Position numbers and translations under genes: made by a program
The notes under the pieces: model-generated
The model's database searches: none
What the model saw: only the letters and a program-made list of their open reading frames with translations
Told to the model about the DNA's origin: nothing
Assembly (NCBI GenBank): GCA_902779765.1
Contig: CACZCQ010000005.1
Coordinates: forward strand, 62,001 to 126,000
Origin: an uncultured Bacteroidia bacterium
GTDB lineage: Bacteria > Bacteroidota > Bacteroidia > Bacteroidales > UBA932
Direction: 5' to 3'
DNA: 64,000 bases
Part shown: positions 1-64,000 of the stretch, piece by piece
Layout of the letters: the number at the start of each line of letters is the position of its first letter
Numbering within the stretch: position 1 is the first letter of the stretch

Positions 1-611
1 ATCTCCGGCTCCATGTCGGGGAGCTTGACTGGCCAAATCTTGCGGATCATGTTTCTTGTGCTGGTGGAAAGACCGCATCGGTCGCGGACCTCGAAAGTAG
101 GTTCCAGACTGATTGTCAGTGCCCATCCAGGGGCAAAGTATGAAACGTATGGCTGATCGATCCATGTGCCGGCCAAGTCCAGCCGGGTAGGGATTGAGGA
201 TGTAGCATCTTTTATGTCAGTAGATGAACGAGCAGTAAGGCCTTCTGCAGGAGTACGTTGCAATACGACATATTCAATCCCCCGTTCTTCACAGAACTTC
301 CGTTTCTGATCGTTGCTGCCGTCTGCATTGACCACGAACACATCCGGCTTCAGTTCCTCAACGGTCGGGATGAAATCCATCACTCCACTGCCGGCGTTGA
401 TAAACGCATCCTTCACGTACCGGATTGCCTTCACCATGAACAAGCGTTCCTTTTCAGGATAGAGCGTCTTGTGGTTCTTGTAATGCATGATGGTTTCGTC
501 AGATCCGATCCCGACATAAAGGTCGCCGAACTGAGACGCCTGCCGGAAAAACTCCACATGACCGCTGTGAAGCAGGTCGTAGCAACCAGAAACGAAAACT
601 TTTTTAGGCAT
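1..611 (-). CDS. Cytidylyltransferase-domain protein with a GHMP-kinase-like C-terminal region (partial, 3' end outside window)
   Basis: The reading frame is open from the ATG at 611 to the left edge of the window (about 203 codons). The first ~140 residues form a nucleotidyltransferase domain: start VFVSGCYDLLHSGH with the CTP/ATP-binding HxGH at residues 15-18, and a late S-S-T-D-I-K segment that matches the ISSTxI-type motif. From about residue 145 the protein continues as RLDLAGTWIDQP and later GLSTSTRN. This resembles the N-terminus of GHMP-type sugar kinases, judged from memory of the family. Such a fusion could both phosphorylate a sugar or polyol and load it onto CTP. It lies 3 nt after the preceding gene of the polysaccharide locus, so it is probably the last visible gene of that operon. 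The true substrate and full length cannot be seen. Confidence 0.75.
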   Translation of the reverse strand, partial: MPKKVFVSGCYDLLHSGHVEFFRQASQFGDLYVGIGSDETIMHYKNHKTLYPEKERLFMVKAIRYVKDAFINAGSGVMDFIPTVEELKPDVFVVNADGSNDQKRKFCEERGIEYVVLQRTPAEGLTARSSTDIKDATSSIPTRLDLAGTWIDQPYVSYFAPGWALTISLEPTFEVRDRCGLSTSTRNMIRKIWPVKLPDMEPE

Positions 612-614
612 ATA

Positions 615-1730
615 CTAATCTTTACCTTTCTTTATCATTATTGCCAACTTCTCACCCCACCATCGGAACATACGGGGAATCTTCGACCATGATTCGGATG
701 GGGCATAATAATGGAATCTCAGTGCTTGACCTGCGATACGCCATAAATGCTGGAGTCCATGAATGGGACCTGACTTGCGAAGATATTTCTTATTCTTCCC
801 AAAATTACCCATTTCAAGGATATTCTTCCAGAGAGAGACGGCGCGGCGATGGAACTCATCCGGAATATCGAAGGGGAAATCTTCCGGAGGCAGACCAAGA
901 TAGTCCGTCAAGATAGCGCCAAAGCCGATGAACGCCTTTTTGAGTCCGACACCTTCAAGGTGTGCCTCCAAACGAGCCACATCAATCTCTTTCTTATAAT
1001 GCTTCAGCACCAATGCCCAATCACAGAACTGCCGGAGTCCGATTCCCTCGCTGATGAAATGACCGAATATATGTGCAAAAACGTATAACGCATTGATGGT
1101 CGGAGGAAGTATAGGGACCTCGACACCGCAGATCTCGATGCTCTCATCGGAAGCCAGGATCTCATCCATCACGACTGTATCCCAATACTGCTGGTGGCGA
1201 GGATTTGATAGACTCACCAATGAACGGTGCATCTCATACTGTATGCCCCTGGACCTGAATTCGATGTGCTTGGGCGAATTGGTATCCTTGAACTTCGCCT
1301 CGTACGCATCACGGAAAAACGACACGGCCTTCTCCCAATCATCAGGATGACACAGAAAGTCAATATCCCCGCACGAGCGGGACTTCGGTTCCGGATAAAG
1401 TTGCGCCAGAGTCTGCCCCTTGACCACCCATATCCTTATGCCCGCCTCTTGAATAGAAGAACTCAGATCAGCTACTGCCTGGTCCAGTTCGAGGTTCCGC
1501 TGCCAGATGGCCTGTCGGGATCCGAAAAGATCTATGACATCCGGACGTTCGAGTTTTATCCCTGCGTCCATGAGACCCTTTACAACCAAACCTTCAGAAG
1601 CCTGCTTCTTACCCAGAGCGATAACTTCAGAATACCAATCATGATCCCATTGCAGATCAGCGAGATCAGTATGATCCTCGAAAACAGCCGCCCGAAGAAG
1701 TAGTAAGAAACAATTCTCAATAGAGAACAT
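615..1730 (-). CDS. Nucleotidyltransferase family protein (NTP_transf_5-like)
   Basis: This is a 371-residue soluble protein. The middle segment WVVKGQTLAQLYPEP followed by SCGDIDFLCHPDDW carries the G-D-x-D pattern of the pol-beta nucleotidyltransferase fold. The overall layout resembles the PF14907 uncharacterised nucleotidyltransferases often found in capsule and secondary-metabolite loci. The C-terminal half is helical and basic, with no membrane segment. The gene follows the glycosyltransferase gene by 24 nt and precedes the cytidylyltransferase fusion by 3 nt, so it belongs to the polysaccharide operon. The base transferred and the acceptor are unknown. Base composition is more GC-rich than the glycosyltransferases just upstream in transcription. 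Confidence 0.7.
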   Translation of the reverse strand: MFSIENCFLLLLRAAVFEDHTDLADLQWDHDWYSEVIALGKKQASEGLVVKGLMDAGIKLERPDVIDLFGSRQAIWQRNLELDQAVADLSSSIQEAGIRIWVVKGQTLAQLYPEPKSRSCGDIDFLCHPDDWEKAVSFFRDAYEAKFKDTNSPKHIEFRSRGIQYEMHRSLVSLSNPRHQQYWDTVVMDEILASDESIEICGVEVPILPPTINALYVFAHIFGHFISEGIGLRQFCDWALVLKHYKKEIDVARLEAHLEGVGLKKAFIGFGAILTDYLGLPPEDFPFDIPDEFHRRAVSLWKNILEMGNFGKNKKYLRKSGPIHGLQHLWRIAGQALRFHYYAPSESWSKIPRMFRWWGEKLAIMIKKGKD

Positions 1731-1754
1731 TGATGATAACTCCGATTGATTTAC

Positions 1755-2537
1755 TTAGAGCCGCCTCAATCTATGCCTGCTTATTGCAAGCTCATAGATC
1801 TTGTATAAATAACGCAGGCTCAAAAAAAACATATTGGATTTAACTCCATTCTTTTTTAGTGAAGCAAGATGCTCTTTATTGATGAGTCTGTGACTCTGAT
1901 ATCCGGAAGAAGAAGCTCCGCCCATTCGCATCGTTACGAAATCCTTTTCTATGTACTTTGTCTTAATCCTCCCCAAATAAATCATTCTCAGCAATAAATC
2001 AAAGTCTGCAGCTATCTTGAATGAACTATCATATAAACCGACCTTTTCATATATTTTCCTCCGGACATAGAAAGATGGATGTGCCGGCATAAATCCAAGA
2101 CGCATCAAAGAAGGTCTGAAAACTTTTGATGAATAATACCTTACTGGAGATGACACATCATTCCATTTGCAATAGTGGACATCTGCATACACAGCATCAA
2201 GATTCTGGTCTTCCTCAAAAGCCTTGACTACAGTCTCAAGAACATCATTCGAAGTGTAAAAGTCATCGGAATTCAAAATACCTATAATATCCCCAGACGC
2301 AGCCGAAACGCCCTTATTCATAGCATCATAGATACCTCTATCTGAGCCACTGATAATCATTGCCCTTCCATCTGACTGTTCAGCGAACTCTTGGCAAATC
2401 TCTAGCGTTTGATCCTTGCTTTCACCATCCTTGATAATGGACTCCCAATCTCGATGAGTCTGATTAAGAATACTCTTTATGGTATCGTGAATAGTAAGTC
2501 CACTATTGAAGGTTGTCGTAATAATTGAAACCTTCAT
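1755..2537 (-). CDS. Family 2 glycosyltransferase
   Basis: This 260-residue protein is a GT-A inverting glycosyltransferase. It begins MKVSIITTTFNSGLTIHDTI, the classic GT2 start. It has the nucleotide-binding acidic residues in IKDGESKDQT and the metal-binding acidic pair in GILNSDDFY near residue 90, followed by ADVHYCKW. No transmembrane segment is visible, so it should act at the inner face of the inner membrane on a lipid-linked repeat unit. It resembles the WcaE-type transferases of colanic-acid-like clusters. It sits 6 nt after the next gene in the operon. Donor and linkage cannot be read from sequence. Its AT-rich composition matches the strain-variable part of the locus. Confidence 0.85.
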   Translation of the reverse strand: MKVSIITTTFNSGLTIHDTIKSILNQTHRDWESIIKDGESKDQTLEICQEFAEQSDGRAMIISGSDRGIYDAMNKGVSAASGDIIGILNSDDFYTSNDVLETVVKAFEEDQNLDAVYADVHYCKWNDVSSPVRYYSSKVFRPSLMRLGFMPAHPSFYVRRKIYEKVGLYDSSFKIAADFDLLLRMIYLGRIKTKYIEKDFVTMRMGGASSSGYQSHRLINKEHLASLKKNGVKSNMFFLSLRYLYKIYELAISRHRLRRL

Positions 2538-2543
2538 ATAATA

Positions 2544-3743
2544 CTACTTAAGAATCTCTTCATACAGATTCACGTATTGATCAAAACAAATACTCTTATC
2601 AAACTCGATAACAGCCCTTTTTCTGCAAACTTCTCTCTGTTTATTAACCTCCTCAACAGCCCGTTGTCTGAATAGCTTAATGGTCGCCGCAACTTCATCA
2701 ATGTTACCGTTTTCCACTACGTATCCTGTATCTTTCGAGACTAATTCATGTTGCGCTGTATTATCGTACACAATTACCGGAGTCCCACATGCCATCGCTT
2801 CTGCCAAAGTCAGTCCAAATGTCTCTGCTTTAGATAAACTCAAGACAACATCTGCTCGATTATACCACTGGACTAACTCATGAACAGACTCTGTCCGCTT
2901 AATTCCAGTAATTCCCCGTGGTAACTCTTTGATTTGTTTTTCACTCAGTCCGACTAAAACTATATCATATTCCTTCTCATCAAGTTTCTCTCGAAGACGT
3001 ATGAAATCGAATAGACCCTTATCGGGTGTCCATACGCTGGCGACTCCAAGTATGATGAATTTCTCATGATTATCAGTATAACAAGGTTTAAACAACTTTG
3101 TGTCTATACCATTCTTGATGACTCTAATATCCTTTCCATTAAAGAATGATTGTTTAACCTGTTCAGATAACCAATCACTTACGGCTACAATATGTAAATT
3201 ATTATTACTACAAAACAGAGTTTTCTTCAGTTCATAGTTTCTCCTTGACTTATCCACGAAAGATTTGGGATAACTATGTATCAACTCACAATCGTAACAA
3301 CCGGTTCTCCACTTTTCACATCCAGCAGAAACGAAATGGGAGCAGTGCCCAGTAAAAGCCCAACAATCGTGCACGGTCCACACAACAGGTGTAGAAACCG
3401 AATTAAGATACTCAAAAAGAAAACAGTAATTCAAGTAATAGCCATGGATATTATGGAGGTGAATGATATCCGGATTAAATACCCTTATCTTACGTATCAG
3501 AGCTCTAGTAGCATTGCGAGAAGCAAGTCCATGATTATCAAACACACGACTCTCTAGTCCATGTTCAATCACATCAAAAAGAGATCCAATTTTTATCAGT
3601 TTGCTCTTTGAGGCATTCGACCATCTGCCATACGCAATAGCAGAATCCCAGCCTTTCTCTATTACTGATTGACCTATACCTTCGGCGATTACACCATGAG
3701 AACCGCTATTAACTGTTTCATTTATCTGTAATAAGCTTGGCAT
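2544..3743 (-). CDS. Family 4 glycosyltransferase (WcaC-like)
   Basis: This 399-residue GT-B retaining glycosyltransferase has an N-terminal acceptor domain and a C-terminal donor domain. The N-terminal part has the DIIHLHNIHGYYLN, VWTVHDCWAFTGHCSHF and cysteine-rich CEKWRTGCYDCELI stretches seen in WcaC-type enzymes. The C-terminal part has GVASVWTPDKGL and the E-x7-E-type SKAETFGLTLAEAMACGTPVI signature near residue 310. It probably adds one sugar to the lipid-linked repeat unit. It is followed after 6 nt by the GT2 gene. Composition is AT-rich. Confidence 0.88.
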   Translation of the reverse strand: MPSLLQINETVNSGSHGVIAEGIGQSVIEKGWDSAIAYGRWSNASKSKLIKIGSLFDVIEHGLESRVFDNHGLASRNATRALIRKIRVFNPDIIHLHNIHGYYLNYCFLFEYLNSVSTPVVWTVHDCWAFTGHCSHFVSAGCEKWRTGCYDCELIHSYPKSFVDKSRRNYELKKTLFCSNNNLHIVAVSDWLSEQVKQSFFNGKDIRVIKNGIDTKLFKPCYTDNHEKFIILGVASVWTPDKGLFDFIRLREKLDEKEYDIVLVGLSEKQIKELPRGITGIKRTESVHELVQWYNRADVVLSLSKAETFGLTLAEAMACGTPVIVYDNTAQHELVSKDTGYVVENGNIDEVAATIKLFRQRAVEEVNKQREVCRKRAVIEFDKSICFDQYVNLYEEILK

Positions 3744-3798
3744 TTATTATTGAATCATAAAAAAAAGAAATGAAAACCACAAATCAGTGATCGATAAA

Positions 3799-4281
3799 CT
3801 ATACATGATTAGCCAAACCAGAACCAACAATTTCATATTCTTGAACCTCTCCTTTTACCGTTGAACCTGCTGCGACTACTGCTTTCTCTTTAATAATCGT
3901 TCCTGGTAATAATATTACCCCGACACACAACCACGAACCATCTTTAACTATAATTGGAGAAGTCTTACCTTTTCCTGCTATACTAATTCCATCGGGTTCG
4001 ATAAAATGAGTTCCTGTCCCAATATAACACCTAGGAGCAATATTCACATTATCGCCGATAATAATATCATCAAAAACAGCCAACATTGTCTCAGGCCCTA
4101 TCCAAGTGTTACAGCCTATATGTAATCGTTTTGAACCTAGAATTCGAACGGATGAACATATCCGCACATTATCTCCAACATATACACCGGCCAATCTCAA
4201 AAGCATCCTTTTAAGACCAAAGCACCTTGTCTCAGGGAAAAGGGGGAGCAAAAAGCGGCAAACGACAATAAACTTATTCAT
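3799..4281 (-). CDS. Hexapeptide-repeat acyltransferase (WcaF/LbH type)
   Basis: This 160-residue protein has left-handed beta-helix hexapeptide repeats (VYVGDNVRICSSVRILGS, LHIGCNTWIGPE, IIIGDNVNIAPRCYIGTG) and a C-terminal coil GVILLPGTIIKEKAVVAAGS, as in sugar O-acetyltransferases that use acetyl-CoA. The catalytic histidine is probably that of IGTGTHFIEPDG near residue 113. It most likely O-acetylates a residue of the polysaccharide repeat. The gene lies 55 nt from the downstream GT4 and 22 nt from the upstream polymerase. Confidence 0.82.
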   Translation of the reverse strand: MNKFIVVCRFLLPLFPETRCFGLKRMLLRLAGVYVGDNVRICSSVRILGSKRLHIGCNTWIGPETMLAVFDDIIIGDNVNIAPRCYIGTGTHFIEPDGISIAGKGKTSPIIVKDGSWLCVGVILLPGTIIKEKAVVAAGSTVKGEVQEYEIVGSGLANHV

Positions 4282-4303
4282 GAATAAATTGTATTTTCAA
4301 CAA

Positions 4304-5455
4304 TCACTGAGCTAAATCGTCCTCTGTAAACTGAGATAAACCTATAAAAAACCAAAAAATCGCACACAAAGAACTTCCAACAGCAAAAAGGTACCCCTCA
4401 ACAGACATATGGACCAGAAAGAAAACTATAATAGCGAATACTACTTTATTCTTATTATCTATATATGCCGCTCTCAAACTATCAACAAGAATAATAAGAA
4501 AAGATAATAGACCTAAAAGCCCAATGGACGAAAGTAGATATATCCAACTACTACCCGACTCAGTAACACCTGATGAAATATCAACTTTAGAAAGTTTAAG
4601 ATACTTCATCTGGGCAAAACCTGTCCCAAATATTGGGGACTCTTTAAATTCACGAATACGATCTTGAATCATCGTCCAACGGTCAGATGTAATTGAATCG
4701 AGATCATTAATATCACGATCAGATATCTTATTAATAAAATTATCGGCCACGCCGTATGGATTTGCAACGATTATTATTGTAACCAATAAAACGAAAGCAA
4801 TTAAGTATTTCCATAAATGCTTCACGTCTTTAGCTGCAAAAAAATAAGAAATAAGACCAAAAGCTAAACCTGCAATAGCAATTCTAGAGGCGGCAAGAAA
4901 AACGGTAAAGAGGGATACTAAAAAAAGAATCCAATTAACCACTAGCAAACCTTTCTTTTGAAAAATACCATCAAACGCCAGTATAGTTGCCACAGATGCC
5001 AAAGGAGCTAACATCATTGAATGATTAGCCAGGCCACAGAAATCGCGTCTTCCTACGTTTAGCTGTATCCCCATTACACCCAAAATAAAAGATATCAGAA
5101 TAAATAGGAATAAGAGGAACTTAAAACAATGAAACATTTCGCATTTAAGAGGCCGGAGATAAGGCATGAAATTGGAAAACGTTAGTAATAATAATACAAA
5201 GCCTAGCAACCTCTGCCATGGTCTAAACAATGGAATAGCTCCACTAACAATTAGAGAAAGTGAAGACACTATTATAAGAATTGTTATCGGAATATTAATT
5301 TTAGGATGAACTGACGATGTCAATTCAGTGATAATACTAACAAATGAACCAATTATAAGAGCATAATACCACAAATTGTCAATATCAAATGCAGAGGCTT
5401 GTATTAGCAGAGAAGAGATGAGAAACAACGAATAAAAACGAGTAAAAAGCCGCAT
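4304..5455 (-). CDS. O-antigen/capsule polymerase (Wzy-like) or ligase
   Basis: The protein has 383 residues with about ten hydrophobic membrane segments and a periplasmic loop carrying ITSDRWTMIQDRIREFKESP followed by IFGTGFAQ. That arrangement is the usual signature of the Wzy/WaaL polymerase-ligase superfamily, together with GRRDFCGLANHSM and FLAASRIAIAG upstream. It is the only polymerase candidate in the locus and lies with a Wzx-type flippase and a Wzc/Wza pair, so polymerisation of flipped repeat units is the natural role. Sequence divergence in this family prevents separating polymerase from ligase with certainty. It is strongly AT-rich. Confidence 0.8.
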   Translation of the reverse strand: MRLFTRFYSLFLISSLLIQASAFDIDNLWYYALIIGSFVSIITELTSSVHPKINIPITILIIVSSLSLIVSGAIPLFRPWQRLLGFVLLLLTFSNFMPYLRPLKCEMFHCFKFLLFLFILISFILGVMGIQLNVGRRDFCGLANHSMMLAPLASVATILAFDGIFQKKGLLVVNWILFLVSLFTVFLAASRIAIAGLAFGLISYFFAAKDVKHLWKYLIAFVLLVTIIIVANPYGVADNFINKISDRDINDLDSITSDRWTMIQDRIREFKESPIFGTGFAQMKYLKLSKVDISSGVTESGSSWIYLLSSIGLLGLLSFLIILVDSLRAAYIDNKNKVVFAIIVFFLVHMSVEGYLFAVGSSLCAIFWFFIGLSQFTEDDLAQ

Positions 5456-5480
5456 CTAATTGTACATATTAATATTAGAA

Positions 5481-6494
5481 CTAAAGGAAGGAGTTAACTT
5501 GCGCATTCGTTCTTAAGTTAAAATCCATCTTTGAGACGTTATAACGTAAATGATTATAAGTATTTATCACAAGCATTCTGTCAATCTTTTCTTTAAGTGA
5601 CAATATGCTAGAAGATGAGAAAGAAAAGCCCACACCATGAGATAAAAAATCCAAATTACAACCTACACGATCACTCAAAATAACAGGCAATCCATTATTC
5701 AGGGCTTCTTCTACAACAAGCCCCCAAGTTTCCGACTGACTTGGAAGTATAAAAACATCATGAGCCCTATAATAGTTTGGTAATTCTTCATTATTAACAT
5801 ATCCTAAAAACTTGATATTTTGATGAGCAATAGTTTTGAGTTCATCTGCCTGACACCCTTCTCCAATAATTGTCAGATTAAGGTCTGGCATACCATTAAA
5901 TGCTTCTACTAATAATCTCAAATTCTTTACTGGGATTAATCTGCCGACATACAAGAAGTTTTTTACTTTCGTACGTGGCTCAAAAGGAGGCTGCTCCACA
6001 TAATGTAACAATCCACATCCTCCAGTTTGAATGATGGGTCTATCGAAATGAAGTTTTTCAAGCAATTCTTTATTTGCCTGACCAGGACAATAAACTTTAC
6101 TGACTCGCGAGAGAATCAATCGCTTTATAATACCGGTAAGGCCGGTTGTTTTTGATTCAAATACCGATGATTCACATATTAATGCATTCAGTTTCCGTGG
6201 CACTAAAAACATACAGGCAATCTGCTCTTTCTCATCCCAGCCGGAAAACACAACTTCTCTGAAAGAATGCTTCCTTATAATACGAAGCATTCTGAAAACA
6301 CGAGATACAACAGAACCATCCGAATCAAGAGAGTAGTATTCGAAATCCTTCTTCCCTGCGATGAAATCTGCATTACGGTTCGATTTGAAAGGATTCCGAC
6401 AAGTGAAAACAACTATAATCTTTTCCTTAAGATTAATCCTATTGAAAAGTTCGTTTTTATAGAAAGATGGTTTATTCGTTATAAAAAGCTTCAT
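5481..6494 (-). CDS. Family 4 glycosyltransferase
   Basis: I place the start at the ATG at 6494 (MKLFITNKPSFYKNELF), because the codons upstream lie inside the preceding flippase gene. This gives a protein of 337 residues and a 23-nt overlap with that gene. Domain features are those of GT-B, family 4: NFLYVGRLIPVKNLRLLVEAF, IGEGCQADEL, GYVNNEELPNYYRAHDVFILPSQSE and ETWGLVVEEALNNGLPVI. It should act on the cytoplasmic side of the membrane on the undecaprenyl-linked intermediate. Donor sugar is unknown. Confidence 0.85.
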   Translation of the reverse strand: MKLFITNKPSFYKNELFNRINLKEKIIVVFTCRNPFKSNRNADFIAGKKDFEYYSLDSDGSVVSRVFRMLRIIRKHSFREVVFSGWDEKEQIACMFLVPRKLNALICESSVFESKTTGLTGIIKRLILSRVSKVYCPGQANKELLEKLHFDRPIIQTGGCGLLHYVEQPPFEPRTKVKNFLYVGRLIPVKNLRLLVEAFNGMPDLNLTIIGEGCQADELKTIAHQNIKFLGYVNNEELPNYYRAHDVFILPSQSETWGLVVEEALNNGLPVILSDRVGCNLDFLSHGVGFSFSSSSILSLKEKIDRMLVINTYNHLRYNVSKMDFNLRTNAQVNSFL

Positions 6495-7791
6495 TGACGA
6501 GATTGGTTCTCCTATGAATTGATCGATATGCCAAATAAAGAGAGAGTAGGAAAAATACACTGATAGCTAGAATCAGAATCGCATAGTATAGAGCAGCATT
6601 GGCCCCTCCTGTGGATTTTAACAGCAGATAAAGACATATAACTTGAATAATATCTCTTATAACTCTGATAATGAATAATGTCCAGTTTTTACCTTCCGAA
6701 ATCAAATCACTAGTCAAAACTGACGACAAGCAGGTAAAAATAGTAGATAAAATAAGGATGTTTAACACAGGCTTCATCCCCAAAAACGATGGCCCATAAA
6801 AAGATACTATTACTGACGATAGACAAAAAACAACCAGGAATGGTATTACGGCACAGGAGAAATTGATCAACAGCATTCGATGGATAAGAATCTTATGGTT
6901 TTCGGAATTAGAATCTGCTGCTGATGAAGACAAATATGATAAAACGACATTACTTAATAAACCAGGAATAAAAAGGATTATCGCATTCCATTGTGTACAA
7001 GCAGTATATATCCCGACCTCTCCTAATGATGCATATTTAGTAAGAAGAAGCGAGGCACCCCAGTTCGCTAGAGAATAGGTCAACTCCTGAATAGCTACAG
7101 GAATAGAAAAAGTCAATAGATCAATAGTAAAACATGGTGAAGCCTGGTTAATTAATTCCTTAAGCGTTCTTCTGACAGATGTCAGATTCAGTATACTAAT
7201 TAATAATTGTGAGGTAAGAAGAGCCAACAGAGCACCATTCAAGCCCCAAAATACAGTGAATGGAATACTGACAGCCAACATTACTGCCCCAGAAATAACA
7301 TTATTGATTCCCAATACCTTAAAAGACTTGAATCCACCTAGTAATCCTGCTCCGACAGTACTTAAGGCCCGACATATGATGATAGCGCCGAGATATCGAA
7401 AAGAAGAAGACAGTTCAGGATGATTGACGAAGCCCGCTAACCTGTTAGCAAACAAAAACAACAGAAGGCATAATGTGATACTCGTCAATAATGTTATCTT
7501 GATTGATGATATGGCGATATTCCGCAACTTAGTATCATCTTTCTGAACATATTCCGCAATAAATTTTGTTGATGTATAACCTAAACCAAATGTAGAAAAC
7601 GCTGCCACATAGAACATCGTGGTCTTAACAAGGCCATAAGCTCCATATAAATCCTTCTGCAGAATTCTTGCAATCAATATTCCAGAAACCAGAAGAAGGA
7701 AATTACCGAACCCATTTCCTGCCACAGCCCAAAAAGAATCCTTAAACAAAGAATTTTGCTTGATACTATTATATACTAGCCTGAAACTCAT
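6472..7791 (-). CDS. Oligosaccharide flippase (Wzx, MATE/MOP superfamily)
   Basis: This 439-residue protein has about twelve to fourteen hydrophobic segments across its whole length. Its N-terminus, KDSFWAVAGNGFGNFLLLVSGILIARIL with ...GAYGLVKTTMFY, is typical of polysaccharide-repeat flippases. It would move the undecaprenyl-linked repeat unit from the cytoplasmic to the periplasmic face for Wzy. Its 3' end overlaps the downstream glycosyltransferase by 23 nt, showing tight co-translation. It follows the phosphodiesterase gene by about 20 nt. AT-rich. Confidence 0.88.
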   Translation of the reverse strand: MSFRLVYNSIKQNSLFKDSFWAVAGNGFGNFLLLVSGILIARILQKDLYGAYGLVKTTMFYVAAFSTFGLGYTSTKFIAEYVQKDDTKLRNIAISSIKITLLTSITLCLLLFLFANRLAGFVNHPELSSSFRYLGAIIICRALSTVGAGLLGGFKSFKVLGINNVISGAVMLAVSIPFTVFWGLNGALLALLTSQLLISILNLTSVRRTLKELINQASPCFTIDLLTFSIPVAIQELTYSLANWGASLLLTKYASLGEVGIYTACTQWNAIILFIPGLLSNVVLSYLSSSAADSNSENHKILIHRMLLINFSCAVIPFLVVFCLSSVIVSFYGPSFLGMKPVLNILILSTIFTCLSSVLTSDLISEGKNWTLFIIRVIRDIIQVICLYLLLKSTGGANAALYYAILILAISVFFLLSLYLAYRSIHRRTNLVNEAFYNE

Positions 7792-7811
7792 AGTATCCCA
7801 ATAAAATAAAA

Positions 7812-8663
7812 CTACTTAGAGAGTTCTATCATATGTAACCTCAAACCTAATGGATCATCAGTAGTTATATAATCTATTCCATACGAAATAAGGGTGTCAA
7901 CGATATCTAGATCATTTACTGTCCATACATTCACTCCTAAATTAAATTTGTGGGCTTCTTCAATTATTGAAGGTTCTGAAAGAAAGATATCTTGATAATA
8001 ATCAATGCCTTTTAACCCCATTGTAACCACTTCTTGCAAGGACTTATTGGAAAACAAAGCTTGAACAGTAAATTCTGGGAGTAATTCGGCGATACGCTCA
8101 CAAATGTCTGTACTAAAAGAAATGAAAACCACTCTATTAGGTGAAAGAAGTTTATACTTATCTAATAGTTCCAAGCACTTGTCAACAAGAAGGTAGTCCC
8201 TTTGAACCGAACGTTGCCACTTTAACTCCATCACAAGGACTAATTCACTTTCCTTTGCTGCTACGGATAAGAACTGATCTAGTGTAGGTATCTTTTCTCC
8301 ATTTGATAATCTAATATCATCAAAAGATGATAAAGGAGTCTGAATAATCGACAATCCTTCTATATCATCATCATGGAAAACAATCGGAACCGAATCAGCT
8401 GTCATTTGAACGTCGAATTCACTCCCCCATAGATGGTACTCTTGAGCACTTTTAAGTGAAGCAATTGAGTTTGCAGTTGGTGATGATTGATCCGCTCTCC
8501 AAAAGCCCCTGTGAGCTATAATCTTTACTAAATCATATTTGCTGGATTTGAGAGGATCGTCAACGGAATTGTCTTTAATTGAATGACTTGAACAAGAAAA
8601 TGTACACATCATCAATATGATGATATGTATATAAAAACGCGAAAGATTCTTAACTTTTTCCAA
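7812..8663 (-). CDS. Glycerophosphodiester phosphodiesterase family lipoprotein
   Basis: This 283-residue exported protein has a signal peptide with lipobox (IIILMMCTFSCSS), so it is probably a lipoprotein. The start is a TTG at 8663 directly after an in-frame TAA. The first ATG is inside the hydrophobic core and would destroy the signal peptide. The catalytic GDPD pattern is present: IIAHRGFW, then WGSEFDVQMTADSVPIVFHDDD (Glu, Asp and His of the metal site), and a late GVNVWTVNDLD plus YITTDDPLG. These enzymes hydrolyse glycerophosphodiesters to glycerol 3-phosphate. Sitting between tagD and wzx, it may trim or recycle glycerophosphate groups of the polymer. That role is inference. Confidence 0.85.
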   Translation of the reverse strand: MEKVKNLSRFYIHIIILMMCTFSCSSHSIKDNSVDDPLKSSKYDLVKIIAHRGFWRADQSSPTANSIASLKSAQEYHLWGSEFDVQMTADSVPIVFHDDDIEGLSIIQTPLSSFDDIRLSNGEKIPTLDQFLSVAAKESELVLVMELKWQRSVQRDYLLVDKCLELLDKYKLLSPNRVVFISFSTDICERIAELLPEFTVQALFSNKSLQEVVTMGLKGIDYYQDIFLSEPSIIEEAHKFNLGVNVWTVNDLDIVDTLISYGIDYITTDDPLGLRLHMIELSK

Positions 8664-8674
8664 TTATTGACTGA

Positions 8675-9070
8675 CTACTTATTATTCAAATCATTCTTAA
8701 TCTTGGTCGTGCTGATCTCAGGAGTTCTAGGGAGGTATACTACTTCACATCCTTCCTCCTTCAAGAAGTCGAATTTACCTTCCCAATCATCCCCCATCAC
8801 AAAGATGTCCACATCGTAATCATGGATATCAGTTCTCTTCTGAGCCCAATTAGTCTCAGGGATAACAAGATCTACATACCTGATAGCCTCGAGTATAGCC
8901 TTCCTTTGTTCATAAGGGAAGTAACACTTTTTCTGCTTCTCATTCCAATTAAACTCATCAGTTGAGAGAGCAACTATCAGATAGTCTCCCAGCGCTTTCG
9001 CACGACGTAGAAGATTGATATGTCCATAGTGAAGCATATCATAAGTTCCGTAAGTTATAACTCTTTTCAT
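8675..9070 (-). CDS. tagD: Glycerol-3-phosphate cytidylyltransferase
   Basis: The protein has 131 residues from the ATG at 9070. A TTG two codons upstream is less likely. It starts KRVITYGTYDMLHYGHINLL with the HYGH nucleotide-binding motif, has the family GDDWEGKF segment, and ends with PRTPEISTTKIKND, matching the ISTT motif of TagD. It makes CDP-glycerol from CTP and glycerol 3-phosphate. The adjacent gene encodes a CDP-glycerol-dependent glycerophosphotransferase, so donor and transferase are encoded side by side. Length is the family norm (about 130). Confidence 0.93.
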   Translation of the reverse strand: MKRVITYGTYDMLHYGHINLLRRAKALGDYLIVALSTDEFNWNEKQKKCYFPYEQRKAILEAIRYVDLVIPETNWAQKRTDIHDYDVDIFVMGDDWEGKFDFLKEEGCEVVYLPRTPEISTTKIKNDLNNK

Positions 9071-9080
9071 AATCAAAAAT

Positions 9081-10178
9081 CTATAGCATTAAATAGTCAG
9101 CTAATCGTTTACTGGAATTGAAATCATGATACTCATTCAACCGTACTGGACAACTCTCAACTTCAGGTTTGTCAATAAAGTTTTCCATCTCTTCCAAATT
9201 TGTCAACAACCGCCCAGGCATTACATCCTCAATGTGTTCAAAACAGAAACCTCTGCTGGCAGAGTATTCATCCAAATCGTCCATGACGAATCCTATCGGT
9301 CGGGAAAGAACCTCATAATCTATATATACGGATGAGTAATCTGTCAAAAGGAAATCGCATTTTCCAAGAATTGGATACAACTCGGAATCAGCCTCACGAG
9401 GTTTAATTACTACAATATTGGAATAGTTAGGGAAATCGTAATTCTGAAGCACATCCATCGGATGAATCTTTAGCAACAATAATACATTCTTTTTTCTGAG
9501 GTAATTATCTAATTGCATGATATTCTCCTTTGTGAGAAAAGAGACATTCCCCTCTTGATAAGATCCGTCCTGCCTTATGTCACCAGCAATTGATACTCGA
9601 AAAGTAGGCATCCATATACCTACTTTGGAATAGTCCGTTAGCTCAATTCCTCTGTTCTTAAAGAATTCTGTCTTATTTGACATCATGTCACATCTTGGTT
9701 GCCCGGTAACCACTACTTTCTCTATTGATAGGTCAAAACAATCAGACATAATCTTTTGGAATGCCGTGCTGGAAGCTATTGTTATATTTGGCTTAAAATC
9801 ATAATCATCATATAACAGGCGGCCGATCCTTTTCAATGGCATCCCATGCCAGAGACTAACATATTTCGCAGGAACTGCTGAAGTATCAAAAAGTCGGAAT
9901 CCTCCATGAGATGAAAAAAAATGCCGACACCTCATAAAAGCGAATACCCCAAGTATCGACTTCTTTTTAATAACCTTACAGTGAAAGTGATTCTCTTTAA
10001 CTCTCACTCTTATCGACTCTGTCACCTTCTCAACCAGCCATACAAGCTTAAACTTCTCCCAATATCTATTATTCTCAAGAAAAAGGTAGAAGGCGTAGGT
10101 ATTGTCCGCAAAATCCGGGAACGAACTGAATACTAATAAATGGGGGTCAGCCAATGATTTCAGGACAGGAATACGCAT
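9081..10178 (-). CDS. CDP-glycerol:glycerophosphate glycerophosphotransferase family protein (TagB/TagF-like)
   Basis: The 365-residue protein shows the teichoic-acid glycerophosphotransferase motifs: YVSLWHGMPLKRIG near residue 130, VVVTGQPRCDMM, the WMPTFR segment, LLLKIHPMD and the C-terminal LLTDYSSVYIDYEVL motif. The family transfers glycerol phosphate from CDP-glycerol to a glycan or polyol acceptor at the inner membrane. Compared with full TagF it has only the catalytic half, so it may be a single-addition (TagB-like) enzyme. It forms a pair with tagD, 10 nt away. The acceptor is presumably the polysaccharide repeat. This is the first gene of the AT-rich part of the locus. Confidence 0.88.
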   Translation of the reverse strand: MRIPVLKSLADPHLLVFSSFPDFADNTYAFYLFLENNRYWEKFKLVWLVEKVTESIRVRVKENHFHCKVIKKKSILGVFAFMRCRHFFSSHGGFRLFDTSAVPAKYVSLWHGMPLKRIGRLLYDDYDFKPNITIASSTAFQKIMSDCFDLSIEKVVVTGQPRCDMMSNKTEFFKNRGIELTDYSKVGIWMPTFRVSIAGDIRQDGSYQEGNVSFLTKENIMQLDNYLRKKNVLLLLKIHPMDVLQNYDFPNYSNIVVIKPREADSELYPILGKCDFLLTDYSSVYIDYEVLSRPIGFVMDDLDEYSASRGFCFEHIEDVMPGRLLTNLEEMENFIDKPEVESCPVRLNEYHDFNSSKRLADYLML

Positions 10179-10305
10179 ATCGTTCTAAATACAAATAATG
10201 ATTCAGATTCCTCCTCAACGATTCAATTCTATCGTTACACTCAAACTCGCATCAACAAGTTCCGTAGTGATAGCAACTATAGTCATCATAATTCTTTATA
10301 AGCCT
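10179..10305. other. Intergenic gap marking the GC-to-AT transition
   Basis: The 127 nt between wecB and the glycerophosphotransferase gene holds no recognisable gene, hairpin terminator or complete Bacteroidota promoter. It is the point at which base composition changes from GC-richer conserved genes to AT-rich variable genes. Confidence 0.5.
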
Positions 10306-11451
10306 CTACCATCTCAGCACATCCACTATCCTGCCGCAGGCGAGGCCGTCGCCGTAGGGGTTAACTGCTTGAGACATCTTCTCGTAAGCCTCGGAATCAT
10401 TGAGCAAGGTAGAGACCTCTCCTACGATCTTGTCGTAGTCCGTTCCCACAAGCTTGACAGTACCTGCATCAAGGGCCTCGGGGCGCTCGGTGGTGTCACG
10501 CATCACAAGGACCGGTTTGCCGAGTCCAGGAGCCTCCTCCTGGATGCCGCCGCTGTCAGTAAGGACAATGAAAGACTTGCTCATCAGATAGACAAACTCC
10601 AAGTACTCCAAAGGTTCGATGAAGAACATATTCCCGAGATTGTCCAGGTTCTCGCCGAAGACTTCGTGAATTGGCTTGCGCACATTCGGGTTAAGGTGCA
10701 TAGGGTAGACAAAGTCCACGTCGGGATATTTCTTCGTCAAGTCCTTGATGGCCGTGCACATGGAGATGAAGCCCTCGCCGAAGTTCTCGCGGCGGTGGCC
10801 GGTAATGAGGACCAGGCGGCGTTCGCGGTTAACATCATATCCACAGCGGTAGAGTTTCGCCCTGATGGCTCCTTCGAGTTCCGGATTGACTTGCATCTTG
10901 GAGACAACCATCTGAAGAGCGTCAATGACCGTGTTGCCGGTGACGGTGATCTTATCGTCGGAAACTCCCTCATCCAGAAGGTTCTGACGGCTGAGCGGGG
11001 TCGGGGCGAAATCATATGTAGCGATACGGCCGGTAATCTGACGGTTCATTTCCTCCGGCCATGGACTGTATATGTTGTGTGTCCTGAGTCCTGCCTCGAC
11101 ATGACCGACAGGAATTTGCTGATAGAAAGCGGCTAGAGCCGCAGCAGTGGAGGTTGTAGTGTCTCCATGCACCAGGACCACATCAGGCTTAGCCTCCTTC
11201 AGGACCTCTCTCATACCTGTCAGTACCCTGGCAGTCACGTCATAGAGATCCTGCCCCTGCTTCATGATATTCAAATCATAGTCCGGTATGACTTCGAATA
11301 TCTTCAGCACCTGGTCCAGCATCTCCCGATGCTGTCCCGTCACACATACTATCGTCTCAAACTCTTCACCATGCTTCTGGAACTCCTTTACCAGAGGGCA
11401 CATCTTGATCGCCTCCGGCCGGGTCCCGAACACCAGCATTACTTTCTTCAT
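10306..11451 (-). CDS. wecB: UDP-N-acetylglucosamine 2-epimerase (non-hydrolysing)
   Basis: The 381-residue protein converts UDP-GlcNAc to UDP-ManNAc. Family signatures are KVMLVFGTRPEAIKMCPLV at the N-terminus, VLVHGDTTTSTAAALAAF, GHVEAGLRT, LITGHRRENFG, and LTDSGGIQEEAPGLGKPVLVMRDTTERPE. Length equals that of known WecB/MnaA enzymes. With the dehydrogenase encoded at 12125-13426 it could feed a UDP-ManNAc/ManNAcA branch, although that dehydrogenase may instead act on UDP-glucose. The gene lies 60 nt from sodB and 127 nt ahead of the glycerophosphotransferase gene. GC content is markedly higher than in the following genes. Confidence 0.95.
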   Translation of the reverse strand: MKKVMLVFGTRPEAIKMCPLVKEFQKHGEEFETIVCVTGQHREMLDQVLKIFEVIPDYDLNIMKQGQDLYDVTARVLTGMREVLKEAKPDVVLVHGDTTTSTAAALAAFYQQIPVGHVEAGLRTHNIYSPWPEEMNRQITGRIATYDFAPTPLSRQNLLDEGVSDDKITVTGNTVIDALQMVVSKMQVNPELEGAIRAKLYRCGYDVNRERRLVLITGHRRENFGEGFISMCTAIKDLTKKYPDVDFVYPMHLNPNVRKPIHEVFGENLDNLGNMFFIEPLEYLEFVYLMSKSFIVLTDSGGIQEEAPGLGKPVLVMRDTTERPEALDAGTVKLVGTDYDKIVGEVSTLLNDSEAYEKMSQAVNPYGDGLACGRIVDVLRW

Positions 11452-11511
11452 AACAACTTTTCTAAATATACAACCCTCGACCTCCGGCGTGACAGGCCGA
11501 CATTCTAACCA

Positions 11512-12120
11512 TTATCTCTTATACCTCAACTCCACAACATCCCAATTAACAATCCGCCAGAGGGCAGAGAGGTGGTCAGCACGGCGGTTCTGCCAGTCGA
11601 GGTAGTAGGCGTGCTCCCAAACATCAAAAGTCAGAATGGGCTTGAGGCCCTTGACAACCGGATTTGATGCTCCGGGGTCCTGGGTAATGACAAGTGATCC
11701 GTCCTTGTCAGCAGAAAGCCAGACCCAGCCGGATCCGAAAAGACCGACGCCTTTAGCGACAAATTCTGTCTGGAAGGCTTCGAGAGAGCCCCACTGCTTT
11801 ATTATTTGTTTCATGAGCGGCCCTTCGACAAGCTCAGGGACCGATACAGGGGCGAACTGCTGGAAATACATGTTGTGATTCAGTATCTGGCCGGCGTTGT
11901 TGAATATGGCTCCGTCGGAGTTACGGACGATCTCCGCCAGCACAGATTCTTCGCTGAGCTCAGAATGACAGAGTTCCTCCCACTTTGTCCCGACAACCAG
12001 CTTGTTCAGGTTGTCAACATACCCCTTCAGGTGCTTTCCGTGATGGAACTCCAGCGTCCTGGCACTGATAACAGGCTCAAGAGCATCTAGATTGTAAGGT
12101 AATTGTATTAAATTGAACAT
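11512..12120 (-). CDS. sodB: Iron/manganese superoxide dismutase with two repeat-derived insertions
   Basis: The start is taken at the ATG at 12120 (MFNLIQLPYNLDALEPVIS), giving 202 residues. Metal ligands are visible in EFHHGKH (about residue 26), NHNMYF (His82) and FDVWEHAYYLDWQNRR (Asp166, His170). The enzyme dismutates superoxide. Two segments have no counterpart in the family as I know it: CHSELSEESV (about 51-60) and VPELVEG (94-100). Both are translations of dispersed DNA repeats and both fall in variable loops before and after the second ligand helix. The gene sits 4 nt after ugd, an unusual place for sodB, and probably shares the polysaccharide transcript. Confidence 0.93.
   Translation of the reverse strand: MFNLIQLPYNLDALEPVISARTLEFHHGKHLKGYVDNLNKLVVGTKWEELCHSELSEESVLAEIVRNSDGAIFNNAGQILNHNMYFQQFAPVSVPELVEGPLMKQIIKQWGSLEAFQTEFVAKGVGLFGSGWVWLSADKDGSLVITQDPGASNPVVKGLKPILTFDVWEHAYYLDWQNRRADHLSALWRIVNWDVVELRYKR
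11821..11843 (+). repeat. Dispersed repeat unit inside sodB
   Basis: The core TTCGACAAGCTCAGGGACC with flanking CC/G is present as a single unit. It is read on the opposite strand by sodB as VPELVEG. The CCC/GGG ends can pair around the core. Confidence 0.85.
11944..11970 (+). repeat. Second type of dispersed repeat inside sodB
   Basis: The segment AGATTCTTCGCTGAGCTCAG followed by AATGACA is translated by sodB as CHSELSEES. From memory, near-identical sequence recurs in many unrelated bacterial genomes. Only one copy was noticed in this window, so its repeat status rests on prior knowledge. Confidence 0.55.
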
Positions 12121-12124
12121 ATTA

Positions 12125-13426
12125 TTAATCTCTTCTGAAAATATCCCTTGTGTATACCTTTTCCGCCACATCATCCAGGGCAGGATCGTACCTGTTGGCG
12201 ATGATGGAATCGGAAAGGCGCTTAAACTCATCGAGATCGTTGACCACGCGGCTTCCGAAGAAGGTTATGCCATTCTCCAGAGTTGGCTCGTAAACAATAA
12301 CCTTGGCCCCTTTGGCCTTGATCCGCTTCATGATGCCCTGGATTGCAGACTGACGGAAATTGTCCGAGTTGGACTTCATGGTCAGCCTGAATACACCGAC
12401 GGTAACTTCCCTTTCCCTCGACGAATCATATGCACTGGAAGCCGTATAATAGCCGGCTTTTTCCAGGACACGGTCAGCGATATAGTCCTTGCGGGTCCGG
12501 TTGCTCTCGACTATGGCCTTGATCAGATTCTCCGGCACATCATTGAAATTGGCCAGCAACTGCTTTGTATCCTTGGGAAGGCAGTAACCACCATAGCCGA
12601 AAGAAGGATTATTGTAGTGACTGCCGATTCTCGGATCAAGGCACACTCCCTCAATGATAGCTTGCGTATCCAGGCCTTTCATTTCGGAATATGTGTCCAG
12701 CTCGTTGAAATAGCTGACCCTCAATGCAAGGAAGGTATTGGCAAACAATTTTACCGCCTCAGCCTCGGTTGAGCCCATGATCAGGACAGGGACATCCGGC
12801 TTCAGGGAGGCGTCCTTAAGGATGGAAGCGAAGGTACCGGCCACTTCAGCAAGCCCTTCGACAAGCTCAGGGACCGAGGGACCTTGCTCAGGGACCGAGT
12901 CATACCCTACGATAATGCGGGAAGGATACAGGTTGTCGTACAGGGCCTTGGACTCACGAAGGAACTCCGGAGAAAAGAGTATCTTCGGGCGTACTACCCT
13001 GAAGCTACCATCAGTAAGCCTCTCACGATATGAGAACCGCTCGATCGCAGACTTGGTGTACCCGACCGGAACTGTTGACTTTATCACCATCACCGCATCA
13101 GGGTTGACCTCCAGCACCAACTCAATCACTTCTTCGACATGAGAGGTATCGAAGAAGTTCTTCTTGGGATCATAGTTGGTCGGAGTCGAGATTATGACAA
13201 AATCGGCTGCCTTATATGCAGTACGACAGTCAAGAGTCGCCGTAAGATTCAGTGGTTCTTCGACAAAATACTTCTCCAAGTATTCGTCCTGTATCGGCGA
13301 CTCCCTGCGATTGATCTTTTCGACCTTTTCCTGGACCACATCCACTGCAACCACCTCATGCCGGCGGGCTAATAAAGTGGCCAGGCTCAGGCCTACATAT
13401 CCGGTTCCTGCAACAGCGATCTTCAT
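12125..13426 (-). CDS. ugd: UDP-glucose/UDP-sugar 6-dehydrogenase
   Basis: The 433-residue protein starts with a Rossmann motif, [18 protein letters not shown]. It has [11 protein letters not shown], the FSPEFLRE substrate loop, [15 protein letters not shown], and the catalytic cysteine in [16 protein letters not shown]. It oxidises a UDP-sugar (glucose, or ManNAc if paired with wecB) to the uronic acid with two NAD+. It has the RFxxQ-like features of Ugd, but specificity is not certain. Residues about 176-191 ([15 protein letters not shown]) are a seven-residue duplicated insertion encoded by the dispersed repeat, placed in a surface region of the central domain. It lies 12 nt after wzc. Confidence 0.9.
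12854..12898 (+). repeat. Dispersed repeat: full unit plus half unit, inside ugd
   Basis: A full unit at 12854-12876 is followed by a half unit GCTCAGGGACCG at 12886. The two GCTCAGGGACCG cores are exactly 21 nt apart, so the insertion keeps the reading frame and gives a heptapeptide duplication in the protein. Confidence 0.88.
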
Positions 13427-13438
13427 GATTCCCGAATA

Positions 13439-15868
13439 TTATTCTTCGTCCTTGTCGTAGCCGTAGCCGTAGCTACTCTTGTAGCCATACTTGTAGCCAT
13501 AACGGTATCCGTACTTGTAACCATAACGGCCTGAACCTTCTGTTCCATTGAGCAGGAGAGAGATATTGTTGTACTTGCGGTCGGTATAGTACTTGTCAAT
13601 CTGAGGTAGCATGCTTCTTTCGAGCAGGCCTGCACGGATTACAAAGATCGTCATATCGGCAAGCGGAGCGATGATATCAGCATCTGTCACGATCTCCACA
13701 GGCGGGCAGTCCAGGAATATGTATTCATACTCCTTCTTCAACTCCTCGAGCATCTTACCGAGAGCAGGCTCAGCCAAAAGTTCAGCAGGATTCGGAGGCA
13801 TGGTGCCGACAGGAAGGACATCAAGGGGATTCTCTCCCACGTTATGAACGATCAGGCTCTTGTAGTCAGATGCCCGGCCGCTAAGATAATCGGAGACACC
13901 AACTTTCGGCTGGCCTGCAAAAACACTCAAGGAACGTTTACGGAGGTCAAGGTCGATGACGATAACCTTCTTTCCCTTGATGGTAAGAGCAGTAGCAAGG
14001 TTGATGGATGAGAACGTCTTTCCAGAACCAACATTCATCGATGTGAACATGATTATCTTAGAGGTATTATCCTTCCCTCTCATGAACTCGAGGTTGGTCC
14101 TCACCACTCGGAAAGCCTCGTTTATCATGTTCCTGTTCTGGGGTTTGACAACGATCTTCCTGTCCTCCGGGCTGTCTGAAATCTGCTTTCGTTTAAAGAA
14201 CTTCTTTTGGTCCGTATGCATTGTAGGAAGCTCACCAAGGAAAGGAGAAGTTAGGTTCTCGAGATCTTTCCTGCCTCGCACAGTTGTATTAAAAATCTCC
14301 CTTAAGTAAAGTATGGCGAATGGGATGGCAAGTCCCAGAAGCAGTGCGAGCATAAGAATCATCTTCTTATTTGGTGCAATAGGGATATTACTCCCGCTAG
14401 GAGAAACGACTACGCGTGTTGTATATGCAGTAAAAGCCTGCGAAAGTTCATTCTCCTCACGTTTCTGGAGCAAGAAGAGGTACAGTGCCTCCTTTACCTT
14501 CTGCTGACGCTCATCAGAGAGCAACCTTCCTGCCTGTAGAGGAGCGTTGGATACCCTTGCATTGGCCCTGCCCTGAGCGGCACGGGATGATCCCATCTGG
14601 GTATTGAGGCCAACGATATAGTTGTCGATGGAAGACAGAATCGAAGACTTCAACGCTGAGAGTTGGTTATCCATGTCCAGTACCAGATAGTTCTCTTCAG
14701 AACTGTTCTCTGCCAGACGATTGCGTTGAAGCATAGTGGTATTAAATTGGTTCACGAGGGAATTGACCGTAGGGTCACTGATTCCGACATTGGCTGGGAT
14801 AAGGGAGCTGGGGCCGGCATTCCGGATCTCAGTCTGCAGATGCCTGGCAATGGAAAGCTGGTTGTTAAGTTCCATGATGTGTTTACCCGCCTCGGCACTA
14901 AGCTGCATCTCCATCGTTGCGGCCGCGCCTACATCCGGCATCATGGTCTCACTCTGGTATTTGGTGATGGATTTGTCCACGTCACCAAGTTCGTCTTCAA
15001 TAACACGGAGACGTTCAGCAATGAACTCGTTGGTGCTGGTAGTAATCTGGTTCTTATCCTTAATCCAGTTCTCGTTGTAAACGTTTATTACCATCTGCAG
15101 AATCTCCTCTGCCCGACGCGGTTCATCATCATTAATAGCAAGATCAATGACGGTCGTATTTTTGCCGTTGAGAGTTGCACTAAGCTTACTTGCATAATAA
15201 CGAGCCGTTGATATAAGTCCAGTTCGAGAGACTTTTATTGGGAAAACGAAATCGATATCATCAGCAAATATCGTCCTGGAGACCTTTACATCTCCGACAG
15301 GAGTCTGAACGGTATCTCCCACGTGGGCAAGTATCTTTTTTGCTGATAGTTTTTGTTTCTTGAGTGTAAAATCGGAAAGATATACCTCCGATGAATCCTT
15401 TGGAGTAATTGTCAGAGCGGCAGAAGCATTATCATTGAGAGTAAGAAACTCAATATTTACAGGCAACGAAACTGCATATAAGGTCCAGTCATGGGCACGG
15501 CCACTCCTCGTATAATTGATATTGAGGTTCAAGTTCTTGACAACCTGAAGCATCAGGTCCGGAGACTTGAAATTGACAATTTCGTTATTGACATTGACCT
15601 TGGTCTGGCCGAAACCAAGATCTGAAAAAGCCGAGGTAATGTCTGCAGATACTGAGCGACCCTTGGAATCCTCCTTTATGAGCACAGAAGCGCTTCTGGA
15701 GTATACAGGTACCGTCTTGTAAATATAAACTGCAGCTATAAGAAGACATGCCGCGACCGCTATCGCGAACCAGAGCCAGTGGCTCACGCACAAGGTCCAA
15801 ATATCTTTGATACTGAGAGGTTCCTCCCTCTGGGATACGTTTTGGGTGTTGATATTGCGTGTTTCCAT
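13439..15868 (-). CDS. wzc: Polysaccharide co-polymerase and tyrosine autokinase (Wzc/BY-kinase)
   Basis: The 809-residue inner-membrane protein has an N-terminal Wzz domain with TM1 (WFAIAVAACLLIAAVYIY, about 35-52), a long coiled-coil periplasmic region, and TM2 (MILMLALLLGLAIPFAILYL, about 505-525). Its cytoplasmic kinase has Walker A GSGKT at about 614-618, Walker A' VIVIDLDLRKR and Walker B YIFLDCPP. The C-terminus is a tyrosine cluster with 11 Tyr in the last ~30 residues (pattern YGYKYGYRYGYKYGY). It autophosphorylates and controls chain length with the Wza channel. It follows wza by 9 nt. Confidence 0.93.
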   Translation of the reverse strand: METRNINTQNVSQREEPLSIKDIWTLCVSHWLWFAIAVAACLLIAAVYIYKTVPVYSRSASVLIKEDSKGRSVSADITSAFSDLGFGQTKVNVNNEIVNFKSPDLMLQVVKNLNLNINYTRSGRAHDWTLYAVSLPVNIEFLTLNDNASAALTITPKDSSEVYLSDFTLKKQKLSAKKILAHVGDTVQTPVGDVKVSRTIFADDIDFVFPIKVSRTGLISTARYYASKLSATLNGKNTTVIDLAINDDEPRRAEEILQMVINVYNENWIKDKNQITTSTNEFIAERLRVIEDELGDVDKSITKYQSETMMPDVGAAATMEMQLSAEAGKHIMELNNQLSIARHLQTEIRNAGPSSLIPANVGISDPTVNSLVNQFNTTMLQRNRLAENSSEENYLVLDMDNQLSALKSSILSSIDNYIVGLNTQMGSSRAAQGRANARVSNAPLQAGRLLSDERQQKVKEALYLFLLQKREENELSQAFTAYTTRVVVSPSGSNIPIAPNKKMILMLALLLGLAIPFAILYLREIFNTTVRGRKDLENLTSPFLGELPTMHTDQKKFFKRKQISDSPEDRKIVVKPQNRNMINEAFRVVRTNLEFMRGKDNTSKIIMFTSMNVGSGKTFSSINLATALTIKGKKVIVIDLDLRKRSLSVFAGQPKVGVSDYLSGRASDYKSLIVHNVGENPLDVLPVGTMPPNPAELLAEPALGKMLEELKKEYEYIFLDCPPVEIVTDADIIAPLADMTIFVIRAGLLERSMLPQIDKYYTDRKYNNISLLLNGTEGSGRYGYKYGYRYGYKYGYKSSYGYGYDKDEE

Positions 15869-15877
15869 ATTCGAGTA

Positions 15878-16726
15878 CTATTTGGAGGAAGAATGGGAAC
15901 TCAGGTTGGACATGAGTACTATGACAGAAGTCGTAAGGGAGGCCAGCGAGATCCAGAATGAACTGGAACGTACTGTATTGCCGTTGACTGTGGATTCCCT
16001 CACCCTCTTTTCATTGGGCAGGACATAGATCATGTCTCCCTGCTGCACATAGAAAGCAGGAGAAGAATAAAGCTGACCGGCATCCAGCAGGTTCAACTTG
16101 AAGACTTCGTCAGCCTGTCCGTTATGACGCACAAGGGTAACGTTCTCCCTCTGGCCGTTGATCGTAAGGTCACCGGCAAGCCCCAGTGCATCAAAAATCG
16201 TGAATCTGTCCCGGTCAATTTTGTAGCGTCCAGGACGGGTTACCTCGCCAAGGACGGAAAAACCAAGATTCATGAATTCGACCGTCACAACAGCTTCTTT
16301 TGTCTGCTTGCTGGCGACGATAAGTTCCTTGATGTAGTTAGCGGCTTCTTCCCTGGTCTTCCCTGCCAGGTTGATCTTGCCCAGAACAGGGAAATCGATA
16401 TTCCCGTCAGCATCAAGGGTGTAGCCTGAAATGTTGCTGGCAGAAAGGGAGTAGTTAGTGCCCGAAGCGGATGTCAGGGACTGTGTCTCACCTATCCTGT
16501 TGGTGTAGTAAGGCATATTGAACATTGCCGTAACTTCCGGGACACGGGTATTCACGATGATCGAAACCTGGTCCATCGGTTTGAGCCTGATTGGGGTTAC
16601 TTTCTGGTTCTGCAGTACCTGGCTCTCTTCCATATCCTGGAAATACGCGATATTGGTCGGAGTAGCGCAACTCCAGAGCAAGGCGGCCGCCAGTACGGCC
16701 ATGGTTAGGTTGTTTAAAGCTTTCAT
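15878..16726 (-). CDS. wza: Outer-membrane polysaccharide export lipoprotein
   Basis: The 282-residue protein has a lipoprotein signal (MAVLAAALLWSCATPT, Cys20). It then has the Poly_export domain (MDQVSIIVNTRVPEV, NISGYTLDADGNIDFPVLGKINLAGKTREEA), a SLBB-type segment (FSVLGEVTRPGRYKIDRDRFTIFDALGLAGD) and a short C-terminal hydrophobic helix (SFWISLASLTTSVIVLMSN) like the barrel helix of Wza. It forms the outer-membrane channel for the polymer and is the first gene of the operon, downstream of a clear promoter and a long leader. Confidence 0.92.
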   Translation of the reverse strand: MKALNNLTMAVLAAALLWSCATPTNIAYFQDMEESQVLQNQKVTPIRLKPMDQVSIIVNTRVPEVTAMFNMPYYTNRIGETQSLTSASGTNYSLSASNISGYTLDADGNIDFPVLGKINLAGKTREEAANYIKELIVASKQTKEAVVTVEFMNLGFSVLGEVTRPGRYKIDRDRFTIFDALGLAGDLTINGQRENVTLVRHNGQADEVFKLNLLDAGQLYSSPAFYVQQGDMIYVLPNEKRVRESTVNGNTVRSSSFWISLASLTTSVIVLMSNLSSHSSSK

Positions 16727-16901
16727 CTGTATTGATTGTTTTATTACTTACCGGGTATGAAAACCCCTTTCGGCAGTCAGATAACAACTGTTCCGCCGAA
16801 CGAGGCCGGATCCGCCGGACTTTCTGATTCCGGCTTCAGTCCTGCTCCTGGTCCCAGAGCGGTGTCACGGATCCCCTTTATATTTGAATGATTTCAAATA
16901 T
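16727..16901 (-). promoter_or_regulatory. Long structured 5' leader of the polysaccharide operon
   Basis: About 175 nt separate the predicted transcription start (near 16901) from the wza ATG. The leader contains a perfect 6-bp hairpin (GCCGGA/TCCGGC, 16814-16834) and further GC-rich inverted repeats, but no ORF and no T-tract terminator. No UpxY-type antiterminator gene is visible in the window. Confidence 0.4.
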
Positions 16902-16907
16902 AACAAA

Positions 16908-16939
16908 CAAATGTAGGGATTATTAGTGAGGAAAGCAAA
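16908..16939 (-). promoter_or_regulatory. Bacteroidota-type promoter for wza
   Basis: On the minus strand, TTTG (16936-16939) is followed after 20 nt by TACATTTG (16908-16915). This is an exact match to the Bacteroidota consensus TTTG-N19-21-TAnnTTTG. It lies only 10 nt after the relA stop codon. Confidence 0.75.
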
Positions 16940-16949
16940 CTTTGAAAGC

Positions 16950-19163
16950 CTACTGCCTGGAAACCTTCACCACATGGGGCAGGACCTTCAATCTGGAGAT
17001 GATCTTGTCCAACTCCATATTGGAAGGAACGGAGATCCTCATGGTAATCTCATATGTCCCTCCCCTATGGTTCTCAGCAACGTTGAAAGTCCGAAGTGAT
17101 GCCTTGAAATTGCTGACAACGGTCGTGATATCCCCGATGACAGAGGGCTCTATCCCTGCCACGACCTTTATAGAGCTCTGGAAACTGCCTCCGGAAGGGG
17201 TTTCCGCCCATCTTACTTTCTGGATCCTGTAGGGATACGTGCTGATCAGCCGTGAAGCATTCGGGCAGGAAATACGATGTATCTTGATTCCCTCGGTCCT
17301 GGTAACGAATCCGAAAACATCGTCTCCGAATACCGGGTGGCAGCACTTGGCCATCTTATAGTCCAGGTTCTTCAGGTCCTTTGCATTCAACACCAGTATG
17401 TCGTCCGAACCCTGGCGGTTCACCCATTCATCCGACCTGGCTTCGATCCTTGCCGCTTCAGCCTCCTTGGCGGCATCCACTGCAAGTGCAGCGTTCTTGT
17501 CGTGGTCCTGGATGAAGTTCTTGACCTCGTTGACATCTATGACCGAATCAGCGATGGAAGCATAGAAAGAGTTCTGCGTGGGAATCTTGCGTTTCTTGAG
17601 GAACTCCGACACCATCTCGTCCGTGAACTCAAGTTTCCAGTTCTTCAGGCGTCTTCCGAGGAGCTCACGCCCCTGGGCCGCCTTCTTGAATTCCTCAGCG
17701 TCGAGTTCCTTCTTGATCCTGCTCCTCGCCTTGGAAGTCACCACGAAATTCAACCAGTCAGGAGATGGTTTCTGGTTCTTCCCGGACATGATTTCGACCA
17801 CGTCTCCGGTCTTTAGCTTCTCCCTGATGGATACCGCCTTACCGTTGACCTTTCCACCGGTACATCTGACTCCGAGCCCGGTATGGATGTCGAATGCGAA
17901 GTCAAGGACGGTCGCTCCGGCCGACAGTATCCTCAACTCACCGGAGGGAGTGAATACGAATATCTCCCTGGAAGGCGGCTGGGGAAGGTCTTCGGAGCCT
18001 CCATTGCTGGGATGCTCAAGGGCGTAGCGGACTGAGACAAGCCATTTGTCCATCTGCTCTTCGTGCTTGACACCCTTGTACGCCCAGTGGGATGCCTGGC
18101 CGTTCTCAGCCTCATCATCCATGCGCTTGGTCCTGATCTGGACCTCGATGTAGGCCCCGCGGCTGTTCTTTACGGTGATATGCAGGGACTCATAGCCGTT
18201 CGGCTTCGGATTGGTGATCCAGTCACGCAGTCTGGTGGTATCCTGTTCGTATTCCTTGGTAACATATGAGAAGACCTTCCAGCAGAGATCCTTCTCCACC
18301 TTGGAATCCTGGTCGCAATCTATTATGAAACGGATGGCAAAGACATCGAAGACTCCCTCGAAAGGCACCTTCTGCTTCTGCATCTTCATCCAGATTGAAT
18401 ATGCAGCCTTCGTCCTGACCTTCAGCTTGTATTTGATCCCCTCCCTGGAAAGCTCTTCCTTGAGCGGCTGGATGAATTCCATCATCAGCCTCTCACGGTC
18501 CCGCTCAGTAGCCTTAAGCTTGTTGGTAATCGCCCTGTACTCAACAGGTTCCGTATAGCGGAAATAGATATCCTCCATCTCACGCTTGATGTTGTAAAGA
18601 CCAAGCTGGTGGGCCAGAGGGATATAGAGCATCAAGGTCTCGAGGATCTTGTTGTCCCTGGAATTCTTCGGGAATATGTCCAGGCTTCTCATCACTTCAA
18701 GCCTGTCCGCCAGTTTCAGCACGGTTACCCTCGGGTCCGTGGAATACTGGACGATCAGTTTCTTGTAATTCTCGGCCTCGAGGCGGGTGTCCTTCGGCTT
18801 GATGGTAGCTATCTTGTTCAGGCCGTCCACCATGGCGCGGACATCCTCAGGGAAGTCATACGGTTGGTTCGACAAGCTCTCCAACCGCTCCTCAACGGTC
18901 CCAGAGCCAACACCTCCGGTCCCTGAGCCTGTCGAAGGGCCCATCCTCATCGCTTCGTGAAGGAATACCGCAGCTGCACATTCCGCCGGAAGGCCGATTT
19001 CATCCGTAGCGATCAGCGCCGTCTTCATCGGATGGTCCAGGAACGGTCTGCCATTCTCCCTGGTCTTACCGGAGAGAGCGGCCTCAGCAATCTTGTAAGC
19101 CTTCCCGATCAATGCCTGTCCGGCCTCATCGAACTGGGGAAATTTCTGCCGGATTACATCCAT
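16950..19163 (-). CDS. relA: RelA/SpoT homologue, hydrolase domain degenerate (probable (p)ppGpp synthetase)
   Basis: The start is taken at 19163 (MDVIRQKFPQFDEAGQ), giving 737 residues. The N-terminal HD hydrolase domain lacks the key dyads: FLHEAMR (69-73) replaces the HDxxED motif, and ADRLEVMRS replaces ADRLHNMRT. The synthetase domain is intact (FDVFAIRFIID, RDWITNPKPNGYESLHITV, EVQIRTKRMDDEAE). It is followed by TGS (IFVFTPSGELRILSAG), a zinc-finger-like region (YKMAKCCHPVFGDDVFGF) and ACT. It should make (p)ppGpp only. A repeat-derived insertion (about 75-100, GPSTGSGTGGVGSGTV) sits exactly where the hydrolase active-site ED would lie. Confidence 0.92.
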   Translation of the reverse strand: MDVIRQKFPQFDEAGQALIGKAYKIAEAALSGKTRENGRPFLDHPMKTALIATDEIGLPAECAAAVFLHEAMRMGPSTGSGTGGVGSGTVEERLESLSNQPYDFPEDVRAMVDGLNKIATIKPKDTRLEAENYKKLIVQYSTDPRVTVLKLADRLEVMRSLDIFPKNSRDNKILETLMLYIPLAHQLGLYNIKREMEDIYFRYTEPVEYRAITNKLKATERDRERLMMEFIQPLKEELSREGIKYKLKVRTKAAYSIWMKMQKQKVPFEGVFDVFAIRFIIDCDQDSKVEKDLCWKVFSYVTKEYEQDTTRLRDWITNPKPNGYESLHITVKNSRGAYIEVQIRTKRMDDEAENGQASHWAYKGVKHEEQMDKWLVSVRYALEHPSNGGSEDLPQPPSREIFVFTPSGELRILSAGATVLDFAFDIHTGLGVRCTGGKVNGKAVSIREKLKTGDVVEIMSGKNQKPSPDWLNFVVTSKARSRIKKELDAEEFKKAAQGRELLGRRLKNWKLEFTDEMVSEFLKKRKIPTQNSFYASIADSVIDVNEVKNFIQDHDKNAALAVDAAKEAEAARIEARSDEWVNRQGSDDILVLNAKDLKNLDYKMAKCCHPVFGDDVFGFVTRTEGIKIHRISCPNASRLISTYPYRIQKVRWAETPSGGSFQSSIKVVAGIEPSVIGDITTVVSNFKASLRTFNVAENHRGGTYEITMRISVPSNMELDKIISRLKVLPHVVKVSRQ
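18861..18939 (-). repeat. Composite dispersed repeat in relA: full unit, half unit and inverted hairpin copy
   Basis: A full unit occupies 18917-18939 and a half unit 18896-18907, with cores 21 nt apart. At 18861-18887 there is a copy of the loop TTCGACAAGCTCT in opposite orientation, enclosed by the perfect 7-bp arms CGGTTGG/CCAACCG. The relA frame reads through all of it. Confidence 0.85.
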
Positions 19164-19215
19164 GATATAGTTCGTCTTTCCTACGAAATTACAAAAAAAA
19201 CACGAACCCCCAAAG

Positions 19216-20244
19216 CTATCTCGAGGATCTCCGGGCATCGAGAGCCCTTTGGAATTCACGGGCGTTGCGTCCGTGCTCTGCCGCAGTCACGGCAAACTTA
19301 TGCGTCCCGTCCATGGCCGCACTGGCGCAGAAGAACAGGTAGCCATGCCGGTCCGGATTCAGCACGGCTTCCAGGCTTGCCCTGTCAGGTACGCATATCG
19401 GCCCGGGAGGAAGGCCTTCATAGCGGTATGTGTTGTATGGCGAATCCACCTCGAGATGCTTGTACAGAACCCTGTTCAGCGTATAGTCGAAGCAGAAAGC
19501 CACGGTAGGGTCAGCCTGCAGTTTCATACCCTGGTGAAGCCGGTTCAAGTACACTCCGGCGATGGAAGGGTATTCAGGTTCATGGTTGGATTCGGCCTTG
19601 ACAATCGAAGCAACCACAGAGACTTCCTTCTGCGAAAGGCCCTGGGCAGCCGCCTTCTTGAGATTCTCCTCAGTCCAGAAAGCATCATAAGCGGCCTTCT
19701 GCTTGTCCAGTACGACCTTCATCGGATCCGTCCAATAGACCTCGTAGGTGTCCGGCATGATCAGAGAAAAGACATTCGTGGGGTTGAAACCGTAGGTGGC
19801 GAGAAGGTCGCGGTCATCCAGAGCCGCAGCGACCTCTGAGGAATCCATCATCATCTGATTGGATATCTTCCTGGCGATTCCGCCTTTCTGCCTCATCGTT
19901 CCGGAGAGCACCAGTTTCACCGGCGTCTGCCATCCAGCCCTGATCATCCTGGGAACATAAATGCTCGGTTTTCCTTTTTCGATCACATAATGGCCCGGCC
20001 TGATCTGCTCGGGCGGGAGGTCGCGCATCACCCTCTCGAGGCTCCTGCGCCTAAGCACCACGCTGTCAGGGATGGCTTTCAGCAATAGGGAAGCCTCCAT
20101 CCCGGGATACACGAACAATTCCGTATCCTTCGAGAAGTTGGACTTGCGGTTGTCACCATACCATCTTCCTCCGAATATGCCTACGGCTACTATTGCGACG
20201 AGTGCTGCGATAAGTGCAGCGAGTTTCCAAGTCTTCATGATCAT
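19216..20244 (-). CDS. mltG: Endolytic murein transglycosylase MltG
   Basis: The 342-residue protein has an N-terminal membrane anchor (LAALIAALVAIVAVGIF, about 8-24) and a periplasmic YceG domain. The catalytic region is SVVASIVKAESNHEPEYPSIAGVYLNRL, with the glutamate of KAES aligned to the E. coli catalytic Glu, then GMKLQADPTVAFC, and a late YNTYRYEGLPPGPICVP. It cleaves nascent peptidoglycan glycan strands near the membrane. The ATG at 20244 overlaps the previous stop (ATGA), implying translational coupling; an ATG two codons later is an alternative. Length is normal. Confidence 0.93.
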   Translation of the reverse strand: MIMKTWKLAALIAALVAIVAVGIFGGRWYGDNRKSNFSKDTELFVYPGMEASLLLKAIPDSVVLRRRSLERVMRDLPPEQIRPGHYVIEKGKPSIYVPRMIRAGWQTPVKLVLSGTMRQKGGIARKISNQMMMDSSEVAAALDDRDLLATYGFNPTNVFSLIMPDTYEVYWTDPMKVVLDKQKAAYDAFWTEENLKKAAAQGLSQKEVSVVASIVKAESNHEPEYPSIAGVYLNRLHQGMKLQADPTVAFCFDYTLNRVLYKHLEVDSPYNTYRYEGLPPGPICVPDRASLEAVLNPDRHGYLFFCASAAMDGTHKFAVTAAEHGRNAREFQRALDARRSSR

Positions 20245-21425
20245 TTCTTCTTTTTGCCGCGGAGAACGATCGTATCGCCCTCGCGAAGTACATATCCGGG
20301 AGTTATTCCGTTCATCTTGCAGACGCTGGACATCTTCACCCCGAATCTCTGGCAGATATCCCGGAGCGACTGTCCGTCCTCATCCACGATGTATTTGTCA
20401 AGTCCTTTCTCACTCTGGCTCTTCTTGGCCTGGAGGTATACGACCGTACCGGGAGCCAGTTCCTGCGGAGCGGTCAAGTCGTTGAATTTCAGGAGTTCCT
20501 TAAGGAACAGGCCGTACCTGGAGGCAATACTGGAATACGTCTCGCCATCCATTGAAGTAACGAACGGTACGCCGTTCTTCGAATATGCCTCCCTGGTCAG
20601 CGAGAACTTGAATTCTTCAAGCTGGTTCCTGTCAATCTTCTTGGGTTCCTCGAGAGACAGCGGAGAATCGGGAATCTTTCCCGTCAGTTCGTCATCCTCC
20701 TCAGCGGAAGAATGTTTCCTGGCCCTCCGTGCTGCCTTTACGGCCTTCTTTTCAGCCTTTTTCGCAGCCTTGATTCCGGCCTTGGACGGCCCTTCGACGG
20801 CGCTCTGGGACCTGTCGTTGCCTTTGTTCAGGGACCGGTCGTTATTACCGTCATGAGTCTGCTGAACGGCAGAGGCACCTACCGTCTCCTGGGTATCCAG
20901 AAGCCTTTCTGCCTCGGCCAGAGACATGGTGTCATACTTACTGAGATTGTAATCCTCAATGTATTTGATCAGCTTGTCCGGATAGCCAGGATCGGTGGCA
21001 TAACCGGCCTTCTTCAGGCCGTTCGCCCATGACTTGTAATCAGTCGTCTCGAACTCAAAGAGGAACTTGTAACGGTCACGATAACGCAGGAAATCGGAAT
21101 GGTCGCGGAAAGACTCGTCGGCATTGTCATATACCCGGAAGCACTCCCCTTTCTCATCATCGTCGTGAAACTGTTTCTTACCAGTCCAATCCTTGTGGCA
21201 CTTTATCCCGAAATGATTGTTGCCGTTTGCGGCCAGGGGCGAAAGGCCGTAACGGGACTCAAGTATGCCCTGCGCAAGCGTGATGCTTGCCGGCACCCCG
21301 CTCCGGTACATCTCCCGCACCGCAGTCGGCGCCCAATCTGACACATATTTCTCAATCTGGGGCACCTGCGCGAAGGCCGTCAATGCTCCCAGGACGAGGA
21401 CTAATATGGAAACAATCTTCTTCAT
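20241..21425 (-). CDS. Glucosaminidase with two LysM domains
   Basis: The start is taken at 21425 (MKKIVSILVLVLGALTAFAQ, a clean signal peptide), giving 394 residues. The N-terminal GH73-type glucosaminidase domain contains PASITLAQGILESRYGLS (catalytic Glu in LES), NNHFGIKCHKDWTG, and the SFRDHSDFL and GYATDPGYPDKLI motifs. A basic lysine/alanine-rich linker (about 220-260) follows, then two LysM-like domains (FVTSMDGETYSSIASRYG and YIVDEDGQSLRDICQRFG). It is a secreted peptidoglycan hydrolase. The linker contains NDRSLNKGNDRSQSAVEG, a degenerate copy of the dispersed repeat. Its stop overlaps the mltG start. Confidence 0.9.
   Translation of the reverse strand: MKKIVSILVLVLGALTAFAQVPQIEKYVSDWAPTAVREMYRSGVPASITLAQGILESRYGLSPLAANGNNHFGIKCHKDWTGKKQFHDDDEKGECFRVYDNADESFRDHSDFLRYRDRYKFLFEFETTDYKSWANGLKKAGYATDPGYPDKLIKYIEDYNLSKYDTMSLAEAERLLDTQETVGASAVQQTHDGNNDRSLNKGNDRSQSAVEGPSKAGIKAAKKAEKKAVKAARRARKHSSAEEDDELTGKIPDSPLSLEEPKKIDRNQLEEFKFSLTREAYSKNGVPFVTSMDGETYSSIASRYGLFLKELLKFNDLTAPQELAPGTVVYLQAKKSQSEKGLDKYIVDEDGQSLRDICQRFGVKMSSVCKMNGITPGYVLREGDTIVLRGKKKK
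20790..20836 (+). repeat. Degenerate dispersed repeat in the glucosaminidase linker
   Basis: The segment CCCTTCGACGG-CGCTCTGGGACC is followed by GTTCAGGGACCG 24 nt later. It is diverged from the other copies, and its spacing is 24 instead of 21 nt, still a multiple of three. The protein shows the octapeptide duplication NDRSLNKG/NDRSQSAV. Confidence 0.65.
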
Positions 21426-21472
21426 CCTTGTAAATATAGCATTTTTCGGCGAAATACGCCCCGTCACAAGGT

Positions 21473-22417
21473 TCAGGGTTCCACCTTATCCAGCGGCACG
21501 TCGAAGACGTCGAGGTCGGAGGCGGCGAAAGTCGAAGGGAACATGGAACGGCACTCGGCTTCATACGAAGCGATGTCCTGGCCCCGGGATGAATAATGTC
21601 CGATAACCAGTTTCCCGGCACCGGCCTCCAAAGCGCAGCGGGCCGCCTGGAGGGTAGTGGAATGATGACGTGCGGCAGCCATTTCGGAGAGTTCCTCGAG
21701 ATAGGTCGCTTCGTGATAGAGGATGTCCACCCCGTGTACCCACGAAGCCTCTTCCGGGAATGGTGCGGTATCCGAACAGTAGGCATACGAACGAGCCTGA
21801 TAAGGCATGTAGCCCAGTTCTGCCAGTGGCAGGACAAGTGAAGATCCGTCAGGAGCCACGCGCACCACATCCTCTCCCCTCTTGACGGCGCCGATCTCAG
21901 CCAGCGTCAGGCCATATTCATCGATCTTCCACTTCCTGACATTGTACTGGGGTTCCTTCTCCCGGAACAGGAAGCCTAAGGTCTCGATCCCGTGATTGAG
22001 CGGGAAAGCCGAAACCTCGAGCGACTTGGTCTCATACACGACCGAAGGCTCCTTCATTGTCAACGGGACGTGCCGGATCTCGAAGGCGATACCTTCTCCG
22101 TAATATGAGAGGAAGAATTTCAGCAACGGACCGAAGTTGGCGGGTGCATAGATATTCAACGGCTGGGTACGCGAAAGCATTCCCATGGTGGAAAGCAGTC
22201 CCGGAAGCCCGAAGACATGGTCACCGTGGATGTGGGAAATGAATATCGAATCGATCTTCATCGGAGACAGCCGGCACTGCTGCAGGCGCATCTGGACACC
22301 TTCTCCGCAGTCTATCAAGAAAGAGCGCCCGTGTACGGAAAGTACCTGGGCGCTCTGCTGTCTTCCGATGACGGGTTTGGCCGAAGCCGTGCCCAGCACC
22401 GTCAAAGTGAAATCCAT
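21473..22417 (-). CDS. rnz: Ribonuclease Z
   Basis: The 314-residue metallo-beta-lactamase-fold tRNA 3'-endonuclease has the family start TLTVLGTASAKPVIGRQQSA, FLIDCGEGVQMRLQQ and the zinc motif FISHIHGDHVFGLPGLL (HxHxDH). Later motifs include YCSDTAPFPE, HEATYLEE, ARHHSTTLQAA and IGHYSSR. It removes tRNA 3' trailers. This fits the tRNA-Arg gene in the window, whose CCA is not encoded. It lies 3 nt after rpsA. Length and motifs are standard. Confidence 0.95.
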   Translation of the reverse strand: MDFTLTVLGTASAKPVIGRQQSAQVLSVHGRSFLIDCGEGVQMRLQQCRLSPMKIDSIFISHIHGDHVFGLPGLLSTMGMLSRTQPLNIYAPANFGPLLKFFLSYYGEGIAFEIRHVPLTMKEPSVVYETKSLEVSAFPLNHGIETLGFLFREKEPQYNVRKWKIDEYGLTLAEIGAVKRGEDVVRVAPDGSSLVLPLAELGYMPYQARSYAYCSDTAPFPEEASWVHGVDILYHEATYLEELSEMAAARHHSTTLQAARCALEAGAGKLVIGHYSSRGQDIASYEAECRSMFPSTFAASDLDVFDVPLDKVEP

Positions 22418-22420
22418 GAA

Positions 22421-24208
22421 TTACTCGCCTTTCTCAAGTTTCTCCTTAAGGGCTGCGAGAGCATCGATGTCACCGAGGGTGGTCTTCTCCAGGTTGGAGT
22501 TGATCTTCTTGACGGCCCTCTTGGTGTTGTCTGCCTCGGCGGCAACCTTCTCCTGCTTGGCCTCGCTGTAAGTCCTCACATGGGAAAGAAGGATCCTGCG
22601 GGTGCTCCTGCGGAGTTCGACAACCTTGAACGGAAGGGTCTCGCCGGCAACTGCGGGCTTGCCGTCTTCCTTGATGAGGTCGCGGGTGAAAGCGAAGCCT
22701 TCATCGTCACCTTCAAGCTTGATGTTGGCACCCTTGTCGGTGAGGGAGGTGATTGTACCTTCCACGGTAGAACCGACAGCGTACTTCTGCTCGATGGCAT
22801 CCCAAGGGTTGGGAGTGAGCTGCTTGTGACCAAGGCTGAGCTTGTGGTTGGCCTCGTCGAAGTCGAGGATGACAACGTCGATCTCATCGCCGGGAGCGAC
22901 CAGCTCTGAAGGATGCTTGATCTTGTTCCAGCTGAGGTCGCTGATGTGGATAAGTCCTTCGACACCGTCCTCAGGCTCTGCGAACACACCGAAGTTGGTG
23001 ATGTTGCGGACGACTGCCTTGTGGGTGGAGCCGACAGGATATTTGTCACGGATGCTCTCCCAAGGGTTGGGGGTGAGCTGCTTCAGACCGAGAGACATCT
23101 TCCTGTTCTCACGGTCGATGGAAAGGACCTGAGCCTCAACCTCGTCTCCGACCTTGAGGAACTCCTGGGCGCTATGCAGCCTGGGAGACCAGGACATTTC
23201 GGAAACATGGATAAGACCCTCGACACCGGGCTCGATCTCCACGAATGCGCCATAGTCGGCGATGAGGACGACCTTTCCCTTGACAGTGTCTCCGACCTTG
23301 ATGTTCTGGTCGAGGTTGTCCCACGGGTGAGGAGTAAGCTGCTTGTAACCGAGGGCGATCCTCTTCTGGTTGGGATCGAACTCCTTGACGACGACCTTGA
23401 TCTTTTCGTCGAGGGAGACGACCTCCTCCGGATTGTCGATCCTGCCCCAGCTGAGGTCAGTGATGTGGATGAGACCGTCAACACCGCCGAGGTCGACGAA
23501 TACGCCGTAGTTGGTGATATTCTTGACGGTTCCTTCAAGGATCTGTCCCTTCTCGAGCTTGCTGATGAGCTCGGCCCTGCGGGCCTCCTGCTCAGCCTCG
23601 AGGAGAGCCTTGTGCGAAACGACGACGTTGCGGAACTCCTGGTTGATCTTGACGATCTTGAAGTCCATGGTCTGGTTGACGTAGGCGTCGTAGTCACGGA
23701 TGGGCTTGATGTCGATCTGTGAACCGGGGAGGAATGCCTCGATTCCGAATACGTCGACGATCATACCGCCCTTGGTGCGGGTCTTGATGAAGCCCTTGAC
23801 GATCTCGTCGTTGTTGCAGGCCTCGTTTACGCGGTCCCAGGACTTGAGGGCACGTGCCTTCTTGTGGGAAAGGATAAGCTGACCCTTCCTGTCCTCAGCG
23901 GACTCGACATAGACCTCCACCTTGTCACCGACCTTGAGGTCGGGGTTGTAGCGGAACTCGGGAGCCTGGATGACACCCTCGCTCTTGTAGCCTATGTTTA
24001 CGATAACCTCTCTCTTGGAGATGGCTGTAACTGTGCCTTCGACCACTTCATTCTCGACAATCTTCGAGAGTGTCTGGTCGTAAGCCTCTTCGATCTCCTT
24101 CCTGTCGTTCTGTCCGTAGATCTCTGAGCTGCCTTCGAAAGCTTCCCAATCGAAATCTGCGGGAGCGACTGAGGCGTTCGCGAAAGTTTTCTTTGTTTCT
24201 TCTGCCAT
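22421..24208 (-). CDS. rpsA: 30S ribosomal protein S1
   Basis: The 595-residue protein consists of six S1 RNA-binding domains, recognisable as VVEGTVTAIS..., IVKGFIKTRTKGG..., LEGTVKNITNYGVFVDLGGVDGLIH, VKGKVVLIADYGAFVEIEPGVEGLIH, AVVRNITNFGVFAEPEDGVEGLIH and VEGTITSLTDKGANIKLEG. It has an acidic N-terminal tail and a lysine-rich C-terminus. It recruits mRNA to the 30S subunit and is important where Shine-Dalgarno sequences are rare, as in this lineage. The leader upstream (24209-24268) is AT-rich without an SD. rnz follows directly. Confidence 0.96.
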   Translation of the reverse strand: MAEETKKTFANASVAPADFDWEAFEGSSEIYGQNDRKEIEEAYDQTLSKIVENEVVEGTVTAISKREVIVNIGYKSEGVIQAPEFRYNPDLKVGDKVEVYVESAEDRKGQLILSHKKARALKSWDRVNEACNNDEIVKGFIKTRTKGGMIVDVFGIEAFLPGSQIDIKPIRDYDAYVNQTMDFKIVKINQEFRNVVVSHKALLEAEQEARRAELISKLEKGQILEGTVKNITNYGVFVDLGGVDGLIHITDLSWGRIDNPEEVVSLDEKIKVVVKEFDPNQKRIALGYKQLTPHPWDNLDQNIKVGDTVKGKVVLIADYGAFVEIEPGVEGLIHVSEMSWSPRLHSAQEFLKVGDEVEAQVLSIDRENRKMSLGLKQLTPNPWESIRDKYPVGSTHKAVVRNITNFGVFAEPEDGVEGLIHISDLSWNKIKHPSELVAPGDEIDVVILDFDEANHKLSLGHKQLTPNPWDAIEQKYAVGSTVEGTITSLTDKGANIKLEGDDEGFAFTRDLIKEDGKPAVAGETLPFKVVELRRSTRRILLSHVRTYSEAKQEKVAAEADNTKRAVKKINSNLEKTTLGDIDALAALKEKLEKGE

Positions 24209-24268
24209 AATGGTAATGATAAGATAACTAGTTGTTTAACAATATTTTTTCGCCCTACAGGGAATCAC

Positions 24269-24297
24269 AAAAAAGCGAGCCCTGTCAAAAGGCTCGC
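24269..24297 (-). terminator. Intrinsic terminator of corA
   Basis: Arms GCGAGCC/GGCTCGC enclose a loop and are followed on the minus strand by six T. It lies between the corA stop and the rpsA leader. Confidence 0.85.
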
Positions 24298-24322
24298 AAA
24301 ATTAGAGAAAAATATCTGAAAA

Positions 24323-25270
24323 TCAAAACATTTTCTTCTTCCGGAAGATGTAAAGGACCACCGCCACGAGAAGGCCCATGAAAAGCAGCAATGCGAACCA
24401 TGCCCAGCCCTTTTCCATGAACGGAAGAGGCACGTTCATTCCATAGAAGCTGGCAACCAGTGTCGGAGGCATGAGAAGCACCGACACCAGGGTGAATATC
24501 TTCATTATGTTGTTCTGGTCCAGGTTGATAAGGCCCAGGACGGTTTCCTGCAGGTACTCCAGCCTTTCGAAACTGAAATTGGCGTGATTGATCAGGGAGG
24601 TGATGTCCTGGAGGATGACGTTGAAACGGGACTGCAGCTCAGGAGGATACTTGTCGCTCTTGATCATGTTCGAGATCAGGCGCTGCTTGTCGATGATGTT
24701 CTCGCGGACTATCATCGTATTCTCCTGCAACTGATTGATATCCAAGAGGAAATCCTCATTGATATCCTCCTGCTGGTTGATTCTCTTGCTGTACTGGGCG
24801 ATTTCCTTGCTCATCAGCTCGATCATGTCGGCATCCAGGTCGACTCGCTGGTCCATTATGCTTACGAACACGCTGTAGCCGTTCAGGAACAGATGGGGCT
24901 TTGCGATTATCCTCCTCTGCAGTTCAGTGAATGAACGGAGCGGTACGTCACGCAAGGTAGTGAGGCAATTGTCGACGAAAGTGAATGAAACCGCCTCCAT
25001 CGAATAATCCTCGGGGCCAGGCATAAGGAAGTTGGTATTCGCGAATATGGCGTTCTCAGTCTCCGAATACCTTGAAGAGCTCTCGATCTCCTCCGCCTGA
25101 GCACGGCTCTGGATCTCTTCTCCAAGGAAATCGTCTACGGTGTGCTTCTCCTCACCCGACGGGGAGAGGAGATCGATCCATAGTACATCGTCCCTGTTCA
25201 GCTTGGAAAGCTCCGTTTCGGACTGTGAGACCACCAGTCTGCCATTCCGTCTGTAGAAGATCGCGATCAT
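24323..25270 (-). CDS. corA: CorA-type magnesium/cobalt transporter
   Basis: The 315-residue protein has a large cytoplasmic N-terminal domain and two C-terminal membrane helices. The signature YGMNVPLPF (GMN) lies between TM1 (IFTLVSVLLMPPTLVASF) and TM2 (WAWFALLLFMGLLVAVVLYIF), and the C-terminus is basic (RKKKMF). It forms pentameric divalent-cation channels. It is a single-gene unit with its own promoter (25333-25363) and terminator. Confidence 0.93.
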   Translation of the reverse strand: MIAIFYRRNGRLVVSQSETELSKLNRDDVLWIDLLSPSGEEKHTVDDFLGEEIQSRAQAEEIESSSRYSETENAIFANTNFLMPGPEDYSMEAVSFTFVDNCLTTLRDVPLRSFTELQRRIIAKPHLFLNGYSVFVSIMDQRVDLDADMIELMSKEIAQYSKRINQQEDINEDFLLDINQLQENTMIVRENIIDKQRLISNMIKSDKYPPELQSRFNVILQDITSLINHANFSFERLEYLQETVLGLINLDQNNIMKIFTLVSVLLMPPTLVASFYGMNVPLPFMEKGWAWFALLLFMGLLVAVVLYIFRKKKMF

Positions 25271-25332
25271 ATCCTTCCAGATTCTTCTAGGTTTGCCTTT
25301 TACGCCCCTGACATTACGGAGAAGTCAGTTTG

Positions 25333-25363
25333 CAAAAGTAATAAAAAATCCCTAAAAGCCAAA
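25333..25363 (-). promoter_or_regulatory. Bacteroidota-type promoter for corA
   Basis: On the minus strand, TTTG (25360-25363) is followed after 19 nt by TACTTTTG (25333-25340), matching TTTG-N19-TAnnTTTG. The predicted start leaves a leader of about 55 nt. Confidence 0.72.
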
Positions 25364-25374
25364 TACGAAGATAT

Positions 25375-25965
25375 TCAGATGATTCCAAGCAGGACCCCCA
25401 GCCCGATGCAGATGAGCACCAGCCCCCCGAGTATCTCGGCCGGTCGTCCGAAACGCCGGCCCACCCGGTAGCCCCCGTACATTCCTGCGAAAACCGAGAG
25501 CATCGTCACAATGAATACAGCCACATGGTCTGCAATCATTGTATTGACCATCAGGGCATGGTCGGAAGCAAGGGCATCCTCGCCGACCTGTGCCATCGAC
25601 ATGCTGATTCCGACAGCCAAAGCGTCTATGCTTGTCGCAACCGCTCCGATTATCACATTCTTGATTCCGTTCAGGTCACGTACTTCCTCATTCCCCCTGA
25701 TTCCCTCCAGGATCATGGACCCGCCGACATACAGCAGCAACAGGAAGCCGATCCACCTTGCAGCCTTGCTGATGAATCCCACGAAAAGGTCACCGAACAG
25801 CCAGCCGATAAGCATCAGCAGGGTCTGGACCGTTGCGAATACGATCGCTATCAATAATACTTTCCGCAATGTCACCGACTTGAGCGTAACGCTGGAACAA
25901 GTCGTAACCGCGAAGCAGTCTGCGCAGAGGGAAACTGCCAGGAGTATAGCCTGAAGGATAATCAT
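25375..25965 (-). CDS. mntP: Manganese efflux pump MntP family protein
   Basis: The 196-residue protein has six hydrophobic segments in two related halves. The duplicated MntP signature is seen as LAVSLCADCFAVTTCSSV near the N-terminus and GAVATSIDALAVGISMSMAQ in the middle, each with the membrane-embedded acidic residue. It exports Mn2+. The first half is diverged (ADCFAV rather than MDAFAA), so the ion could differ. It overlaps the recR stop by 4 nt and is the last gene of the PUL-recR transcript. Confidence 0.82.
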   Translation of the reverse strand: MIILQAILLAVSLCADCFAVTTCSSVTLKSVTLRKVLLIAIVFATVQTLLMLIGWLFGDLFVGFISKAARWIGFLLLLYVGGSMILEGIRGNEEVRDLNGIKNVIIGAVATSIDALAVGISMSMAQVGEDALASDHALMVNTMIADHVAVFIVTMLSVFAGMYGGYRVGRRFGRPAEILGGLVLICIGLGVLLGII

Positions 25966-26603
25966 GGCCTGAACGGTTGACGGCCGATGATGGAACGGCC
26001 GAGGGTCAGTTCGTCAGCATATTCAAGGTCATCGCCGAAACCAAGCCCCCTAGCCAGGGATGACACCCTGATTCCGAAACCGGAAATCTGACGGAAGATG
26101 TAGAATGAGGTTGTCTCCCCTTCCACGTCACCGCTGAGGGCTAGGATCACTTCCACCTCGGACGGAATGGCGGCTGCGGAAGACACCATCTCCTTTATAC
26201 GGTCCACGAGAGCCGAGATAGTAAGGTCGGAAGGCCCTACCCCGGCGATCGGGGATATGATCCCGCCCAGCACATGGTAGACGCCATGAAACTGGCCGGT
26301 GTTCTCTATGCTCATCACGTCGCGGACATTCTCCACGACACAGATCGTATTGTGGTCGCGACGGTTGTCCGAACAGATCGAGCAGAGTTCATCGTCGGAA
26401 ATCATCCGGCAGACCTTGCAGTACCTGGCCTCATCACGGAGCTTCACGACAGACTCGGCAAAGAGATGTACGTTTTCGGCAGGCTGGCGGAGCAGGTGGA
26501 GAGCAAGGCGCAAAGCGCTGCGCTTGCCCACTCCCGGCAATGAACCTATCGCCTGGACCGCATCTTCGAGGAGCTTCGAAGGATATCTTTCGGGAACCGT
26601 CAT
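25962..26603 (-). CDS. recR: Recombination protein RecR
   Basis: The 213-residue protein has a helix-hairpin-helix (AIGSLPGVGKRSALRLALHLL), a four-cysteine zinc finger (CKVCRMISDDELCSICSD) and a Toprim domain (ICVVENVRDVMSIENTGQFHGVYHVLGG with the Walker-B-like region LALSGDVEGETTSFYI). It loads RecA at ssDNA gaps with RecO/RecF. Length is normal. It overlaps both neighbours by 4 nt (ATGA), so its translation is coupled to murQ upstream and mntP downstream. Confidence 0.96.
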   Translation of the reverse strand: MTVPERYPSKLLEDAVQAIGSLPGVGKRSALRLALHLLRQPAENVHLFAESVVKLRDEARYCKVCRMISDDELCSICSDNRRDHNTICVVENVRDVMSIENTGQFHGVYHVLGGIISPIAGVGPSDLTISALVDRIKEMVSSAAAIPSEVEVILALSGDVEGETTSFYIFRQISGFGIRVSSLARGLGFGDDLEYADELTLGRSIIGRQPFRP

Positions 26604-27430
26604 GCCTTGAATGTCTTCGACTGCAAGGAAGCTACCGCCGCCCTGACTGAACCATATTCCAGAAGCAGGGAGCGCGCATAATCATAGTCATCGATCCCTG
26701 TCTCGTCCATTATCATCCGCGTCCCCCGGTCGACCAGTTTGTGGTTGGTCAGCTGCATGTCAACCATCTTGTTGCCCTTCACATGACCCAGGCGGATCAT
26801 GGAAGCGGTGGAAATCATGTTCAGGACAAGCTTCTGGGCTGTCCCGGCCTTCATCCTGGTGCTTCCGGTGACGAATTCGGGACCGACGACCACCACTATC
26901 GGTATCTCTGCGGCGGCCGCCACAGGCGAGCCCTCGTTACAGGTGATGCATCCGGTCAGGAGGCCGTGTTTCCTGGCCGTCTCCAGGGCTCCGATCACAT
27001 AGGGAGTCGTGCCTGAAGCCGCGATGCCCACCAGCACATCGTGCTCATTGGGCGAAAAAGGCTGCATATCCTTCCAGCCATCCGTCAGGGAATCCTCCGC
27101 ATTCTCGACACCGACCCGAAGGGCCTTGTCTCCACCTGCCATGAGTCCGATGAATACGTCATATACTCCGTAAGTCGGAGGAATTTCGGATGCGTCCACT
27201 ATGCCCAGCCGTCCGCTGGTTCCGGCGCCGAGATAGAACACCCTTCCTCCGGCGGAGACCCTCTCCACGATCCCGTCCACCAACTCCTCGATCATGGGTA
27301 TGGCCCTGGTGACTGCCGCAGGGACGGTCTTGTCTTCATTGTTTATAGCCTCAAGCAACTCTCCGGTCGACATCAGGTCGAGATGGTCGTACAATGAGGC
27401 TTTCTCTGTGGTCCTGTCCATTCCGTTCAT
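26600..27430 (-). CDS. murQ: N-acetylmuramic acid 6-phosphate etherase
   Basis: The 276-residue SIS-domain lyase shows RVFYLGAGTSGRLGIVDASEIPPTYG, GIAASGTTPYVIGAL, the GCITCNEGSP loop and TGSTRMKAGTAQKLVLNMISTASMIRLGHVKGNKMVDM, all hallmarks of MurQ. It splits the lactyl ether of MurNAc-6-phosphate to give GlcNAc-6-phosphate and D-lactate in the cytoplasm. It overlaps the kinase gene upstream and recR downstream by 4 nt each. It is the diagnostic gene for MurNAc use in this locus. Confidence 0.96.
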   Translation of the reverse strand: MNGMDRTTEKASLYDHLDLMSTGELLEAINNEDKTVPAAVTRAIPMIEELVDGIVERVSAGGRVFYLGAGTSGRLGIVDASEIPPTYGVYDVFIGLMAGGDKALRVGVENAEDSLTDGWKDMQPFSPNEHDVLVGIAASGTTPYVIGALETARKHGLLTGCITCNEGSPVAAAAEIPIVVVVGPEFVTGSTRMKAGTAQKLVLNMISTASMIRLGHVKGNKMVDMQLTNHKLVDRGTRMIMDETGIDDYDYARSLLLEYGSVRAAVASLQSKTFKA

Positions 27431-28302
27431 AATCTTCCCATATGATAGTCCACCAGTCTCTCCATCGGGGCGGGAATGATGGCCGAAAACTTTACTCCGT
27501 ACTCCGCGGCGACCTTTTCAAGGATGGCCCTGTTGGCATAACCGAAGCCGCCGACCACTCCGACCGGATACTTAAGGATATCGTACTGCTTGAGGTAGAT
27601 TTCGATGAAATCCCGGAAGTTCCTGTCCACGAGATTCTTGACATATTCACTGGAATCGTACTTCCCGAGTATCCACGGGGCGAAGGAGCCCAGATATTTG
27701 GAAGGAGCCCCGCCGCGATAGACATTCTTTACAACCGTAGGATAATCGACCTCGAACTCACGCGCGAAATCCCCGGCAACAGGCTCAGGCACGAGGCCCT
27801 TGATGAAATCCGATACGAAGAGTTTCCCGAGCCTTGCGCCTCCTCCTTCGTCACCTAGGATGAAGCCTCCTGAGGGGACATTCTTGACTATCCTGTCCCC
27901 ATCGAAAAAGCAGGAATTGGATCCGGTGCCAAGGATGGCGACTATCCCGGGATTGTGGCCGCAGACAGCCCTTGCCGCAGACAGCATGTCTGAGGAATAC
28001 TCTTTCCTGGTCCTGGGGAAAAAGCGGCTCAGCACCTTGTCCAGTTCCACGGCCAGGTCCGGAACTGCCGATCCTTCCTTCCCGACCAGTCCGGCGGCAT
28101 AGAAGAACAATTCTTCCACGCAGTCGTCGCTTATTCCCAGGCCCTTGAACTCGTCGACAGCCTGCATCACGACGGACTCAATCATATCCGGACTCATGGA
28201 AGCGAGGTTGATCCCTGGAGTTTTGATTCCTTCCGGTTCCTTGTCCGGGAACACCGCTACCCAGTCGGTCTTGGTGGCTCCGCTTTCAACTATCAGTTTC
28301 AT
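27427..28302 (-). CDS. murK: BadF/BcrA-type sugar kinase, probable MurNAc kinase (MurK-like)
   Basis: The 291-residue ASKHA-fold kinase has phosphate-1 loop ESGATKTDWVAVF, adenosine/phosphate-2 segment VAILGTGSNSCFFDGD and GGFILGDEGGGARLGKLF, as in N-acetylglucosamine kinases. Directly preceding murQ (4-nt overlap) and following a sodium symporter gene, it has the gene order of the Tannerella forsythia murTKQ operon, where MurK phosphorylates MurNAc. The function is inferred from that synteny; GlcNAc is the main alternative substrate. Confidence 0.85.
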   Translation of the reverse strand: MKLIVESGATKTDWVAVFPDKEPEGIKTPGINLASMSPDMIESVVMQAVDEFKGLGISDDCVEELFFYAAGLVGKEGSAVPDLAVELDKVLSRFFPRTRKEYSSDMLSAARAVCGHNPGIVAILGTGSNSCFFDGDRIVKNVPSGGFILGDEGGGARLGKLFVSDFIKGLVPEPVAGDFAREFEVDYPTVVKNVYRGGAPSKYLGSFAPWILGKYDSSEYVKNLVDRNFRDFIEIYLKQYDILKYPVGVVGGFGYANRAILEKVAAEYGVKFSAIIPAPMERLVDYHMGRL

Positions 28303-28323
28303 TGCAAATATATAATCATAAAC

Positions 28324-29766
28324 CTATCGACGCCTTTCTATCAGACAACACAGACCGATAATGACCAATATGGCGTTGATGAGCAGAATCTCATAACTGA
28401 ACTTGTAGCCGCCGAACCATCTGTCCGAATTCAACTGCAGGACGAGGCACAACAGAGGGGCAACGACCGCGACCACAGGGACGAACCTGTCTCTGACCTT
28501 CCTCTTGCATGCAAGGCCGAAGGCGAACATTCCCAGGATAGGTCCGTAGGTATAACTCGCCAGGGTATAGACCGCATTGATGGCACTGGTGTTGGAAAGC
28601 TTGTTGAACACTATTATCACCAAAGCCATCAGGACAGCCATCCCGACATGGACCATCTTGCGGGTCTTGGTGAGGCCGGCTTCGTCCTTTTTCATGGCGC
28701 CGAGAATATCGACCGTGAAAGACGTGGTAAGTGAAGTCAATGCGGATCCTCCGGCTCCGTACGCGCTGGCGACCAGACCTATTATGAACAGGATGCCGAC
28801 TATGCCCGGCAATATACCGGATGTGGCGACGGCTGCGAATATTTTGTCACCTGTTTCGCTGATGCCGTTAGCCGCTGCGAACTGATAGAGCAGTACTCCG
28901 AGACAGAGGAACAGGAACACGACGAAAACCTGCAGGACTCCGCTTGTAATCATGTTCTTGCGGCTGTCCCTCGGATCCTTGCAGCTCAAAGGTCTCTGCA
29001 TCATGTCCTGGTCCAGTCCGGTCATCGCAACGGCGGTGAACAGACCGCCCAGGAACTGTTTCCAGAAGAACTGGGATTCCTTGACGTTGTCGAAGAACAG
29101 GATCCTGGACATGCTGCTTCCCTTGATCGAATTGACCAGACCGCTGAAATCCAATCCCATGTTCCTTGCTATGAACACTATTCCCAGTACAACCGCCAGG
29201 ATCATGCAGACCGTCCTGAATGAATCCGTCCAAATCACCGTCTTCACGCCTCCCGTGAAAGTATAGGCGAACACTATCAGGACTGATATGAGTACATTCA
29301 GGGAGAAAGGAAGTCCGAGGGGATCGAAGACAAGCATCTGGAGCACCAGGCATACCAGGAAGAAACGGACGGACGCCCCGAGTATCTTGGAAATGAAGAA
29401 GAACCAGGCTCCCGTCTTATAGGATGCCGTCCCGAAACGGTTCTCCAGATACTGATAGATCGATACTACATTCAGTTTGTAGAAAAGCGGTATCAGCACG
29501 TAGGAGATTACCAGATAGCCGACCACGAAGCCCAGGCACATCTGAAGGTAACCGAAACCGCTCGAGGCGACCATGCCCGGAACGGACACGAACGTAACCC
29601 CGGACATCGGCGCGCCTATCATCGCCAGGGCGGCGATATACCACTTCGACTTCCTGGAACCGCTGAAAAAGGCCGAATTGTCACTCTTCGAACCCGCAAT
29701 CCACGCGATGCTGAACATGAACAGCAGATACGCGCAGACGGTGATTATTATTACCAGTGTACTCAT
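28324..29766 (-). CDS. Sodium:solute symporter, probable MurNAc transporter (MurT-like)
   Basis: The 480-residue protein has about thirteen hydrophobic segments of the SSS family, with GAPMSGVTFVSVPGMVASSGFG early, WTDSFRTVCMILAVVLG centrally and DQDMMQRPLSCKD. Family members carry sugars, sialic acid or amino acids with Na+. Here it precedes the kinase and etherase genes by 21 nt, in the same order as murT-murK-murQ of Tannerella, so MurNAc or a muramyl saccharide is the likely substrate. Specificity is not readable from sequence alone. Confidence 0.82.
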   Translation of the reverse strand: MSTLVIIITVCAYLLFMFSIAWIAGSKSDNSAFFSGSRKSKWYIAALAMIGAPMSGVTFVSVPGMVASSGFGYLQMCLGFVVGYLVISYVLIPLFYKLNVVSIYQYLENRFGTASYKTGAWFFFISKILGASVRFFLVCLVLQMLVFDPLGLPFSLNVLISVLIVFAYTFTGGVKTVIWTDSFRTVCMILAVVLGIVFIARNMGLDFSGLVNSIKGSSMSRILFFDNVKESQFFWKQFLGGLFTAVAMTGLDQDMMQRPLSCKDPRDSRKNMITSGVLQVFVVFLFLCLGVLLYQFAAANGISETGDKIFAAVATSGILPGIVGILFIIGLVASAYGAGGSALTSLTTSFTVDILGAMKKDEAGLTKTRKMVHVGMAVLMALVIIVFNKLSNTSAINAVYTLASYTYGPILGMFAFGLACKRKVRDRFVPVVAVVAPLLCLVLQLNSDRWFGGYKFSYEILLINAILVIIGLCCLIERRR

Positions 29767-29794
29767 CCTTCACTCTACAATTATGCAAAAATAA

Positions 29795-32035
29795 TCATTT
29801 TGACAGTTCTATTACATAACTGCGCCCGGCAGGCACGGAACATTTGACCTCTCCATGTTCGGAATAATGTCCCAGTGATTCCTTCCCGCCGGATGAAATC
29901 AGGTTGACAGAACCGGATGCCGGGATCCCGTACTTGCCCGCATCAACGATGAAACTGATTTCAGCGTCTTCGTCAGAGATATTTGTCACTGCTATTCCAA
30001 GATTCCCTTCCCGGGACAGCCAGGCTCCGGACAGAAGGGTCCTGATGGTCTTCTCGTACCTCGTGACCATGTCACCGGTCCTGCCGGCATAGATGCTCAC
30101 CTTCGATATAGGTATCGTAACCTCCTTTGAATCAAACTCAGGAAGTCCCATGAAACGGCCGTAGAGAAGATAGTCCAGGGCATTGTACCGTGTCTTGACC
30201 AGATCTTCCAGGAAATCCATCTCCGATTTCCTCTTATCGTACAGGAAGGAGTGATAGTTCGCAAGCGTGGGCTGCATCCCCCAGATGAACGACCTCGCCT
30301 GCTCCAGTCTGAACTGCATGTTGAACTCTTCCGGAAGCAGGGTTTCAGCGTTGGCCGGATAGAATTCCTTCGGCCAGAGTTCATCGTATGGAGGATAGAC
30401 AAGGGAGGAATAACTCCCGTACGTCATTGCATAATCGTGATATACTGCCTGGTAGAGTGGAATGGGTTCCGCGTTGCCGACTCCCTGGTAACGTTCGTGC
30501 GAAGATTCAAGGGTAAGGAAATCATCCAGGAGCGGGATCCAGTCTTCCGCCGACCCCTCCCCCGCGAGCATGGCATCCGATCCGTCGGTGAAAACGTCAC
30601 GGATCTGCCTGGTAAGTTTTCCGAAGCCGTCCCACCAGTAGTTGCCTCCGCCCAGGGTGTGCCCGTGGTCAGGATCATAGCAGACCAGGTTCATGCAGGC
30701 CTGATCCATGTAAACTCCGTCGACATGGTACCGGTTCACCACGGTATCGCACAGGGATGAATACTTGTCCCTCCAGAACTGTGTAGCCATGCACATCGGT
30801 GTCAGTCCGTTGCCGGAGAACTTCTGGTAGACATGCCTGTGGGTGCTTCCGTCTTCTTTCCTGGCGGCATATTCCCCGGCACCTTCGGTCTTCCAGCTTT
30901 CGGTCGAATCTCCCCACTGGTATGAATTCATGTAAACCAGACTGTGTATCCCTTTCTTATGGGCACGGGCCACTGCTTCGACAAATGACTCCCGTCCTTC
31001 TTTCGGCGGGACATATTCAGGGAAGCCTTCATCGTACGGACAGCCGTGCCACCAATGCCAGTATACGTTCACAGGCAGTCCGATATGGTCCTTGAAATCT
31101 TCCGCTTCTTTCAGGACATTCGAAGAACGACCGCGGTTCCATATCCAGAAGGCAGTCTTTTCAAGCCACTCCGGAGACTGTCCGTTATGGAAACGGCTTT
31201 CCCTGCAGAATCTTTGGTCAAGCGCCCATTCCCGGTATATACCGGCGGCATCCTCCCAGTTTCCGTCGAACGATCCCACTACCACGTCATATCCGGGAGA
31301 GAATTCATCCGTAACCGTCTTGTCGGGAACCAGGCAGGTTGCACTGCATCCGACGTGACCGGGTGCTACCGAGAAAGATATGGATTTGGCCGTGGAAGTG
31401 GTGTCCTGGCTGGAGAAATACAGGCCGTTCCTCTTCAATTCCCTGTCATACAGAAGGAACAGCTGGACCGAACCTCCCGGGAAACTTCGGGAATATACCT
31501 TCGGCTTGTCCTCCGAGGAGCCTTCGGCCGGATCATGGATCAGGGTACCGAGCCATGAAGGCATGACCAGGTCTTCGTTTGCATACGGCTTCACTCCGGT
31601 GATTACAGGATAGGTGACGCCGTCGCTCATTATCGCCTTCAAGCCGCTGAAAGATGCCCTCCAGTGAGCCATTGGCCTGTTTTCCTCAAGGGAGACGGTC
31701 ATCCTGACCACAAGCGGAACATCTCCTTTGTATTTCCAACGGATATCGACCCGGCTTCTCCCACGCTTCCTGAATGTAACCTTGTACTCCCCGTCCTGGG
31801 AGAATGAATCAGGGTCAGCAGGGTCCACCTTCCAAGGAAGGCCTTCCACAGCCGAAGGATCGATGAATTCATAGTCATTATCCTTGTCCAGGAATGACAC
31901 GAGTCTGCCGGTCAGGCGCTCGAAACCAAGCGAAGCCCTGTCATTGCCGATCTCAACGATTCCGGAGCCGCCTCCGAAGCAACCGGAGAACGCCAGCAGG
32001 GCTAAAATGCACAATATGGATGCTGATCTATTCAT
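29795..32035 (-). CDS. DUF6259-type putative glycoside hydrolase lipoprotein
   Basis: The start is taken at 32035, giving MNRSASILCILALLAFSGCFGG, a lipoprotein signal; the protein has 746 residues. An N-terminal beta-sandwich (about 25-270) precedes a TIM-barrel region with WIWNRGRSSNV, NVYWHWWHGCPYDEGFPEY and HSLVYMNSYQWG. Candidate catalytic acids lie in YHVDGVYMDQACM and LAGEGSAEDW. The fold resembles clan-D alpha-galactosidase-like enzymes. No activity for the family is known to me. It overlaps namZ by 8 nt, so it probably acts on the same glycan as NamZ. Confidence 0.75.
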   Translation of the reverse strand: MNRSASILCILALLAFSGCFGGGSGIVEIGNDRASLGFERLTGRLVSFLDKDNDYEFIDPSAVEGLPWKVDPADPDSFSQDGEYKVTFRKRGRSRVDIRWKYKGDVPLVVRMTVSLEENRPMAHWRASFSGLKAIMSDGVTYPVITGVKPYANEDLVMPSWLGTLIHDPAEGSSEDKPKVYSRSFPGGSVQLFLLYDRELKRNGLYFSSQDTTSTAKSISFSVAPGHVGCSATCLVPDKTVTDEFSPGYDVVVGSFDGNWEDAAGIYREWALDQRFCRESRFHNGQSPEWLEKTAFWIWNRGRSSNVLKEAEDFKDHIGLPVNVYWHWWHGCPYDEGFPEYVPPKEGRESFVEAVARAHKKGIHSLVYMNSYQWGDSTESWKTEGAGEYAARKEDGSTHRHVYQKFSGNGLTPMCMATQFWRDKYSSLCDTVVNRYHVDGVYMDQACMNLVCYDPDHGHTLGGGNYWWDGFGKLTRQIRDVFTDGSDAMLAGEGSAEDWIPLLDDFLTLESSHERYQGVGNAEPIPLYQAVYHDYAMTYGSYSSLVYPPYDELWPKEFYPANAETLLPEEFNMQFRLEQARSFIWGMQPTLANYHSFLYDKRKSEMDFLEDLVKTRYNALDYLLYGRFMGLPEFDSKEVTIPISKVSIYAGRTGDMVTRYEKTIRTLLSGAWLSREGNLGIAVTNISDEDAEISFIVDAGKYGIPASGSVNLISSGGKESLGHYSEHGEVKCSVPAGRSYVIELSK

Positions 32036-33326
32036 ATAAAAGGTACTTTTTCCTGAGAACCTTGAATGCCTCAACCTCTTCTTTCCATCCTGCCTTTATA
32101 CGGCCGGACAGGGCCTCCGGAGTTTCTTCCAGTGAGGCATTCTCAATTGCATCACGTACCCTGCGGGTACCTGTCAAAAGTTCGAAATGGCCGTCAAGGT
32201 CATTTATGCCGAAGAATGAATCACCGATGCCCAGATTGCGGTAAGCATCAATTACATACCTGAAATCAATGCCACGTGCAAGCAGGGTATCGAGGGATAT
32301 CCCCCTCAGATCCTTGCCATGGCAGGTCTGTCCCAAAAACCTTGGCCTGCTGGCTCCGGGAATACTTTCTGGAGTGAAACTGAAAGGCTGGCCGGTCATA
32401 TCCGGATGGCCGTATACTTCAAACGGGAATCCCGTTCCCCTGCCTTCGGAGACGACAGTCCCTGCGAACAGGCAGGTCGTACTGTAAAGGTACACACTCC
32501 TCATTGTCTTGAGATTGGGCGACGGAGGCAGTATCAGGCTGTAAAGTGTCCCGTGGGTATATCCCAGGCAGGGAATGACTTCAAGCTTGCATTCCAGGCC
32601 GTTTTCCAGCCAACCCTCTCCGTTCATCATAAGTGCCAACTCTCCCAGGGTCATGCCATGGACGGTCGGGACAGGGATGGAACCTATGCTGGAAAAGTAC
32701 CGGTCTTCCAGTATGTCACCCTCGACATAGAAGCCGTTCGGATTGGGACGGTCGAGGACTATGACTTCCTTCCCGTTTTCGGCACAGATGCCCATCGCGT
32801 CCTGAAGCGTGATATAATAGGTATAATAACGCAGGCCGACATCCTGCAGGTCTGTCACCAGGACGTCGAAGGATTCCAGGACCTCGCGTGGTATCACCAT
32901 CTTCCCTCCCTTGTAAAGCGATATGACCGGAACCCCCGTCCGGGCGTCCCTGTCATCCCCCACAAGCTCACCCGGATCCGCAAGGCCGCGGAAACCGTGC
33001 TCCGGAGAGAAAACCGCCACGACATCGATTCCCTTATCCAGAAGGACATCGAGAAGATGGGGCCCGAGGCGTTCACTCCCGAACGGAAGGAAAGGCTCGT
33101 CTATGCTTTCCGCATTCACCTCCCTCCGGCACGGCCTGCCGTCAACGACGTCTCCTACTATTCCGCTCTGGTTGCTCAGTATAGCCACACGCCTGCCTTT
33201 CAGCATCGGCAGATATGCTTCAAGGCGTTCGTCTCCGAGGACCACCCGGTCTTCGGCGGTATGGCACCCCGGTGCCAGTATCAGCACCATTGCCAGGGAC
33301 AGGATAGCCCAACTTATCTTTCTCAC
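32028..33326 (-). CDS. namZ: Exo-beta-N-acetylmuramidase NamZ family (DUF1343, GH171)
   Basis: The 432-residue lipoprotein (LAMVLILAPGC, Cys21) has the DUF1343 signatures GRRVAILSNQSGIVGD, VVAVFSPEHGFRG, TGVPVISLYKG, VLVTDLQDVGLRYYTYYITLQDAM, VLDRPNPNG and TVHGMTLGELALMMNGEGW. Bacillus YbbC/NamZ of this family removes non-reducing-end MurNAc from peptidoglycan glycans. Linkage to murT/K/Q-like genes supports that activity here. Residues about 60-88 form an extra, polar segment not expected at this point in the family. It overlaps the EEP gene by 4 nt. Confidence 0.9.
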   Translation of the reverse strand: MRKISWAILSLAMVLILAPGCHTAEDRVVLGDERLEAYLPMLKGRRVAILSNQSGIVGDVVDGRPCRREVNAESIDEPFLPFGSERLGPHLLDVLLDKGIDVVAVFSPEHGFRGLADPGELVGDDRDARTGVPVISLYKGGKMVIPREVLESFDVLVTDLQDVGLRYYTYYITLQDAMGICAENGKEVIVLDRPNPNGFYVEGDILEDRYFSSIGSIPVPTVHGMTLGELALMMNGEGWLENGLECKLEVIPCLGYTHGTLYSLILPPSPNLKTMRSVYLYSTTCLFAGTVVSEGRGTGFPFEVYGHPDMTGQPFSFTPESIPGASRPRFLGQTCHGKDLRGISLDTLLARGIDFRYVIDAYRNLGIGDSFFGINDLDGHFELLTGTRRVRDAIENASLEETPEALSGRIKAGWKEEVEAFKVLRKKYLLYE

Positions 33327-34165
33327 GGCAGGATCACATCTACGAATACGGGCACATGGTCGGATGCCACCTTGACATCACCGTTCCTGAAACCCGTACA
33401 CACCGCCGACTTGACAACGGTGTATTTCGGGATATTGTTCAGTATCAGGACATAGTCAATGCACCGGTCAGGTCCTGAAGATGGGAACGTAGGTTCCTTT
33501 ACGCTGATGACAGTCCAGTACTTGTCAAGCTCGGCCATCGTCTGGCTGTCAGGACGTGAATTCATGTCTCCCGCCAGGAATACCGGCTTTCCGGAGCTCC
33601 AATAGTCCCTCCTGACATATTCATTGATAAGCCTGGCCTGCTCCAGCGAAACCGAGCCTGAAACATTCAGATGGGTGGACATGAATACGAAATCCTCGGT
33701 CTCTACGGAAAGCACGCCCATATGCTTCACCCCGGGAGTCTTGGGGATGTCGTAGCTTCTGGTACCCGTCACCTTGTGAGTCGTCTCGACTCCGACTCCG
33801 TAGCCTCCTCCCTGGTAGGGGAACATGGACTGGAAAACGTAGCTCCAGCCTTTCCCGAGGCAGGTGTTCAGGTCCTGAAGCTGATAGTTGGCGTGCCTCG
33901 TATTGCAGCTGTCCAGCTCGTTGAGCCCTACAATGTCAGGCTTCGCTTCCTTCAGCATATCGGCAACCATGGGTATGCTGTTGTCGATATATTTCCCGAA
34001 TACGCCGACATTGTAGGTCATGATGCGGACCGCACCCTTCGCCTTGGAATAATCCGGGATTCCGGACTCCCCCGCCGGAACGGACTGTCCGCCTCCGAGT
34101 GAAGCGCAGCCGATTAACGGGACAGCGACGATAAGGGTATATAATAAATGGAATACTCGTTTCAT
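33323..34165 (-). CDS. Endonuclease/exonuclease/phosphatase-family lipoprotein
   Basis: The start is taken at the ATG at 34165 (MKRVFHLLYTLIVAVPLIGCAS, lipobox Cys20); an ATG four codons upstream is possible. The protein has 280 residues. EEP-fold active-site motifs are IMTYNVGVFG, GLNELDSCN, STHLNVSGS, LAGDMNSRPDSQ, CIDYVLIL and ASDHVPVFVDV. Export as a lipoprotein argues against nucleic-acid repair and for a phosphodiester of an extracellular glycan or lipid. It starts 14 nt after a strong terminator that follows susD, and overlaps namZ by 4 nt. Confidence 0.85.
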   Translation of the reverse strand: MKRVFHLLYTLIVAVPLIGCASLGGGQSVPAGESGIPDYSKAKGAVRIMTYNVGVFGKYIDNSIPMVADMLKEAKPDIVGLNELDSCNTRHANYQLQDLNTCLGKGWSYVFQSMFPYQGGGYGVGVETTHKVTGTRSYDIPKTPGVKHMGVLSVETEDFVFMSTHLNVSGSVSLEQARLINEYVRRDYWSSGKPVFLAGDMNSRPDSQTMAELDKYWTVISVKEPTFPSSGPDRCIDYVLILNNIPKYTVVKSAVCTGFRNGDVKVASDHVPVFVDVILP

Positions 34166-34178
34166 GTTCTGTACCATT

Positions 34179-34209
34179 AAAAGAAAGGAGCGGCGTTACC
34201 GCTCCTTTC
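34179..34209 (-). terminator. Intrinsic terminator after susD
   Basis: Eleven-bp arms GAAAGGAGCGG/CCGCTCCTTTC around a five-nt loop are followed on the minus strand by TTTT. Located between susD and the EEP gene, it probably lowers expression of the hydrolase and transport genes relative to susC/susD. Confidence 0.85.
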
Positions 34210-34229
34210 ATGGTCATGTATCCAGAAGA

Positions 34230-36044
34230 TTAATTGCCGTCATTGGAAGCATTGTTCTCCCAACCGGGATTCTGGGTGATGTTCGGGTTCTTGACTATCG
34301 CCATGGCAGGGATGGGATAGAGATACTGCTTCTCTCCGAACACCCTGACGTTATCCTCCTGCGTATCCCAGGTAAGATAGTAACCTCCTCCGGGTGCGGG
34401 ATGGATCTGGACGTTGGAAGAAGTGGGATCGGGAGACACCAGACGTACCTGGCAGTCCTTGCCGCCCGGCATGGCCTGTGCAGCCTTGCGCTTCTCGTCA
34501 GTGGTGTAGAAGATCACATCGGGTTCTCCGTCGTTATCCATATCCAGCGGCTCGTCGATCACAGGAACATAGATGCCGGTGTAACTCATGGTCAGAAGGT
34601 TACCGCAAGCCCAGCGACGCAGGTCATCGAAACGGAAACCTTCGAGGCAGAGCTCGACAGCCCTTTCACGACGGACTTCCAGGATGGTCGGATCGGTAAT
34701 CTTGGGGAAATATGTTTTCTGGAACCATTCATCGACCTTGGCGGGTTTGGCCGTAAGACCTCCGGTTATGCCCGCACGGGCACGGAGCGCTCCGATGGTC
34801 TGTGCCCAGTCGGAATCGGTGAGAGTACCGAGTTCAGCCTTTGCTTCTGCATAGTTGAGAAGGACCTCACCATAGCGGAATAATGATAAGGCATTGGTAT
34901 TCAGGGTCTTTTCATCTCCGTAGGTTTCGTCTACACAGAGCTTGATAGGCTGGTAGCCAAGACGGGCGTAAGCCTTGTATTCAGGAAGGGCTTTCTTTCC
35001 TTCGCGGGTGTAACCAGGAGTACGGATGATCTGGGCAAGACGGGCGTCACGGTTCTGGCATTCGTTGTAGAACGTCTCCGTCTCCCATCCCTCACGGTCC
35101 GTATAAGGAGTACCGTCCGTCTGCAGGAAGGTGCAGATGAAAGGACGGATGAAGTTGGCGGCTGTTCCATAGGTTGCCGAAGTCCAGATCCAGTTGGCGT
35201 GATGAAGGACAGAGAGTTCATTACTGCTTATGATGGCCATCATGATCTCATCCGTCTTCGGATCCGTGTTTATGAACAGGTCACGGTATGCGGTCTTGAC
35301 GTTGCCGGTGTGAAGCTTGTAACCGGAATTGTCCATCACATACTTGGCTGCCTTGGCAGACCTGTCCAGCCATGTCTGGGCCGAAGTCGAAAGATTGAGG
35401 TTGTGATACTTGCGGAACGTTCCCTCGAACAGGGCAACACGTGAAGCGAAAGCGTAGGCGACCCATTTGGTCACGAGGGAGCAGGTGTTGTCCTTGGTGC
35501 GGGTGATGTTCTGCTCGGCGAACTCGAGGTCCTTCCAGACATTCTCCATGACGACTTCACGGGAATCCCTGGGAGCCATGAGTGCGTCGGTTTCCTCGAC
35601 ATCCAAAGCATGGTCGATCCACGGGACATCTCCGAACCTGCAGACCATACCATAATAGAAGTATGCACGGAAGAAACGGGCAAGACCGAGATAGTTGTTC
35701 TTTACGGCAGCATCGACCGTGGATTCCTCGCAGTTCTGAATGAACCAGTTGATGTTACGCAGGGTTGACCATGACCAGCCGCTGCTGTTCTCGGAATTGT
35801 AGGCACCCTTACGAAGGAATGCAGTCATACCGAAGGGACTGATGTAATCAACAAGGTTCTGTTCTATGGCGTGCTGATCACTTCCGGACGGAATGGCATT
35901 GTAGAATGACCAGGAATATGTCTCCAGTCCTGATTCCGAACTGAAGATGGCATCCTTACCAAGCTGGGATATGGGCTCTTCATGCAGGTCGCAAGCCGTC
36001 AGCATGAGGCCGGCACCGATCAGAAGTAAAAATATCTTTTTCAT
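34230..36044 (-). CDS. SusD/RagB-family nutrient-binding lipoprotein
   Basis: The 604-residue protein starts at MKKIFLLLIGAGLMLTACDLHEEP (lipobox Cys18) and has SusD features: the N-terminal SRP-like helical region (GLARFFRAYFYYGMVCRFGDVPWIDH), LLNYAEAKAELG and the C-terminal RRERAVELCLEGFRFDDLRRW. It caps the SusC barrel and binds the glycan ligand at the cell surface. Two upstream ATGs (36050, 36053) are possible starts. It follows susC by 12 nt. Ligand is inferred to be a MurNAc-containing glycan from downstream genes. Confidence 0.93.
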   Translation of the reverse strand: MKKIFLLLIGAGLMLTACDLHEEPISQLGKDAIFSSESGLETYSWSFYNAIPSGSDQHAIEQNLVDYISPFGMTAFLRKGAYNSENSSGWSWSTLRNINWFIQNCEESTVDAAVKNNYLGLARFFRAYFYYGMVCRFGDVPWIDHALDVEETDALMAPRDSREVVMENVWKDLEFAEQNITRTKDNTCSLVTKWVAYAFASRVALFEGTFRKYHNLNLSTSAQTWLDRSAKAAKYVMDNSGYKLHTGNVKTAYRDLFINTDPKTDEIMMAIISSNELSVLHHANWIWTSATYGTAANFIRPFICTFLQTDGTPYTDREGWETETFYNECQNRDARLAQIIRTPGYTREGKKALPEYKAYARLGYQPIKLCVDETYGDEKTLNTNALSLFRYGEVLLNYAEAKAELGTLTDSDWAQTIGALRARAGITGGLTAKPAKVDEWFQKTYFPKITDPTILEVRRERAVELCLEGFRFDDLRRWACGNLLTMSYTGIYVPVIDEPLDMDNDGEPDVIFYTTDEKRKAAQAMPGGKDCQVRLVSPDPTSSNVQIHPAPGGGYYLTWDTQEDNVRVFGEKQYLYPIPAMAIVKNPNITQNPGWENNASNDGN

Positions 36045-36056
36045 GTTCATCATAAT

Positions 36057-39000
36057 TTAGAAAGTAAGGGATACTCCGAAGGTAACGGTCCGCAGGAGCG
36101 GATAGGAGTTACCGTCGCCATAGTTGCTGGAACTCAGGTCAGCATCCGTACCGCGGCTTGCGGTGTAAACATCCTGATGCCTCTTGGTGATCTTGTACAG
36201 AGGAGACCAGCTCCAGAGATTCTCACCGGAGAGATAGACCCTGAGGTCGCTCAAGCCAATCTTGGAAATAAGCGTCTTCGGCAGGTTGTAACCCAGCTGC
36301 ATGCTCTTGAGACGGATGTAGGCGATATTCTGGACATAACGGCTGTTAGGATAGTTGCTTCGGCCGACCGTTCCGTTGTAGGTACAGTAACGGGGCAGGT
36401 AAGCATCAGGATTGTCGGGTGTCCAGTAGTTGCCGAGATGCCACTTCGGGATGTTGTTGTAAGGCCTGTTGTACTGGCCCCAGAACACAGCTTCCTGGCC
36501 GGGATACCAGTCCTGCTTGCCAACACCCTGGAAGAAGGCGTTCACGAAGATACCCTTCCAGTCACCGTTGAGAGTGAAGCTGTACATATAATGAGGAGCG
36601 GTATTACCGATGATGAGCTTGTCACCATGGTCATCCACGGTGTTCTTGCCGTAGTCGATCTTTCCGTTTCCGTTGCGGTCGACGTAACGTACGTCACCTA
36701 CCCTCCACTTACCGTCTGCGGAAGCCTGGACGAGCGTATTGACATAGCCCTGGAGTTCGGCTTCACTCTGGAACAGTCCGTCGGACTCGAATCCCCAGAG
36801 TTCACCGATGGTCATTCCGGCGTAGTAGTCGGAGAGAAGTCCGGTCTGGTTGTTATACTTGTCAATCACAGAAGTATAATCGTGGACTGAAGCCTTGATC
36901 CCATAGAAGAACGGACTTCCTCCCAGGTCGAACTGGTCTTTCCAGCCTATGGATATTTCCCATCCGCGGGTGGTCATGTCAGCGTAGTTGCCCTTGGGAG
37001 AAGTGGCACCGAAGACATCCGGCAGAGTCACACCGACGGTGTACATGTCGGTGGTCTTGCGGACATAGTAGTCACCGCTGAAAGTGAACCTTCCGTCGAA
37101 GAGCTGGAAATCGAGACCGCCGTCGATGGTGGTGGCGGTTTCCCAAGTCAGTCCTTCAGGTTTGACGGCAGGATTGCTTACATACTTGTTCTGGATGCCG
37201 TTCAGGACCTTCGATGAAGTACTCGGGGAGAGCAGTTCCAGATAGCTGTAAGGACTTACGTTACCGTTACCCAGGGATCCGTAGGATGCGCGGACCTTGA
37301 CGTTGCTGATATACTTGGGATCGATATTCCAGAAAGGTTCCTCGGAAATTCTCCAACCGGCGGAAACCGAAGGGAAGAATGCCCACTGCTGATCCTCAGG
37401 GAACTTGGAGGATCCGTCATAGCGGCCGTCGAATTCGAGGAGGTAGCGGTTCTTGAAATCGTAATTGACCCTGTAGAACAGACCGGCTACCCTCCACTTG
37501 TTGGCGGAACCGCTGGTGGTGATGTCCTCACCGAGGGAGAGGTTGATATTCTCGGCAGAGGAAACGATGGTTCCGTTACGGGAAACGGTCAGGGCTTCAT
37601 AGCTCTGGGTCTCGTAGTTGTAACCAGCCATCAACTTGATGTTATGGGCATCGGCGAATGAATGCGAATAGTCCGCATAGACATTGGTGGCGGTATAGAG
37701 CCTAGTAGCATTCCAGTTGGTGAGAGTGTTGGTCGTAGCTCCCAGCGCTGACGGCTCATCGGGTCCGAGATAGTAGACGATAGGCATCCTCTTCATCAGA
37801 TAGCTGTCATCTCCATAACGGAAGGTGTAGTCAGCATTGATGTGAAGGCTGTTGTTCAGGAATGAGGCGCGTGCCGCAACGGTGTTCTTGAGCAGACGGT
37901 CGTTGTTGTCCTTGTAGTTGAGTTTCTGCTCGAATGCTCCCACGTCATAGGCGGCGCAGTAGGTCGAAGTACCGTCAGGGTTGAATGCAGGCATCGTAGG
38001 CCATCCGCAGACCTCGATGTAACGGTTGATCATGATGGAACCGGAGTTCACGTAGGGCTGATGGTAGAAGGCCTGGTTGTACTCGAAGTTGTTGCTTACC
38101 TTGAGCCATTTGGTAGCCTGGAGAGAACCCTTCGCGCGGATGTTGTAGGACTTGTAGGTATCCGGATTGTAGTTGTAAAGACCGTCGAACTTGTAGAAAC
38201 GTCCGGAGAGATAGAAGTCGGCCTTGTCCGTACCACCCTGGATAGTCACGTTGTGGTCCTGGGCGAAGCTCTGGTCCTTGTAGAGGAGGTCATAGTAGTC
38301 TTCGTTGCCGTAGTAGACATACCTTCCGTCGACCACCTCGTAGTTCTGGGTGTTTCCTGCAGCCTTGCGGGCGCGGAATTCATCAAGCCATGCATCTGAA
38401 TAGGGCTGTTGGGCATTGATCTTTGCAGGAATGGTGAAGGAACGGTTATAGAATGTTTCGCGGAACATCTCCGCCCAGGTGACACCGTCGATCACGTTGT
38501 CAGGGGTCACTGTAGGTGCCCTCAAGGAAAGATTGGCGGTATAGTTGACCCTTGTGCGTCCCTTCTCCGGATTCTTGGTGGTGATCAGCACCACACCGAA
38601 GGTTCCGCGCGCTCCGTAGATTGAAGCAGATGCTGCATCCTTCAGGACAGAGACGGACTCGATGTCATTGGGGTTCAGCAGTGACGGGTCACCTTCCACA
38701 CCGTCGATCAGCACAAGTGCGCTTCCTCCCTGGCCGATGGAAGTCGTACCACGGACGTTGAAGCTGGCTGAACGGTTGGGTTTACCGTCAGAGAGAGTGA
38801 TATTGAGGTTAGGCACCGCACCTTCAAGGGCCTGGGCAAGGTTTGAAACGGAACGGTTCTCGAAAACTTCCTCACCGACCTGTTCGACAGCGCCGGTAAG
38901 GTTGACTTTCTTCTGGGTACCATAACCGACGACGACTGTGCCCTCCAGCATCTCCACATCTTCAGCCATGGAGACGTTCACGACACTCCTTCCACCTACC

Positions 39001-39281
39001 GGCACGACCTGGGTTGCGTATCCGATGCTGGAGAAGACAAGGTTCGCTCCGGATTTCACGGTAAGTGAGTACCGGCCGGCATTGTCCGTAATCGTACCGT
39101 TAAGGGTACCTTCTTCCTGGACACCGATCCCCGCCAAGGGATTGTTGCCCTGGTCCAAAACGGTTCCAGACACATTCACCGTGTTCTGGGCGAACACGTA
39201 CGGTGATGCGATTAGAACCATAAGGCAGACCGCCAGCATACGCATAAGCGGCAATCTACCTTGTGCAAAGGCTTTAATCAT
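36057..39281 (-). CDS. SusC/RagA-family TonB-dependent transporter
   Basis: The protein has 1,074 residues from 39281 (MIKAFAQGRLPLMRML). It has a signal peptide ending VFAQ and a carboxypeptidase-regulatory-like domain (VNVSGTVLDQGNNPLAGIGV...). A TonB-box region with VVVGYGTQKKVNLTGAV comes before the plug (VRGTTSIGQGGSALVLIDGVEG, DAASASIYGARGTFGVVLITTK). The large beta-barrel ends RTVTFGVSLTF. It imports oligosaccharides across the outer membrane with SusD. It is first in its transcript, after a 116-nt gap. Confidence 0.95.
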   Translation of the reverse strand: MIKAFAQGRLPLMRMLAVCLMVLIASPYVFAQNTVNVSGTVLDQGNNPLAGIGVQEEGTLNGTITDNAGRYSLTVKSGANLVFSSIGYATQVVPVGGRSVVNVSMAEDVEMLEGTVVVGYGTQKKVNLTGAVEQVGEEVFENRSVSNLAQALEGAVPNLNITLSDGKPNRSASFNVRGTTSIGQGGSALVLIDGVEGDPSLLNPNDIESVSVLKDAASASIYGARGTFGVVLITTKNPEKGRTRVNYTANLSLRAPTVTPDNVIDGVTWAEMFRETFYNRSFTIPAKINAQQPYSDAWLDEFRARKAAGNTQNYEVVDGRYVYYGNEDYYDLLYKDQSFAQDHNVTIQGGTDKADFYLSGRFYKFDGLYNYNPDTYKSYNIRAKGSLQATKWLKVSNNFEYNQAFYHQPYVNSGSIMINRYIEVCGWPTMPAFNPDGTSTYCAAYDVGAFEQKLNYKDNNDRLLKNTVAARASFLNNSLHINADYTFRYGDDSYLMKRMPIVYYLGPDEPSALGATTNTLTNWNATRLYTATNVYADYSHSFADAHNIKLMAGYNYETQSYEALTVSRNGTIVSSAENINLSLGEDITTSGSANKWRVAGLFYRVNYDFKNRYLLEFDGRYDGSSKFPEDQQWAFFPSVSAGWRISEEPFWNIDPKYISNVKVRASYGSLGNGNVSPYSYLELLSPSTSSKVLNGIQNKYVSNPAVKPEGLTWETATTIDGGLDFQLFDGRFTFSGDYYVRKTTDMYTVGVTLPDVFGATSPKGNYADMTTRGWEISIGWKDQFDLGGSPFFYGIKASVHDYTSVIDKYNNQTGLLSDYYAGMTIGELWGFESDGLFQSEAELQGYVNTLVQASADGKWRVGDVRYVDRNGNGKIDYGKNTVDDHGDKLIIGNTAPHYMYSFTLNGDWKGIFVNAFFQGVGKQDWYPGQEAVFWGQYNRPYNNIPKWHLGNYWTPDNPDAYLPRYCTYNGTVGRSNYPNSRYVQNIAYIRLKSMQLGYNLPKTLISKIGLSDLRVYLSGENLWSWSPLYKITKRHQDVYTASRGTDADLSSSNYGDGNSYPLLRTVTFGVSLTF

Positions 39282-39362
39282 AACTGGTTGGTAATTAGTT
39301 TCAGGCTCCAATAACATAGCCACAGCAAACAGGAGCCAAAATGTTCAATGTGGTGTTTCTAT

Positions 39363-39374
39363 CGTAAATTTACG
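39363..39374. promoter_or_regulatory. Perfect 12-bp palindrome upstream of susC
   Basis: The sequence CGTAAATTTACG lies about 85 nt before the susC start, in the only gap large enough for its promoter. On the minus strand it contains TAAATTTA, one base from the -7 consensus TAnnTTTG, but no good -33 TTTG is present. It may be an operator for an unseen regulator. Confidence 0.35.
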
Positions 39375-39397
39375 GATTCTACACGAAAAAAAGAAGC

Positions 39398-41566
39398 CTA
39401 TGGCCGGAAATCTTTTATCCGGACCTTCTTCAGGCCGTTGTCAGCAGATGTTCCTCCCACCTGGAGGACATAATCACCGGCACGGCTCACTACCCTGCCC
39501 TTCTCGGGATCCCACCAGCTGAAAGTCTCATCATCGATAGGGATCGCCACCTTTACGGCCTCACGGGCCTTGAGTGAAACCCTCTTCATCCCGCGCAGGG
39601 CCTTCACCGGACCTTCGGCGTCATCGGGCCTGCTCACATAAAGCTGCACGATTTCGTCACCGTCCCTGCGGCCGCGGTTCTTGACCTTCACTACCACAGC
39701 CTTCGTACCATCTTCCATGGTCTTCACCTTGGGACGGCCGTACTTGAAGGTCGTATAGCTCAAGCCGTGTCCGAAAGCATATAGAGGAGTACCGCGGAAA
39801 TAGCGGTATGTCCTGCCTTCCATGTCATAGTCGCTGAAGTCCTTCAACTGGGAATCATCTGCGTAGAATGTCAGAGGGAGTTTGCCGGAAGGATTGAATT
39901 CTCCGTAAAGCAGGTCGGCCACGGCCGTACCTCCCTCCTGACCGGGATACCAAGCCTGGACTATTGCCGAGCAGAGTCTGTCTTCATCCTTCAGGGCGAT
40001 CGTACTTCCTGAGAAGTTGACGAAAACAACCTTCTTGCCGGCATCGGCCAAAGCCTTGATCAGCTGCTTCTGGATTGCAGGGAGTTCGATCGATGTCCTG
40101 TCACCTCCGAGGAATCCGGGTATCTTGACGTCATCCATCTGCTCGCCCTCGAGCCTGGGGGTTATACCTCCGGCAAAGATGACAGTCCCGTAGCCTTCAA
40201 GTTCAGCCAAGACAGCCTGGATATCAGTTGCTACCGTGTCAAGTTCGGCGGCGTAAGGGCAGCCGCGGAGGTACTTGATGTCCGGTATCCTGGCCTTCAT
40301 GGCATCCAGAAGGGTAATGGTACGGAGAGGAGTACCCTCATAATTACCCCACATCATCACTGAATCGGCGGCATTCGGACCGACAAGCGCTACCTTCGTT
40401 TCAGGAGCAAGCGGAAGGATCCCGTCATTCTTGAGAAGGACCAGGCTCTTGCGGGCCATGTCCAGTGACTGGAGCCGGTGTTCCTCGGAGCAGAGGACGG
40501 ACTCGGGAATGGAATCCCACGGAGATTCGAAATCCATCTCGCCGAGGGCGAACCTGACGGTCAGCAGCCTCCTGACGTGGTCATCGAGATCCTTTTCCTC
40601 GAGCAAGCCCTTGGATACGGCCTCGGGAAGCAGGTATGTGAGATTTCCGCACTCGACATCCATTCCAGCCAGGGTGGCGGCTGCAACGGCCTCGACCCTC
40701 GTAGGAACCCAATTATGGTATTGCTCGCCCACGAAATCCGAGACGGCCCAGCAGTCACTGACTATCAAGCCTTTATAGTCCCACTCATTCCTAAGGATAT
40801 CCTGGAGGAGCTTCTTCGAAGCACCGCAGGGATAGCCCTCGAAGCGGTTGTAAGCGAACATGACCTCATCCACCCCGGCCTTGGTCACCAGGTCCTTGAA
40901 TGCGGACAGGTAGGTCTCCCACAAATCCCTCTCCGAAACACGGGCGTCGAAGGTATGCCTGGTCGATTCCGGTCCGGAATGAACAGCGAAATGCTTGGCG
41001 CAGGCCTGGGCCTTGAGATACCCGTCCGAACGGTCTCCCTGGAGTCCCCTGACGACGGCCATTCCCAGCTGTCCTGTCAGGTAAGGGTCCTCGCCGTATG
41101 TCTCCATTCCGCGTCCCCAGCGCGGGTCCCTGAATATGTTGATGTTAGGGGTCCAGAAAGTAAGACCGGCATACTGCAGGTTCTCGCGTGACTCCACGGT
41201 ACGTGCCAGACGGTACTTTACCCTGGCTTCGTCGCTTACTGATGTGAATACCGCCTCGATGAGCTCGGGATCGAATGAGGCAGCCATTCCTATGGGCATC
41301 GGATACATGGTGGCGTAACCGTTCCTGGCAACGCCATGGAGCGCCTCGTTCCACCAGTTGTAAGCCGGAATTCCAAGACGCGGTATCGCCTTGGAATTAA
41401 AATCCATCAAGGATGCCTTCTCCTGGAGGGTCAGTCTTCCCAGAAGGTCGTCCGCCCTTTCCGCGGGACTGAGTTTCTTGTCCATATAAGGCAGTTGGGC
41501 AACCGCAGGAAGGGTGCACAGCAGGGCGACCGAGAACGCCAGAACTTTGTAGGTCAATGATTTCAT
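39398..41566 (-). CDS. Glycoside hydrolase family 3 beta-glycosidase
   Basis: The start is at 41566 (MKSLTYKVLAFSVALLCTLPAVAQ, signal peptide), giving 722 residues. It has the GH3 N-terminal barrel (YNWWNEALHGVARNG, NIFRDPRWGRGMETYGEDP, KHFAVHSGPE), nucleophile Asp in YKGLIVSDCWAVSDF, a C-terminal sandwich (VALVGPNAADSVMMWGNYEG) and a final FnIII-like domain (VKVKNRGRRDGDEIVQLYV). The EALHGVA type is usually beta-xylosidase or beta-glucosidase, not NagZ. Its place next to the muramyl PUL may be functional or accidental. It follows pnuC by 20 nt. Confidence 0.9.
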   Translation of the reverse strand: MKSLTYKVLAFSVALLCTLPAVAQLPYMDKKLSPAERADDLLGRLTLQEKASLMDFNSKAIPRLGIPAYNWWNEALHGVARNGYATMYPMPIGMAASFDPELIEAVFTSVSDEARVKYRLARTVESRENLQYAGLTFWTPNINIFRDPRWGRGMETYGEDPYLTGQLGMAVVRGLQGDRSDGYLKAQACAKHFAVHSGPESTRHTFDARVSERDLWETYLSAFKDLVTKAGVDEVMFAYNRFEGYPCGASKKLLQDILRNEWDYKGLIVSDCWAVSDFVGEQYHNWVPTRVEAVAAATLAGMDVECGNLTYLLPEAVSKGLLEEKDLDDHVRRLLTVRFALGEMDFESPWDSIPESVLCSEEHRLQSLDMARKSLVLLKNDGILPLAPETKVALVGPNAADSVMMWGNYEGTPLRTITLLDAMKARIPDIKYLRGCPYAAELDTVATDIQAVLAELEGYGTVIFAGGITPRLEGEQMDDVKIPGFLGGDRTSIELPAIQKQLIKALADAGKKVVFVNFSGSTIALKDEDRLCSAIVQAWYPGQEGGTAVADLLYGEFNPSGKLPLTFYADDSQLKDFSDYDMEGRTYRYFRGTPLYAFGHGLSYTTFKYGRPKVKTMEDGTKAVVVKVKNRGRRDGDEIVQLYVSRPDDAEGPVKALRGMKRVSLKAREAVKVAIPIDDETFSWWDPEKGRVVSRAGDYVLQVGGTSADNGLKKVRIKDFRP

Positions 41567-41586
41567 ATCGGTTCGTATTTGTATTG

Positions 41587-42159
41587 TCAAGATATGTATT
41601 CCCCTCTCTTGCGCCAGCGGAAGAACCCGTAGGCGGAGACGATGACATAGGCTACATAAAGCGCAGTCATCCAGTATTTTCCTGCAAGGAAGCACATTAC
41701 TACCAGGACGGTGTCCCCGATCACCCACAGGATCCAGTGGTAGGGAATGGACTTGGCCAGCCATATCATCCCTATGACACAGAGCGCAGTAGAGATGGCA
41801 TCCATCCAGGGATTGCTGTCATGAAGAGTCGTAAGCAGCCAGACCAGCAGTCCCGTACCCAGCAGGAACAGGAGGGCGCTCCAGAAGGCCATCCTGGGAC
41901 TGAGACGGGTCAGATGGATTTCCGCTTCCACTGCCTCACTGTCCTTCTTCCACTGGTACAGGCCCCAGAAAGCCATCAGGACGTAATAGATGTTGAGCCC
42001 CATATTGGCCCAATTCTGTTCGAGGAAGAACTGGATTGCACAAGCCGTACTTGTGAACATTCCGAAGTACCACATAGTATTCTTCTGGAGCACTTCGAAG
42101 ATCATGTACGGTATTCCCATCACCAGGGCGATGATCTCAATAATAAGGATGACGTCCAT
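41587..42159 (-). CDS. pnuC: PnuC-family vitamin transporter
   Basis: The 190-residue membrane protein has about seven hydrophobic segments. PnuC features are MWYFGMFTSTACAIQFF, NIYYVLMAFWGLYQW (aromatic-rich), and SIPYHWILWVIGDTVLVVMCFLAGKY, which includes the conserved W-x-x-W/D region. The family takes up nicotinamide riboside or, in Bacteroidota, thiamine (PnuT). No TPP-type riboswitch is recognisable in the 191 nt upstream, so the vitamin is undetermined. It precedes the GH3 gene by 20 nt. Confidence 0.88.
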   Translation of the reverse strand: MDVILIIEIIALVMGIPYMIFEVLQKNTMWYFGMFTSTACAIQFFLEQNWANMGLNIYYVLMAFWGLYQWKKDSEAVEAEIHLTRLSPRMAFWSALLFLLGTGLLVWLLTTLHDSNPWMDAISTALCVIGMIWLAKSIPYHWILWVIGDTVLVVMCFLAGKYWMTALYVAYVIVSAYGFFRWRKRGEYIS

Positions 42160-42290
42160 GCTTGTTTACAAAAATAACAATTAAAACTGAATAATCCCTT
42201 GCATATTTCCATATTATCATCTGGTGCCCGAACAGGAACAAAACCGGGGTTTTTCCAGCCTGATAACCACCTTTGGTGTCTAAGAGGGAA

Positions 42291-42331
42291 GAAAAACGGC
42301 CGAATCCTTGCCTGAGACAACCTTATTGGCC
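42291..42331 (-). terminator. Intrinsic terminator of the TonB-receptor operon
   Basis: Outer arms GGCCAAT/ATT(C)GGCC enclose a smaller hairpin, and five T follow on the minus strand. It separates the receptor gene from pnuC. Confidence 0.65.
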
Positions 42332-42350
42332 TAACTACGGATGACCTGTG

Positions 42351-44414
42351 TCAGAATGAATATTCAACCTTGAAAAGGAAGTTGAATCCGGGCATGGGAT
42401 AGTTGTCGACGATTTCATACTGCTCGTCCAGCAGATTGTTCAGGCAGAGTTTCAGGCGCATCTCTCCGGAACGAAGAGACATATCCTTCGAAACTGCAGC
42501 ATCCAGAGTCGTCCAAGGTGCCAGGCGGTAAGCCGGAAGGTTGGCCGAGGTCGTAAAACGCTCGCCGGTGGCAAAGAAAGTGACATCCAGTCTCCAACCG
42601 TCCAGTTCACCGAAGAGGTTTGCCGAACCGCTGTGAAGCGGAATATACGGAATCTGGCCGTTCCATTTTATATCATAGGTCCCTGAACCTGCTATTCCGG
42701 TCCCTGAGCCTGTCGAAGGGCTTGAAGTGGTCCTGTCGCGGGACTGCTGGAAAGTGTATCTCACCAATGCTCCGACGGTTCCCTTTCCTATCCTGCGACC
42801 ATATTCCGCCCTCACATCGCTCCCGAGTACCGCCACCTTCCCGATATTGTACATCGACCAGCGGAACTGGTTCGATGTCGGCACGGCTATTATCTTGTTT
42901 TTCAGTCGGTTCCAATAAACATCCGTCTTGAACGATAAAGTCCTGGACCCGGATGCCAGGACATCCCAACAGGCTCCAAGATCGAACTGAAGGGCATCCT
43001 CGGGTTCCAGGGTCTTGCTGCCGACCGTAGTGTAGTACAGATCGTTGAACGTGGGCATACGGTATGACCTTTTGGCAAAGCCGTCCAGCGCGAAACCGTC
43101 CGTCACCTTCCATTTCACCACAAGCGATGGCATTAGGACGCTCCGCAATGCACTCTTCCTCGCACCACCTGAAAGGAAACCGTCCTTGACGACGAGACCG
43201 AGAATGGTGGCTGAAACATCCAAAGGACCCGTACCGGCCATCGCTGAGAGGGCGCTCCAGGAGGAAAGCCGCCCGGGATAGGCGAAATCGCGCATGTCGG
43301 AATCCAGGTAGTCGTATTGCAGGTCCTGGGCAAGGTTAAGCCTCAACTTCCCCCCGGGCCTGAACATGGCTGCCATTGATGCATAGGCGGAGTGGTTGCG
43401 GTAGTTGAAACGTGCCGCCTGCAACTCCGGACGCAACTCCGGGAAGTCGGCATATTCCAGATGGCTGAATGAATACTTTGCCTTGCCGGAAATGGTCCAC
43501 GACTTTCCCAAAGCCCGCACGTACCGTCCCTGCAGGAAGGCATCCCTGTCTGACTGGCGGTCTTCGCTCAGGGGATAATCCCCCGCCCTCTTGTATACCG
43601 GTCCGGGCAGCCCCCGTTCCGAACCGTAGAAATATGCCCGGACGTTCCAGGACGCCCGTGCAGAAGCAGAGCCGAACAATCCCCCTTCAAGACGGATGCT
43701 CCGGAGATCGCAGTTCTGACGGACCATCGTGGTGTCATAGCCGGCCACTGTACCGTCCGGGTACTGCCGGAAATCCTTGACATGGAAGCGGTAGCGCCCG
43801 TTGGAACCGACGCCTTCCCCTCCCAGCCTCAGGGAGGTGCCGTTGCTGAAAAGATGTTCCCAGGCGGCTTTGGGTGAGATTGTTCCGAAGGACCCGGCTC
43901 CGGCACCGAACCTGAGGTTATCCCTGGCGCCTCCCTTGAAGGATGGGGCCGCCGTCTCCAGATAGAGGGAACTCGCGGACGAATACTCCTTGGCACTCTG
44001 TAGGGGAGCAGTCTTCTGGCCGGCGAAAAGACTCACTCCGGCAAGGTCGTCCAGCCCGAAACGCCCCAGGTCCACCTGCATGTTCTGGGCATTGTCGACC
44101 TGGATTCCGTCAATGAAAACTCCAGTGTGTTCGCTGCCTAGGCTGCGTACATTGACGGTCTTGAGACCTCCCACTCCGCCATAATCCCGGATCTGGACTC
44201 CGGAAAAACGCCTTATGGCTTCCGGAAGGCTGGTAACGGTCCTGATCTCGCCTGCGGTTATGGTCTGTGGGACGACCAGGCTCCCGAAAGTCGAACTGAC
44301 CGTCGCTGCCCGCAACGTGTCCTCGGCAGCCGGTCTAATAGGCATTGAGAAAGCCCCGGCACCAAGGAAGGAGCCGAGGTAAAGGAAGCAGAGCGCCAGA
44401 AGGCAGCGTCGCAT
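42351..44414 (-). CDS. TonB-dependent receptor (BtuB-like)
   Basis: The protein has 687 residues with a signal peptide ending GAGA. The plug domain has SLPEAIRRFSGVQIRDYGGVGGLKTVNVRSLGSEHTGVFIDGIQV, and a 22-stranded-type barrel ends NFLFKVEYSF. Size and lack of a carboxypeptidase-like domain point to small-ligand uptake (cobalamin, haem or siderophore). The preceding gene encodes a beta-propeller lipoprotein like BtuG, supporting a corrinoid-type substrate. A repeat-derived insertion SPSTGSGTGIAGSGTY lies in an extracellular loop near the C-terminus. It starts 3 nt after the propeller gene. Confidence 0.85.
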   Translation of the reverse strand: MRRCLLALCFLYLGSFLGAGAFSMPIRPAAEDTLRAATVSSTFGSLVVPQTITAGEIRTVTSLPEAIRRFSGVQIRDYGGVGGLKTVNVRSLGSEHTGVFIDGIQVDNAQNMQVDLGRFGLDDLAGVSLFAGQKTAPLQSAKEYSSASSLYLETAAPSFKGGARDNLRFGAGAGSFGTISPKAAWEHLFSNGTSLRLGGEGVGSNGRYRFHVKDFRQYPDGTVAGYDTTMVRQNCDLRSIRLEGGLFGSASARASWNVRAYFYGSERGLPGPVYKRAGDYPLSEDRQSDRDAFLQGRYVRALGKSWTISGKAKYSFSHLEYADFPELRPELQAARFNYRNHSAYASMAAMFRPGGKLRLNLAQDLQYDYLDSDMRDFAYPGRLSSWSALSAMAGTGPLDVSATILGLVVKDGFLSGGARKSALRSVLMPSLVVKWKVTDGFALDGFAKRSYRMPTFNDLYYTTVGSKTLEPEDALQFDLGACWDVLASGSRTLSFKTDVYWNRLKNKIIAVPTSNQFRWSMYNIGKVAVLGSDVRAEYGRRIGKGTVGALVRYTFQQSRDRTTSSPSTGSGTGIAGSGTYDIKWNGQIPYIPLHSGSANLFGELDGWRLDVTFFATGERFTTSANLPAYRLAPWTTLDAAVSKDMSLRSGEMRLKLCLNNLLDEQYEIVDNYPMPGFNFLFKVEYSF
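42678..42720 (-). repeat. Dispersed repeat (full plus half unit) in the TonB receptor
   Basis: A full unit lies at 42698-42720 and a half unit GTTCAGGGACC (minus strand) at 42678-42688. The cores are 21 nt apart. The gene reads it as PSTGSGTG followed by IAGSGTY. Confidence 0.88.
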
Positions 44415-44417
44415 CGG

Positions 44418-45578
44418 TTATCTGAGGACCATATGGGCGGGAAGCATCCCGGCGACGGCGGACCATTTGTATTTCAGGTCCTTGGTGAAGCACCAGACTT
44501 TTCCGGGGCCGGTATAGTCTGCGTCTGCGATATAGATATCGCCGTTCTTCGGGTTGACGAGTATGCCATAAGGATTTCCGACCCTGGCGGCGTCGGTCTT
44601 GGAAAGGGATGTCGGAATGACAGTTCCGCCCTTTATCGGAATCTTGTAGAGGGTGTTGTCGTAACCTCCGGACATCTCTGCAGCGTTGCCGATGGAATAT
44701 ACATAACCGTCATCACAGACAGTCATGCAGCTGACATGGACGTCCTTGACCACGTATAACGTCCCGGACCACTTGTACAGTCCCATAGGCTCGGACATGC
44801 TCTGGTTCCAGTTGCCGTCTGCATCCTGGGTCCAAGTGCTTTCACCATAAGTGGACACCCAGAGGTTCCCCTCTGAATCCGCTTTCAGGAAATGAAGGTT
44901 GGAAGCCACTTTTATCGTACCCGTCACCTTGAACGTAGCCAGGTCGATTACGCTGATGGTATCGTCGTGGACGGGATTGTATCCACCGCTGTTTGCCACA
45001 CAGAGCTTGTCACCGGAGACGGCGATTCCCTCAGGCTGGCAGCCGACCTCGATCGTACCGTCAACTGAATATGTAGACAGGGATATCCTGTAGACCCTCC
45101 CCACGGTTTCCTCGCCTCCGTAAACCGCTCCGGCATAGGAACTTACATAGGCATAGGCCTTATCAAAAGCAATGTACCTAGGATCGGGGATATGTATCGT
45201 CTTGAGCAGGATCTCGTTTTTTGCATCCAGGACATGGACGGCCCCGGAGGCGTTCATCACAACCCACAGTTTACCCTCATGGAGAACCAGGTCGTTACCT
45301 GTATCCCCAAGTCCTTGGACTACAGCAGGATTCATGGATCCGAAAGCGTCGGACACGTAATTTCCATCAGAGAACCTGAAGAAATCGAGGGTGGAATTGT
45401 TCTTCTGGAAGTTGCCCTCGTTGAGGACGAAAAGCTTCGAGAAGGCCGCCTTCTTTTCACCTACTGCAACATTGACACCCGCAAGGCCGGAATCCTTGGA
45501 GGTGGTTTCATCTTTACTGCAGCCGACGGCTATCGCCATGGCTGCCACGCTGAAAACCAGCAGTGCACACTTTTTCAT
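44418..45578 (-). CDS. DUF5074/YncE-like beta-propeller lipoprotein (BtuG-like)
   Basis: The 386-residue lipoprotein (VAAMAIAVGCSKDE) begins its mature part with LFVLNEGNFQKNNSTLDFF, the typical DUF5074 opening. It has repeated propeller blades (GKLWVVMNASGAVHVLD, CQPEGIAVSGDKLCVANSGG, PYGILVNPKNGDIYIADAD). In Bacteroides the BtuG protein of this type binds cobalamin at the surface and pairs with BtuB. Here the next gene, 3 nt away, encodes a TonB receptor, matching that arrangement. No cobalamin riboswitch fits in the 76 nt upstream, so the ligand is uncertain. Confidence 0.82.
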   Translation of the reverse strand: MKKCALLVFSVAAMAIAVGCSKDETTSKDSGLAGVNVAVGEKKAAFSKLFVLNEGNFQKNNSTLDFFRFSDGNYVSDAFGSMNPAVVQGLGDTGNDLVLHEGKLWVVMNASGAVHVLDAKNEILLKTIHIPDPRYIAFDKAYAYVSSYAGAVYGGEETVGRVYRISLSTYSVDGTIEVGCQPEGIAVSGDKLCVANSGGYNPVHDDTISVIDLATFKVTGTIKVASNLHFLKADSEGNLWVSTYGESTWTQDADGNWNQSMSEPMGLYKWSGTLYVVKDVHVSCMTVCDDGYVYSIGNAAEMSGGYDNTLYKIPIKGGTVIPTSLSKTDAARVGNPYGILVNPKNGDIYIADADYTGPGKVWCFTKDLKYKWSAVAGMLPAHMVLR

Positions 45579-45600
45579 AAAGAATATGTTAAAGAACGAA

Positions 45601-45634
45601 ATTGTCCCACAAAGATAATACTTTGCGGGACAAT
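45601..45634 (-). terminator. Hairpin after fba, probable terminator
   Basis: Fourteen-bp arms ATTGTCCCGCAAAG/CTTTGTGGGACAAT pair on the minus strand with one G-U wobble around a six-nt loop. The T-tract is weak (TTTCGTTCTTT), and the next start codon lies only 22 nt beyond. Confidence 0.7.
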
Positions 45635-45654
45635 TGTCAATGGAACGGAGTGGT

Positions 45655-46656
45655 TTATTCGGCCTTTCCGTCGGAACCGAGCACGTTGATGATCTTGTGC
45701 ATGTAAAGCTTCTTCATCTCGTCACGGGCAGGTCCGAGGTACTTCCTAGGATCGAACTCGCCGGGCTTCTCGTCGAAGACCTTACGGATGGCGGCGGTCA
45801 TTGCAAGACGGCTGTCGGAGTCGATGTTGATCTTGCAGACAGCGCTCTTGGAGGCCTCGCGGAGCTGCTCCTCGGGAATACCGACTGCATCAGGCAGTTT
45901 GCCACCGTGGGCGTTGATGATGTCCACATACTCCTGGGGCACGGAAGAAGATCCGTGGAGGACGATCGGGAATCCGGGAAGCTTCTTCTCGATCTCGTGA
46001 AGGACATCGAATGCGAGCGGCGGAGGAACGAGACGGCCGGTCTCGGGATCCCTCTTGCACTGCTCAGGCTTGAACTTGTATGCGCCATGGGATGTTCCGA
46101 TGGAGATGGCGAGGGAGTCGCAACCGCTGCGGGTAGCGAATTCGATAACCTCCTCGGGACGGGTGTAATGGGATTCCTCTGCGGAAACCTCATCCTCTAC
46201 ACCGGCGAGGACACCCAGCTCGGCCTCGACAGTGACGTCGTACTTGTGGGCGTAGTCAACCACCTGCTTGGTGAGGGCGATGTTCTCCTCGAAAGGAAGA
46301 GCGGAAGCATCGATCATAACTGAAGAGAAGCCCATGTCCACGCAGCTCTTGCAGAGCTCGAAGGAATTGCCATGGTCGAGGTGGAGGCAGATCTGGGGAT
46401 GCTCCCAACCGAGTTCCTTTGCGTACTCGACAGCACCTTCAGCCATGTAGCGGAGAAGGGTCTGGTTGGCGTACTTGCGGGCTCCGCTGGAAACCTGGAG
46501 GATGACCGGAGACTTGGTCTCAGCAGCGGCCTGGATGATTGCCTGGAGCTGCTCCATGTTGTTGAAGTTGAATGCGGGGATCGCGTAACCGCCGGCGACA
46601 GCCTTAGCGAACATCTCTCTGGTGTTCACAAGGCCAAGTTCTTTGTAAGATACCAT
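45655..46656 (-). CDS. fba: Class II fructose-bisphosphate aldolase
   Basis: The 333-residue protein shows AGGYAIPAFNFNNMEQLQAI, the zinc-ligand segment CLHLDHGNSFELCK, VMIDASALPFEENI, VEAELGVLAGVEDEV, SLAISIGTSHGAYKF and VLHGSSSVPQEYVDII. It cleaves fructose 1,6-bisphosphate in glycolysis and works in reverse in gluconeogenesis. Codon use and GC content are those of a highly expressed gene. It has its own likely promoter overlapping the upstream stop codon, and is followed by a strong hairpin. Confidence 0.95.
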   Translation of the reverse strand: MVSYKELGLVNTREMFAKAVAGGYAIPAFNFNNMEQLQAIIQAAAETKSPVILQVSSGARKYANQTLLRYMAEGAVEYAKELGWEHPQICLHLDHGNSFELCKSCVDMGFSSVMIDASALPFEENIALTKQVVDYAHKYDVTVEAELGVLAGVEDEVSAEESHYTRPEEVIEFATRSGCDSLAISIGTSHGAYKFKPEQCKRDPETGRLVPPPLAFDVLHEIEKKLPGFPIVLHGSSSVPQEYVDIINAHGGKLPDAVGIPEEQLREASKSAVCKINIDSDSRLAMTAAIRKVFDEKPGEFDPRKYLGPARDEMKKLYMHKIINVLGSDGKAE

Positions 46657-46716
46657 AATTTATTGTAGATAAAATAATCGTTTGTCAAATCCGTCTGAAA
46701 GGCTTCAAAAGCCGTG

Positions 46717-46747
46717 CAAATTTACTCTTTTTCCTCTAAAAATAAAA
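46717..46747 (-). promoter_or_regulatory. Probable promoter for fba
   Basis: The -7 element TAAATTTG (46717-46724, minus strand) matches TAnnTTTG exactly and overlaps the stop codon of the preceding gene. The -33 position is TTTT instead of TTTG, at 19-nt spacing. Confidence 0.5.
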
Positions 46748-48185
46748 GCTGTTCCGTCAAGCTCAGGTATCGGCGCTCCACTATCCCGCCTTCCGACACT
46801 TTCATGACGAACGGCAGGCCGGAGAGATCGAAGGCATCGAGCAGTTTCCTGGCCTTTTTCGGGGATTTTTCCTCCAGGGCATCCATGTTGACAGCGAAAT
46901 AGTCAAGCCCGAGCGAATCGGCCAGTGCCATCTCCGCCTCGCAGATCTGGCAGCCTTCGGCATGGAAGAACATGTAACCACCCTTCTGGCGGAACTTGTT
47001 CCATCCCTTGATGCACATCCTCGGGATCTTCGACCCGACGGGAGCCTTTTTCAGAAGCCCGTCAAGCATCTCCGCCATCCCCACGACCATCAGGGTGTCT
47101 TCATCCGTATTCCAGATATCCGGGCGCGTCAGTATGTAACCGTCAATCAGCGATGCTGCCCCTTCGCGGAAACCTTCTTCCCTTTTTCCGGCGATATAGT
47201 ACAGCAGGTCGCCCTCCAGGTGCTTGAAGCCAAGGGTATCCCCAAGGTCCAGCGTACGCCCCTTCAACAAGGATGCGACATCAGCCACATCAGATGCGGA
47301 AACGCTTCCTCCATATGTCGAGAACAGCTTGTCGAACAGTGCCTTGGAGGCCTCACTTCCATAGTCGTACTCACCGTCGTCCAGTAAGACGTCCAGCATC
47401 TGCTCGAGGGATCCGGTATCCAGTCCCCTTCCAATGATAGTCCCTTCCTGATCGACGAGGAACATCCTGGGAGTCTGGATGATACCATATTTGAACTGCA
47501 GGTCGGCCGATGAATCGGGGTCCCAGAGATGGAACACTTCGGTCTCTTCCGTATCGAGTACGAAGGAATTCTTCATCCAGCGCTTCCAGCCCTCTTCGTT
47601 GGTACCGACGTAGACCGCATAGACCGCCACAGGGTAGTCCTTGTCATTCAACAGGCTGCGAAGCGTAGCGGTTTCCAGCTTGCATTTCGCACAGTCGATG
47701 TCGTAAAAGTAATATACCGACGTCTGGCGGGCCTGCCGGACCGCCGCTTCTCCTATGAACACGCTTTCACCGAGAGGATCGGTCAGTTCCGCTTCCGGCG
47801 CGGGCATCCCGATCAGCGACAGGCGGTTGAAATCCGCGAACATCCTCGCCTCGAACAGGTCGCTGTCACTTCCCATCGGCACCTTTCCGGGTATGAACCA
47901 GGTATCGGTGACATGGATGGCCACGGCCTCATCTCCCATCAGGGCGGAATGACGATAGTGGTCATAGACCTTGAGGGCGATCGCCTGCCTGACCGCCGGA
48001 TCCTGGGAGGCCTCGATCAAGGCATCGCATTCCTCGATCTTCACCGAAACCGGCTCCTGCTCAAGGAGGGCGAAATACTCCTCCATCCGGGCATCCAGCA
48101 GGGCCATCCTGGCGGAATCGACCTGTGCCGCCGCGTCAAGGACACAGAGGATCACGGAGAAGATTATTACCGCCAGCTTTTTCAT
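46722..48185 (-). CDS. DUF5106 protein with two thioredoxin-like domains
   Basis: The 487-residue exported protein (signal IFSVILCVLDAAAQ) has a helical N-terminal DUF5106-type region (about 20-145), a TlpA-like thioredoxin domain with the redox pair in YDIDCAKCKLE (CxxC, about 172) and ...QTPRMFLVDQEGTIIG. A C-terminal second thioredoxin-like domain has FFHAEGCQICEAE (CxxC) and SGLPFVMKVSEGG. It is probably a periplasmic thiol-disulfide protein. Its ATG shares one base with the coaD stop (TGATG), so the two genes are co-translated. Confidence 0.8.
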   Translation of the reverse strand: MKKLAVIIFSVILCVLDAAAQVDSARMALLDARMEEYFALLEQEPVSVKIEECDALIEASQDPAVRQAIALKVYDHYRHSALMGDEAVAIHVTDTWFIPGKVPMGSDSDLFEARMFADFNRLSLIGMPAPEAELTDPLGESVFIGEAAVRQARQTSVYYFYDIDCAKCKLETATLRSLLNDKDYPVAVYAVYVGTNEEGWKRWMKNSFVLDTEETEVFHLWDPDSSADLQFKYGIIQTPRMFLVDQEGTIIGRGLDTGSLEQMLDVLLDDGEYDYGSEASKALFDKLFSTYGGSVSASDVADVASLLKGRTLDLGDTLGFKHLEGDLLYYIAGKREEGFREGAASLIDGYILTRPDIWNTDEDTLMVVGMAEMLDGLLKKAPVGSKIPRMCIKGWNKFRQKGGYMFFHAEGCQICEAEMALADSLGLDYFAVNMDALEEKSPKKARKLLDAFDLSGLPFVMKVSEGGIVERRYLSLTEQLLFLEEKE

Positions 48186-48652
48186 CAGACTTCCGGAAGC
48201 TTCACCCAGCCGGGAATGAATTGTGAAAGGTCTCCGTGATGGCTCACGACATCCCTTACGGCTGACGAGGAGATATGGGAATATTCCTGTGCTGTAGGGA
48301 TGATGATGGTGTCGATCTCAGGAGCAAGGTGACGGTTCGCATCCGCCACCGCCTGCTCGTTGTCGAAATCGGTCATGTTCCTGACCCCCCTGACAATATG
48401 GCGGATGCCAAGTTCACGGCAGATATCCACGGTGAGCCCGTCATAGCTGATGATCCTGACTCCTTTCAGGTCCTTTGTCGCCTGACGGATTATGTCCTCC
48501 CTCTGGTCCATGGTAAAGAAGCCCTTCTTGGCTTGGTTGATTCCGACGGCCACCACCACCTCGTCGAAGATGGTAAGGGCCCTGGTGAGGATATTCAGAT
48601 GGCCGGAAGTGAAGGGATCGAAGGACCCCGGGAATAACGCTATTCTATCCAT
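48185..48652 (-). CDS. coaD: Phosphopantetheine adenylyltransferase
   Basis: The start is taken at 48652 (MDRIALFPGSFDPFTSGHLNIL), giving 155 residues, the usual length. It has the SGHLNI nucleotide-binding motif, GINQAKKGFFTMDQRE, IVRGVRNMTDFDNEQAVADANRHL and SSSAVRDVVSHHGDLSQFIP. It performs the fourth step of coenzyme A synthesis. It starts 4 nt after ung. Confidence 0.96.
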   Translation of the reverse strand: MDRIALFPGSFDPFTSGHLNILTRALTIFDEVVVAVGINQAKKGFFTMDQREDIIRQATKDLKGVRIISYDGLTVDICRELGIRHIVRGVRNMTDFDNEQAVADANRHLAPEIDTIIIPTAQEYSHISSSAVRDVVSHHGDLSQFIPGWVKLPEV

Positions 48653-48656
48653 ATCG

Positions 48657-49325
48657 CTACAGTTGCCAGTTGACCGGCGTTTTGTTTTCACTGATGAGTA
48701 TTTCGTTGGCTTTAGAGAAATGTCGGCACCCGAAGAAGGCTCCCCGCGCCAAAGGCGAAGGGTGCGCCGCTTCAAGGACATAATGCCTGGAGGTGTCTAT
48801 CAGTTCCTTCTTGCTCCTGGCAAAACTGCCCCAGAGCATGAATACTATACCGGAGCGGTTCTCTGACAGATAGCGGATAACCGCATCGGTGAACTGCTGC
48901 CAGCCGATACCGCTGTGTGAAGCGGCTTCGCCCGAACGGACCGTGAGTATGGCATTCAGGAGCAGGACACCCTGCCTTGCCCAAGACTCGAGGTTGGGAC
49001 GTCCGCTCATGCTGATCCCCAGGTCGGACTCGATCTCCTTGAAGATATTCTTTAGGGACGGAGGTGCGGGCACATTGTCAGGGACAGAGAAACTCAGGCC
49101 CATCGCCTGGCCGTAGCCGTGGTATGGATCCTGCCCGAGGATGACCACCTTCACCTTGTCCACCGGAGTCAGTTCAAAGGCCTTGAATATCTCCGGACCG
49201 GGAGGGAAAATCACCTTCCCTTCCGCCTTCTCGCGATGGAGCAGCCGGGCAAGTTCCGCGAAGTAGGGTTTCTCGAACTCCCCTGCCAACGCTTCCTTCC
49301 AGCTCTGTTCTATCTTGACGTCCAT
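48657..49325 (-). CDS. ung: Uracil-DNA glycosylase
   Basis: The 222-residue protein has the family-1 UDG motifs VVILGQDPYHGYGQAMGLSFSV (catalytic Asp), GVLLLNAILTVR and the leucine-loop motif AAHPSPLARGAFFGCRHFS. It removes uracil from DNA. The start codon lies only about 8 nt after the T-tract of the lon terminator, leaving almost no room for a separate leader. Confidence 0.96.
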   Translation of the reverse strand: MDVKIEQSWKEALAGEFEKPYFAELARLLHREKAEGKVIFPPGPEIFKAFELTPVDKVKVVILGQDPYHGYGQAMGLSFSVPDNVPAPPSLKNIFKEIESDLGISMSGRPNLESWARQGVLLLNAILTVRSGEAASHSGIGWQQFTDAVIRYLSENRSGIVFMLWGSFARSKKELIDTSRHYVLEAAHPSPLARGAFFGCRHFSKANEILISENKTPVNWQL

Positions 49326-49331
49326 AATAAT

Positions 49332-49369
49332 GAAAAATCCGGTCCTTCGACAAGCTCAGGGACCGGATT
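49332..49369 (-). terminator. Intrinsic terminator of lon built from the dispersed repeat
   Basis: Perfect 10-bp arms AATCCGGTCC/GGACCGGATT (49336-49345 and 49360-49369) enclose a 14-nt loop that is the core of the dispersed repeat, and five T follow on the minus strand. Confidence 0.88.
49343..49365 (+). repeat. Dispersed repeat unit, intergenic copy
   Basis: The core TTCGACAAGCTCAGGGACC is preceded by TCC. It is the only copy outside a protein gene in this window, and forms the loop and inner stem of the lon terminator. Confidence 0.88.
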
Positions 49370-49382
49370 GCAAGTTACGAAA

Positions 49383-51758
49383 TTAATCGAATATTTCAGC
49401 GATAACGTCGTCGATGGTCTTGACATAATGGAACTCAAGGCCTTCCACATAGACCTGCTTGATGTCCTCGATATCCTTACGGTTGTCTTCGGAGATGATT
49501 ATCGTCTTGACTCCCGCCCGCTTGGCGGCCAGGATCTTCTCCTTGATTCCGCCCACCGGCAGGACCCTGCCGCGCAGTGTCATCTCACCGGTCATCGCAA
49601 TGCCGGACTTGACCTTCTCCCCCCTGAAAGCGGAGACCATGGAACTAACCATCGTGATACCGGCGGAAGGGCCGTCCTTGGGGACGGCTCCCTCAGGTAC
49701 GTGGACGTGGATGTCCTTGGAAGCGAATTCCTCTGGGGTAAGCTTTGCCAGGGACGGATGGGCCTTGATGTACTGATAGGCAATGGTCGCGCTCTCCTTC
49801 ATCACATCTCCAAGGTTGCCTGTCATCGTCATCACTCCCTTTCCGGTGCTGACGGAACTCTCCACGAAGAGGATCTCTCCTCCCATCTGGGTCCAGGCCA
49901 GTCCGGTGACGACACCGGGGGCTTCGTTCCCCTTCTGGAGGTCATGGATATTGGTCGGAAGACCGAGATATTCCTTGAGATGCTCCTTCCTTATGACGGA
50001 AGGATAGTCCTGCCCCAGGGCAATCTTCTTGGCAGTCACCCTGGAGATCTTTGCGATCTGCTTCTCAAGACCGCGCACGCCGGATTCGTGGGTGTAAGAG
50101 TCTATGATGTCGGCAAGGGCCTTCCTGTCTATCCTGAGTTCCTTCTTCCCTATCCCATGCTCTTCGAGCTGCTTGGGCACGAGGTAGCGCTTCGCTATCT
50201 CCATCTTCTCCTCGGCAAGGTAACCGGTGACATTGATCAGTTCCATCCTGTCGAGCAAGGCGCTCTGAATTCCGGAGATGGTGTTCGCAGTAGTGATGAA
50301 CAAGACGTTGGACAGGTCGTAATCGATGTCCAGGTAATTGTCGTGGAACGCCACGTTCTGTTCAGGATCAAGTACTTCCAGAAGGGCGGACGAAGGGTCA
50401 CCCTTGTAGTCTGCCCCGACTTTGTCTATCTCGTCAAGGACTATCACGGGATTCGAAGTCCCGGCCTTCATGATGCCGTTGAGGATCCTTCCGGGCAGCG
50501 CTCCGACATAGGTTTTCCTGTGGCCCCGGAGTTCCGCTTCGTCGTGCATTCCTCCGAGCGCGATACGGACGTACTTCCTTCCAAGTGCCTTTGCCACGGA
50601 TTTCCCGAGACTCGTCTTGCCGACTCCGGGAGGGCCGTAAAGGCACAGGATAGGCGACTTCATGTTACCTTTGAGTTTCAGGACCGCAAGGTACTCGATG
50701 ATCCTGTCCTTCACCGTCTCCAGGCCGTAATGGTCCTTGTCCAGAACCTTCTGTGCATGGACGAGGTCAAGGTTGTCCTTCGACATCTCCCCCCAGGGGA
50801 GTTCGAGCATGAACTCGATATAGTTGTACTGGATACTGTAGTCCGGAGAGGATGGATTGTATTTCTCAAGTTTGGCAAGCTCCTTCTCGAACTGGGCCGC
50901 CACAGCCTCGGGCCACTTCTTTTCCTTCGCACGATTGCGGAACTTCTCGAATTCCTCTTCCTCATCCATCCCGAGTTCCTCCTGGATGGTCCTGAGCTGG
51001 TTGTTGAGATAGAATTCCCTCTGCTGCTGGTCGATGTCGCTCTTGACCTTCTGGTTGATCTCCTGCTTGATCTTGAGCAGCTGTATCTGGGTATCCAGGG
51101 ACGTCAGGAGCTTCATTGCCCTGAATTTCACGTCGTCATAGCTGAGCAGCTCCACCTTCTCGGAGAAATTCTCCACCTCCACGGTCGTGGCGATGAAGTT
51201 TACCAGGAAATGGAAGTTGTCGATGGACTTCAGGGCTCCCACAGCCTCCCTCGGGGCGAAAGAAGATGACTTGATGATCGATGAAGCCTTTTCTTTCAGG
51301 GACTCCGCGATCATCTTGGTATTGTTGTCGCTGTCAGGGACTATGTCGTCGACATACTGCACGGTGGCGGTGATATAGGGCTCGTACGACAGGACCTTTC
51401 CCATCCTGAGCCTCTTGATTCCGTGGAGTATGGCCGTGATCGTACCGTCCGGCATCTCAAGGACCTTCATGATCCTGGCTACGGTACCATATTCATACAG
51501 GTCCTTGTCGAGGGGGTCTTCGACAGATACGTCGTTCTGGGGGACAGCCCCGATGAAGGAGTTCGTCCGTTCCGCGTTCTTGATCAGGGCTATCGACTTC
51601 TCGCGCCCGATCGTGACCGGATAGACCATATTGGGAAAGAGGACCGCATTCCTGAGTGCAAGTATCGGAAGGGTCTCCGGAAGTGATCCCAAATCCACCT
51701 GGATCTGGTCTTCTCCCTGTACCACAGGGATGATGTTGATATTGCTTTCTATATCCAT
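49383..51758 (-). CDS. lon: ATP-dependent protease Lon
   Basis: The start is taken at 51758 ([20 protein letters not shown]), giving 791 residues. It has an N-terminal LON substrate domain ([26 protein letters not shown]), a coiled coil, AAA+ Walker [16 protein letters not shown], Walker [14 protein letters not shown], and a protease domain with Ser-Lys dyad in [15 protein letters not shown] (Ser) and the later Lys of [14 protein letters not shown]. It degrades misfolded and regulatory proteins. It is divergently oriented to the HU gene. Confidence 0.96.
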
Positions 51759-51845
51759 ATATGCCAAATTGTCAGAAGCACGCCAAGTGATGGCGCGCAT
51801 ACGGATATGGTCAATCACCGTGCCATAAATTTTTAGCGTCATGAT

Positions 51846-51876
51846 TTTGATTATTAAAAAAATAAGTCTATTTTTG
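51846..51876 (+). promoter_or_regulatory. Bacteroidota-type promoter for the HU gene
   Basis: TTTG (51846-51849), 19 nt, TATTTTTG (51869-51876) matches the consensus exactly. The predicted start is near 51883, leaving a leader of about 50 nt. Confidence 0.75.
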
Positions 51877-51931
51877 CATCCCCAATCATCCCTTATGAGA
51901 TGGATTGTTATACTTCTAAAGCAATTATATT

Positions 51932-52213
51932 ATGACAAAAGCAGAAATCGTTAACGAGGTTGCGAAGTCAACCGGAATTGAGAAGATCGCAGTTCAGTCC
52001 GTAGTAGAGGCTTTCATGGAGACTGTAAAGGGTTCCATCATCAGGAAAGAACCTGTCTATCTCCGCGGATTCGGAAGCTTCATCATCAAGCACAGGGCTA
52101 GGAAGGCTGCTCGCAACATTACGAAGAAGACCACGATTACCATCCCTGCACATGATATTCCTGCCTTCAAGCCGGCAAAGGTTTTCGTCAACGCAGTGAA
52201 AGAAGAAAAATAA
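51932..52213 (+). CDS. HU/IHF-family DNA-binding protein
   Basis: The 93-residue protein has the HU fold: helical dimer region TKAEIVNEVAKSTGIEKIAVQSVVEAFMETVKGSI, then the beta-arm region VYLRGFGSFIIKHRARKAARNITKKTTITIPAHDIPAFKPAKVFV with the intercalating Pro context. It bends and compacts DNA. It has a strong consensus promoter and is followed after 19 nt by a gene for a tiny basic protein. Confidence 0.95.
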   Translation: MTKAEIVNEVAKSTGIEKIAVQSVVEAFMETVKGSIIRKEPVYLRGFGSFIIKHRARKAARNITKKTTITIPAHDIPAFKPAKVFVNAVKEEK

Positions 52214-52232
52214 TTGTTAATCCCTTTATATT

Positions 52233-52322
52233 ATGCCGAGCGGAAAAAAGAGAAAGAGACATAAGATGTCTACGCACAAGCGTAAAAAGCGCTTGCGCAA
52301 GAACAGACACAAGAAGAAGTAA
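52233..52322 (+). CDS. 29-residue lysine/arginine-rich protein (AURKAIP1/COX24, mS38-like)
   Basis: ATG at 52233, TAA at 52320-52322. The product is almost entirely Lys, Arg and His: MPSGKKRKRHKMSTHKRKK, then RLRKNRHKKK. It matches from memory the small AURKAIP1/COX24-domain proteins annotated throughout Bacteroidota, related to mitochondrial ribosomal protein mS38, so a ribosomal small-subunit location is likely. It lies between HU and rng in the same transcript. Confidence 0.8.
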   Translation: MPSGKKRKRHKMSTHKRKKRLRKNRHKKK

Positions 52323-52339
52323 GTCCTCTGTGTCTGCCA

Positions 52340-52358
52340 TTTTAGCAGTCTGCTAAAA
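52340..52358. promoter_or_regulatory. 19-nt near-perfect palindrome ahead of rng
   Basis: Arms TTTTAGCAG/CTGCTAAAA are separated by one T. As DNA this is an operator-like palindrome; as RNA its loop is too small for full pairing. It precedes a terminator hairpin. Confidence 0.4.
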
Positions 52359-52361
52359 GAA

Positions 52362-52395
52362 AGAGGCTGAACGGTAGTCCGGACAGCCTCTTTTT
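52362..52395 (+). terminator. Intrinsic terminator or attenuator between the small basic gene and rng
   Basis: Arms AGAGGCTG/CAGCCTCT are followed by TTTTT. The rng start codon is only 23 nt downstream with no promoter visible between, so read-through or processing must supply rng mRNA. Confidence 0.8.
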
Positions 52396-52418
52396 CTTGA
52401 AAAACCATTGTTATTTCC

Positions 52419-53990
52419 ATGGAGTCTGAAAGATCAGAAAAAGATTTGATCGTCGATGTCACATCGACTGACGTTCACATCGCGCTGATGGAGAACCATC
52501 GGCTGATTGAACTCAACAAGGAGTCCAGCAAAGGGCACAGCTTTTCCGTGGGTGATGTCTACCTCGGAAGGGTGAAGAAACTTCTTCCCGCGCTCAATGC
52601 TGCCTTTGTCGACATCGGAGACAAGAAGGAAGCATTCATCCACTATCTGGACCTGGGGTTCTACTTCACGTCGTTCGACGAATTCGTGCGCAGGAGCAAC
52701 CCCAACACCGACCTCGAGCAGCTTTATTCGAGTATCAAGATCGGTCCCATCCTCGAGAAGGAAGGACGTATCGAGAACGTGCTGAAACAGGGCCAGATGC
52801 TGATGGTGCAGATCGTCAAGGAACCGATTTCGACCAAAGGTTCGAGACTGACTGCGGAAATTTCATTGGCAGGACGCAACATAGTACTGATTCCCTTCGC
52901 AGAGAAGGTGAGCATTTCCCAGAAGATTTCCTCAAAAGAGGAAAAAAGAAGGCTTGAGACACTTGTCAGGAGCATTCTTCCCAAGAATTACGGGGCAATC
53001 ATCCGCACTGCGGCCGAAGGCAAGAATGCAGCGGTCCTCGTGGCGGAACTCAAGTCCCTGATCCAGAAATGGGAGGGTTCCTGGCAGAAAGTTGCCAAAT
53101 CCAAGAACATCCAGCTGCTTTTCACCGAGTACAGCAAGACCACCACAATCCTCAGGGACCTCCTGAACGATTCTTTCTCGAACATCCATATCAACGATGA
53201 GAATGTCTTCGAGGAGACTAAGAAATATATTTCCTTGATCTCACCGGATCAGGAAAAGATAGTGAAGCTGTACGACGGAAAGGAAAAGATCTTCGACCAC
53301 TTCGAGGTCACACGGCAGATCAAGAGCTCATTCGGCAAGGTGGTGCCGATGAAGCAGGGTGCATATCTCGTCATCGAGAGCACCGAGGCCCTCAACGTGA
53401 TCGATGTCAACAGCGGCATCCGCGCAAAGACATCCGACCAGGAGGAGAATACCTTCGAGGTCAACAAGATCGCCGCGGAAGAGATTGCCCGCCAGCTGCG
53501 TCTCAGGGATATGGGAGGAATCATCATCGTCGACTTCATAGACATGGAGTCCGGCGAGCACCGGAACGAGCTCCACAAATACATGCAGGAGCTTATGGAA
53601 AATGACCGGGCCAAACACAACGTCCTCCCCCTCACCAAGTTCGGGCTGATGCAGATCACCCGCCAGAGGATACGCCCCGTGACGGAGATCAACACGTCTG
53701 AAGTCTGTCCCGTCTGCCACGGTACCGGCAAGATCGCCTCGAGCGTCATCATCGACGAACAGATCGAGCGCAACATCGCCTATCAGGTCGAGCACGGGAA
53801 GACTGCCCTGACCTTGAAGGTAAGCCCCATCCTGGGAGCCTATCTCAAGCGAGGCCAGACAATGCTCTCGGACAAGTCGTTCCTTGGGAAATGGAAGAAG
53901 AAGTACAGATGCCGGATCAATATCGAAGAAGTCACTGACTTCTCGGTCCTGCAAAATGAATTGTTCGATGAAAAGGGTGAGCGGTTATGA
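52419..53990 (+). CDS. rng: Ribonuclease E/G family protein
   Basis: The 523-residue protein has an S1-like domain (SVGDVYLGRVKKLLPALNAAFVDIGDKKEAFIHYLD) and the RNase E/G catalytic domain with metal-binding aspartates in NVIDVNSGIRAK and GGIIIVDFIDMES. The zinc-link motif is EVCPVCHGTGKI. It lacks the long degradosome tail of E. coli RNase E, so it is RNase G-sized. It processes rRNA and mRNA. Its stop codon lies in the loop of its own terminator. Confidence 0.94.
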   Translation: MESERSEKDLIVDVTSTDVHIALMENHRLIELNKESSKGHSFSVGDVYLGRVKKLLPALNAAFVDIGDKKEAFIHYLDLGFYFTSFDEFVRRSNPNTDLEQLYSSIKIGPILEKEGRIENVLKQGQMLMVQIVKEPISTKGSRLTAEISLAGRNIVLIPFAEKVSISQKISSKEEKRRLETLVRSILPKNYGAIIRTAAEGKNAAVLVAELKSLIQKWEGSWQKVAKSKNIQLLFTEYSKTTTILRDLLNDSFSNIHINDENVFEETKKYISLISPDQEKIVKLYDGKEKIFDHFEVTRQIKSSFGKVVPMKQGAYLVIESTEALNVIDVNSGIRAKTSDQEENTFEVNKIAAEEIARQLRLRDMGGIIIVDFIDMESGEHRNELHKYMQELMENDRAKHNVLPLTKFGLMQITRQRIRPVTEINTSEVCPVCHGTGKIASSVIIDEQIERNIAYQVEHGKTALTLKVSPILGAYLKRGQTMLSDKSFLGKWKKKYRCRINIEEVTDFSVLQNELFDEKGERL

Positions 53991-54007
53991 CCGTTCACCT
54001 TTTTTTT
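53976..54007 (+). terminator. Terminator shared by convergent rng and lnt
   Basis: Ten-bp arms GGTGAGCGGT/ACCGTTCACC (one G-U-type mismatch), loop TATG, then eight T on the plus strand. The minus strand has CTTTTC after the stem, so it may work both ways. The rng TGA (53988-53990) spans the loop and the first base of the right arm. Confidence 0.85.
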
Positions 54008-55610
54008 ATTTAGTGAAACGGTGGACGATCGCACCAAGGAGCATCAACAAGAACATGAGGACGCTGATGCGGCCTACGAAGTCGCCGTGACGGACGAAGA
54101 ACGTCCTGCTGTCGGAAAGGCCGACCTTGCCTTCCAGGGTTTCCTTCTGCCACCAGGAAGTACGTTTGACTATCCTTCCTGCAGGGTCGATGATCGCGGA
54201 TATTCCGGTATTGCCGCATCTTGCGATCCAACGCCTGGTCTCAATAGCCCTGAGGGATGCGTATGAGAGGTGCTGCCTGTATCCGGGAGTATCTCCCCAC
54301 CAGGCATCGTTGGTTATGACGGACAGCAGTTCCGCCCCTTTGCGGATATAGTCTGTGCAGAATTCCCCGTATACCGACTCATAGCAGATGGCGCATCCTA
54401 CCGGGATGTTCCTGACAACGGCACCGGACGTATCCCTGAGATGGAAAACCAGGTTGGCGGCCTTGCCGTCACCGATGCAACGGCCCATCACCCCTCCCAG
54501 CCAGTCGTCAATGGGACGGAAGAACGCAGGATAGGGTATCATCTCCACGCCGACCACGAGCTTGTTCTTGTGGTAAGTCTGAGGGTTGCCGGAGGAATCC
54601 ATCAGCAGCGCGGTATTGTGGGTCTCCACCCAGTTACCGTTGTTCAGCTGGCGGGCGGTCTGGGACGGCCTGGACCTGCCGGCCACATATTCCCATGTCG
54701 AAGCGCCGAAAAGCAATCCGGAAAGCGGACGGGTCTGAAGGAACCTGCTGAATGAGTTTATGGTAGGGCTGACGGAAACATCGTTCATTATCACGTCGCC
54801 GGTAAAGGTCTCGGGCGCGACCAGCAGCACAGGACGGTCTGCAGGGGCCTTTTCCAGCATGGACAGGAGCGACGCATTCTGTTCTTCCTGGGTCTGGCCG
54901 CCGAACTTGTCGTAAACGTCGATGTTGGGTTGCGCGATGAATACATCCAGCTCTCCCTCGGCAGGCTTCGGAGTAATGCAGATGGAAACCACCGGCGGAG
55001 CGATGAACAGAAGGATGGTACCGGAAACGGCTGCGAATCTTGCCTTCCCGTTGAAAGCCTTCCAGCGTCCGCTCCTGGAGGCCATAAGAAGTCCGAATAC
55101 AGCCAGGTTGGTCGCCCATATCCAAAGCGAACCGCCAAGGGTCCCCGTATATTCATACCACTGGATCCACCCGGTGGTCCTGGCGAAGGCATTGCCCAGC
55201 ACAAGCCACGGCCAGCTGATCTGAGCCAGAGTCAGGTACCAGCGTTCCCAGGCAATCCAGGCGAAGGCGAGAAGCAGATAGGGTATGACACCCTGGAGAT
55301 GCTTCCTGCTCCAACGGAAAATACCGAATACCAACGACATCTGGAAGGCATTCGCGACGAAGGCGAATATCCCCCCGCCCACCGTGGCGTTGCAAACCCA
55401 GAACGTCGTGGCGATGTTCCAAAACAGGAAACACAGGTAATGCCACCAGCAGAACCCCTTCATCCCGGTCTCCGTCGCTATCTGTTCTGCAAACAGCAAC
55501 GGGATGAAAGCCACCAGCGAAAGATATCCGGTCCCGGGGACCAGATATGGCATGCTCAGCAGGATGACTGAAAGGATCAGCAGCAGTAATATGGCAGCCT
55601 TCTTGGACAT
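54006..55610 (-). CDS. lnt: Apolipoprotein N-acyltransferase
   Basis: The start is taken at 55610 (MSKKAAILLLLILSVILLS), giving 534 residues. Multiple N-terminal membrane segments are followed by a periplasmic nitrilase domain with the Glu-Lys-Cys triad in LLVAPETFTGD, TYHKNKLVVGVEMIPY and GCAICYESVYGEF, and a final membrane helix. It adds the third acyl chain to lipoproteins. This fits the many lipoproteins in the window. It lies 19 nt after the DUF5686 gene. Confidence 0.93.
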   Translation of the reverse strand: MSKKAAILLLLILSVILLSMPYLVPGTGYLSLVAFIPLLFAEQIATETGMKGFCWWHYLCFLFWNIATTFWVCNATVGGGIFAFVANAFQMSLVFGIFRWSRKHLQGVIPYLLLAFAWIAWERWYLTLAQISWPWLVLGNAFARTTGWIQWYEYTGTLGGSLWIWATNLAVFGLLMASRSGRWKAFNGKARFAAVSGTILLFIAPPVVSICITPKPAEGELDVFIAQPNIDVYDKFGGQTQEEQNASLLSMLEKAPADRPVLLVAPETFTGDVIMNDVSVSPTINSFSRFLQTRPLSGLLFGASTWEYVAGRSRPSQTARQLNNGNWVETHNTALLMDSSGNPQTYHKNKLVVGVEMIPYPAFFRPIDDWLGGVMGRCIGDGKAANLVFHLRDTSGAVVRNIPVGCAICYESVYGEFCTDYIRKGAELLSVITNDAWWGDTPGYRQHLSYASLRAIETRRWIARCGNTGISAIIDPAGRIVKRTSWWQKETLEGKVGLSDSRTFFVRHGDFVGRISVLMFLLMLLGAIVHRFTK

Positions 55611-55629
55611 ACGTGGCAAAGATAGTGCA

Positions 55630-58155
55630 TCACAGATTGAATTCAAAACCCACGTTGATCACGAAGCGGTTGGGATGCGGAACCATCACCCCGTCGACTA
55701 CCCGGAAACGGTGGGTCAGTCTCCAGACGGCGTCGATCCTGATGACCTTGAGGATATTGGATATGCCGGCGCCTACCTCCACATAAGGGGTATCGAGTTT
55801 ATTCATTCCGGCAGGGAACAGCATATCGGCGCCGAAATCCGGATCTCCTGGTATTCCGTTGTTCTCGCTCCGAAGCGTACCATATGCTGCGCGGACCAAT
55901 GCTATCTCCCTGAGTTTCAATTTCTTTATAACAGGGATCTTGCCAAGGAAGAAACCCTTGAAGTCGTGTTCCCAGAACAGGGTGGTCCAGGTGTCCGAAG
56001 CGAACTCGTAATAATCCATGCATGCGAATGCCTTGCTCCTCAAGCGGTAGGTTTCGTTGCCCTCGTAGATCTTGAGCAGCGGATACGGGACATTTCCCAG
56101 GATGGTTCCGGCGTTCAGGACTATGTTGGATGATCCGAGAGGTGACATCAGCCACGTATACTTGAGGGACACTTCCGGACGGAGGAAGGTATACCGGTTC
56201 CGGCCGACACCCTCCATTGCTCCGGCCAGGTTGACAGTCACTATCGGATAGTCGGAGAAGATATAGTGCTTGTCAAACACTCCCCTGGTGACTATCTCGT
56301 CTTTGGAGAAGCGCAGCTGCAGCAGGGCCTGGTCGAATCCGACTGAGGTATAAGGCGTGCCGTCCGGATGTATCATCGGGACGACGCTGCTCGGGAACAC
56401 CGTACGGCTCTGCACCCCCATCATCATATTGAATCCCTGCGACCATTCGTGCTGGTAAGTGAGCGAGATGTCATCGATCATGCTCATCTTGCGGCCGCCC
56501 TTCTTCGCGAGTATGGAAGTCACGACATCTCCGTTGCCGAAACCGAATGACCCGGCCCCGAGCGGCAGGAGGTCGTGCTTGTACGACAGGCTCAGCTTGC
56601 GCTGCGGCATGTTGTTGAACATGATTTCCGTAGACAGGCCGCCCTTCCACGCTTCGTCGGCGAATCCGTAGGCCGCATAGCCCATCAGCCTCAACCGCCG
56701 GCTGAGGTCCTTTGTCGTCTTGAATCCCATCTGAAGCCTGGTACCCTCGAGGTCATTGAAACTGTACACCGAACTGTAAGGCCCGAATCCCACGTACTTG
56801 AAGTTGTAGAATCCGTTGGCGAACATGTCGACCAGCTTCTCCGCACCCTTGTACAAGGAAACGTTCTTGACGGAATCCACCATGTCGTAGATTCCCTGCT
56901 CCTTCTCGCTCAACGGATACGGACGGATCGAGGCCCAGTATTCATCGTCATGCTCCAGCACGTTGTTGTGCATCAATACAGGGGCCTTTGAATCCAGGAG
57001 TCCGAGCGTCTGGTTCTCGGTGAAAGACGGGTTCGAATAGTCGATCTGCCGGCTTGCCATGAAGGATACCACATTGGATGAGCCGAGCAGGGAAACCGCC
57101 AGGTCGAAGAATATCCTGTCCTGCTTGTAGAACCAGGTGGAATCCGGCAGCCTCTGGTTCTCCACATCTATCGAGAGATCCTGTACCCAGTTGACACCTG
57201 CCCCCTTGCTAAGTCTGGCATGGATGGCCCTGATCGCGAAATCCTCTCCGTCGATCGACATCTCCCCGTCAAAAGCCGGGGAAGACACCCACTTGGAAGG
57301 ATGGAACCTTATCCGGTATGTCTTCCGGCCGTCGACCGCCAGGCTGTCCACCATGTAATAATCATAGAACATCGAACCGTTGTCAGCCAGGGGGGAAGGA
57401 ATCTCCACCTGGAAGATATTCAGATAGTTCTCATAGAAATTAGCCTTTATGTACAGGCCTCCGGTGAACTGGGCGACTGTCTTCTCCTCATTCACTCCTG
57501 AGATACGGCTGGACTCGATGACCTCCTTTTTGACCTCCGGATTGCGGGAATGGTAATAATGGGATTTCGACTCGGAAATCATTACCGGAAGATAAGGGAG
57601 ACCGGAAAGGAGGGATGTGTCCACATATTCGTAGACGAAGTGGAAATCCCTGGGGAGCAGCTTTGACACCAAGGGACTTTCAGGATTGACCAGGTCGAAT
57701 TCATTCCTGCTGTAGATATCGCAGTCATATTGCTGGCGGAGTTCAGGATTGTTACGGCCCTTGGCTTCCCTGATCCTGTCCAGGATATGCTTCATATAGC
57801 GGTTGTCAGGCCTTACCACCGCCTCGTCAAGTTCGTCCACCAGCGGCTGGAGGATGAAATTCACGGAATTGAAGCTGTGCGGACTTATCTGGGTTTCCAG
57901 GGTCTTGTATCCTATGCAGCTGGCCGTCAGGACCGTCAGGGAATCCTCCCTGGTCTCAAGGGCGAACCTGCCGTCCATGTCTGTGGAGACGCCGACCGTC
58001 GAGCTCTTGAAATATATTCCCGCGAAAGGTACGCCCTTGCCTGTCGAGGCGTCCAGCACCATACCCTTCACCCTGGTCGCCTGGGCAAAGGCATCATAGG
58101 TCGTAAGGGTGGAAAGGAAAAGTAAGGAAAGGAATATTGATCTCAAGTATCTCAT
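55630..58155 (-). CDS. DUF5686 outer-membrane protein with carboxypeptidase-regulatory-like domain
   Basis: The 841-residue protein has a signal peptide ending DAFAQ, then a CarboxypepD-reg-like domain (TRVKGMVLDASTGKGVPFAGIYF...). The DUF5686 region follows (IREAKGRNNPELRQQYDCDIYSRNEFDL, FHPSKWVSSPAFDGEMSID). The C-terminal half is rich in alternating aromatic beta-strands, ending NRFVINVGFEFNL, which is typical of an outer-membrane barrel. Function of the family is unknown to me. It is co-oriented with lnt (19 nt) and DUF4783 (10 nt). Confidence 0.88.
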   Translation of the reverse strand: MRYLRSIFLSLLFLSTLTTYDAFAQATRVKGMVLDASTGKGVPFAGIYFKSSTVGVSTDMDGRFALETREDSLTVLTASCIGYKTLETQISPHSFNSVNFILQPLVDELDEAVVRPDNRYMKHILDRIREAKGRNNPELRQQYDCDIYSRNEFDLVNPESPLVSKLLPRDFHFVYEYVDTSLLSGLPYLPVMISESKSHYYHSRNPEVKKEVIESSRISGVNEEKTVAQFTGGLYIKANFYENYLNIFQVEIPSPLADNGSMFYDYYMVDSLAVDGRKTYRIRFHPSKWVSSPAFDGEMSIDGEDFAIRAIHARLSKGAGVNWVQDLSIDVENQRLPDSTWFYKQDRIFFDLAVSLLGSSNVVSFMASRQIDYSNPSFTENQTLGLLDSKAPVLMHNNVLEHDDEYWASIRPYPLSEKEQGIYDMVDSVKNVSLYKGAEKLVDMFANGFYNFKYVGFGPYSSVYSFNDLEGTRLQMGFKTTKDLSRRLRLMGYAAYGFADEAWKGGLSTEIMFNNMPQRKLSLSYKHDLLPLGAGSFGFGNGDVVTSILAKKGGRKMSMIDDISLTYQHEWSQGFNMMMGVQSRTVFPSSVVPMIHPDGTPYTSVGFDQALLQLRFSKDEIVTRGVFDKHYIFSDYPIVTVNLAGAMEGVGRNRYTFLRPEVSLKYTWLMSPLGSSNIVLNAGTILGNVPYPLLKIYEGNETYRLRSKAFACMDYYEFASDTWTTLFWEHDFKGFFLGKIPVIKKLKLREIALVRAAYGTLRSENNGIPGDPDFGADMLFPAGMNKLDTPYVEVGAGISNILKVIRIDAVWRLTHRFRVVDGVMVPHPNRFVINVGFEFNL

Positions 58156-58165
58156 GAAAGGTCAT

Positions 58166-58570
58166 TCATCGGATCCGGTCTATCTTCAGTTGCTGGATCT
58201 TGTATCTGCCTTTTGTATTGCTGACGAAGATCGTGACTTCGAAAAGCTCACCCCCGGCATTCAGGGAACCAAGCGCATACTTGGAATTGGAACTTGATGC
58301 GGTGTGATTGATTTCGAACGACCTCGGAGTATGTGAGTCGAAGAACGTCTTGAGGATCTGCTTAGCCTGGTTCTTGCTGGAATCGTTGGTGGTGGACATG
58401 ATCGAAATCTCCAGGTTGTCCGCGAACCAGGAAGAAAGACTCTCCACATCCCCCAGGGCCAGATATTTGGATATCGGGACGAAAACGTCATAGCTGTCGC
58501 TTCCGGCATTGGAAGAGACACTCACAAGCACCGCGGCGAACGCGATGAGAATCCTGGCTAAAGACCTCAT
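58166..58570 (-). CDS. DUF4783 exported protein
   Basis: The 134-residue protein has a signal peptide (MRSLARILIAFAAVLVSVSSNA) and a mature domain DSYDVFVPISKYLALGDVESLSSWFADNLEISIM...FFDSHTPRSFEINH. This is an NTF2/SnoaL-like small fold assigned to DUF4783 in Bacteroidota. No catalytic residues are evident. It is the first gene of the DUF4783-DUF5686-lnt group and is divergent from rlmH across a 50-nt gap. Confidence 0.85.
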   Translation of the reverse strand: MRSLARILIAFAAVLVSVSSNAGSDSYDVFVPISKYLALGDVESLSSWFADNLEISIMSTTNDSSKNQAKQILKTFFDSHTPRSFEINHTASSSNSKYALGSLNAGGELFEVTIFVSNTKGRYKIQQLKIDRIR

Positions 58571-58579
58571 GATGCACTA

Positions 58580-58614
58580 TTTGTTGCAAATACCGAGCCA
58601 CTTTCTTATTTTTG
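58580..58614 (+). promoter_or_regulatory. Probable promoter for rlmH, giving a nearly leaderless mRNA
   Basis: TATTTTTG (58607-58614) matches the -7 consensus exactly. TTTG at 58580-58583 is 23 nt upstream, longer than the usual 19-21. The expected transcription start, 5-7 nt after the -7 element, coincides with the ATG at 58621. Confidence 0.5.
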
Positions 58615-58620
58615 CATAAG

Positions 58621-59094
58621 ATGAAAATTTGCTTGCTTACCGTAGGTAAGACTGACGTCGCATGGGTCAGGGAGGGCCTGGAAACATACGCTTCCAGACT
58701 GTCCCGTTACGTACCTTTCTCCGTCAAGGAGATTCCGGAACTGAAGAATACCTCTTCACTTTCGAAATCCCAGATAAAGGACAGGGAAGGAGAGCTGATC
58801 CTCAGGAATGTCAGTCCTTCGGACCATGTGATCCTCCTGGACGAGCGCGGCAAGGAATACCGTTCGGTTGATTTCGCCCGAGAGATCGAAGGAATGATGA
58901 TTGCAGGAGGCAAGAGCATCGTATTCGTGATCGGGGGCGCCTATGGGTTTTCCGATGCGGTCTATGCCAGGTGCGACGGGAAGGTATCCCTGTCGAAGAT
59001 GACCTTCTCGCACCAGATGGTCAGGACCGTCTTCGCGGAGCAGCTGTACAGGGCGTTCACGATCATCAAAGGTGAACCTTATCACCACGAATGA
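58621..59094 (+). CDS. rlmH: 23S rRNA (pseudouridine1915-N3)-methyltransferase RlmH
   Basis: The protein has 157 residues from the ATG at 58621; a TTG three codons upstream is unlikely. It is a SPOUT methyltransferase with MKICLLTVGKTDVAWVREGLETY, HVILLDERGKEYRSVDFA, SIVFVIGGAYGFSDAVYARCDGKVSLSKMTFSHQMVRTVFAEQLYRAF and the terminal GEPYHHE, all conserved. It methylates pseudouridine 1915 in helix 69 of 23S rRNA. Its stop overlaps the kinase start (ATGA). Confidence 0.96.
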   Translation: MKICLLTVGKTDVAWVREGLETYASRLSRYVPFSVKEIPELKNTSSLSKSQIKDREGELILRNVSPSDHVILLDERGKEYRSVDFAREIEGMMIAGGKSIVFVIGGAYGFSDAVYARCDGKVSLSKMTFSHQMVRTVFAEQLYRAFTIIKGEPYHHE

Positions 59095-62000
59095 AAAGGA
59101 AGCTTGGCATAAGGGATTATTCAGTGTGGGGACTGCTGGCCGCAGCAGCCGTCATACTGGCTGTCTCCCTGTCGGTAAGCAAGGTTCCGCCGAATACTGA
59201 GAAAGCTGCCGCAGGAACCCAGAAGGCCCTTTCCAAGAGGATGACCGTCCTCGACCATTACATTTCGAGTTCCCTCTCAGCCGACCTTAAGGAATGGATA
59301 GGACGCTATGACATTCCGAAGGACATGGTCATATACCGTTACATCGAGGACAGCCTCCAGTCATGGAGCAACCAGTTCCCCGTCCGGAACGACGATATCA
59401 GCAGCAGGGTCGTGTTCCAGAGGCTTTCCAGGCCAAGGGAAAACATATCCTCCCCCCTTGCCGAGATCGGTCAGGATCCAACGTTCGTGAACTACGGTAC
59501 GAAATGGTACCTTGTCAAGGCGGCCACCCTCGGAGCCAGGAAGGTGATTGCCGGTCTTGAGATCGTCGACTCCATGGATGACGACAATCCCGGAGGAGTC
59601 AATCCGAAACTGAACCTCGGAAGGAACTATGCCGTCGTTCCTTTGGCCGAGAACGGAGGTTCGGTGGTGAACCTGAATGACAAACCGGTATTCAAGATAG
59701 TATCGGAGTCCATAACCGGCCGGGGGATGGCAGGCAATTCGCTGCTGATCTGGCTGGCGGTCCTGTGCTTCGTCCTCGCATCAGTCATCCACCTGTCGGG
59801 CAAACGGAGCCTGAGCAGGCTCCTGACAGTGCTGGCCGGCCTTTTCGCCGTAATCATAGGGGCATACTACTGGGGTGAAAAGATCCAGAATTCATCCAAA
59901 CTGTTCTCCCCTACCATCTATGCTGACGGCCAGTTCTTCAATTCCCTGGGAGCGGTACTCATAGTATCGCTGCTCATAGTCCTGATCGTCGGGTGCATAT
60001 TCGTAACCAGAAGGGAGATATACAAGGCCATACTCAGGGTAAGGCATCCCAGGAGGATACTCCTTGCCTATGCCCTGACAATCCTGGTCATAATGACCGG
60101 GATCCTGGCCTACACCCATTTCATATTCAAGAGCATCATCCACAACTCCAGCATCTCGCTGGAGCTATACAGGCTTAATGACCTGAACATTTACAGCCTG
60201 CTGGTATACCTGATGATGACGGCCCTGCTTATGACCGTCCCTCTGATGGTCCAGATGCTCATGCCGGCCTTGAAGCGGCTGACGGGGATACGGATCGACA
60301 TGTTCTCCCCGCTTGCCAGGATCCTCACGGCAGTGGCCTTCGCCGCGTACCTGGTCGTCACCGCAGGTACCCTCGGATTCAAGAAGGAGCAGGACCGGGT
60401 GAAGGTGCTGGCGAACCGTCTTTCGATGGAAAGGAACATCAACCTGGAGCTCGACCTCAGGCTGATGGAGGACAAGATCGCCTACGACCAGGTCATCGCC
60501 ACCCTTACCCAGCTGAACAACAGCAACAGCATCATACTGGGCAGGATCGTGGAAAGCTACATGTACAACCTGTCCCAGGACAACGACTTGATGGTCGAGC
60601 TTTTCCGGGAGAACGAGAAGGACAAGGATGCCATCGCCTACTTTACCGAAATGGTGTCCGGAGGCACTCCGATCGCCGACGGCTCCAGGTTCAGGTACAG
60701 GAGGGATTCCGGAGGGAACAATTTCTACACAGGAAGTTTCGCTTATTACGACCCCGAGAGCGGCATTACCATGATGCTGCTGACCGTCTCTCCCAAGTCG
60801 AACAGGGAGGACAGGGGATATGCCAGCATCCTGGGTTATTCGGCCCCTGGTGACGTCCTGGTTCCTTCCAGATATTCATACGCCAAGTACTCGCAGGACA
60901 ACCTGGTCTCCTACAAGGGCAATTATGCCTATCCTACGGTCCTCCATTACGGAGTCAAGGATGAACTTCTGGACGCGCCCTCCGGGGTGCTGAGGCTCGG
61001 AGGCTACACGCATTTTATCAACAGCGTCTCGGACGACGACATGATCCTGATCTCCAGGCAGAAGACCGAGGGCTTCATCTACATAGTCGCCTTCCTGTTC
61101 CTCACCCTGCTGTTCTATTTCTGCCTCACCCTGCTCAGCCTTACGCGTCACCGTCCGGTCGTCAAGGAGAAGAACTACTACAAGTCCAGGATAAACCTGT
61201 CGATGATGCTGGCCCTCGTCATGACCCTGATCACCCTTGCCGCGATCAGCGTGCTGTTCGTCTACCAGAGGAACAATGCCAACCTGAGGTCATCGATGTC
61301 GGACAAGATCAATTCGATCCAGTCGCTCCTGGAAGCCCGGTGCCGCTTCGCCCAGGACTATACGGCCTTCAATACCCAGGAGGCGGCGAATGTCCTTGAC
61401 GACATCAGCAACACGATGAAGACCGACATCACGCTCTACACCACCGACGGCAAGGAATTCAGGTCCACCACGCCCGAGGTCTTCGAAAGGATGCTGCTAG
61501 GGACGAGGATGAACCAGGAAGCCTTCGAGAACATCATCTACCAGAACAGGAGATACTACATCTGCAAGGAACAGATCGGTGCCAGGAAAACATACTTCCT
61601 TTATGCTCCGGTATTCAACGGACAGGGCAAGATGATTACGATCATGGGCGCACCGTTCACGGATGAGAGTTTCGACTTCAGGTCCGAGGCCGTGACCCAC
61701 TCCATCACTATCATCACAATGTTCATGATCCTCCTCCTGCTCGCCAGGTTCCTGATTGGAAGGGCCGTGGACAAGATGTTCAAGCCTATTACCGAGATAG
61801 GACGGAAGATGAACGAAGTGGACATCAACAACCTGGAATACATCGTATACGAAAGGGACGACGAGGTATCCTCGCTGGTGCGGGCTTACAACCTGATGGT
61901 GCATGACCTGTACAATTCCACCAAACAGCTGACGCAGGCCGAGAGGGACAAGGCCTGGGCTACCATGGCCCGACAGGTCGCACACGAGATCAAGAACCCG

Positions 62001-62651
62001 CTCACCCCTATCAAGCTTCAGATCCAGAGGTTGATAAGGTTGAAGAGCAACGGCAATCCTGCCTGGGCGGACAGGTTCGACGAAGTCTCGGAAGAGGTCC
62101 TGAAACAGATCGACATGCTCGCCGACACAGCCAATGAATTCTCCACGTTCGCAAAGCTCTATACCGAAGAGCCCGTGGAGATTGACCTGGACAAACTGCT
62201 CAAGGAGGAGATAGACCTGTTCGACAGCAGGGAAAACATCACTTTCTCCTACATGGGTCTGGAAGGAGCCAGGGTCTCCGGCCCTAAACCTCAGCTCACC
62301 CGAGTGTTCGTCAACCTGATCGGCAATTCCGTGCAGGCGATTGAGAATTCCCAGAACGAGATCCGCGAAAAGGGCGGGGAGCCGTTCCAGGGCAGGATCA
62401 TCGTTTCCCTGCGCCTGTCGAACAAGGATGGGTTCTATGACATCGTATTCGAGGACAACGGCCCCGGTGTCAGCGACGAGAACCGAAGCAAGCTGTTCAC
62501 TCCCAACTTCACTACGAAGAGCAACGGAACGGGACTTGGGCTGGCAATCTGCCGCAACATTATCGAGAAATGCAACGGTGAGATACTGTATTCCAAGTCG
62601 TTCTCCCTCAAGGGCGCCTGCTTCACCGTCAGGTTCCCCAGAATGAAATAG
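59091..62651 (+). CDS. Large NtrY-like membrane sensor histidine kinase
   Basis: The 1,186-residue protein has one N-terminal helix (about 13-30) and an extracytoplasmic region to about 215. A group of about six helices follows (about 220-430), then a second extracytoplasmic region, paired helices near 670 and 705, another sensor loop, and a helix near 880. A HAMP-like segment leads to the H-box ARQVAHEIKNPLTPIKLQIQRL (His965), N-box FVNLIGNSVQAIEN and G-boxes FEDNGPGVSDENRSKLFTPNF and NGTGLGLAICRNII. No response regulator is adjacent. It overlaps rlmH by 4 nt. Confidence 0.9.
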   Translation: MKRKLGIRDYSVWGLLAAAAVILAVSLSVSKVPPNTEKAAAGTQKALSKRMTVLDHYISSSLSADLKEWIGRYDIPKDMVIYRYIEDSLQSWSNQFPVRNDDISSRVVFQRLSRPRENISSPLAEIGQDPTFVNYGTKWYLVKAATLGARKVIAGLEIVDSMDDDNPGGVNPKLNLGRNYAVVPLAENGGSVVNLNDKPVFKIVSESITGRGMAGNSLLIWLAVLCFVLASVIHLSGKRSLSRLLTVLAGLFAVIIGAYYWGEKIQNSSKLFSPTIYADGQFFNSLGAVLIVSLLIVLIVGCIFVTRREIYKAILRVRHPRRILLAYALTILVIMTGILAYTHFIFKSIIHNSSISLELYRLNDLNIYSLLVYLMMTALLMTVPLMVQMLMPALKRLTGIRIDMFSPLARILTAVAFAAYLVVTAGTLGFKKEQDRVKVLANRLSMERNINLELDLRLMEDKIAYDQVIATLTQLNNSNSIILGRIVESYMYNLSQDNDLMVELFRENEKDKDAIAYFTEMVSGGTPIADGSRFRYRRDSGGNNFYTGSFAYYDPESGITMMLLTVSPKSNREDRGYASILGYSAPGDVLVPSRYSYAKYSQDNLVSYKGNYAYPTVLHYGVKDELLDAPSGVLRLGGYTHFINSVSDDDMILISRQKTEGFIYIVAFLFLTLLFYFCLTLLSLTRHRPVVKEKNYYKSRINLSMMLALVMTLITLAAISVLFVYQRNNANLRSSMSDKINSIQSLLEARCRFAQDYTAFNTQEAANVLDDISNTMKTDITLYTTDGKEFRSTTPEVFERMLLGTRMNQEAFENIIYQNRRYYICKEQIGARKTYFLYAPVFNGQGKMITIMGAPFTDESFDFRSEAVTHSITIITMFMILLLLARFLIGRAVDKMFKPITEIGRKMNEVDINNLEYIVYERDDEVSSLVRAYNLMVHDLYNSTKQLTQAERDKAWATMARQVAHEIKNPLTPIKLQIQRLIRLKSNGNPAWADRFDEVSEEVLKQIDMLADTANEFSTFAKLYTEEPVEIDLDKLLKEEIDLFDSRENITFSYMGLEGARVSGPKPQLTRVFVNLIGNSVQAIENSQNEIREKGGEPFQGRIIVSLRLSNKDGFYDIVFEDNGPGVSDENRSKLFTPNFTTKSNGTGLGLAICRNIIEKCNGEILYSKSFSLKGACFTVRFPRMK

Positions 62652-62657
62652 ACCGCC

Positions 62658-63248
62658 ATGCCGTCCCAGATGCTTCCTTCACTGCTTCTCTACATCCTGG
62701 TGATGGGATACACTCCGGGACCTTCCAACCTGTGTGCTTTCCATTCCGGAATACATTTCGGAAGGGCGAAGGCGATGAACATCTGGTTCGGATTCCTGAT
62801 TGGATTCATCATCATCGAAGCGATCCTTATCGGCGCCGCACATTCCCTCGGTGAGATTCTGGGCAATTATTCCAGGCTGATTGCTTATCTGGGAGCCGCA
62901 TATATGGTGTTCATGGCAATTTCCATACTCTTGAGATCCCGCAAACCCAAGGAGGAGCAGGCCAGGTCCTGCACTTTCAGGACAGGTTTCCTGATAGAGT
63001 TCACCAATGCCAAGGTCTGGCTGTTCTGCATCACGGCACTCTGCACCTATGTCCTGCCGTTTACCAACAGCCTGGCGGAACTGGCCAAAGTCGGCTTGCT
63101 TCTTATCCTGGCCGGCCCAGCCGCTAACCTTGTATGGCTGCTGATGGGATCGAAACTCGAACACCTTACCGAGAGCCACGGCAAACTCATCGATGCCATC
63201 CTCGCAGGCCTCCTGATAGCTTGCGCGGTACTCCTGCTGGTCGGTTGA
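62658..63248 (+). CDS. LysE/RhtB-family amino-acid exporter
   Basis: The 196-residue protein has about six membrane segments and the family N-terminal motif MGYTPGPSNLCAFHSGIHFG. The central FRTGFLIEFTNAKVWLFCITALCTYVLPF corresponds to the conserved NPK region but reads TNAKV instead of NPKV. It probably exports amino acids or related metabolites. It starts 6 nt after the kinase gene and ends before a strong terminator. Confidence 0.88.
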   Translation: MPSQMLPSLLLYILVMGYTPGPSNLCAFHSGIHFGRAKAMNIWFGFLIGFIIIEAILIGAAHSLGEILGNYSRLIAYLGAAYMVFMAISILLRSRKPKEEQARSCTFRTGFLIEFTNAKVWLFCITALCTYVLPFTNSLAELAKVGLLLILAGPAANLVWLLMGSKLEHLTESHGKLIDAILAGLLIACAVLLLVG

Positions 63249-63273
63249 CGCACAGCACACAGGATGATACGAC

Positions 63274-63301
63274 AAAGGACAGGCAATTTGCCTGTCCTTT
63301 T
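63274..63301. terminator. Bidirectional terminator between the LysE gene and tRNA-Arg
   Basis: Arms AAAGGACAGGCAA/TTGCCTGTCCTTT form a long stem flanked by A and T runs. It can end the plus-strand kinase-LysE transcript and the minus-strand tRNA transcript. Confidence 0.8.
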
Positions 63302-63303
63302 CG

Positions 63304-63375
63304 TAGTCCCTAGTGGAATCGAACCACTATTTAAGGTTTAGGAAACCTCCGTTCTATCCGTTGAACTAAGGGACC
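63304..63375 (-). tRNA. tRNA-Arg (anticodon CCU)
   Basis: The minus strand folds as a 72-nt cloverleaf: acceptor GGTCCCT/AGGGACT, D stem GTTC/GAAC, anticodon stem GAGGT/ACCTT with loop TTCCTAA (anticodon CCT), four-nt variable loop, and T arm AGTGG-TTCGATT-CCACT, discriminator A. CCA is not encoded. It reads AGG codons. It lies downstream of rpmF. Confidence 0.95.
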
Positions 63376-63394
63376 GGAATTGACTTGTGAAGAA

Positions 63395-63577
63395 CTACTC
63401 AGCGCTCTTCTCAATGATCTGACGACCTCTGTAGTAGCCGCACTCAGGGCATACGTGATGATACATCACGGTTGCACCGCAGTTAGGGCAGGTGGCCAGG
63501 GTCGGAACAGGAGCGAAGTCATGAGTCCTTCTCTTGTCTCTCCTCTGCTTGGAGACTTTGTGTTTCGGATGTGCCAT
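63395..63577 (-). CDS. rpmF: 50S ribosomal protein L32
   Basis: The 60-residue protein MAHPKHKVSKQRRDKRRTHD... has the zinc-binding cysteines CPNC...CPEC. It is a normal-length bL32. It is 12 nt after the DUF177 gene, the standard yceD-rpmF pairing, and 20 nt ahead of tRNA-Arg. Confidence 0.97.
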   Translation of the reverse strand: MAHPKHKVSKQRRDKRRTHDFAPVPTLATCPNCGATVMYHHVCPECGYYRGRQIIEKSAE

Positions 63578-63589
63578 AATTAATATTCT

Positions 63590-64000
63590 TTAAATTTTAT
63601 CATCTTTCTTTCCAAGAAGGTCCTTCAAACCGGCAAACGGTGTCGAATTGTCCTTCCCAGGAAGTTCCTCCTGTGCATCTTCAGAACTCAGATATCTCAA
63701 AGCCTCGGGATTGCATCCTCCCTCCTCGTGAACCCTCTGTACCGGAAGCGACAAGCAGATGTAATCGTAAACCGTCTGGGACAAATCCAGGTCGGCATCA
63801 GTCACCGGCAGGACCACTATCTCCCTCTCCCCTTCCATGCCGGCACCTTCTTCGGCTGAAGAGCCGAACTTGACACTCAGCTTGAATCCCGTGCTGACCG
63901 GCAGGGTCAAATCTTCGAGGCATCTGTCGCAGGTCACGGTGACATCCCCTTCTATCTCGCAATCGACACCGATGAAACGGCCGGATTTCTCGACAAAGAC
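63590..64000 (-). CDS. DUF177/YceD-family protein (partial, 5' end outside window)
   Basis: The frame is open to the right edge. The visible part begins ...EKSGRFIGVDCEIEGDVTVTCDRCLEDLTLPV with the conserved CxRCL motif, and continues to the acidic segment DLDLSQTVYDYICLSLPVQRVH, both typical of YceD. The family is linked to 23S rRNA and L32 assembly, which fits its position just before rpmF. The N-terminal part is not in the window. Confidence 0.9.
   Translation of the reverse strand, partial: VFVEKSGRFIGVDCEIEGDVTVTCDRCLEDLTLPVSTGFKLSVKFGSSAEEGAGMEGEREIVVLPVTDADLDLSQTVYDYICLSLPVQRVHEEGGCNPEALRYLSSEDAQEELPGKDNSTPFAGLKDLLGKKDDKI

Follow-up and report, generated by a model that had tools for sequence, protein, structure and literature searches.

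Copies of a short repeat in a Bacteroidales contig

The window, that is, the whole 64,000-nt stretch of DNA analyzed, comes from an uncultured Bacteroidales bacterium and carries copies of one short repeat in sodB, ugd, relA, a glucosaminidase gene and a TonB-dependent receptor gene, as well as in the gap between lon and ung (Table 1; host gene identities were Pfam-confirmed). Five copies match TGAGCYTGTCGAA exactly, with one further near copy in relA and a degenerate copy in the glucosaminidase gene. A 19-mer search allowing up to one mismatch returned five window sites (sodB 11824, ugd 12857, relA 18918, TonB receptor 42699 and lon–ung gap 49346), against 0.01 expected from shuffles. An earlier note on this DNA had listed six loci: these five lie within one mismatch, the sixth, at 20788 in the glucosaminidase gene, is a genuine, degenerate copy with one additional base in its core, and the inverted partner in relA was missing from that list. 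The half-unit spacings that it gave for ugd, relA, the receptor and the glucosaminidase gene were borne out when the sequences were read, as was its observation that five of the unit's six frames are free of stops, a TGA sitting in the remaining one.

At 56582, 58238 and 62410, the window has three more cores with one mismatch; these lack a paired stem and may be chance matches. Generic perfect or near-perfect CGTC-AT hairpins were sought in the window and none was found, although one copy of a different repeat family (family B) lies in sodB; at its gathering threshold, Rfam matched only a tRNA in the window.

Table 1. Repeat copies and associated features in the window.
Feature	Position	Strand	Remarks
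Element copy, sodB	11821..11843	-	CGGT-CCC-TGAGCTTGTCGAA-GGG; peptide VPELVEG
Family B repeat, sodB	11945..11969	-	Different repeat family; CHSELSEES peptide; TGTC-type tag; 1 mismatch from GTCATTCTGAGCGNAGCGAAGAATC
Element copy, ugd	12854..12876	-	VPELVEG
Second half-unit, ugd	12884..12899	-	21 nt from first
Inverted partner, relA	18865..18887	-	1 core mismatch; different paired stem (TGG/CCA); same CGGT tag
Second half-unit, relA	18896..18906	+	21 nt from first
Element copy, relA	18917..18939	+	Gene, on other strand, reads PSTGSGT
Degenerate copy and half-unit, glucosaminidase gene	20788..20838	-	24-nt spacing
Second half-unit, TonB-dependent receptor	42677..42687	+	21 nt from first
Element copy, TonB-dependent receptor	42698..42720	+	Gene reads PSTGSGT; within 15-residue insertion
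Intergenic copy, lon–ung	49343..49365	-	Outer stem longer

The unit is a tagged hairpin with a covarying stem

One strand of the unit, about 23 nt long, reads 5'-CGGT-NNN-TGAGCYTGTCGAA-N'N'N', such that a one-sided 5' CGGT tag precedes an invariant 13-nt core enclosed by a 3-bp stem that varies while remaining paired. Covariation of the three stem pairs was strong across 141 copies, with Watson–Crick pairing at 95, 89 and 88% for pairs 1–3, where the best of 300 shuffles reached 69, 52 and 57%, and with several pair types at each position. At pair 5, pairing reached 49% in the pooled 141 copies against a shuffle maximum of 47%, and none of the three sets showed an excess singly. Folding suggested an extended outer stem containing a bulged T, which was rejected when the test for covariation showed none; DNA folding clearly favored neither strand and predicted a different fold for the receptor copy. 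The tag is markedly asymmetric, as GGT stands at the 5' foot in 33/43, 16/47 and 40/51 copies of the three sets and its mirror in 1, 0 and 6. The full CGGT is present at the foot of 31 of the 43 copies from the window's own genome and is weaker in the order set (9/47).

The 21-nt register proposed in the earlier note does not define this unit, and survives as a partial second unit in some copies only. Genome-wide, six of nine downstream half-unit hits in Pfam-matched genes have the 21-nt spacing, and 0/2 hits elsewhere. Two loci (L063 and L041) have inverted pairs 12 nt apart, and relA has a looser one. Only four loci (L061, L063, L069 and L041) showed an inverted partner facing the copy at a distance of up to ~100 nt, allowing one mismatch, and most copies have none.

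Dispersed copies occupy three reading frames

Across the genome, TTCGACARGCTCA has 48 exact copies and the 14-mer TTCGACARGCTCAG has 37, the latter compared with 0 for its reversed control, so that a lack of copies elsewhere, which would have spoken against amplification, did not occur. Of the 48, 34 or more fall within Pfam-matched ORFs, in host proteins that include DHFR, DXS, PriA, DnaX, SSB and ribosomal protein S2. Within these 34, the unit is read as VPELVEG in 14, PSTGSGT in 11 and LRQAQGP in 9, and neither the FDKLRDR nor the SLSLSKG frame is used, a skew with a chance of ~3e-7 under equal use of five frames. The reading-frame tolerance originally proposed is therefore incomplete. Because only three of the five stop-free frames appear in these 34 copies, the restriction looks like purifying selection at the protein level rather than an element built for every frame.

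Orthologues reveal empty sites

Seventeen same-genus relA orthologues were fetched, 16 of which are readable at the site (L251 is truncated); the repeat is present in 0/16, one of which (L250) has other extra residues there. It is also absent from 12 further orthologues of the order, and the protein encoded here has 19 residues (57 nt) more at this site than that of an 85%-identical relative. Similarly, the 15 residues of the TonB receptor insertion are absent from 12/12 aligned orthologues. Shared residues at these two sites, the outcome that would have counted against mobility, were thus not found, and the length gains indicate that the relA and receptor copies arose by insertion rather than by mutation in place. 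For SodB and Ugd, the corresponding loops of relatives hold this repeat or other repeats — SodB loop 2 has four repeat types in four species — and this variability leaves the net insertion size of the sodB and ugd copies unfixed. No target-site duplications or exact junctions were identified, the flanks near the sites being too diverged to display them.

A DNA-uptake-like or binding-site motif, kept by point mutation and selection without ever being inserted, would fit an occurrence in both coding and intergenic DNA and also in contigs of a viral collection. We nevertheless consider it very improbable, given the length gains in relA and the TonB receptor, the mere tens of copies in this genome, and compensated stem variation that is unexpected for a site read by sequence.

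Amplification within the genus and occurrence across phyla

Among 61 genomes of the genus, copy numbers were 48 (the window's own genome), 19, 13, 7, 6, 5 and 5, with 0–4 in the other 54 and none in 21. This lineage thus stands out from most of its relatives, which have few copies, and the amplification is lineage-specific. Records whose titles assign them to eight phyla contain the same sequence; many of these records are MAGs. The statement in the earlier note that similar peptides are found across unrelated bacterial genomes holds at the DNA level. Isolate genomes of three phyla carry the element (Plantibacter and Microbacterium; Fibrobacter intestinalis; Algoriphagus and Cognataquiflexum), with the highest copy number, 603, in Plantibacter flavus. 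Identical sequence across unrelated phyla and the abundance of MAGs could suggest an assembly, adapter or contamination artefact, but we give this explanation almost no weight, as each copy has its own flanks, the stems are compensated and isolates of three phyla are among the carriers. An apparent strand bias in one Microbacterium genome (G216; 100 plus-strand copies on one contig, among the matches listed) was dropped once minus-strand copies were seen there too (L284 and L308).

A RAYT transposase is probably at most a partial explanation

The architecture of a 5' tag followed by a hairpin is that of REP sequences, which raises the alternative of an ordinary REP mobilized in trans by a resident RAYT/Y1 transposase (PF01797). 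The window's own genome encodes four divergent Y1-like proteins (ORFs of 210–322 aa), with an exact copy ~0.9 kb from one (L032) and, ~0.4 kb from another (L033), a copy with two core mismatches and an intact GGGACC flank. Within the order, PF01797 was present in 16/16 genomes with at least 10 copies versus 103/149 overall (p ~0.002, with the cut-off chosen afterwards), a co-occurrence that favors a RAYT role in Bacteroidales. However, two genomes of the order with 9 and 6 copies (G045 and G063) have no PF01797 match, and none was detected in 15 of 24 carrier genomes, including the richest. These comprise all 13 named isolates of Actinomycetota, with 11–603 copies, and two MAGs, one from Gemmatimonadota (136 copies) and one from Actinomycetota (110). 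Among 40 RAYT loci from order genomes with at least 8 copies, drawn from the best-scoring matches listed and with some flanks cut by contig ends, 39 had retrieved flanks free of exact cores, and one (L213) had two such cores on one side.

RAYT was thus rejected as a universal driver: in the genomes covered (the window's own, those of the order and the carriers), it correlates within the order and fails outside it. The alternative is weakened and we regard it as unlikely, and outside Bacteroidota the mobilizing enzyme is probably not a PF01797 transposase in most hosts.

A CGGT-tagged, probably REP-like element

The element is dispersed, adds residues that relatives lack, and combines a one-sided tag with a stem that pairs while varying; its mobility is suggested by the comparison of genomes. 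A mobile or amplifying element, as the earlier note proposed, is supported by the genome-wide copies and by orthologues without the residues, and we consider a REP-like, non-autonomous mobile hairpin the probable identity. In such a scheme, the strand written above would fold once exposed as single-stranded DNA, as in the template of the lagging strand, and a DNA-processing enzyme acting in trans would read the tag and hairpin. Copies would be pasted elsewhere, at times as partial tandem units or in inverted pairs. Those causing a frameshift or impairing the protein would then be purged by selection, and survivors would sit in loops and linkers, in three frames giving turn-prone peptides.

The element fits the broad sense of REP, a short imperfect palindrome with tens to thousands of dispersed copies (48 here, up to 603 elsewhere). 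Such REPs are predominantly extragenic, whereas 34 or more of the 48 copies here fall within Pfam-matched ORFs, a count for this genome only. In a REPIN, two inverted units move together; facing partners occur here at only four loci. MITEs span 70–300 bp with terminal inverted repeats and a target-site duplication; the unit here is ~23 nt long, with flanks too diverged to show duplications. Like Rickettsia palindromic elements, the hairpin inserts in frame into conserved protein genes and uses several frames; for relA and the TonB receptor, the corresponding sites of relatives are empty. Those elements are longer than the 23-nt unit described here, even if insertions with partial repeats reach ~57 nt, and this one spans several phyla. 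The earlier comparison with them therefore stands for behavior and not for the tag, since the accessible text of Di Nocera 2013 (PMC3733652) places RPE-4 and RPE-6, together with Neisseria dRS3, among CGTC-tagged REPs.

As described in that text, CGTC REPs have a CGTC, TGTC or CCTC tag, an 8–9 bp stem starting with AT and a 4–5 nt loop, and no dedicated transposase was found for them (PMC3733652). Shared with the present element are the short hairpin, the one-sided 5' tag, occurrence in several phyla, inverted dimers, some intragenic copies and no association with a transposase gene, though PF01797 co-occurs here within the order; the differences are the CGGT tag, the 3-bp variable stem around a fixed 13-nt core and, in the window's own genome, a mostly intragenic location. 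GTAG REPs and REPINs with RAYT (TnpAREP) transposases, as presented in the accessible text of PMC6006769, similarly have a 5' foot tag, a hairpin, inverted pairs and dispersed copies. Their GT[AG]G foot is replaced here by a CGGT consensus, and exact cores flanked the RAYT gene at 1/40 loci. The element has neither a GTAG nor a CGTC tag, and we class it with the REPs as a distinct variant carrying CGGT. The core oligonucleotides, the peptides and related oligonucleotides had no match in open-licence PMC text, and a description elsewhere, for example in figures or supplements, is possible.

We also tentatively entertain, as a prospect somewhat short of even, the idea that orphan REP-like hairpins with a CGGT tag form a third superfamily, with the same core in up to eight phyla or more. 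Its copies would be amplified by a widespread non-RAYT enzyme acting on single-stranded DNA, either the host's own or mobile, and would land in the same exposed protein loops as the unrelated CGTC-type hairpins. According to the accessible text of PMC3733652, short parasitic DNA elements adding peptides to conserved proteins were reported in Rickettsia and several REP-rich genomes; here such an element is found in a Bacteroidales genome, with a sequence common to several phyla. As the best-known candidate enzyme was not found in 15/17 non-Bacteroidota carriers, the enzyme behind orphan REPs becomes a testable question, and so does the share of protein loop variation that is due to selfish DNA.

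Copies in the window and the genome

The core TTCGACARGCTCA (reverse strand TGAGCYTGTCGAA) lies where an earlier note had placed it, in sodB, ugd, relA, a TonB receptor gene and the lon-ung gap, and in degenerate form in a glucosaminidase gene, with window gene names verified by Pfam. Searching the genome of origin (2.48 Mb), a check that the note had proposed, revealed 48 exact copies of TTCGACARGCTCA; exact TTCGACARGCTCAG occurs 37 times versus 0 for reversed controls, and allowing up to one mismatch to TTCGACARGCTCA gives 99 sites versus 11 for controls.

Additional core-like sites in the window
Feature	Position	Detail
Extra inverted partner in relA	18868	One core mismatch
Degenerate copy, glucosaminidase gene	20788	
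Further core	56582	One mismatch; without paired stem
Further core	58238	One mismatch; without paired stem
Further core	62410	One mismatch; without paired stem

A short paired stem with a one-sided tag

We examined hairpin anatomy in 141 distinct copies: 43 of the 48 in the own genome (the other five lie in loci outside the analysed set), 47 from a further 12 genomes (11 belonging to the same order and one to the same genus, with sites hand-picked among the matches listed), and 51 at 30 loci of 24 carrier genomes that are more distant. All copies were found by the core alone, so their flanks were not preselected, yet the 24 carrier genomes themselves had been found with a longer 23-mer. Read on the TGAGC strand, the base triplets flanking the core form stem pairs 1-3 in 95, 89 and 88% of the copies, compared to 69, 52 and 57% in the best of 300 shuffles. 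A perfect 3-bp stem is present in 35/43 own, 31/47 order or genus and 45/51 distant copies, in types that include CCC/GGG, GGC/GCC, CGC/GCG, CAC/GTG, TGG/CCA and CAT/ATG. Pairs 4 to 10 showed no excess over shuffles in any of the three sets taken singly, with pair 5 slightly in excess in the pooled set (49% versus 47%), and a bulged alternative register showed no excess pairing. CGGT adjoins the stem on its 5′ side; GGT is found there in 33/43, 16/47 and 40/51 copies and its mirror on the 3′ side in only 1/43, 0/47 and 6/51, placing a one-sided tag outside the covarying stem. Judged from its bases, the core on the TGAGC strand could close through a T-A pair, tandem G.A/A.G and a G-C pair, a closure absent from the predictions of a folding program.

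Insertion into conserved genes

The earlier note held that the element had been inserted into its host genes, and comparison with orthologues supports this for relA and the TonB receptor. The window RelA reads HEAMRMG-PSTGSGTGGVGSGTVEERLESLSNQPYD-FPEDV, versus HEAMRIGNRDESLLPT-FPVDV in its closest relative (85% identity), a gain of 19 residues (57 nt) between conserved blocks. Among 17 same-genus orthologues, 16 are readable at the site and all lack the repeat: 15 are clearly shorter there, and the relA of genome G158 (L250) has a different extra stretch of ~12 residues in this loop. The remaining orthologue, L251, is truncated. The repeat is likewise absent from 12 further orthologues of the order. 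The TonB receptor is 15 residues longer than all 12 aligned orthologues. In the glucosaminidase gene, the between-block region exceeds that of another genome, G165, by 66 nt; the difference is spread over several gaps, and the gap at the repeat measures 42 nt. Alignment with eight relatives carrying sodB (among 21 searched) and eight with a close ugd showed both sites to be variable loops, which leaves net insertion size uncertain in these two genes.

Four of the eight sodB relatives have repeats near the repeat-bearing loops of the window. Loop 2 of SodB reads VPELVEG in the window, RHSRLD...RES in G151 (with VPEPVEG slightly beyond), a VIPD array in G149 and CHSERSEES twice in G189, while CHSERSEES-type repeats occupy loop 1 in the window, G159 and G189. 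In ugd, one and the same loop reads VPELVEG in the window and CHSERSEES in G189 (L386). The CHSERSEES and RHSRLD repeats open, at DNA level, with TGTCAT or CGTCAT, after which comes a hairpin; the DNA of the VIPD array holds CGTCATCCCCGAC written across codons. By inspection, all three match the CGTC class of PMC3733652. Different hairpins therefore use the same loops across species, and sodB appears to have served repeatedly as a landing site. CHSERSEES, RHSRLDRES and VIPDLIGDP peptides recur, at times in tandem, in the SodB loops of several species of the genus (window 11945-11969; L273, L274, L278, L279).

Reading frames and partial units

Open reading frames of at least 150 aa that span the 48 own copies were scanned against Pfam (E≤1e-5); 30 of the 38 matched, and these hold 34 copies. 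They encode, among others, ribosomal protein S2, DXS, DnaX (two copies), SSB, PriA, TruB, a PP-loop protein, a Mur ligase, dihydrofolate reductase, S-adenosylhomocysteine hydrolase and thiamin pyrophosphokinase; the remaining 14 copies lie between genes, within reading frames that gave no Pfam match, or in stretches of insufficient length for a call. Two of the three frames noted earlier account for 14 VPE(L/P)VEG-type and 11 PSTGSGT-type copies among the 34, and the remaining nine use a further, LRQAQ(G/E)P-type frame; RSLNKG, in the SLSLSKG frame, is read by the degenerate glucosaminidase copy, outside the 34. None of the 34 uses the FDKLRDR, SLSLSKG or stop-containing frame, and leaving two open frames unused has a chance of ~3e-7 under equal use of five frames, a value that treats same-gene copies as independent although they are not. 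The FDKLRDR frame would be read in two ORFs, L066 and L072, neither of which has a Pfam match. Pro, Gly, Ser or Thr abound in the frames used, and we infer that the bias reflects purifying selection for turn-prone peptides.

The proposed 21-nt register proved to be the commonest spacing but not the sole one: a second CTCAGGGACC-like half-unit lies at 21 nt in 6/9 hits within Pfam-matched genes, the others lying at 18, 45 and 8 nt (the last overlapping the ugd unit), and two hits elsewhere lie at 12 and 40 nt. An upstream CCCTTCGAC half-unit gave ten hits over nine copies, six at 9 nt, two at 12, one at 24 and one at 8. A priA-like gene (L063) and an epimerase gene (L041) each contain an inverted pair whose cores are 12 nt apart; the relA pair is looser, and its partner has a different stem, TGG/CCA.

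Candidate mobilising enzyme

The enzyme usually held to move REPs is RAYT, a Y1/HUH transposase (PF01797). Within the order, PF01797 is present in all 16 genomes with at least 10 copies versus 103/149 overall (p ~0.002, with the cut-off chosen afterwards), a co-occurrence that points towards a RAYT role. Among the 24 distant carriers, 15 gave no PF01797 match: two MAGs and each of the 13 named Actinomycetota isolates. These 15 include all of the 24 that have >94 copies. Across 40 listed RAYT loci, drawn from 13 genomes of the order that have at least 8 copies, exact cores lie near one (L213, at 1696 and 2281, both on the same side of the gene and neither with a perfect 3-bp stem), and two others have only a one-mismatch core without a stem. 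The own genome encodes four divergent Y1-transposase-like proteins (L031-L034; in ORFs of 210-322 aa and scoring close to the Pfam cut-off), whose 3.2-kb loci contain no exact core; a two-mismatch copy lies ~0.4 kb from L033 and an exact copy ~0.9 kb beyond the L032 gene. Because a very divergent HUH enzyme could escape PF01797, the fair statement is only that no RAYT of known type is required.

Relation to known REP families

Di Nocera et al. 2013 (PMC3733652) define the GTAG and CGTC superfamilies, report intragenic REPs and state that CGTC REPs have no dedicated transposase. Quentin et al. 2018 (PMC6006769) describe GT[AG]G feet, REPs lying in frame within RAYT genes, and atypical hairpins close to a single Bacteroidetes RAYT subclass. 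Our element may be linked to that subclass. It differs from the GTAG and CGTC descriptions, and searches of open-licence PMC text with the core and its peptides gave no hits; we therefore regard it as an apparently undescribed variety of REP.

Distribution across bacteria

At least one copy is present in 40/61 genomes of the genus, with five or more in only seven (48, 19, 13, 7, 6, 5 and 5); in the order, 83/149 genomes have a match and 16 have at least 10 copies (maximum 100). The exact 23-mer CCTTCGACARGCTCAGGGACCGG occurs in at least 119 stretches, whose record titles, among the matches listed, name Actinomycetota, Bacteroidota, Fibrobacter, Gemmatimonadota, a Lachnospiraceae MAG, Thermoflexales, Moraxellaceae and Candidatus Kuenenia, which we take to represent eight phyla, although many records are MAGs and may be mis-binned. 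Isolates with the element span three phyla, in agreement, at the DNA level, with the earlier note on similar peptides in unrelated bacteria. Whole-genome counts in the 24 carriers range from 2 to 603 (controls 0-2), being high in Plantibacter flavus (603), Microbacterium sp. (565), Plantibacter sp. (536) and Fibrobacter intestinalis (90) and low in Nocardioides (11), Cognataquiflexum (9) and Algoriphagus (2). In Microbacteriaceae (L284, L118, L143), copies cluster in arrays at intervals of ~35-225 nt, and those of L284 are mixed in orientation, in contrast to the mostly single copies of the own genome. The tagged core also occurs in at least 120 stretches of viral-collection contigs (L431-L510), and phage may therefore carry the element between hosts.
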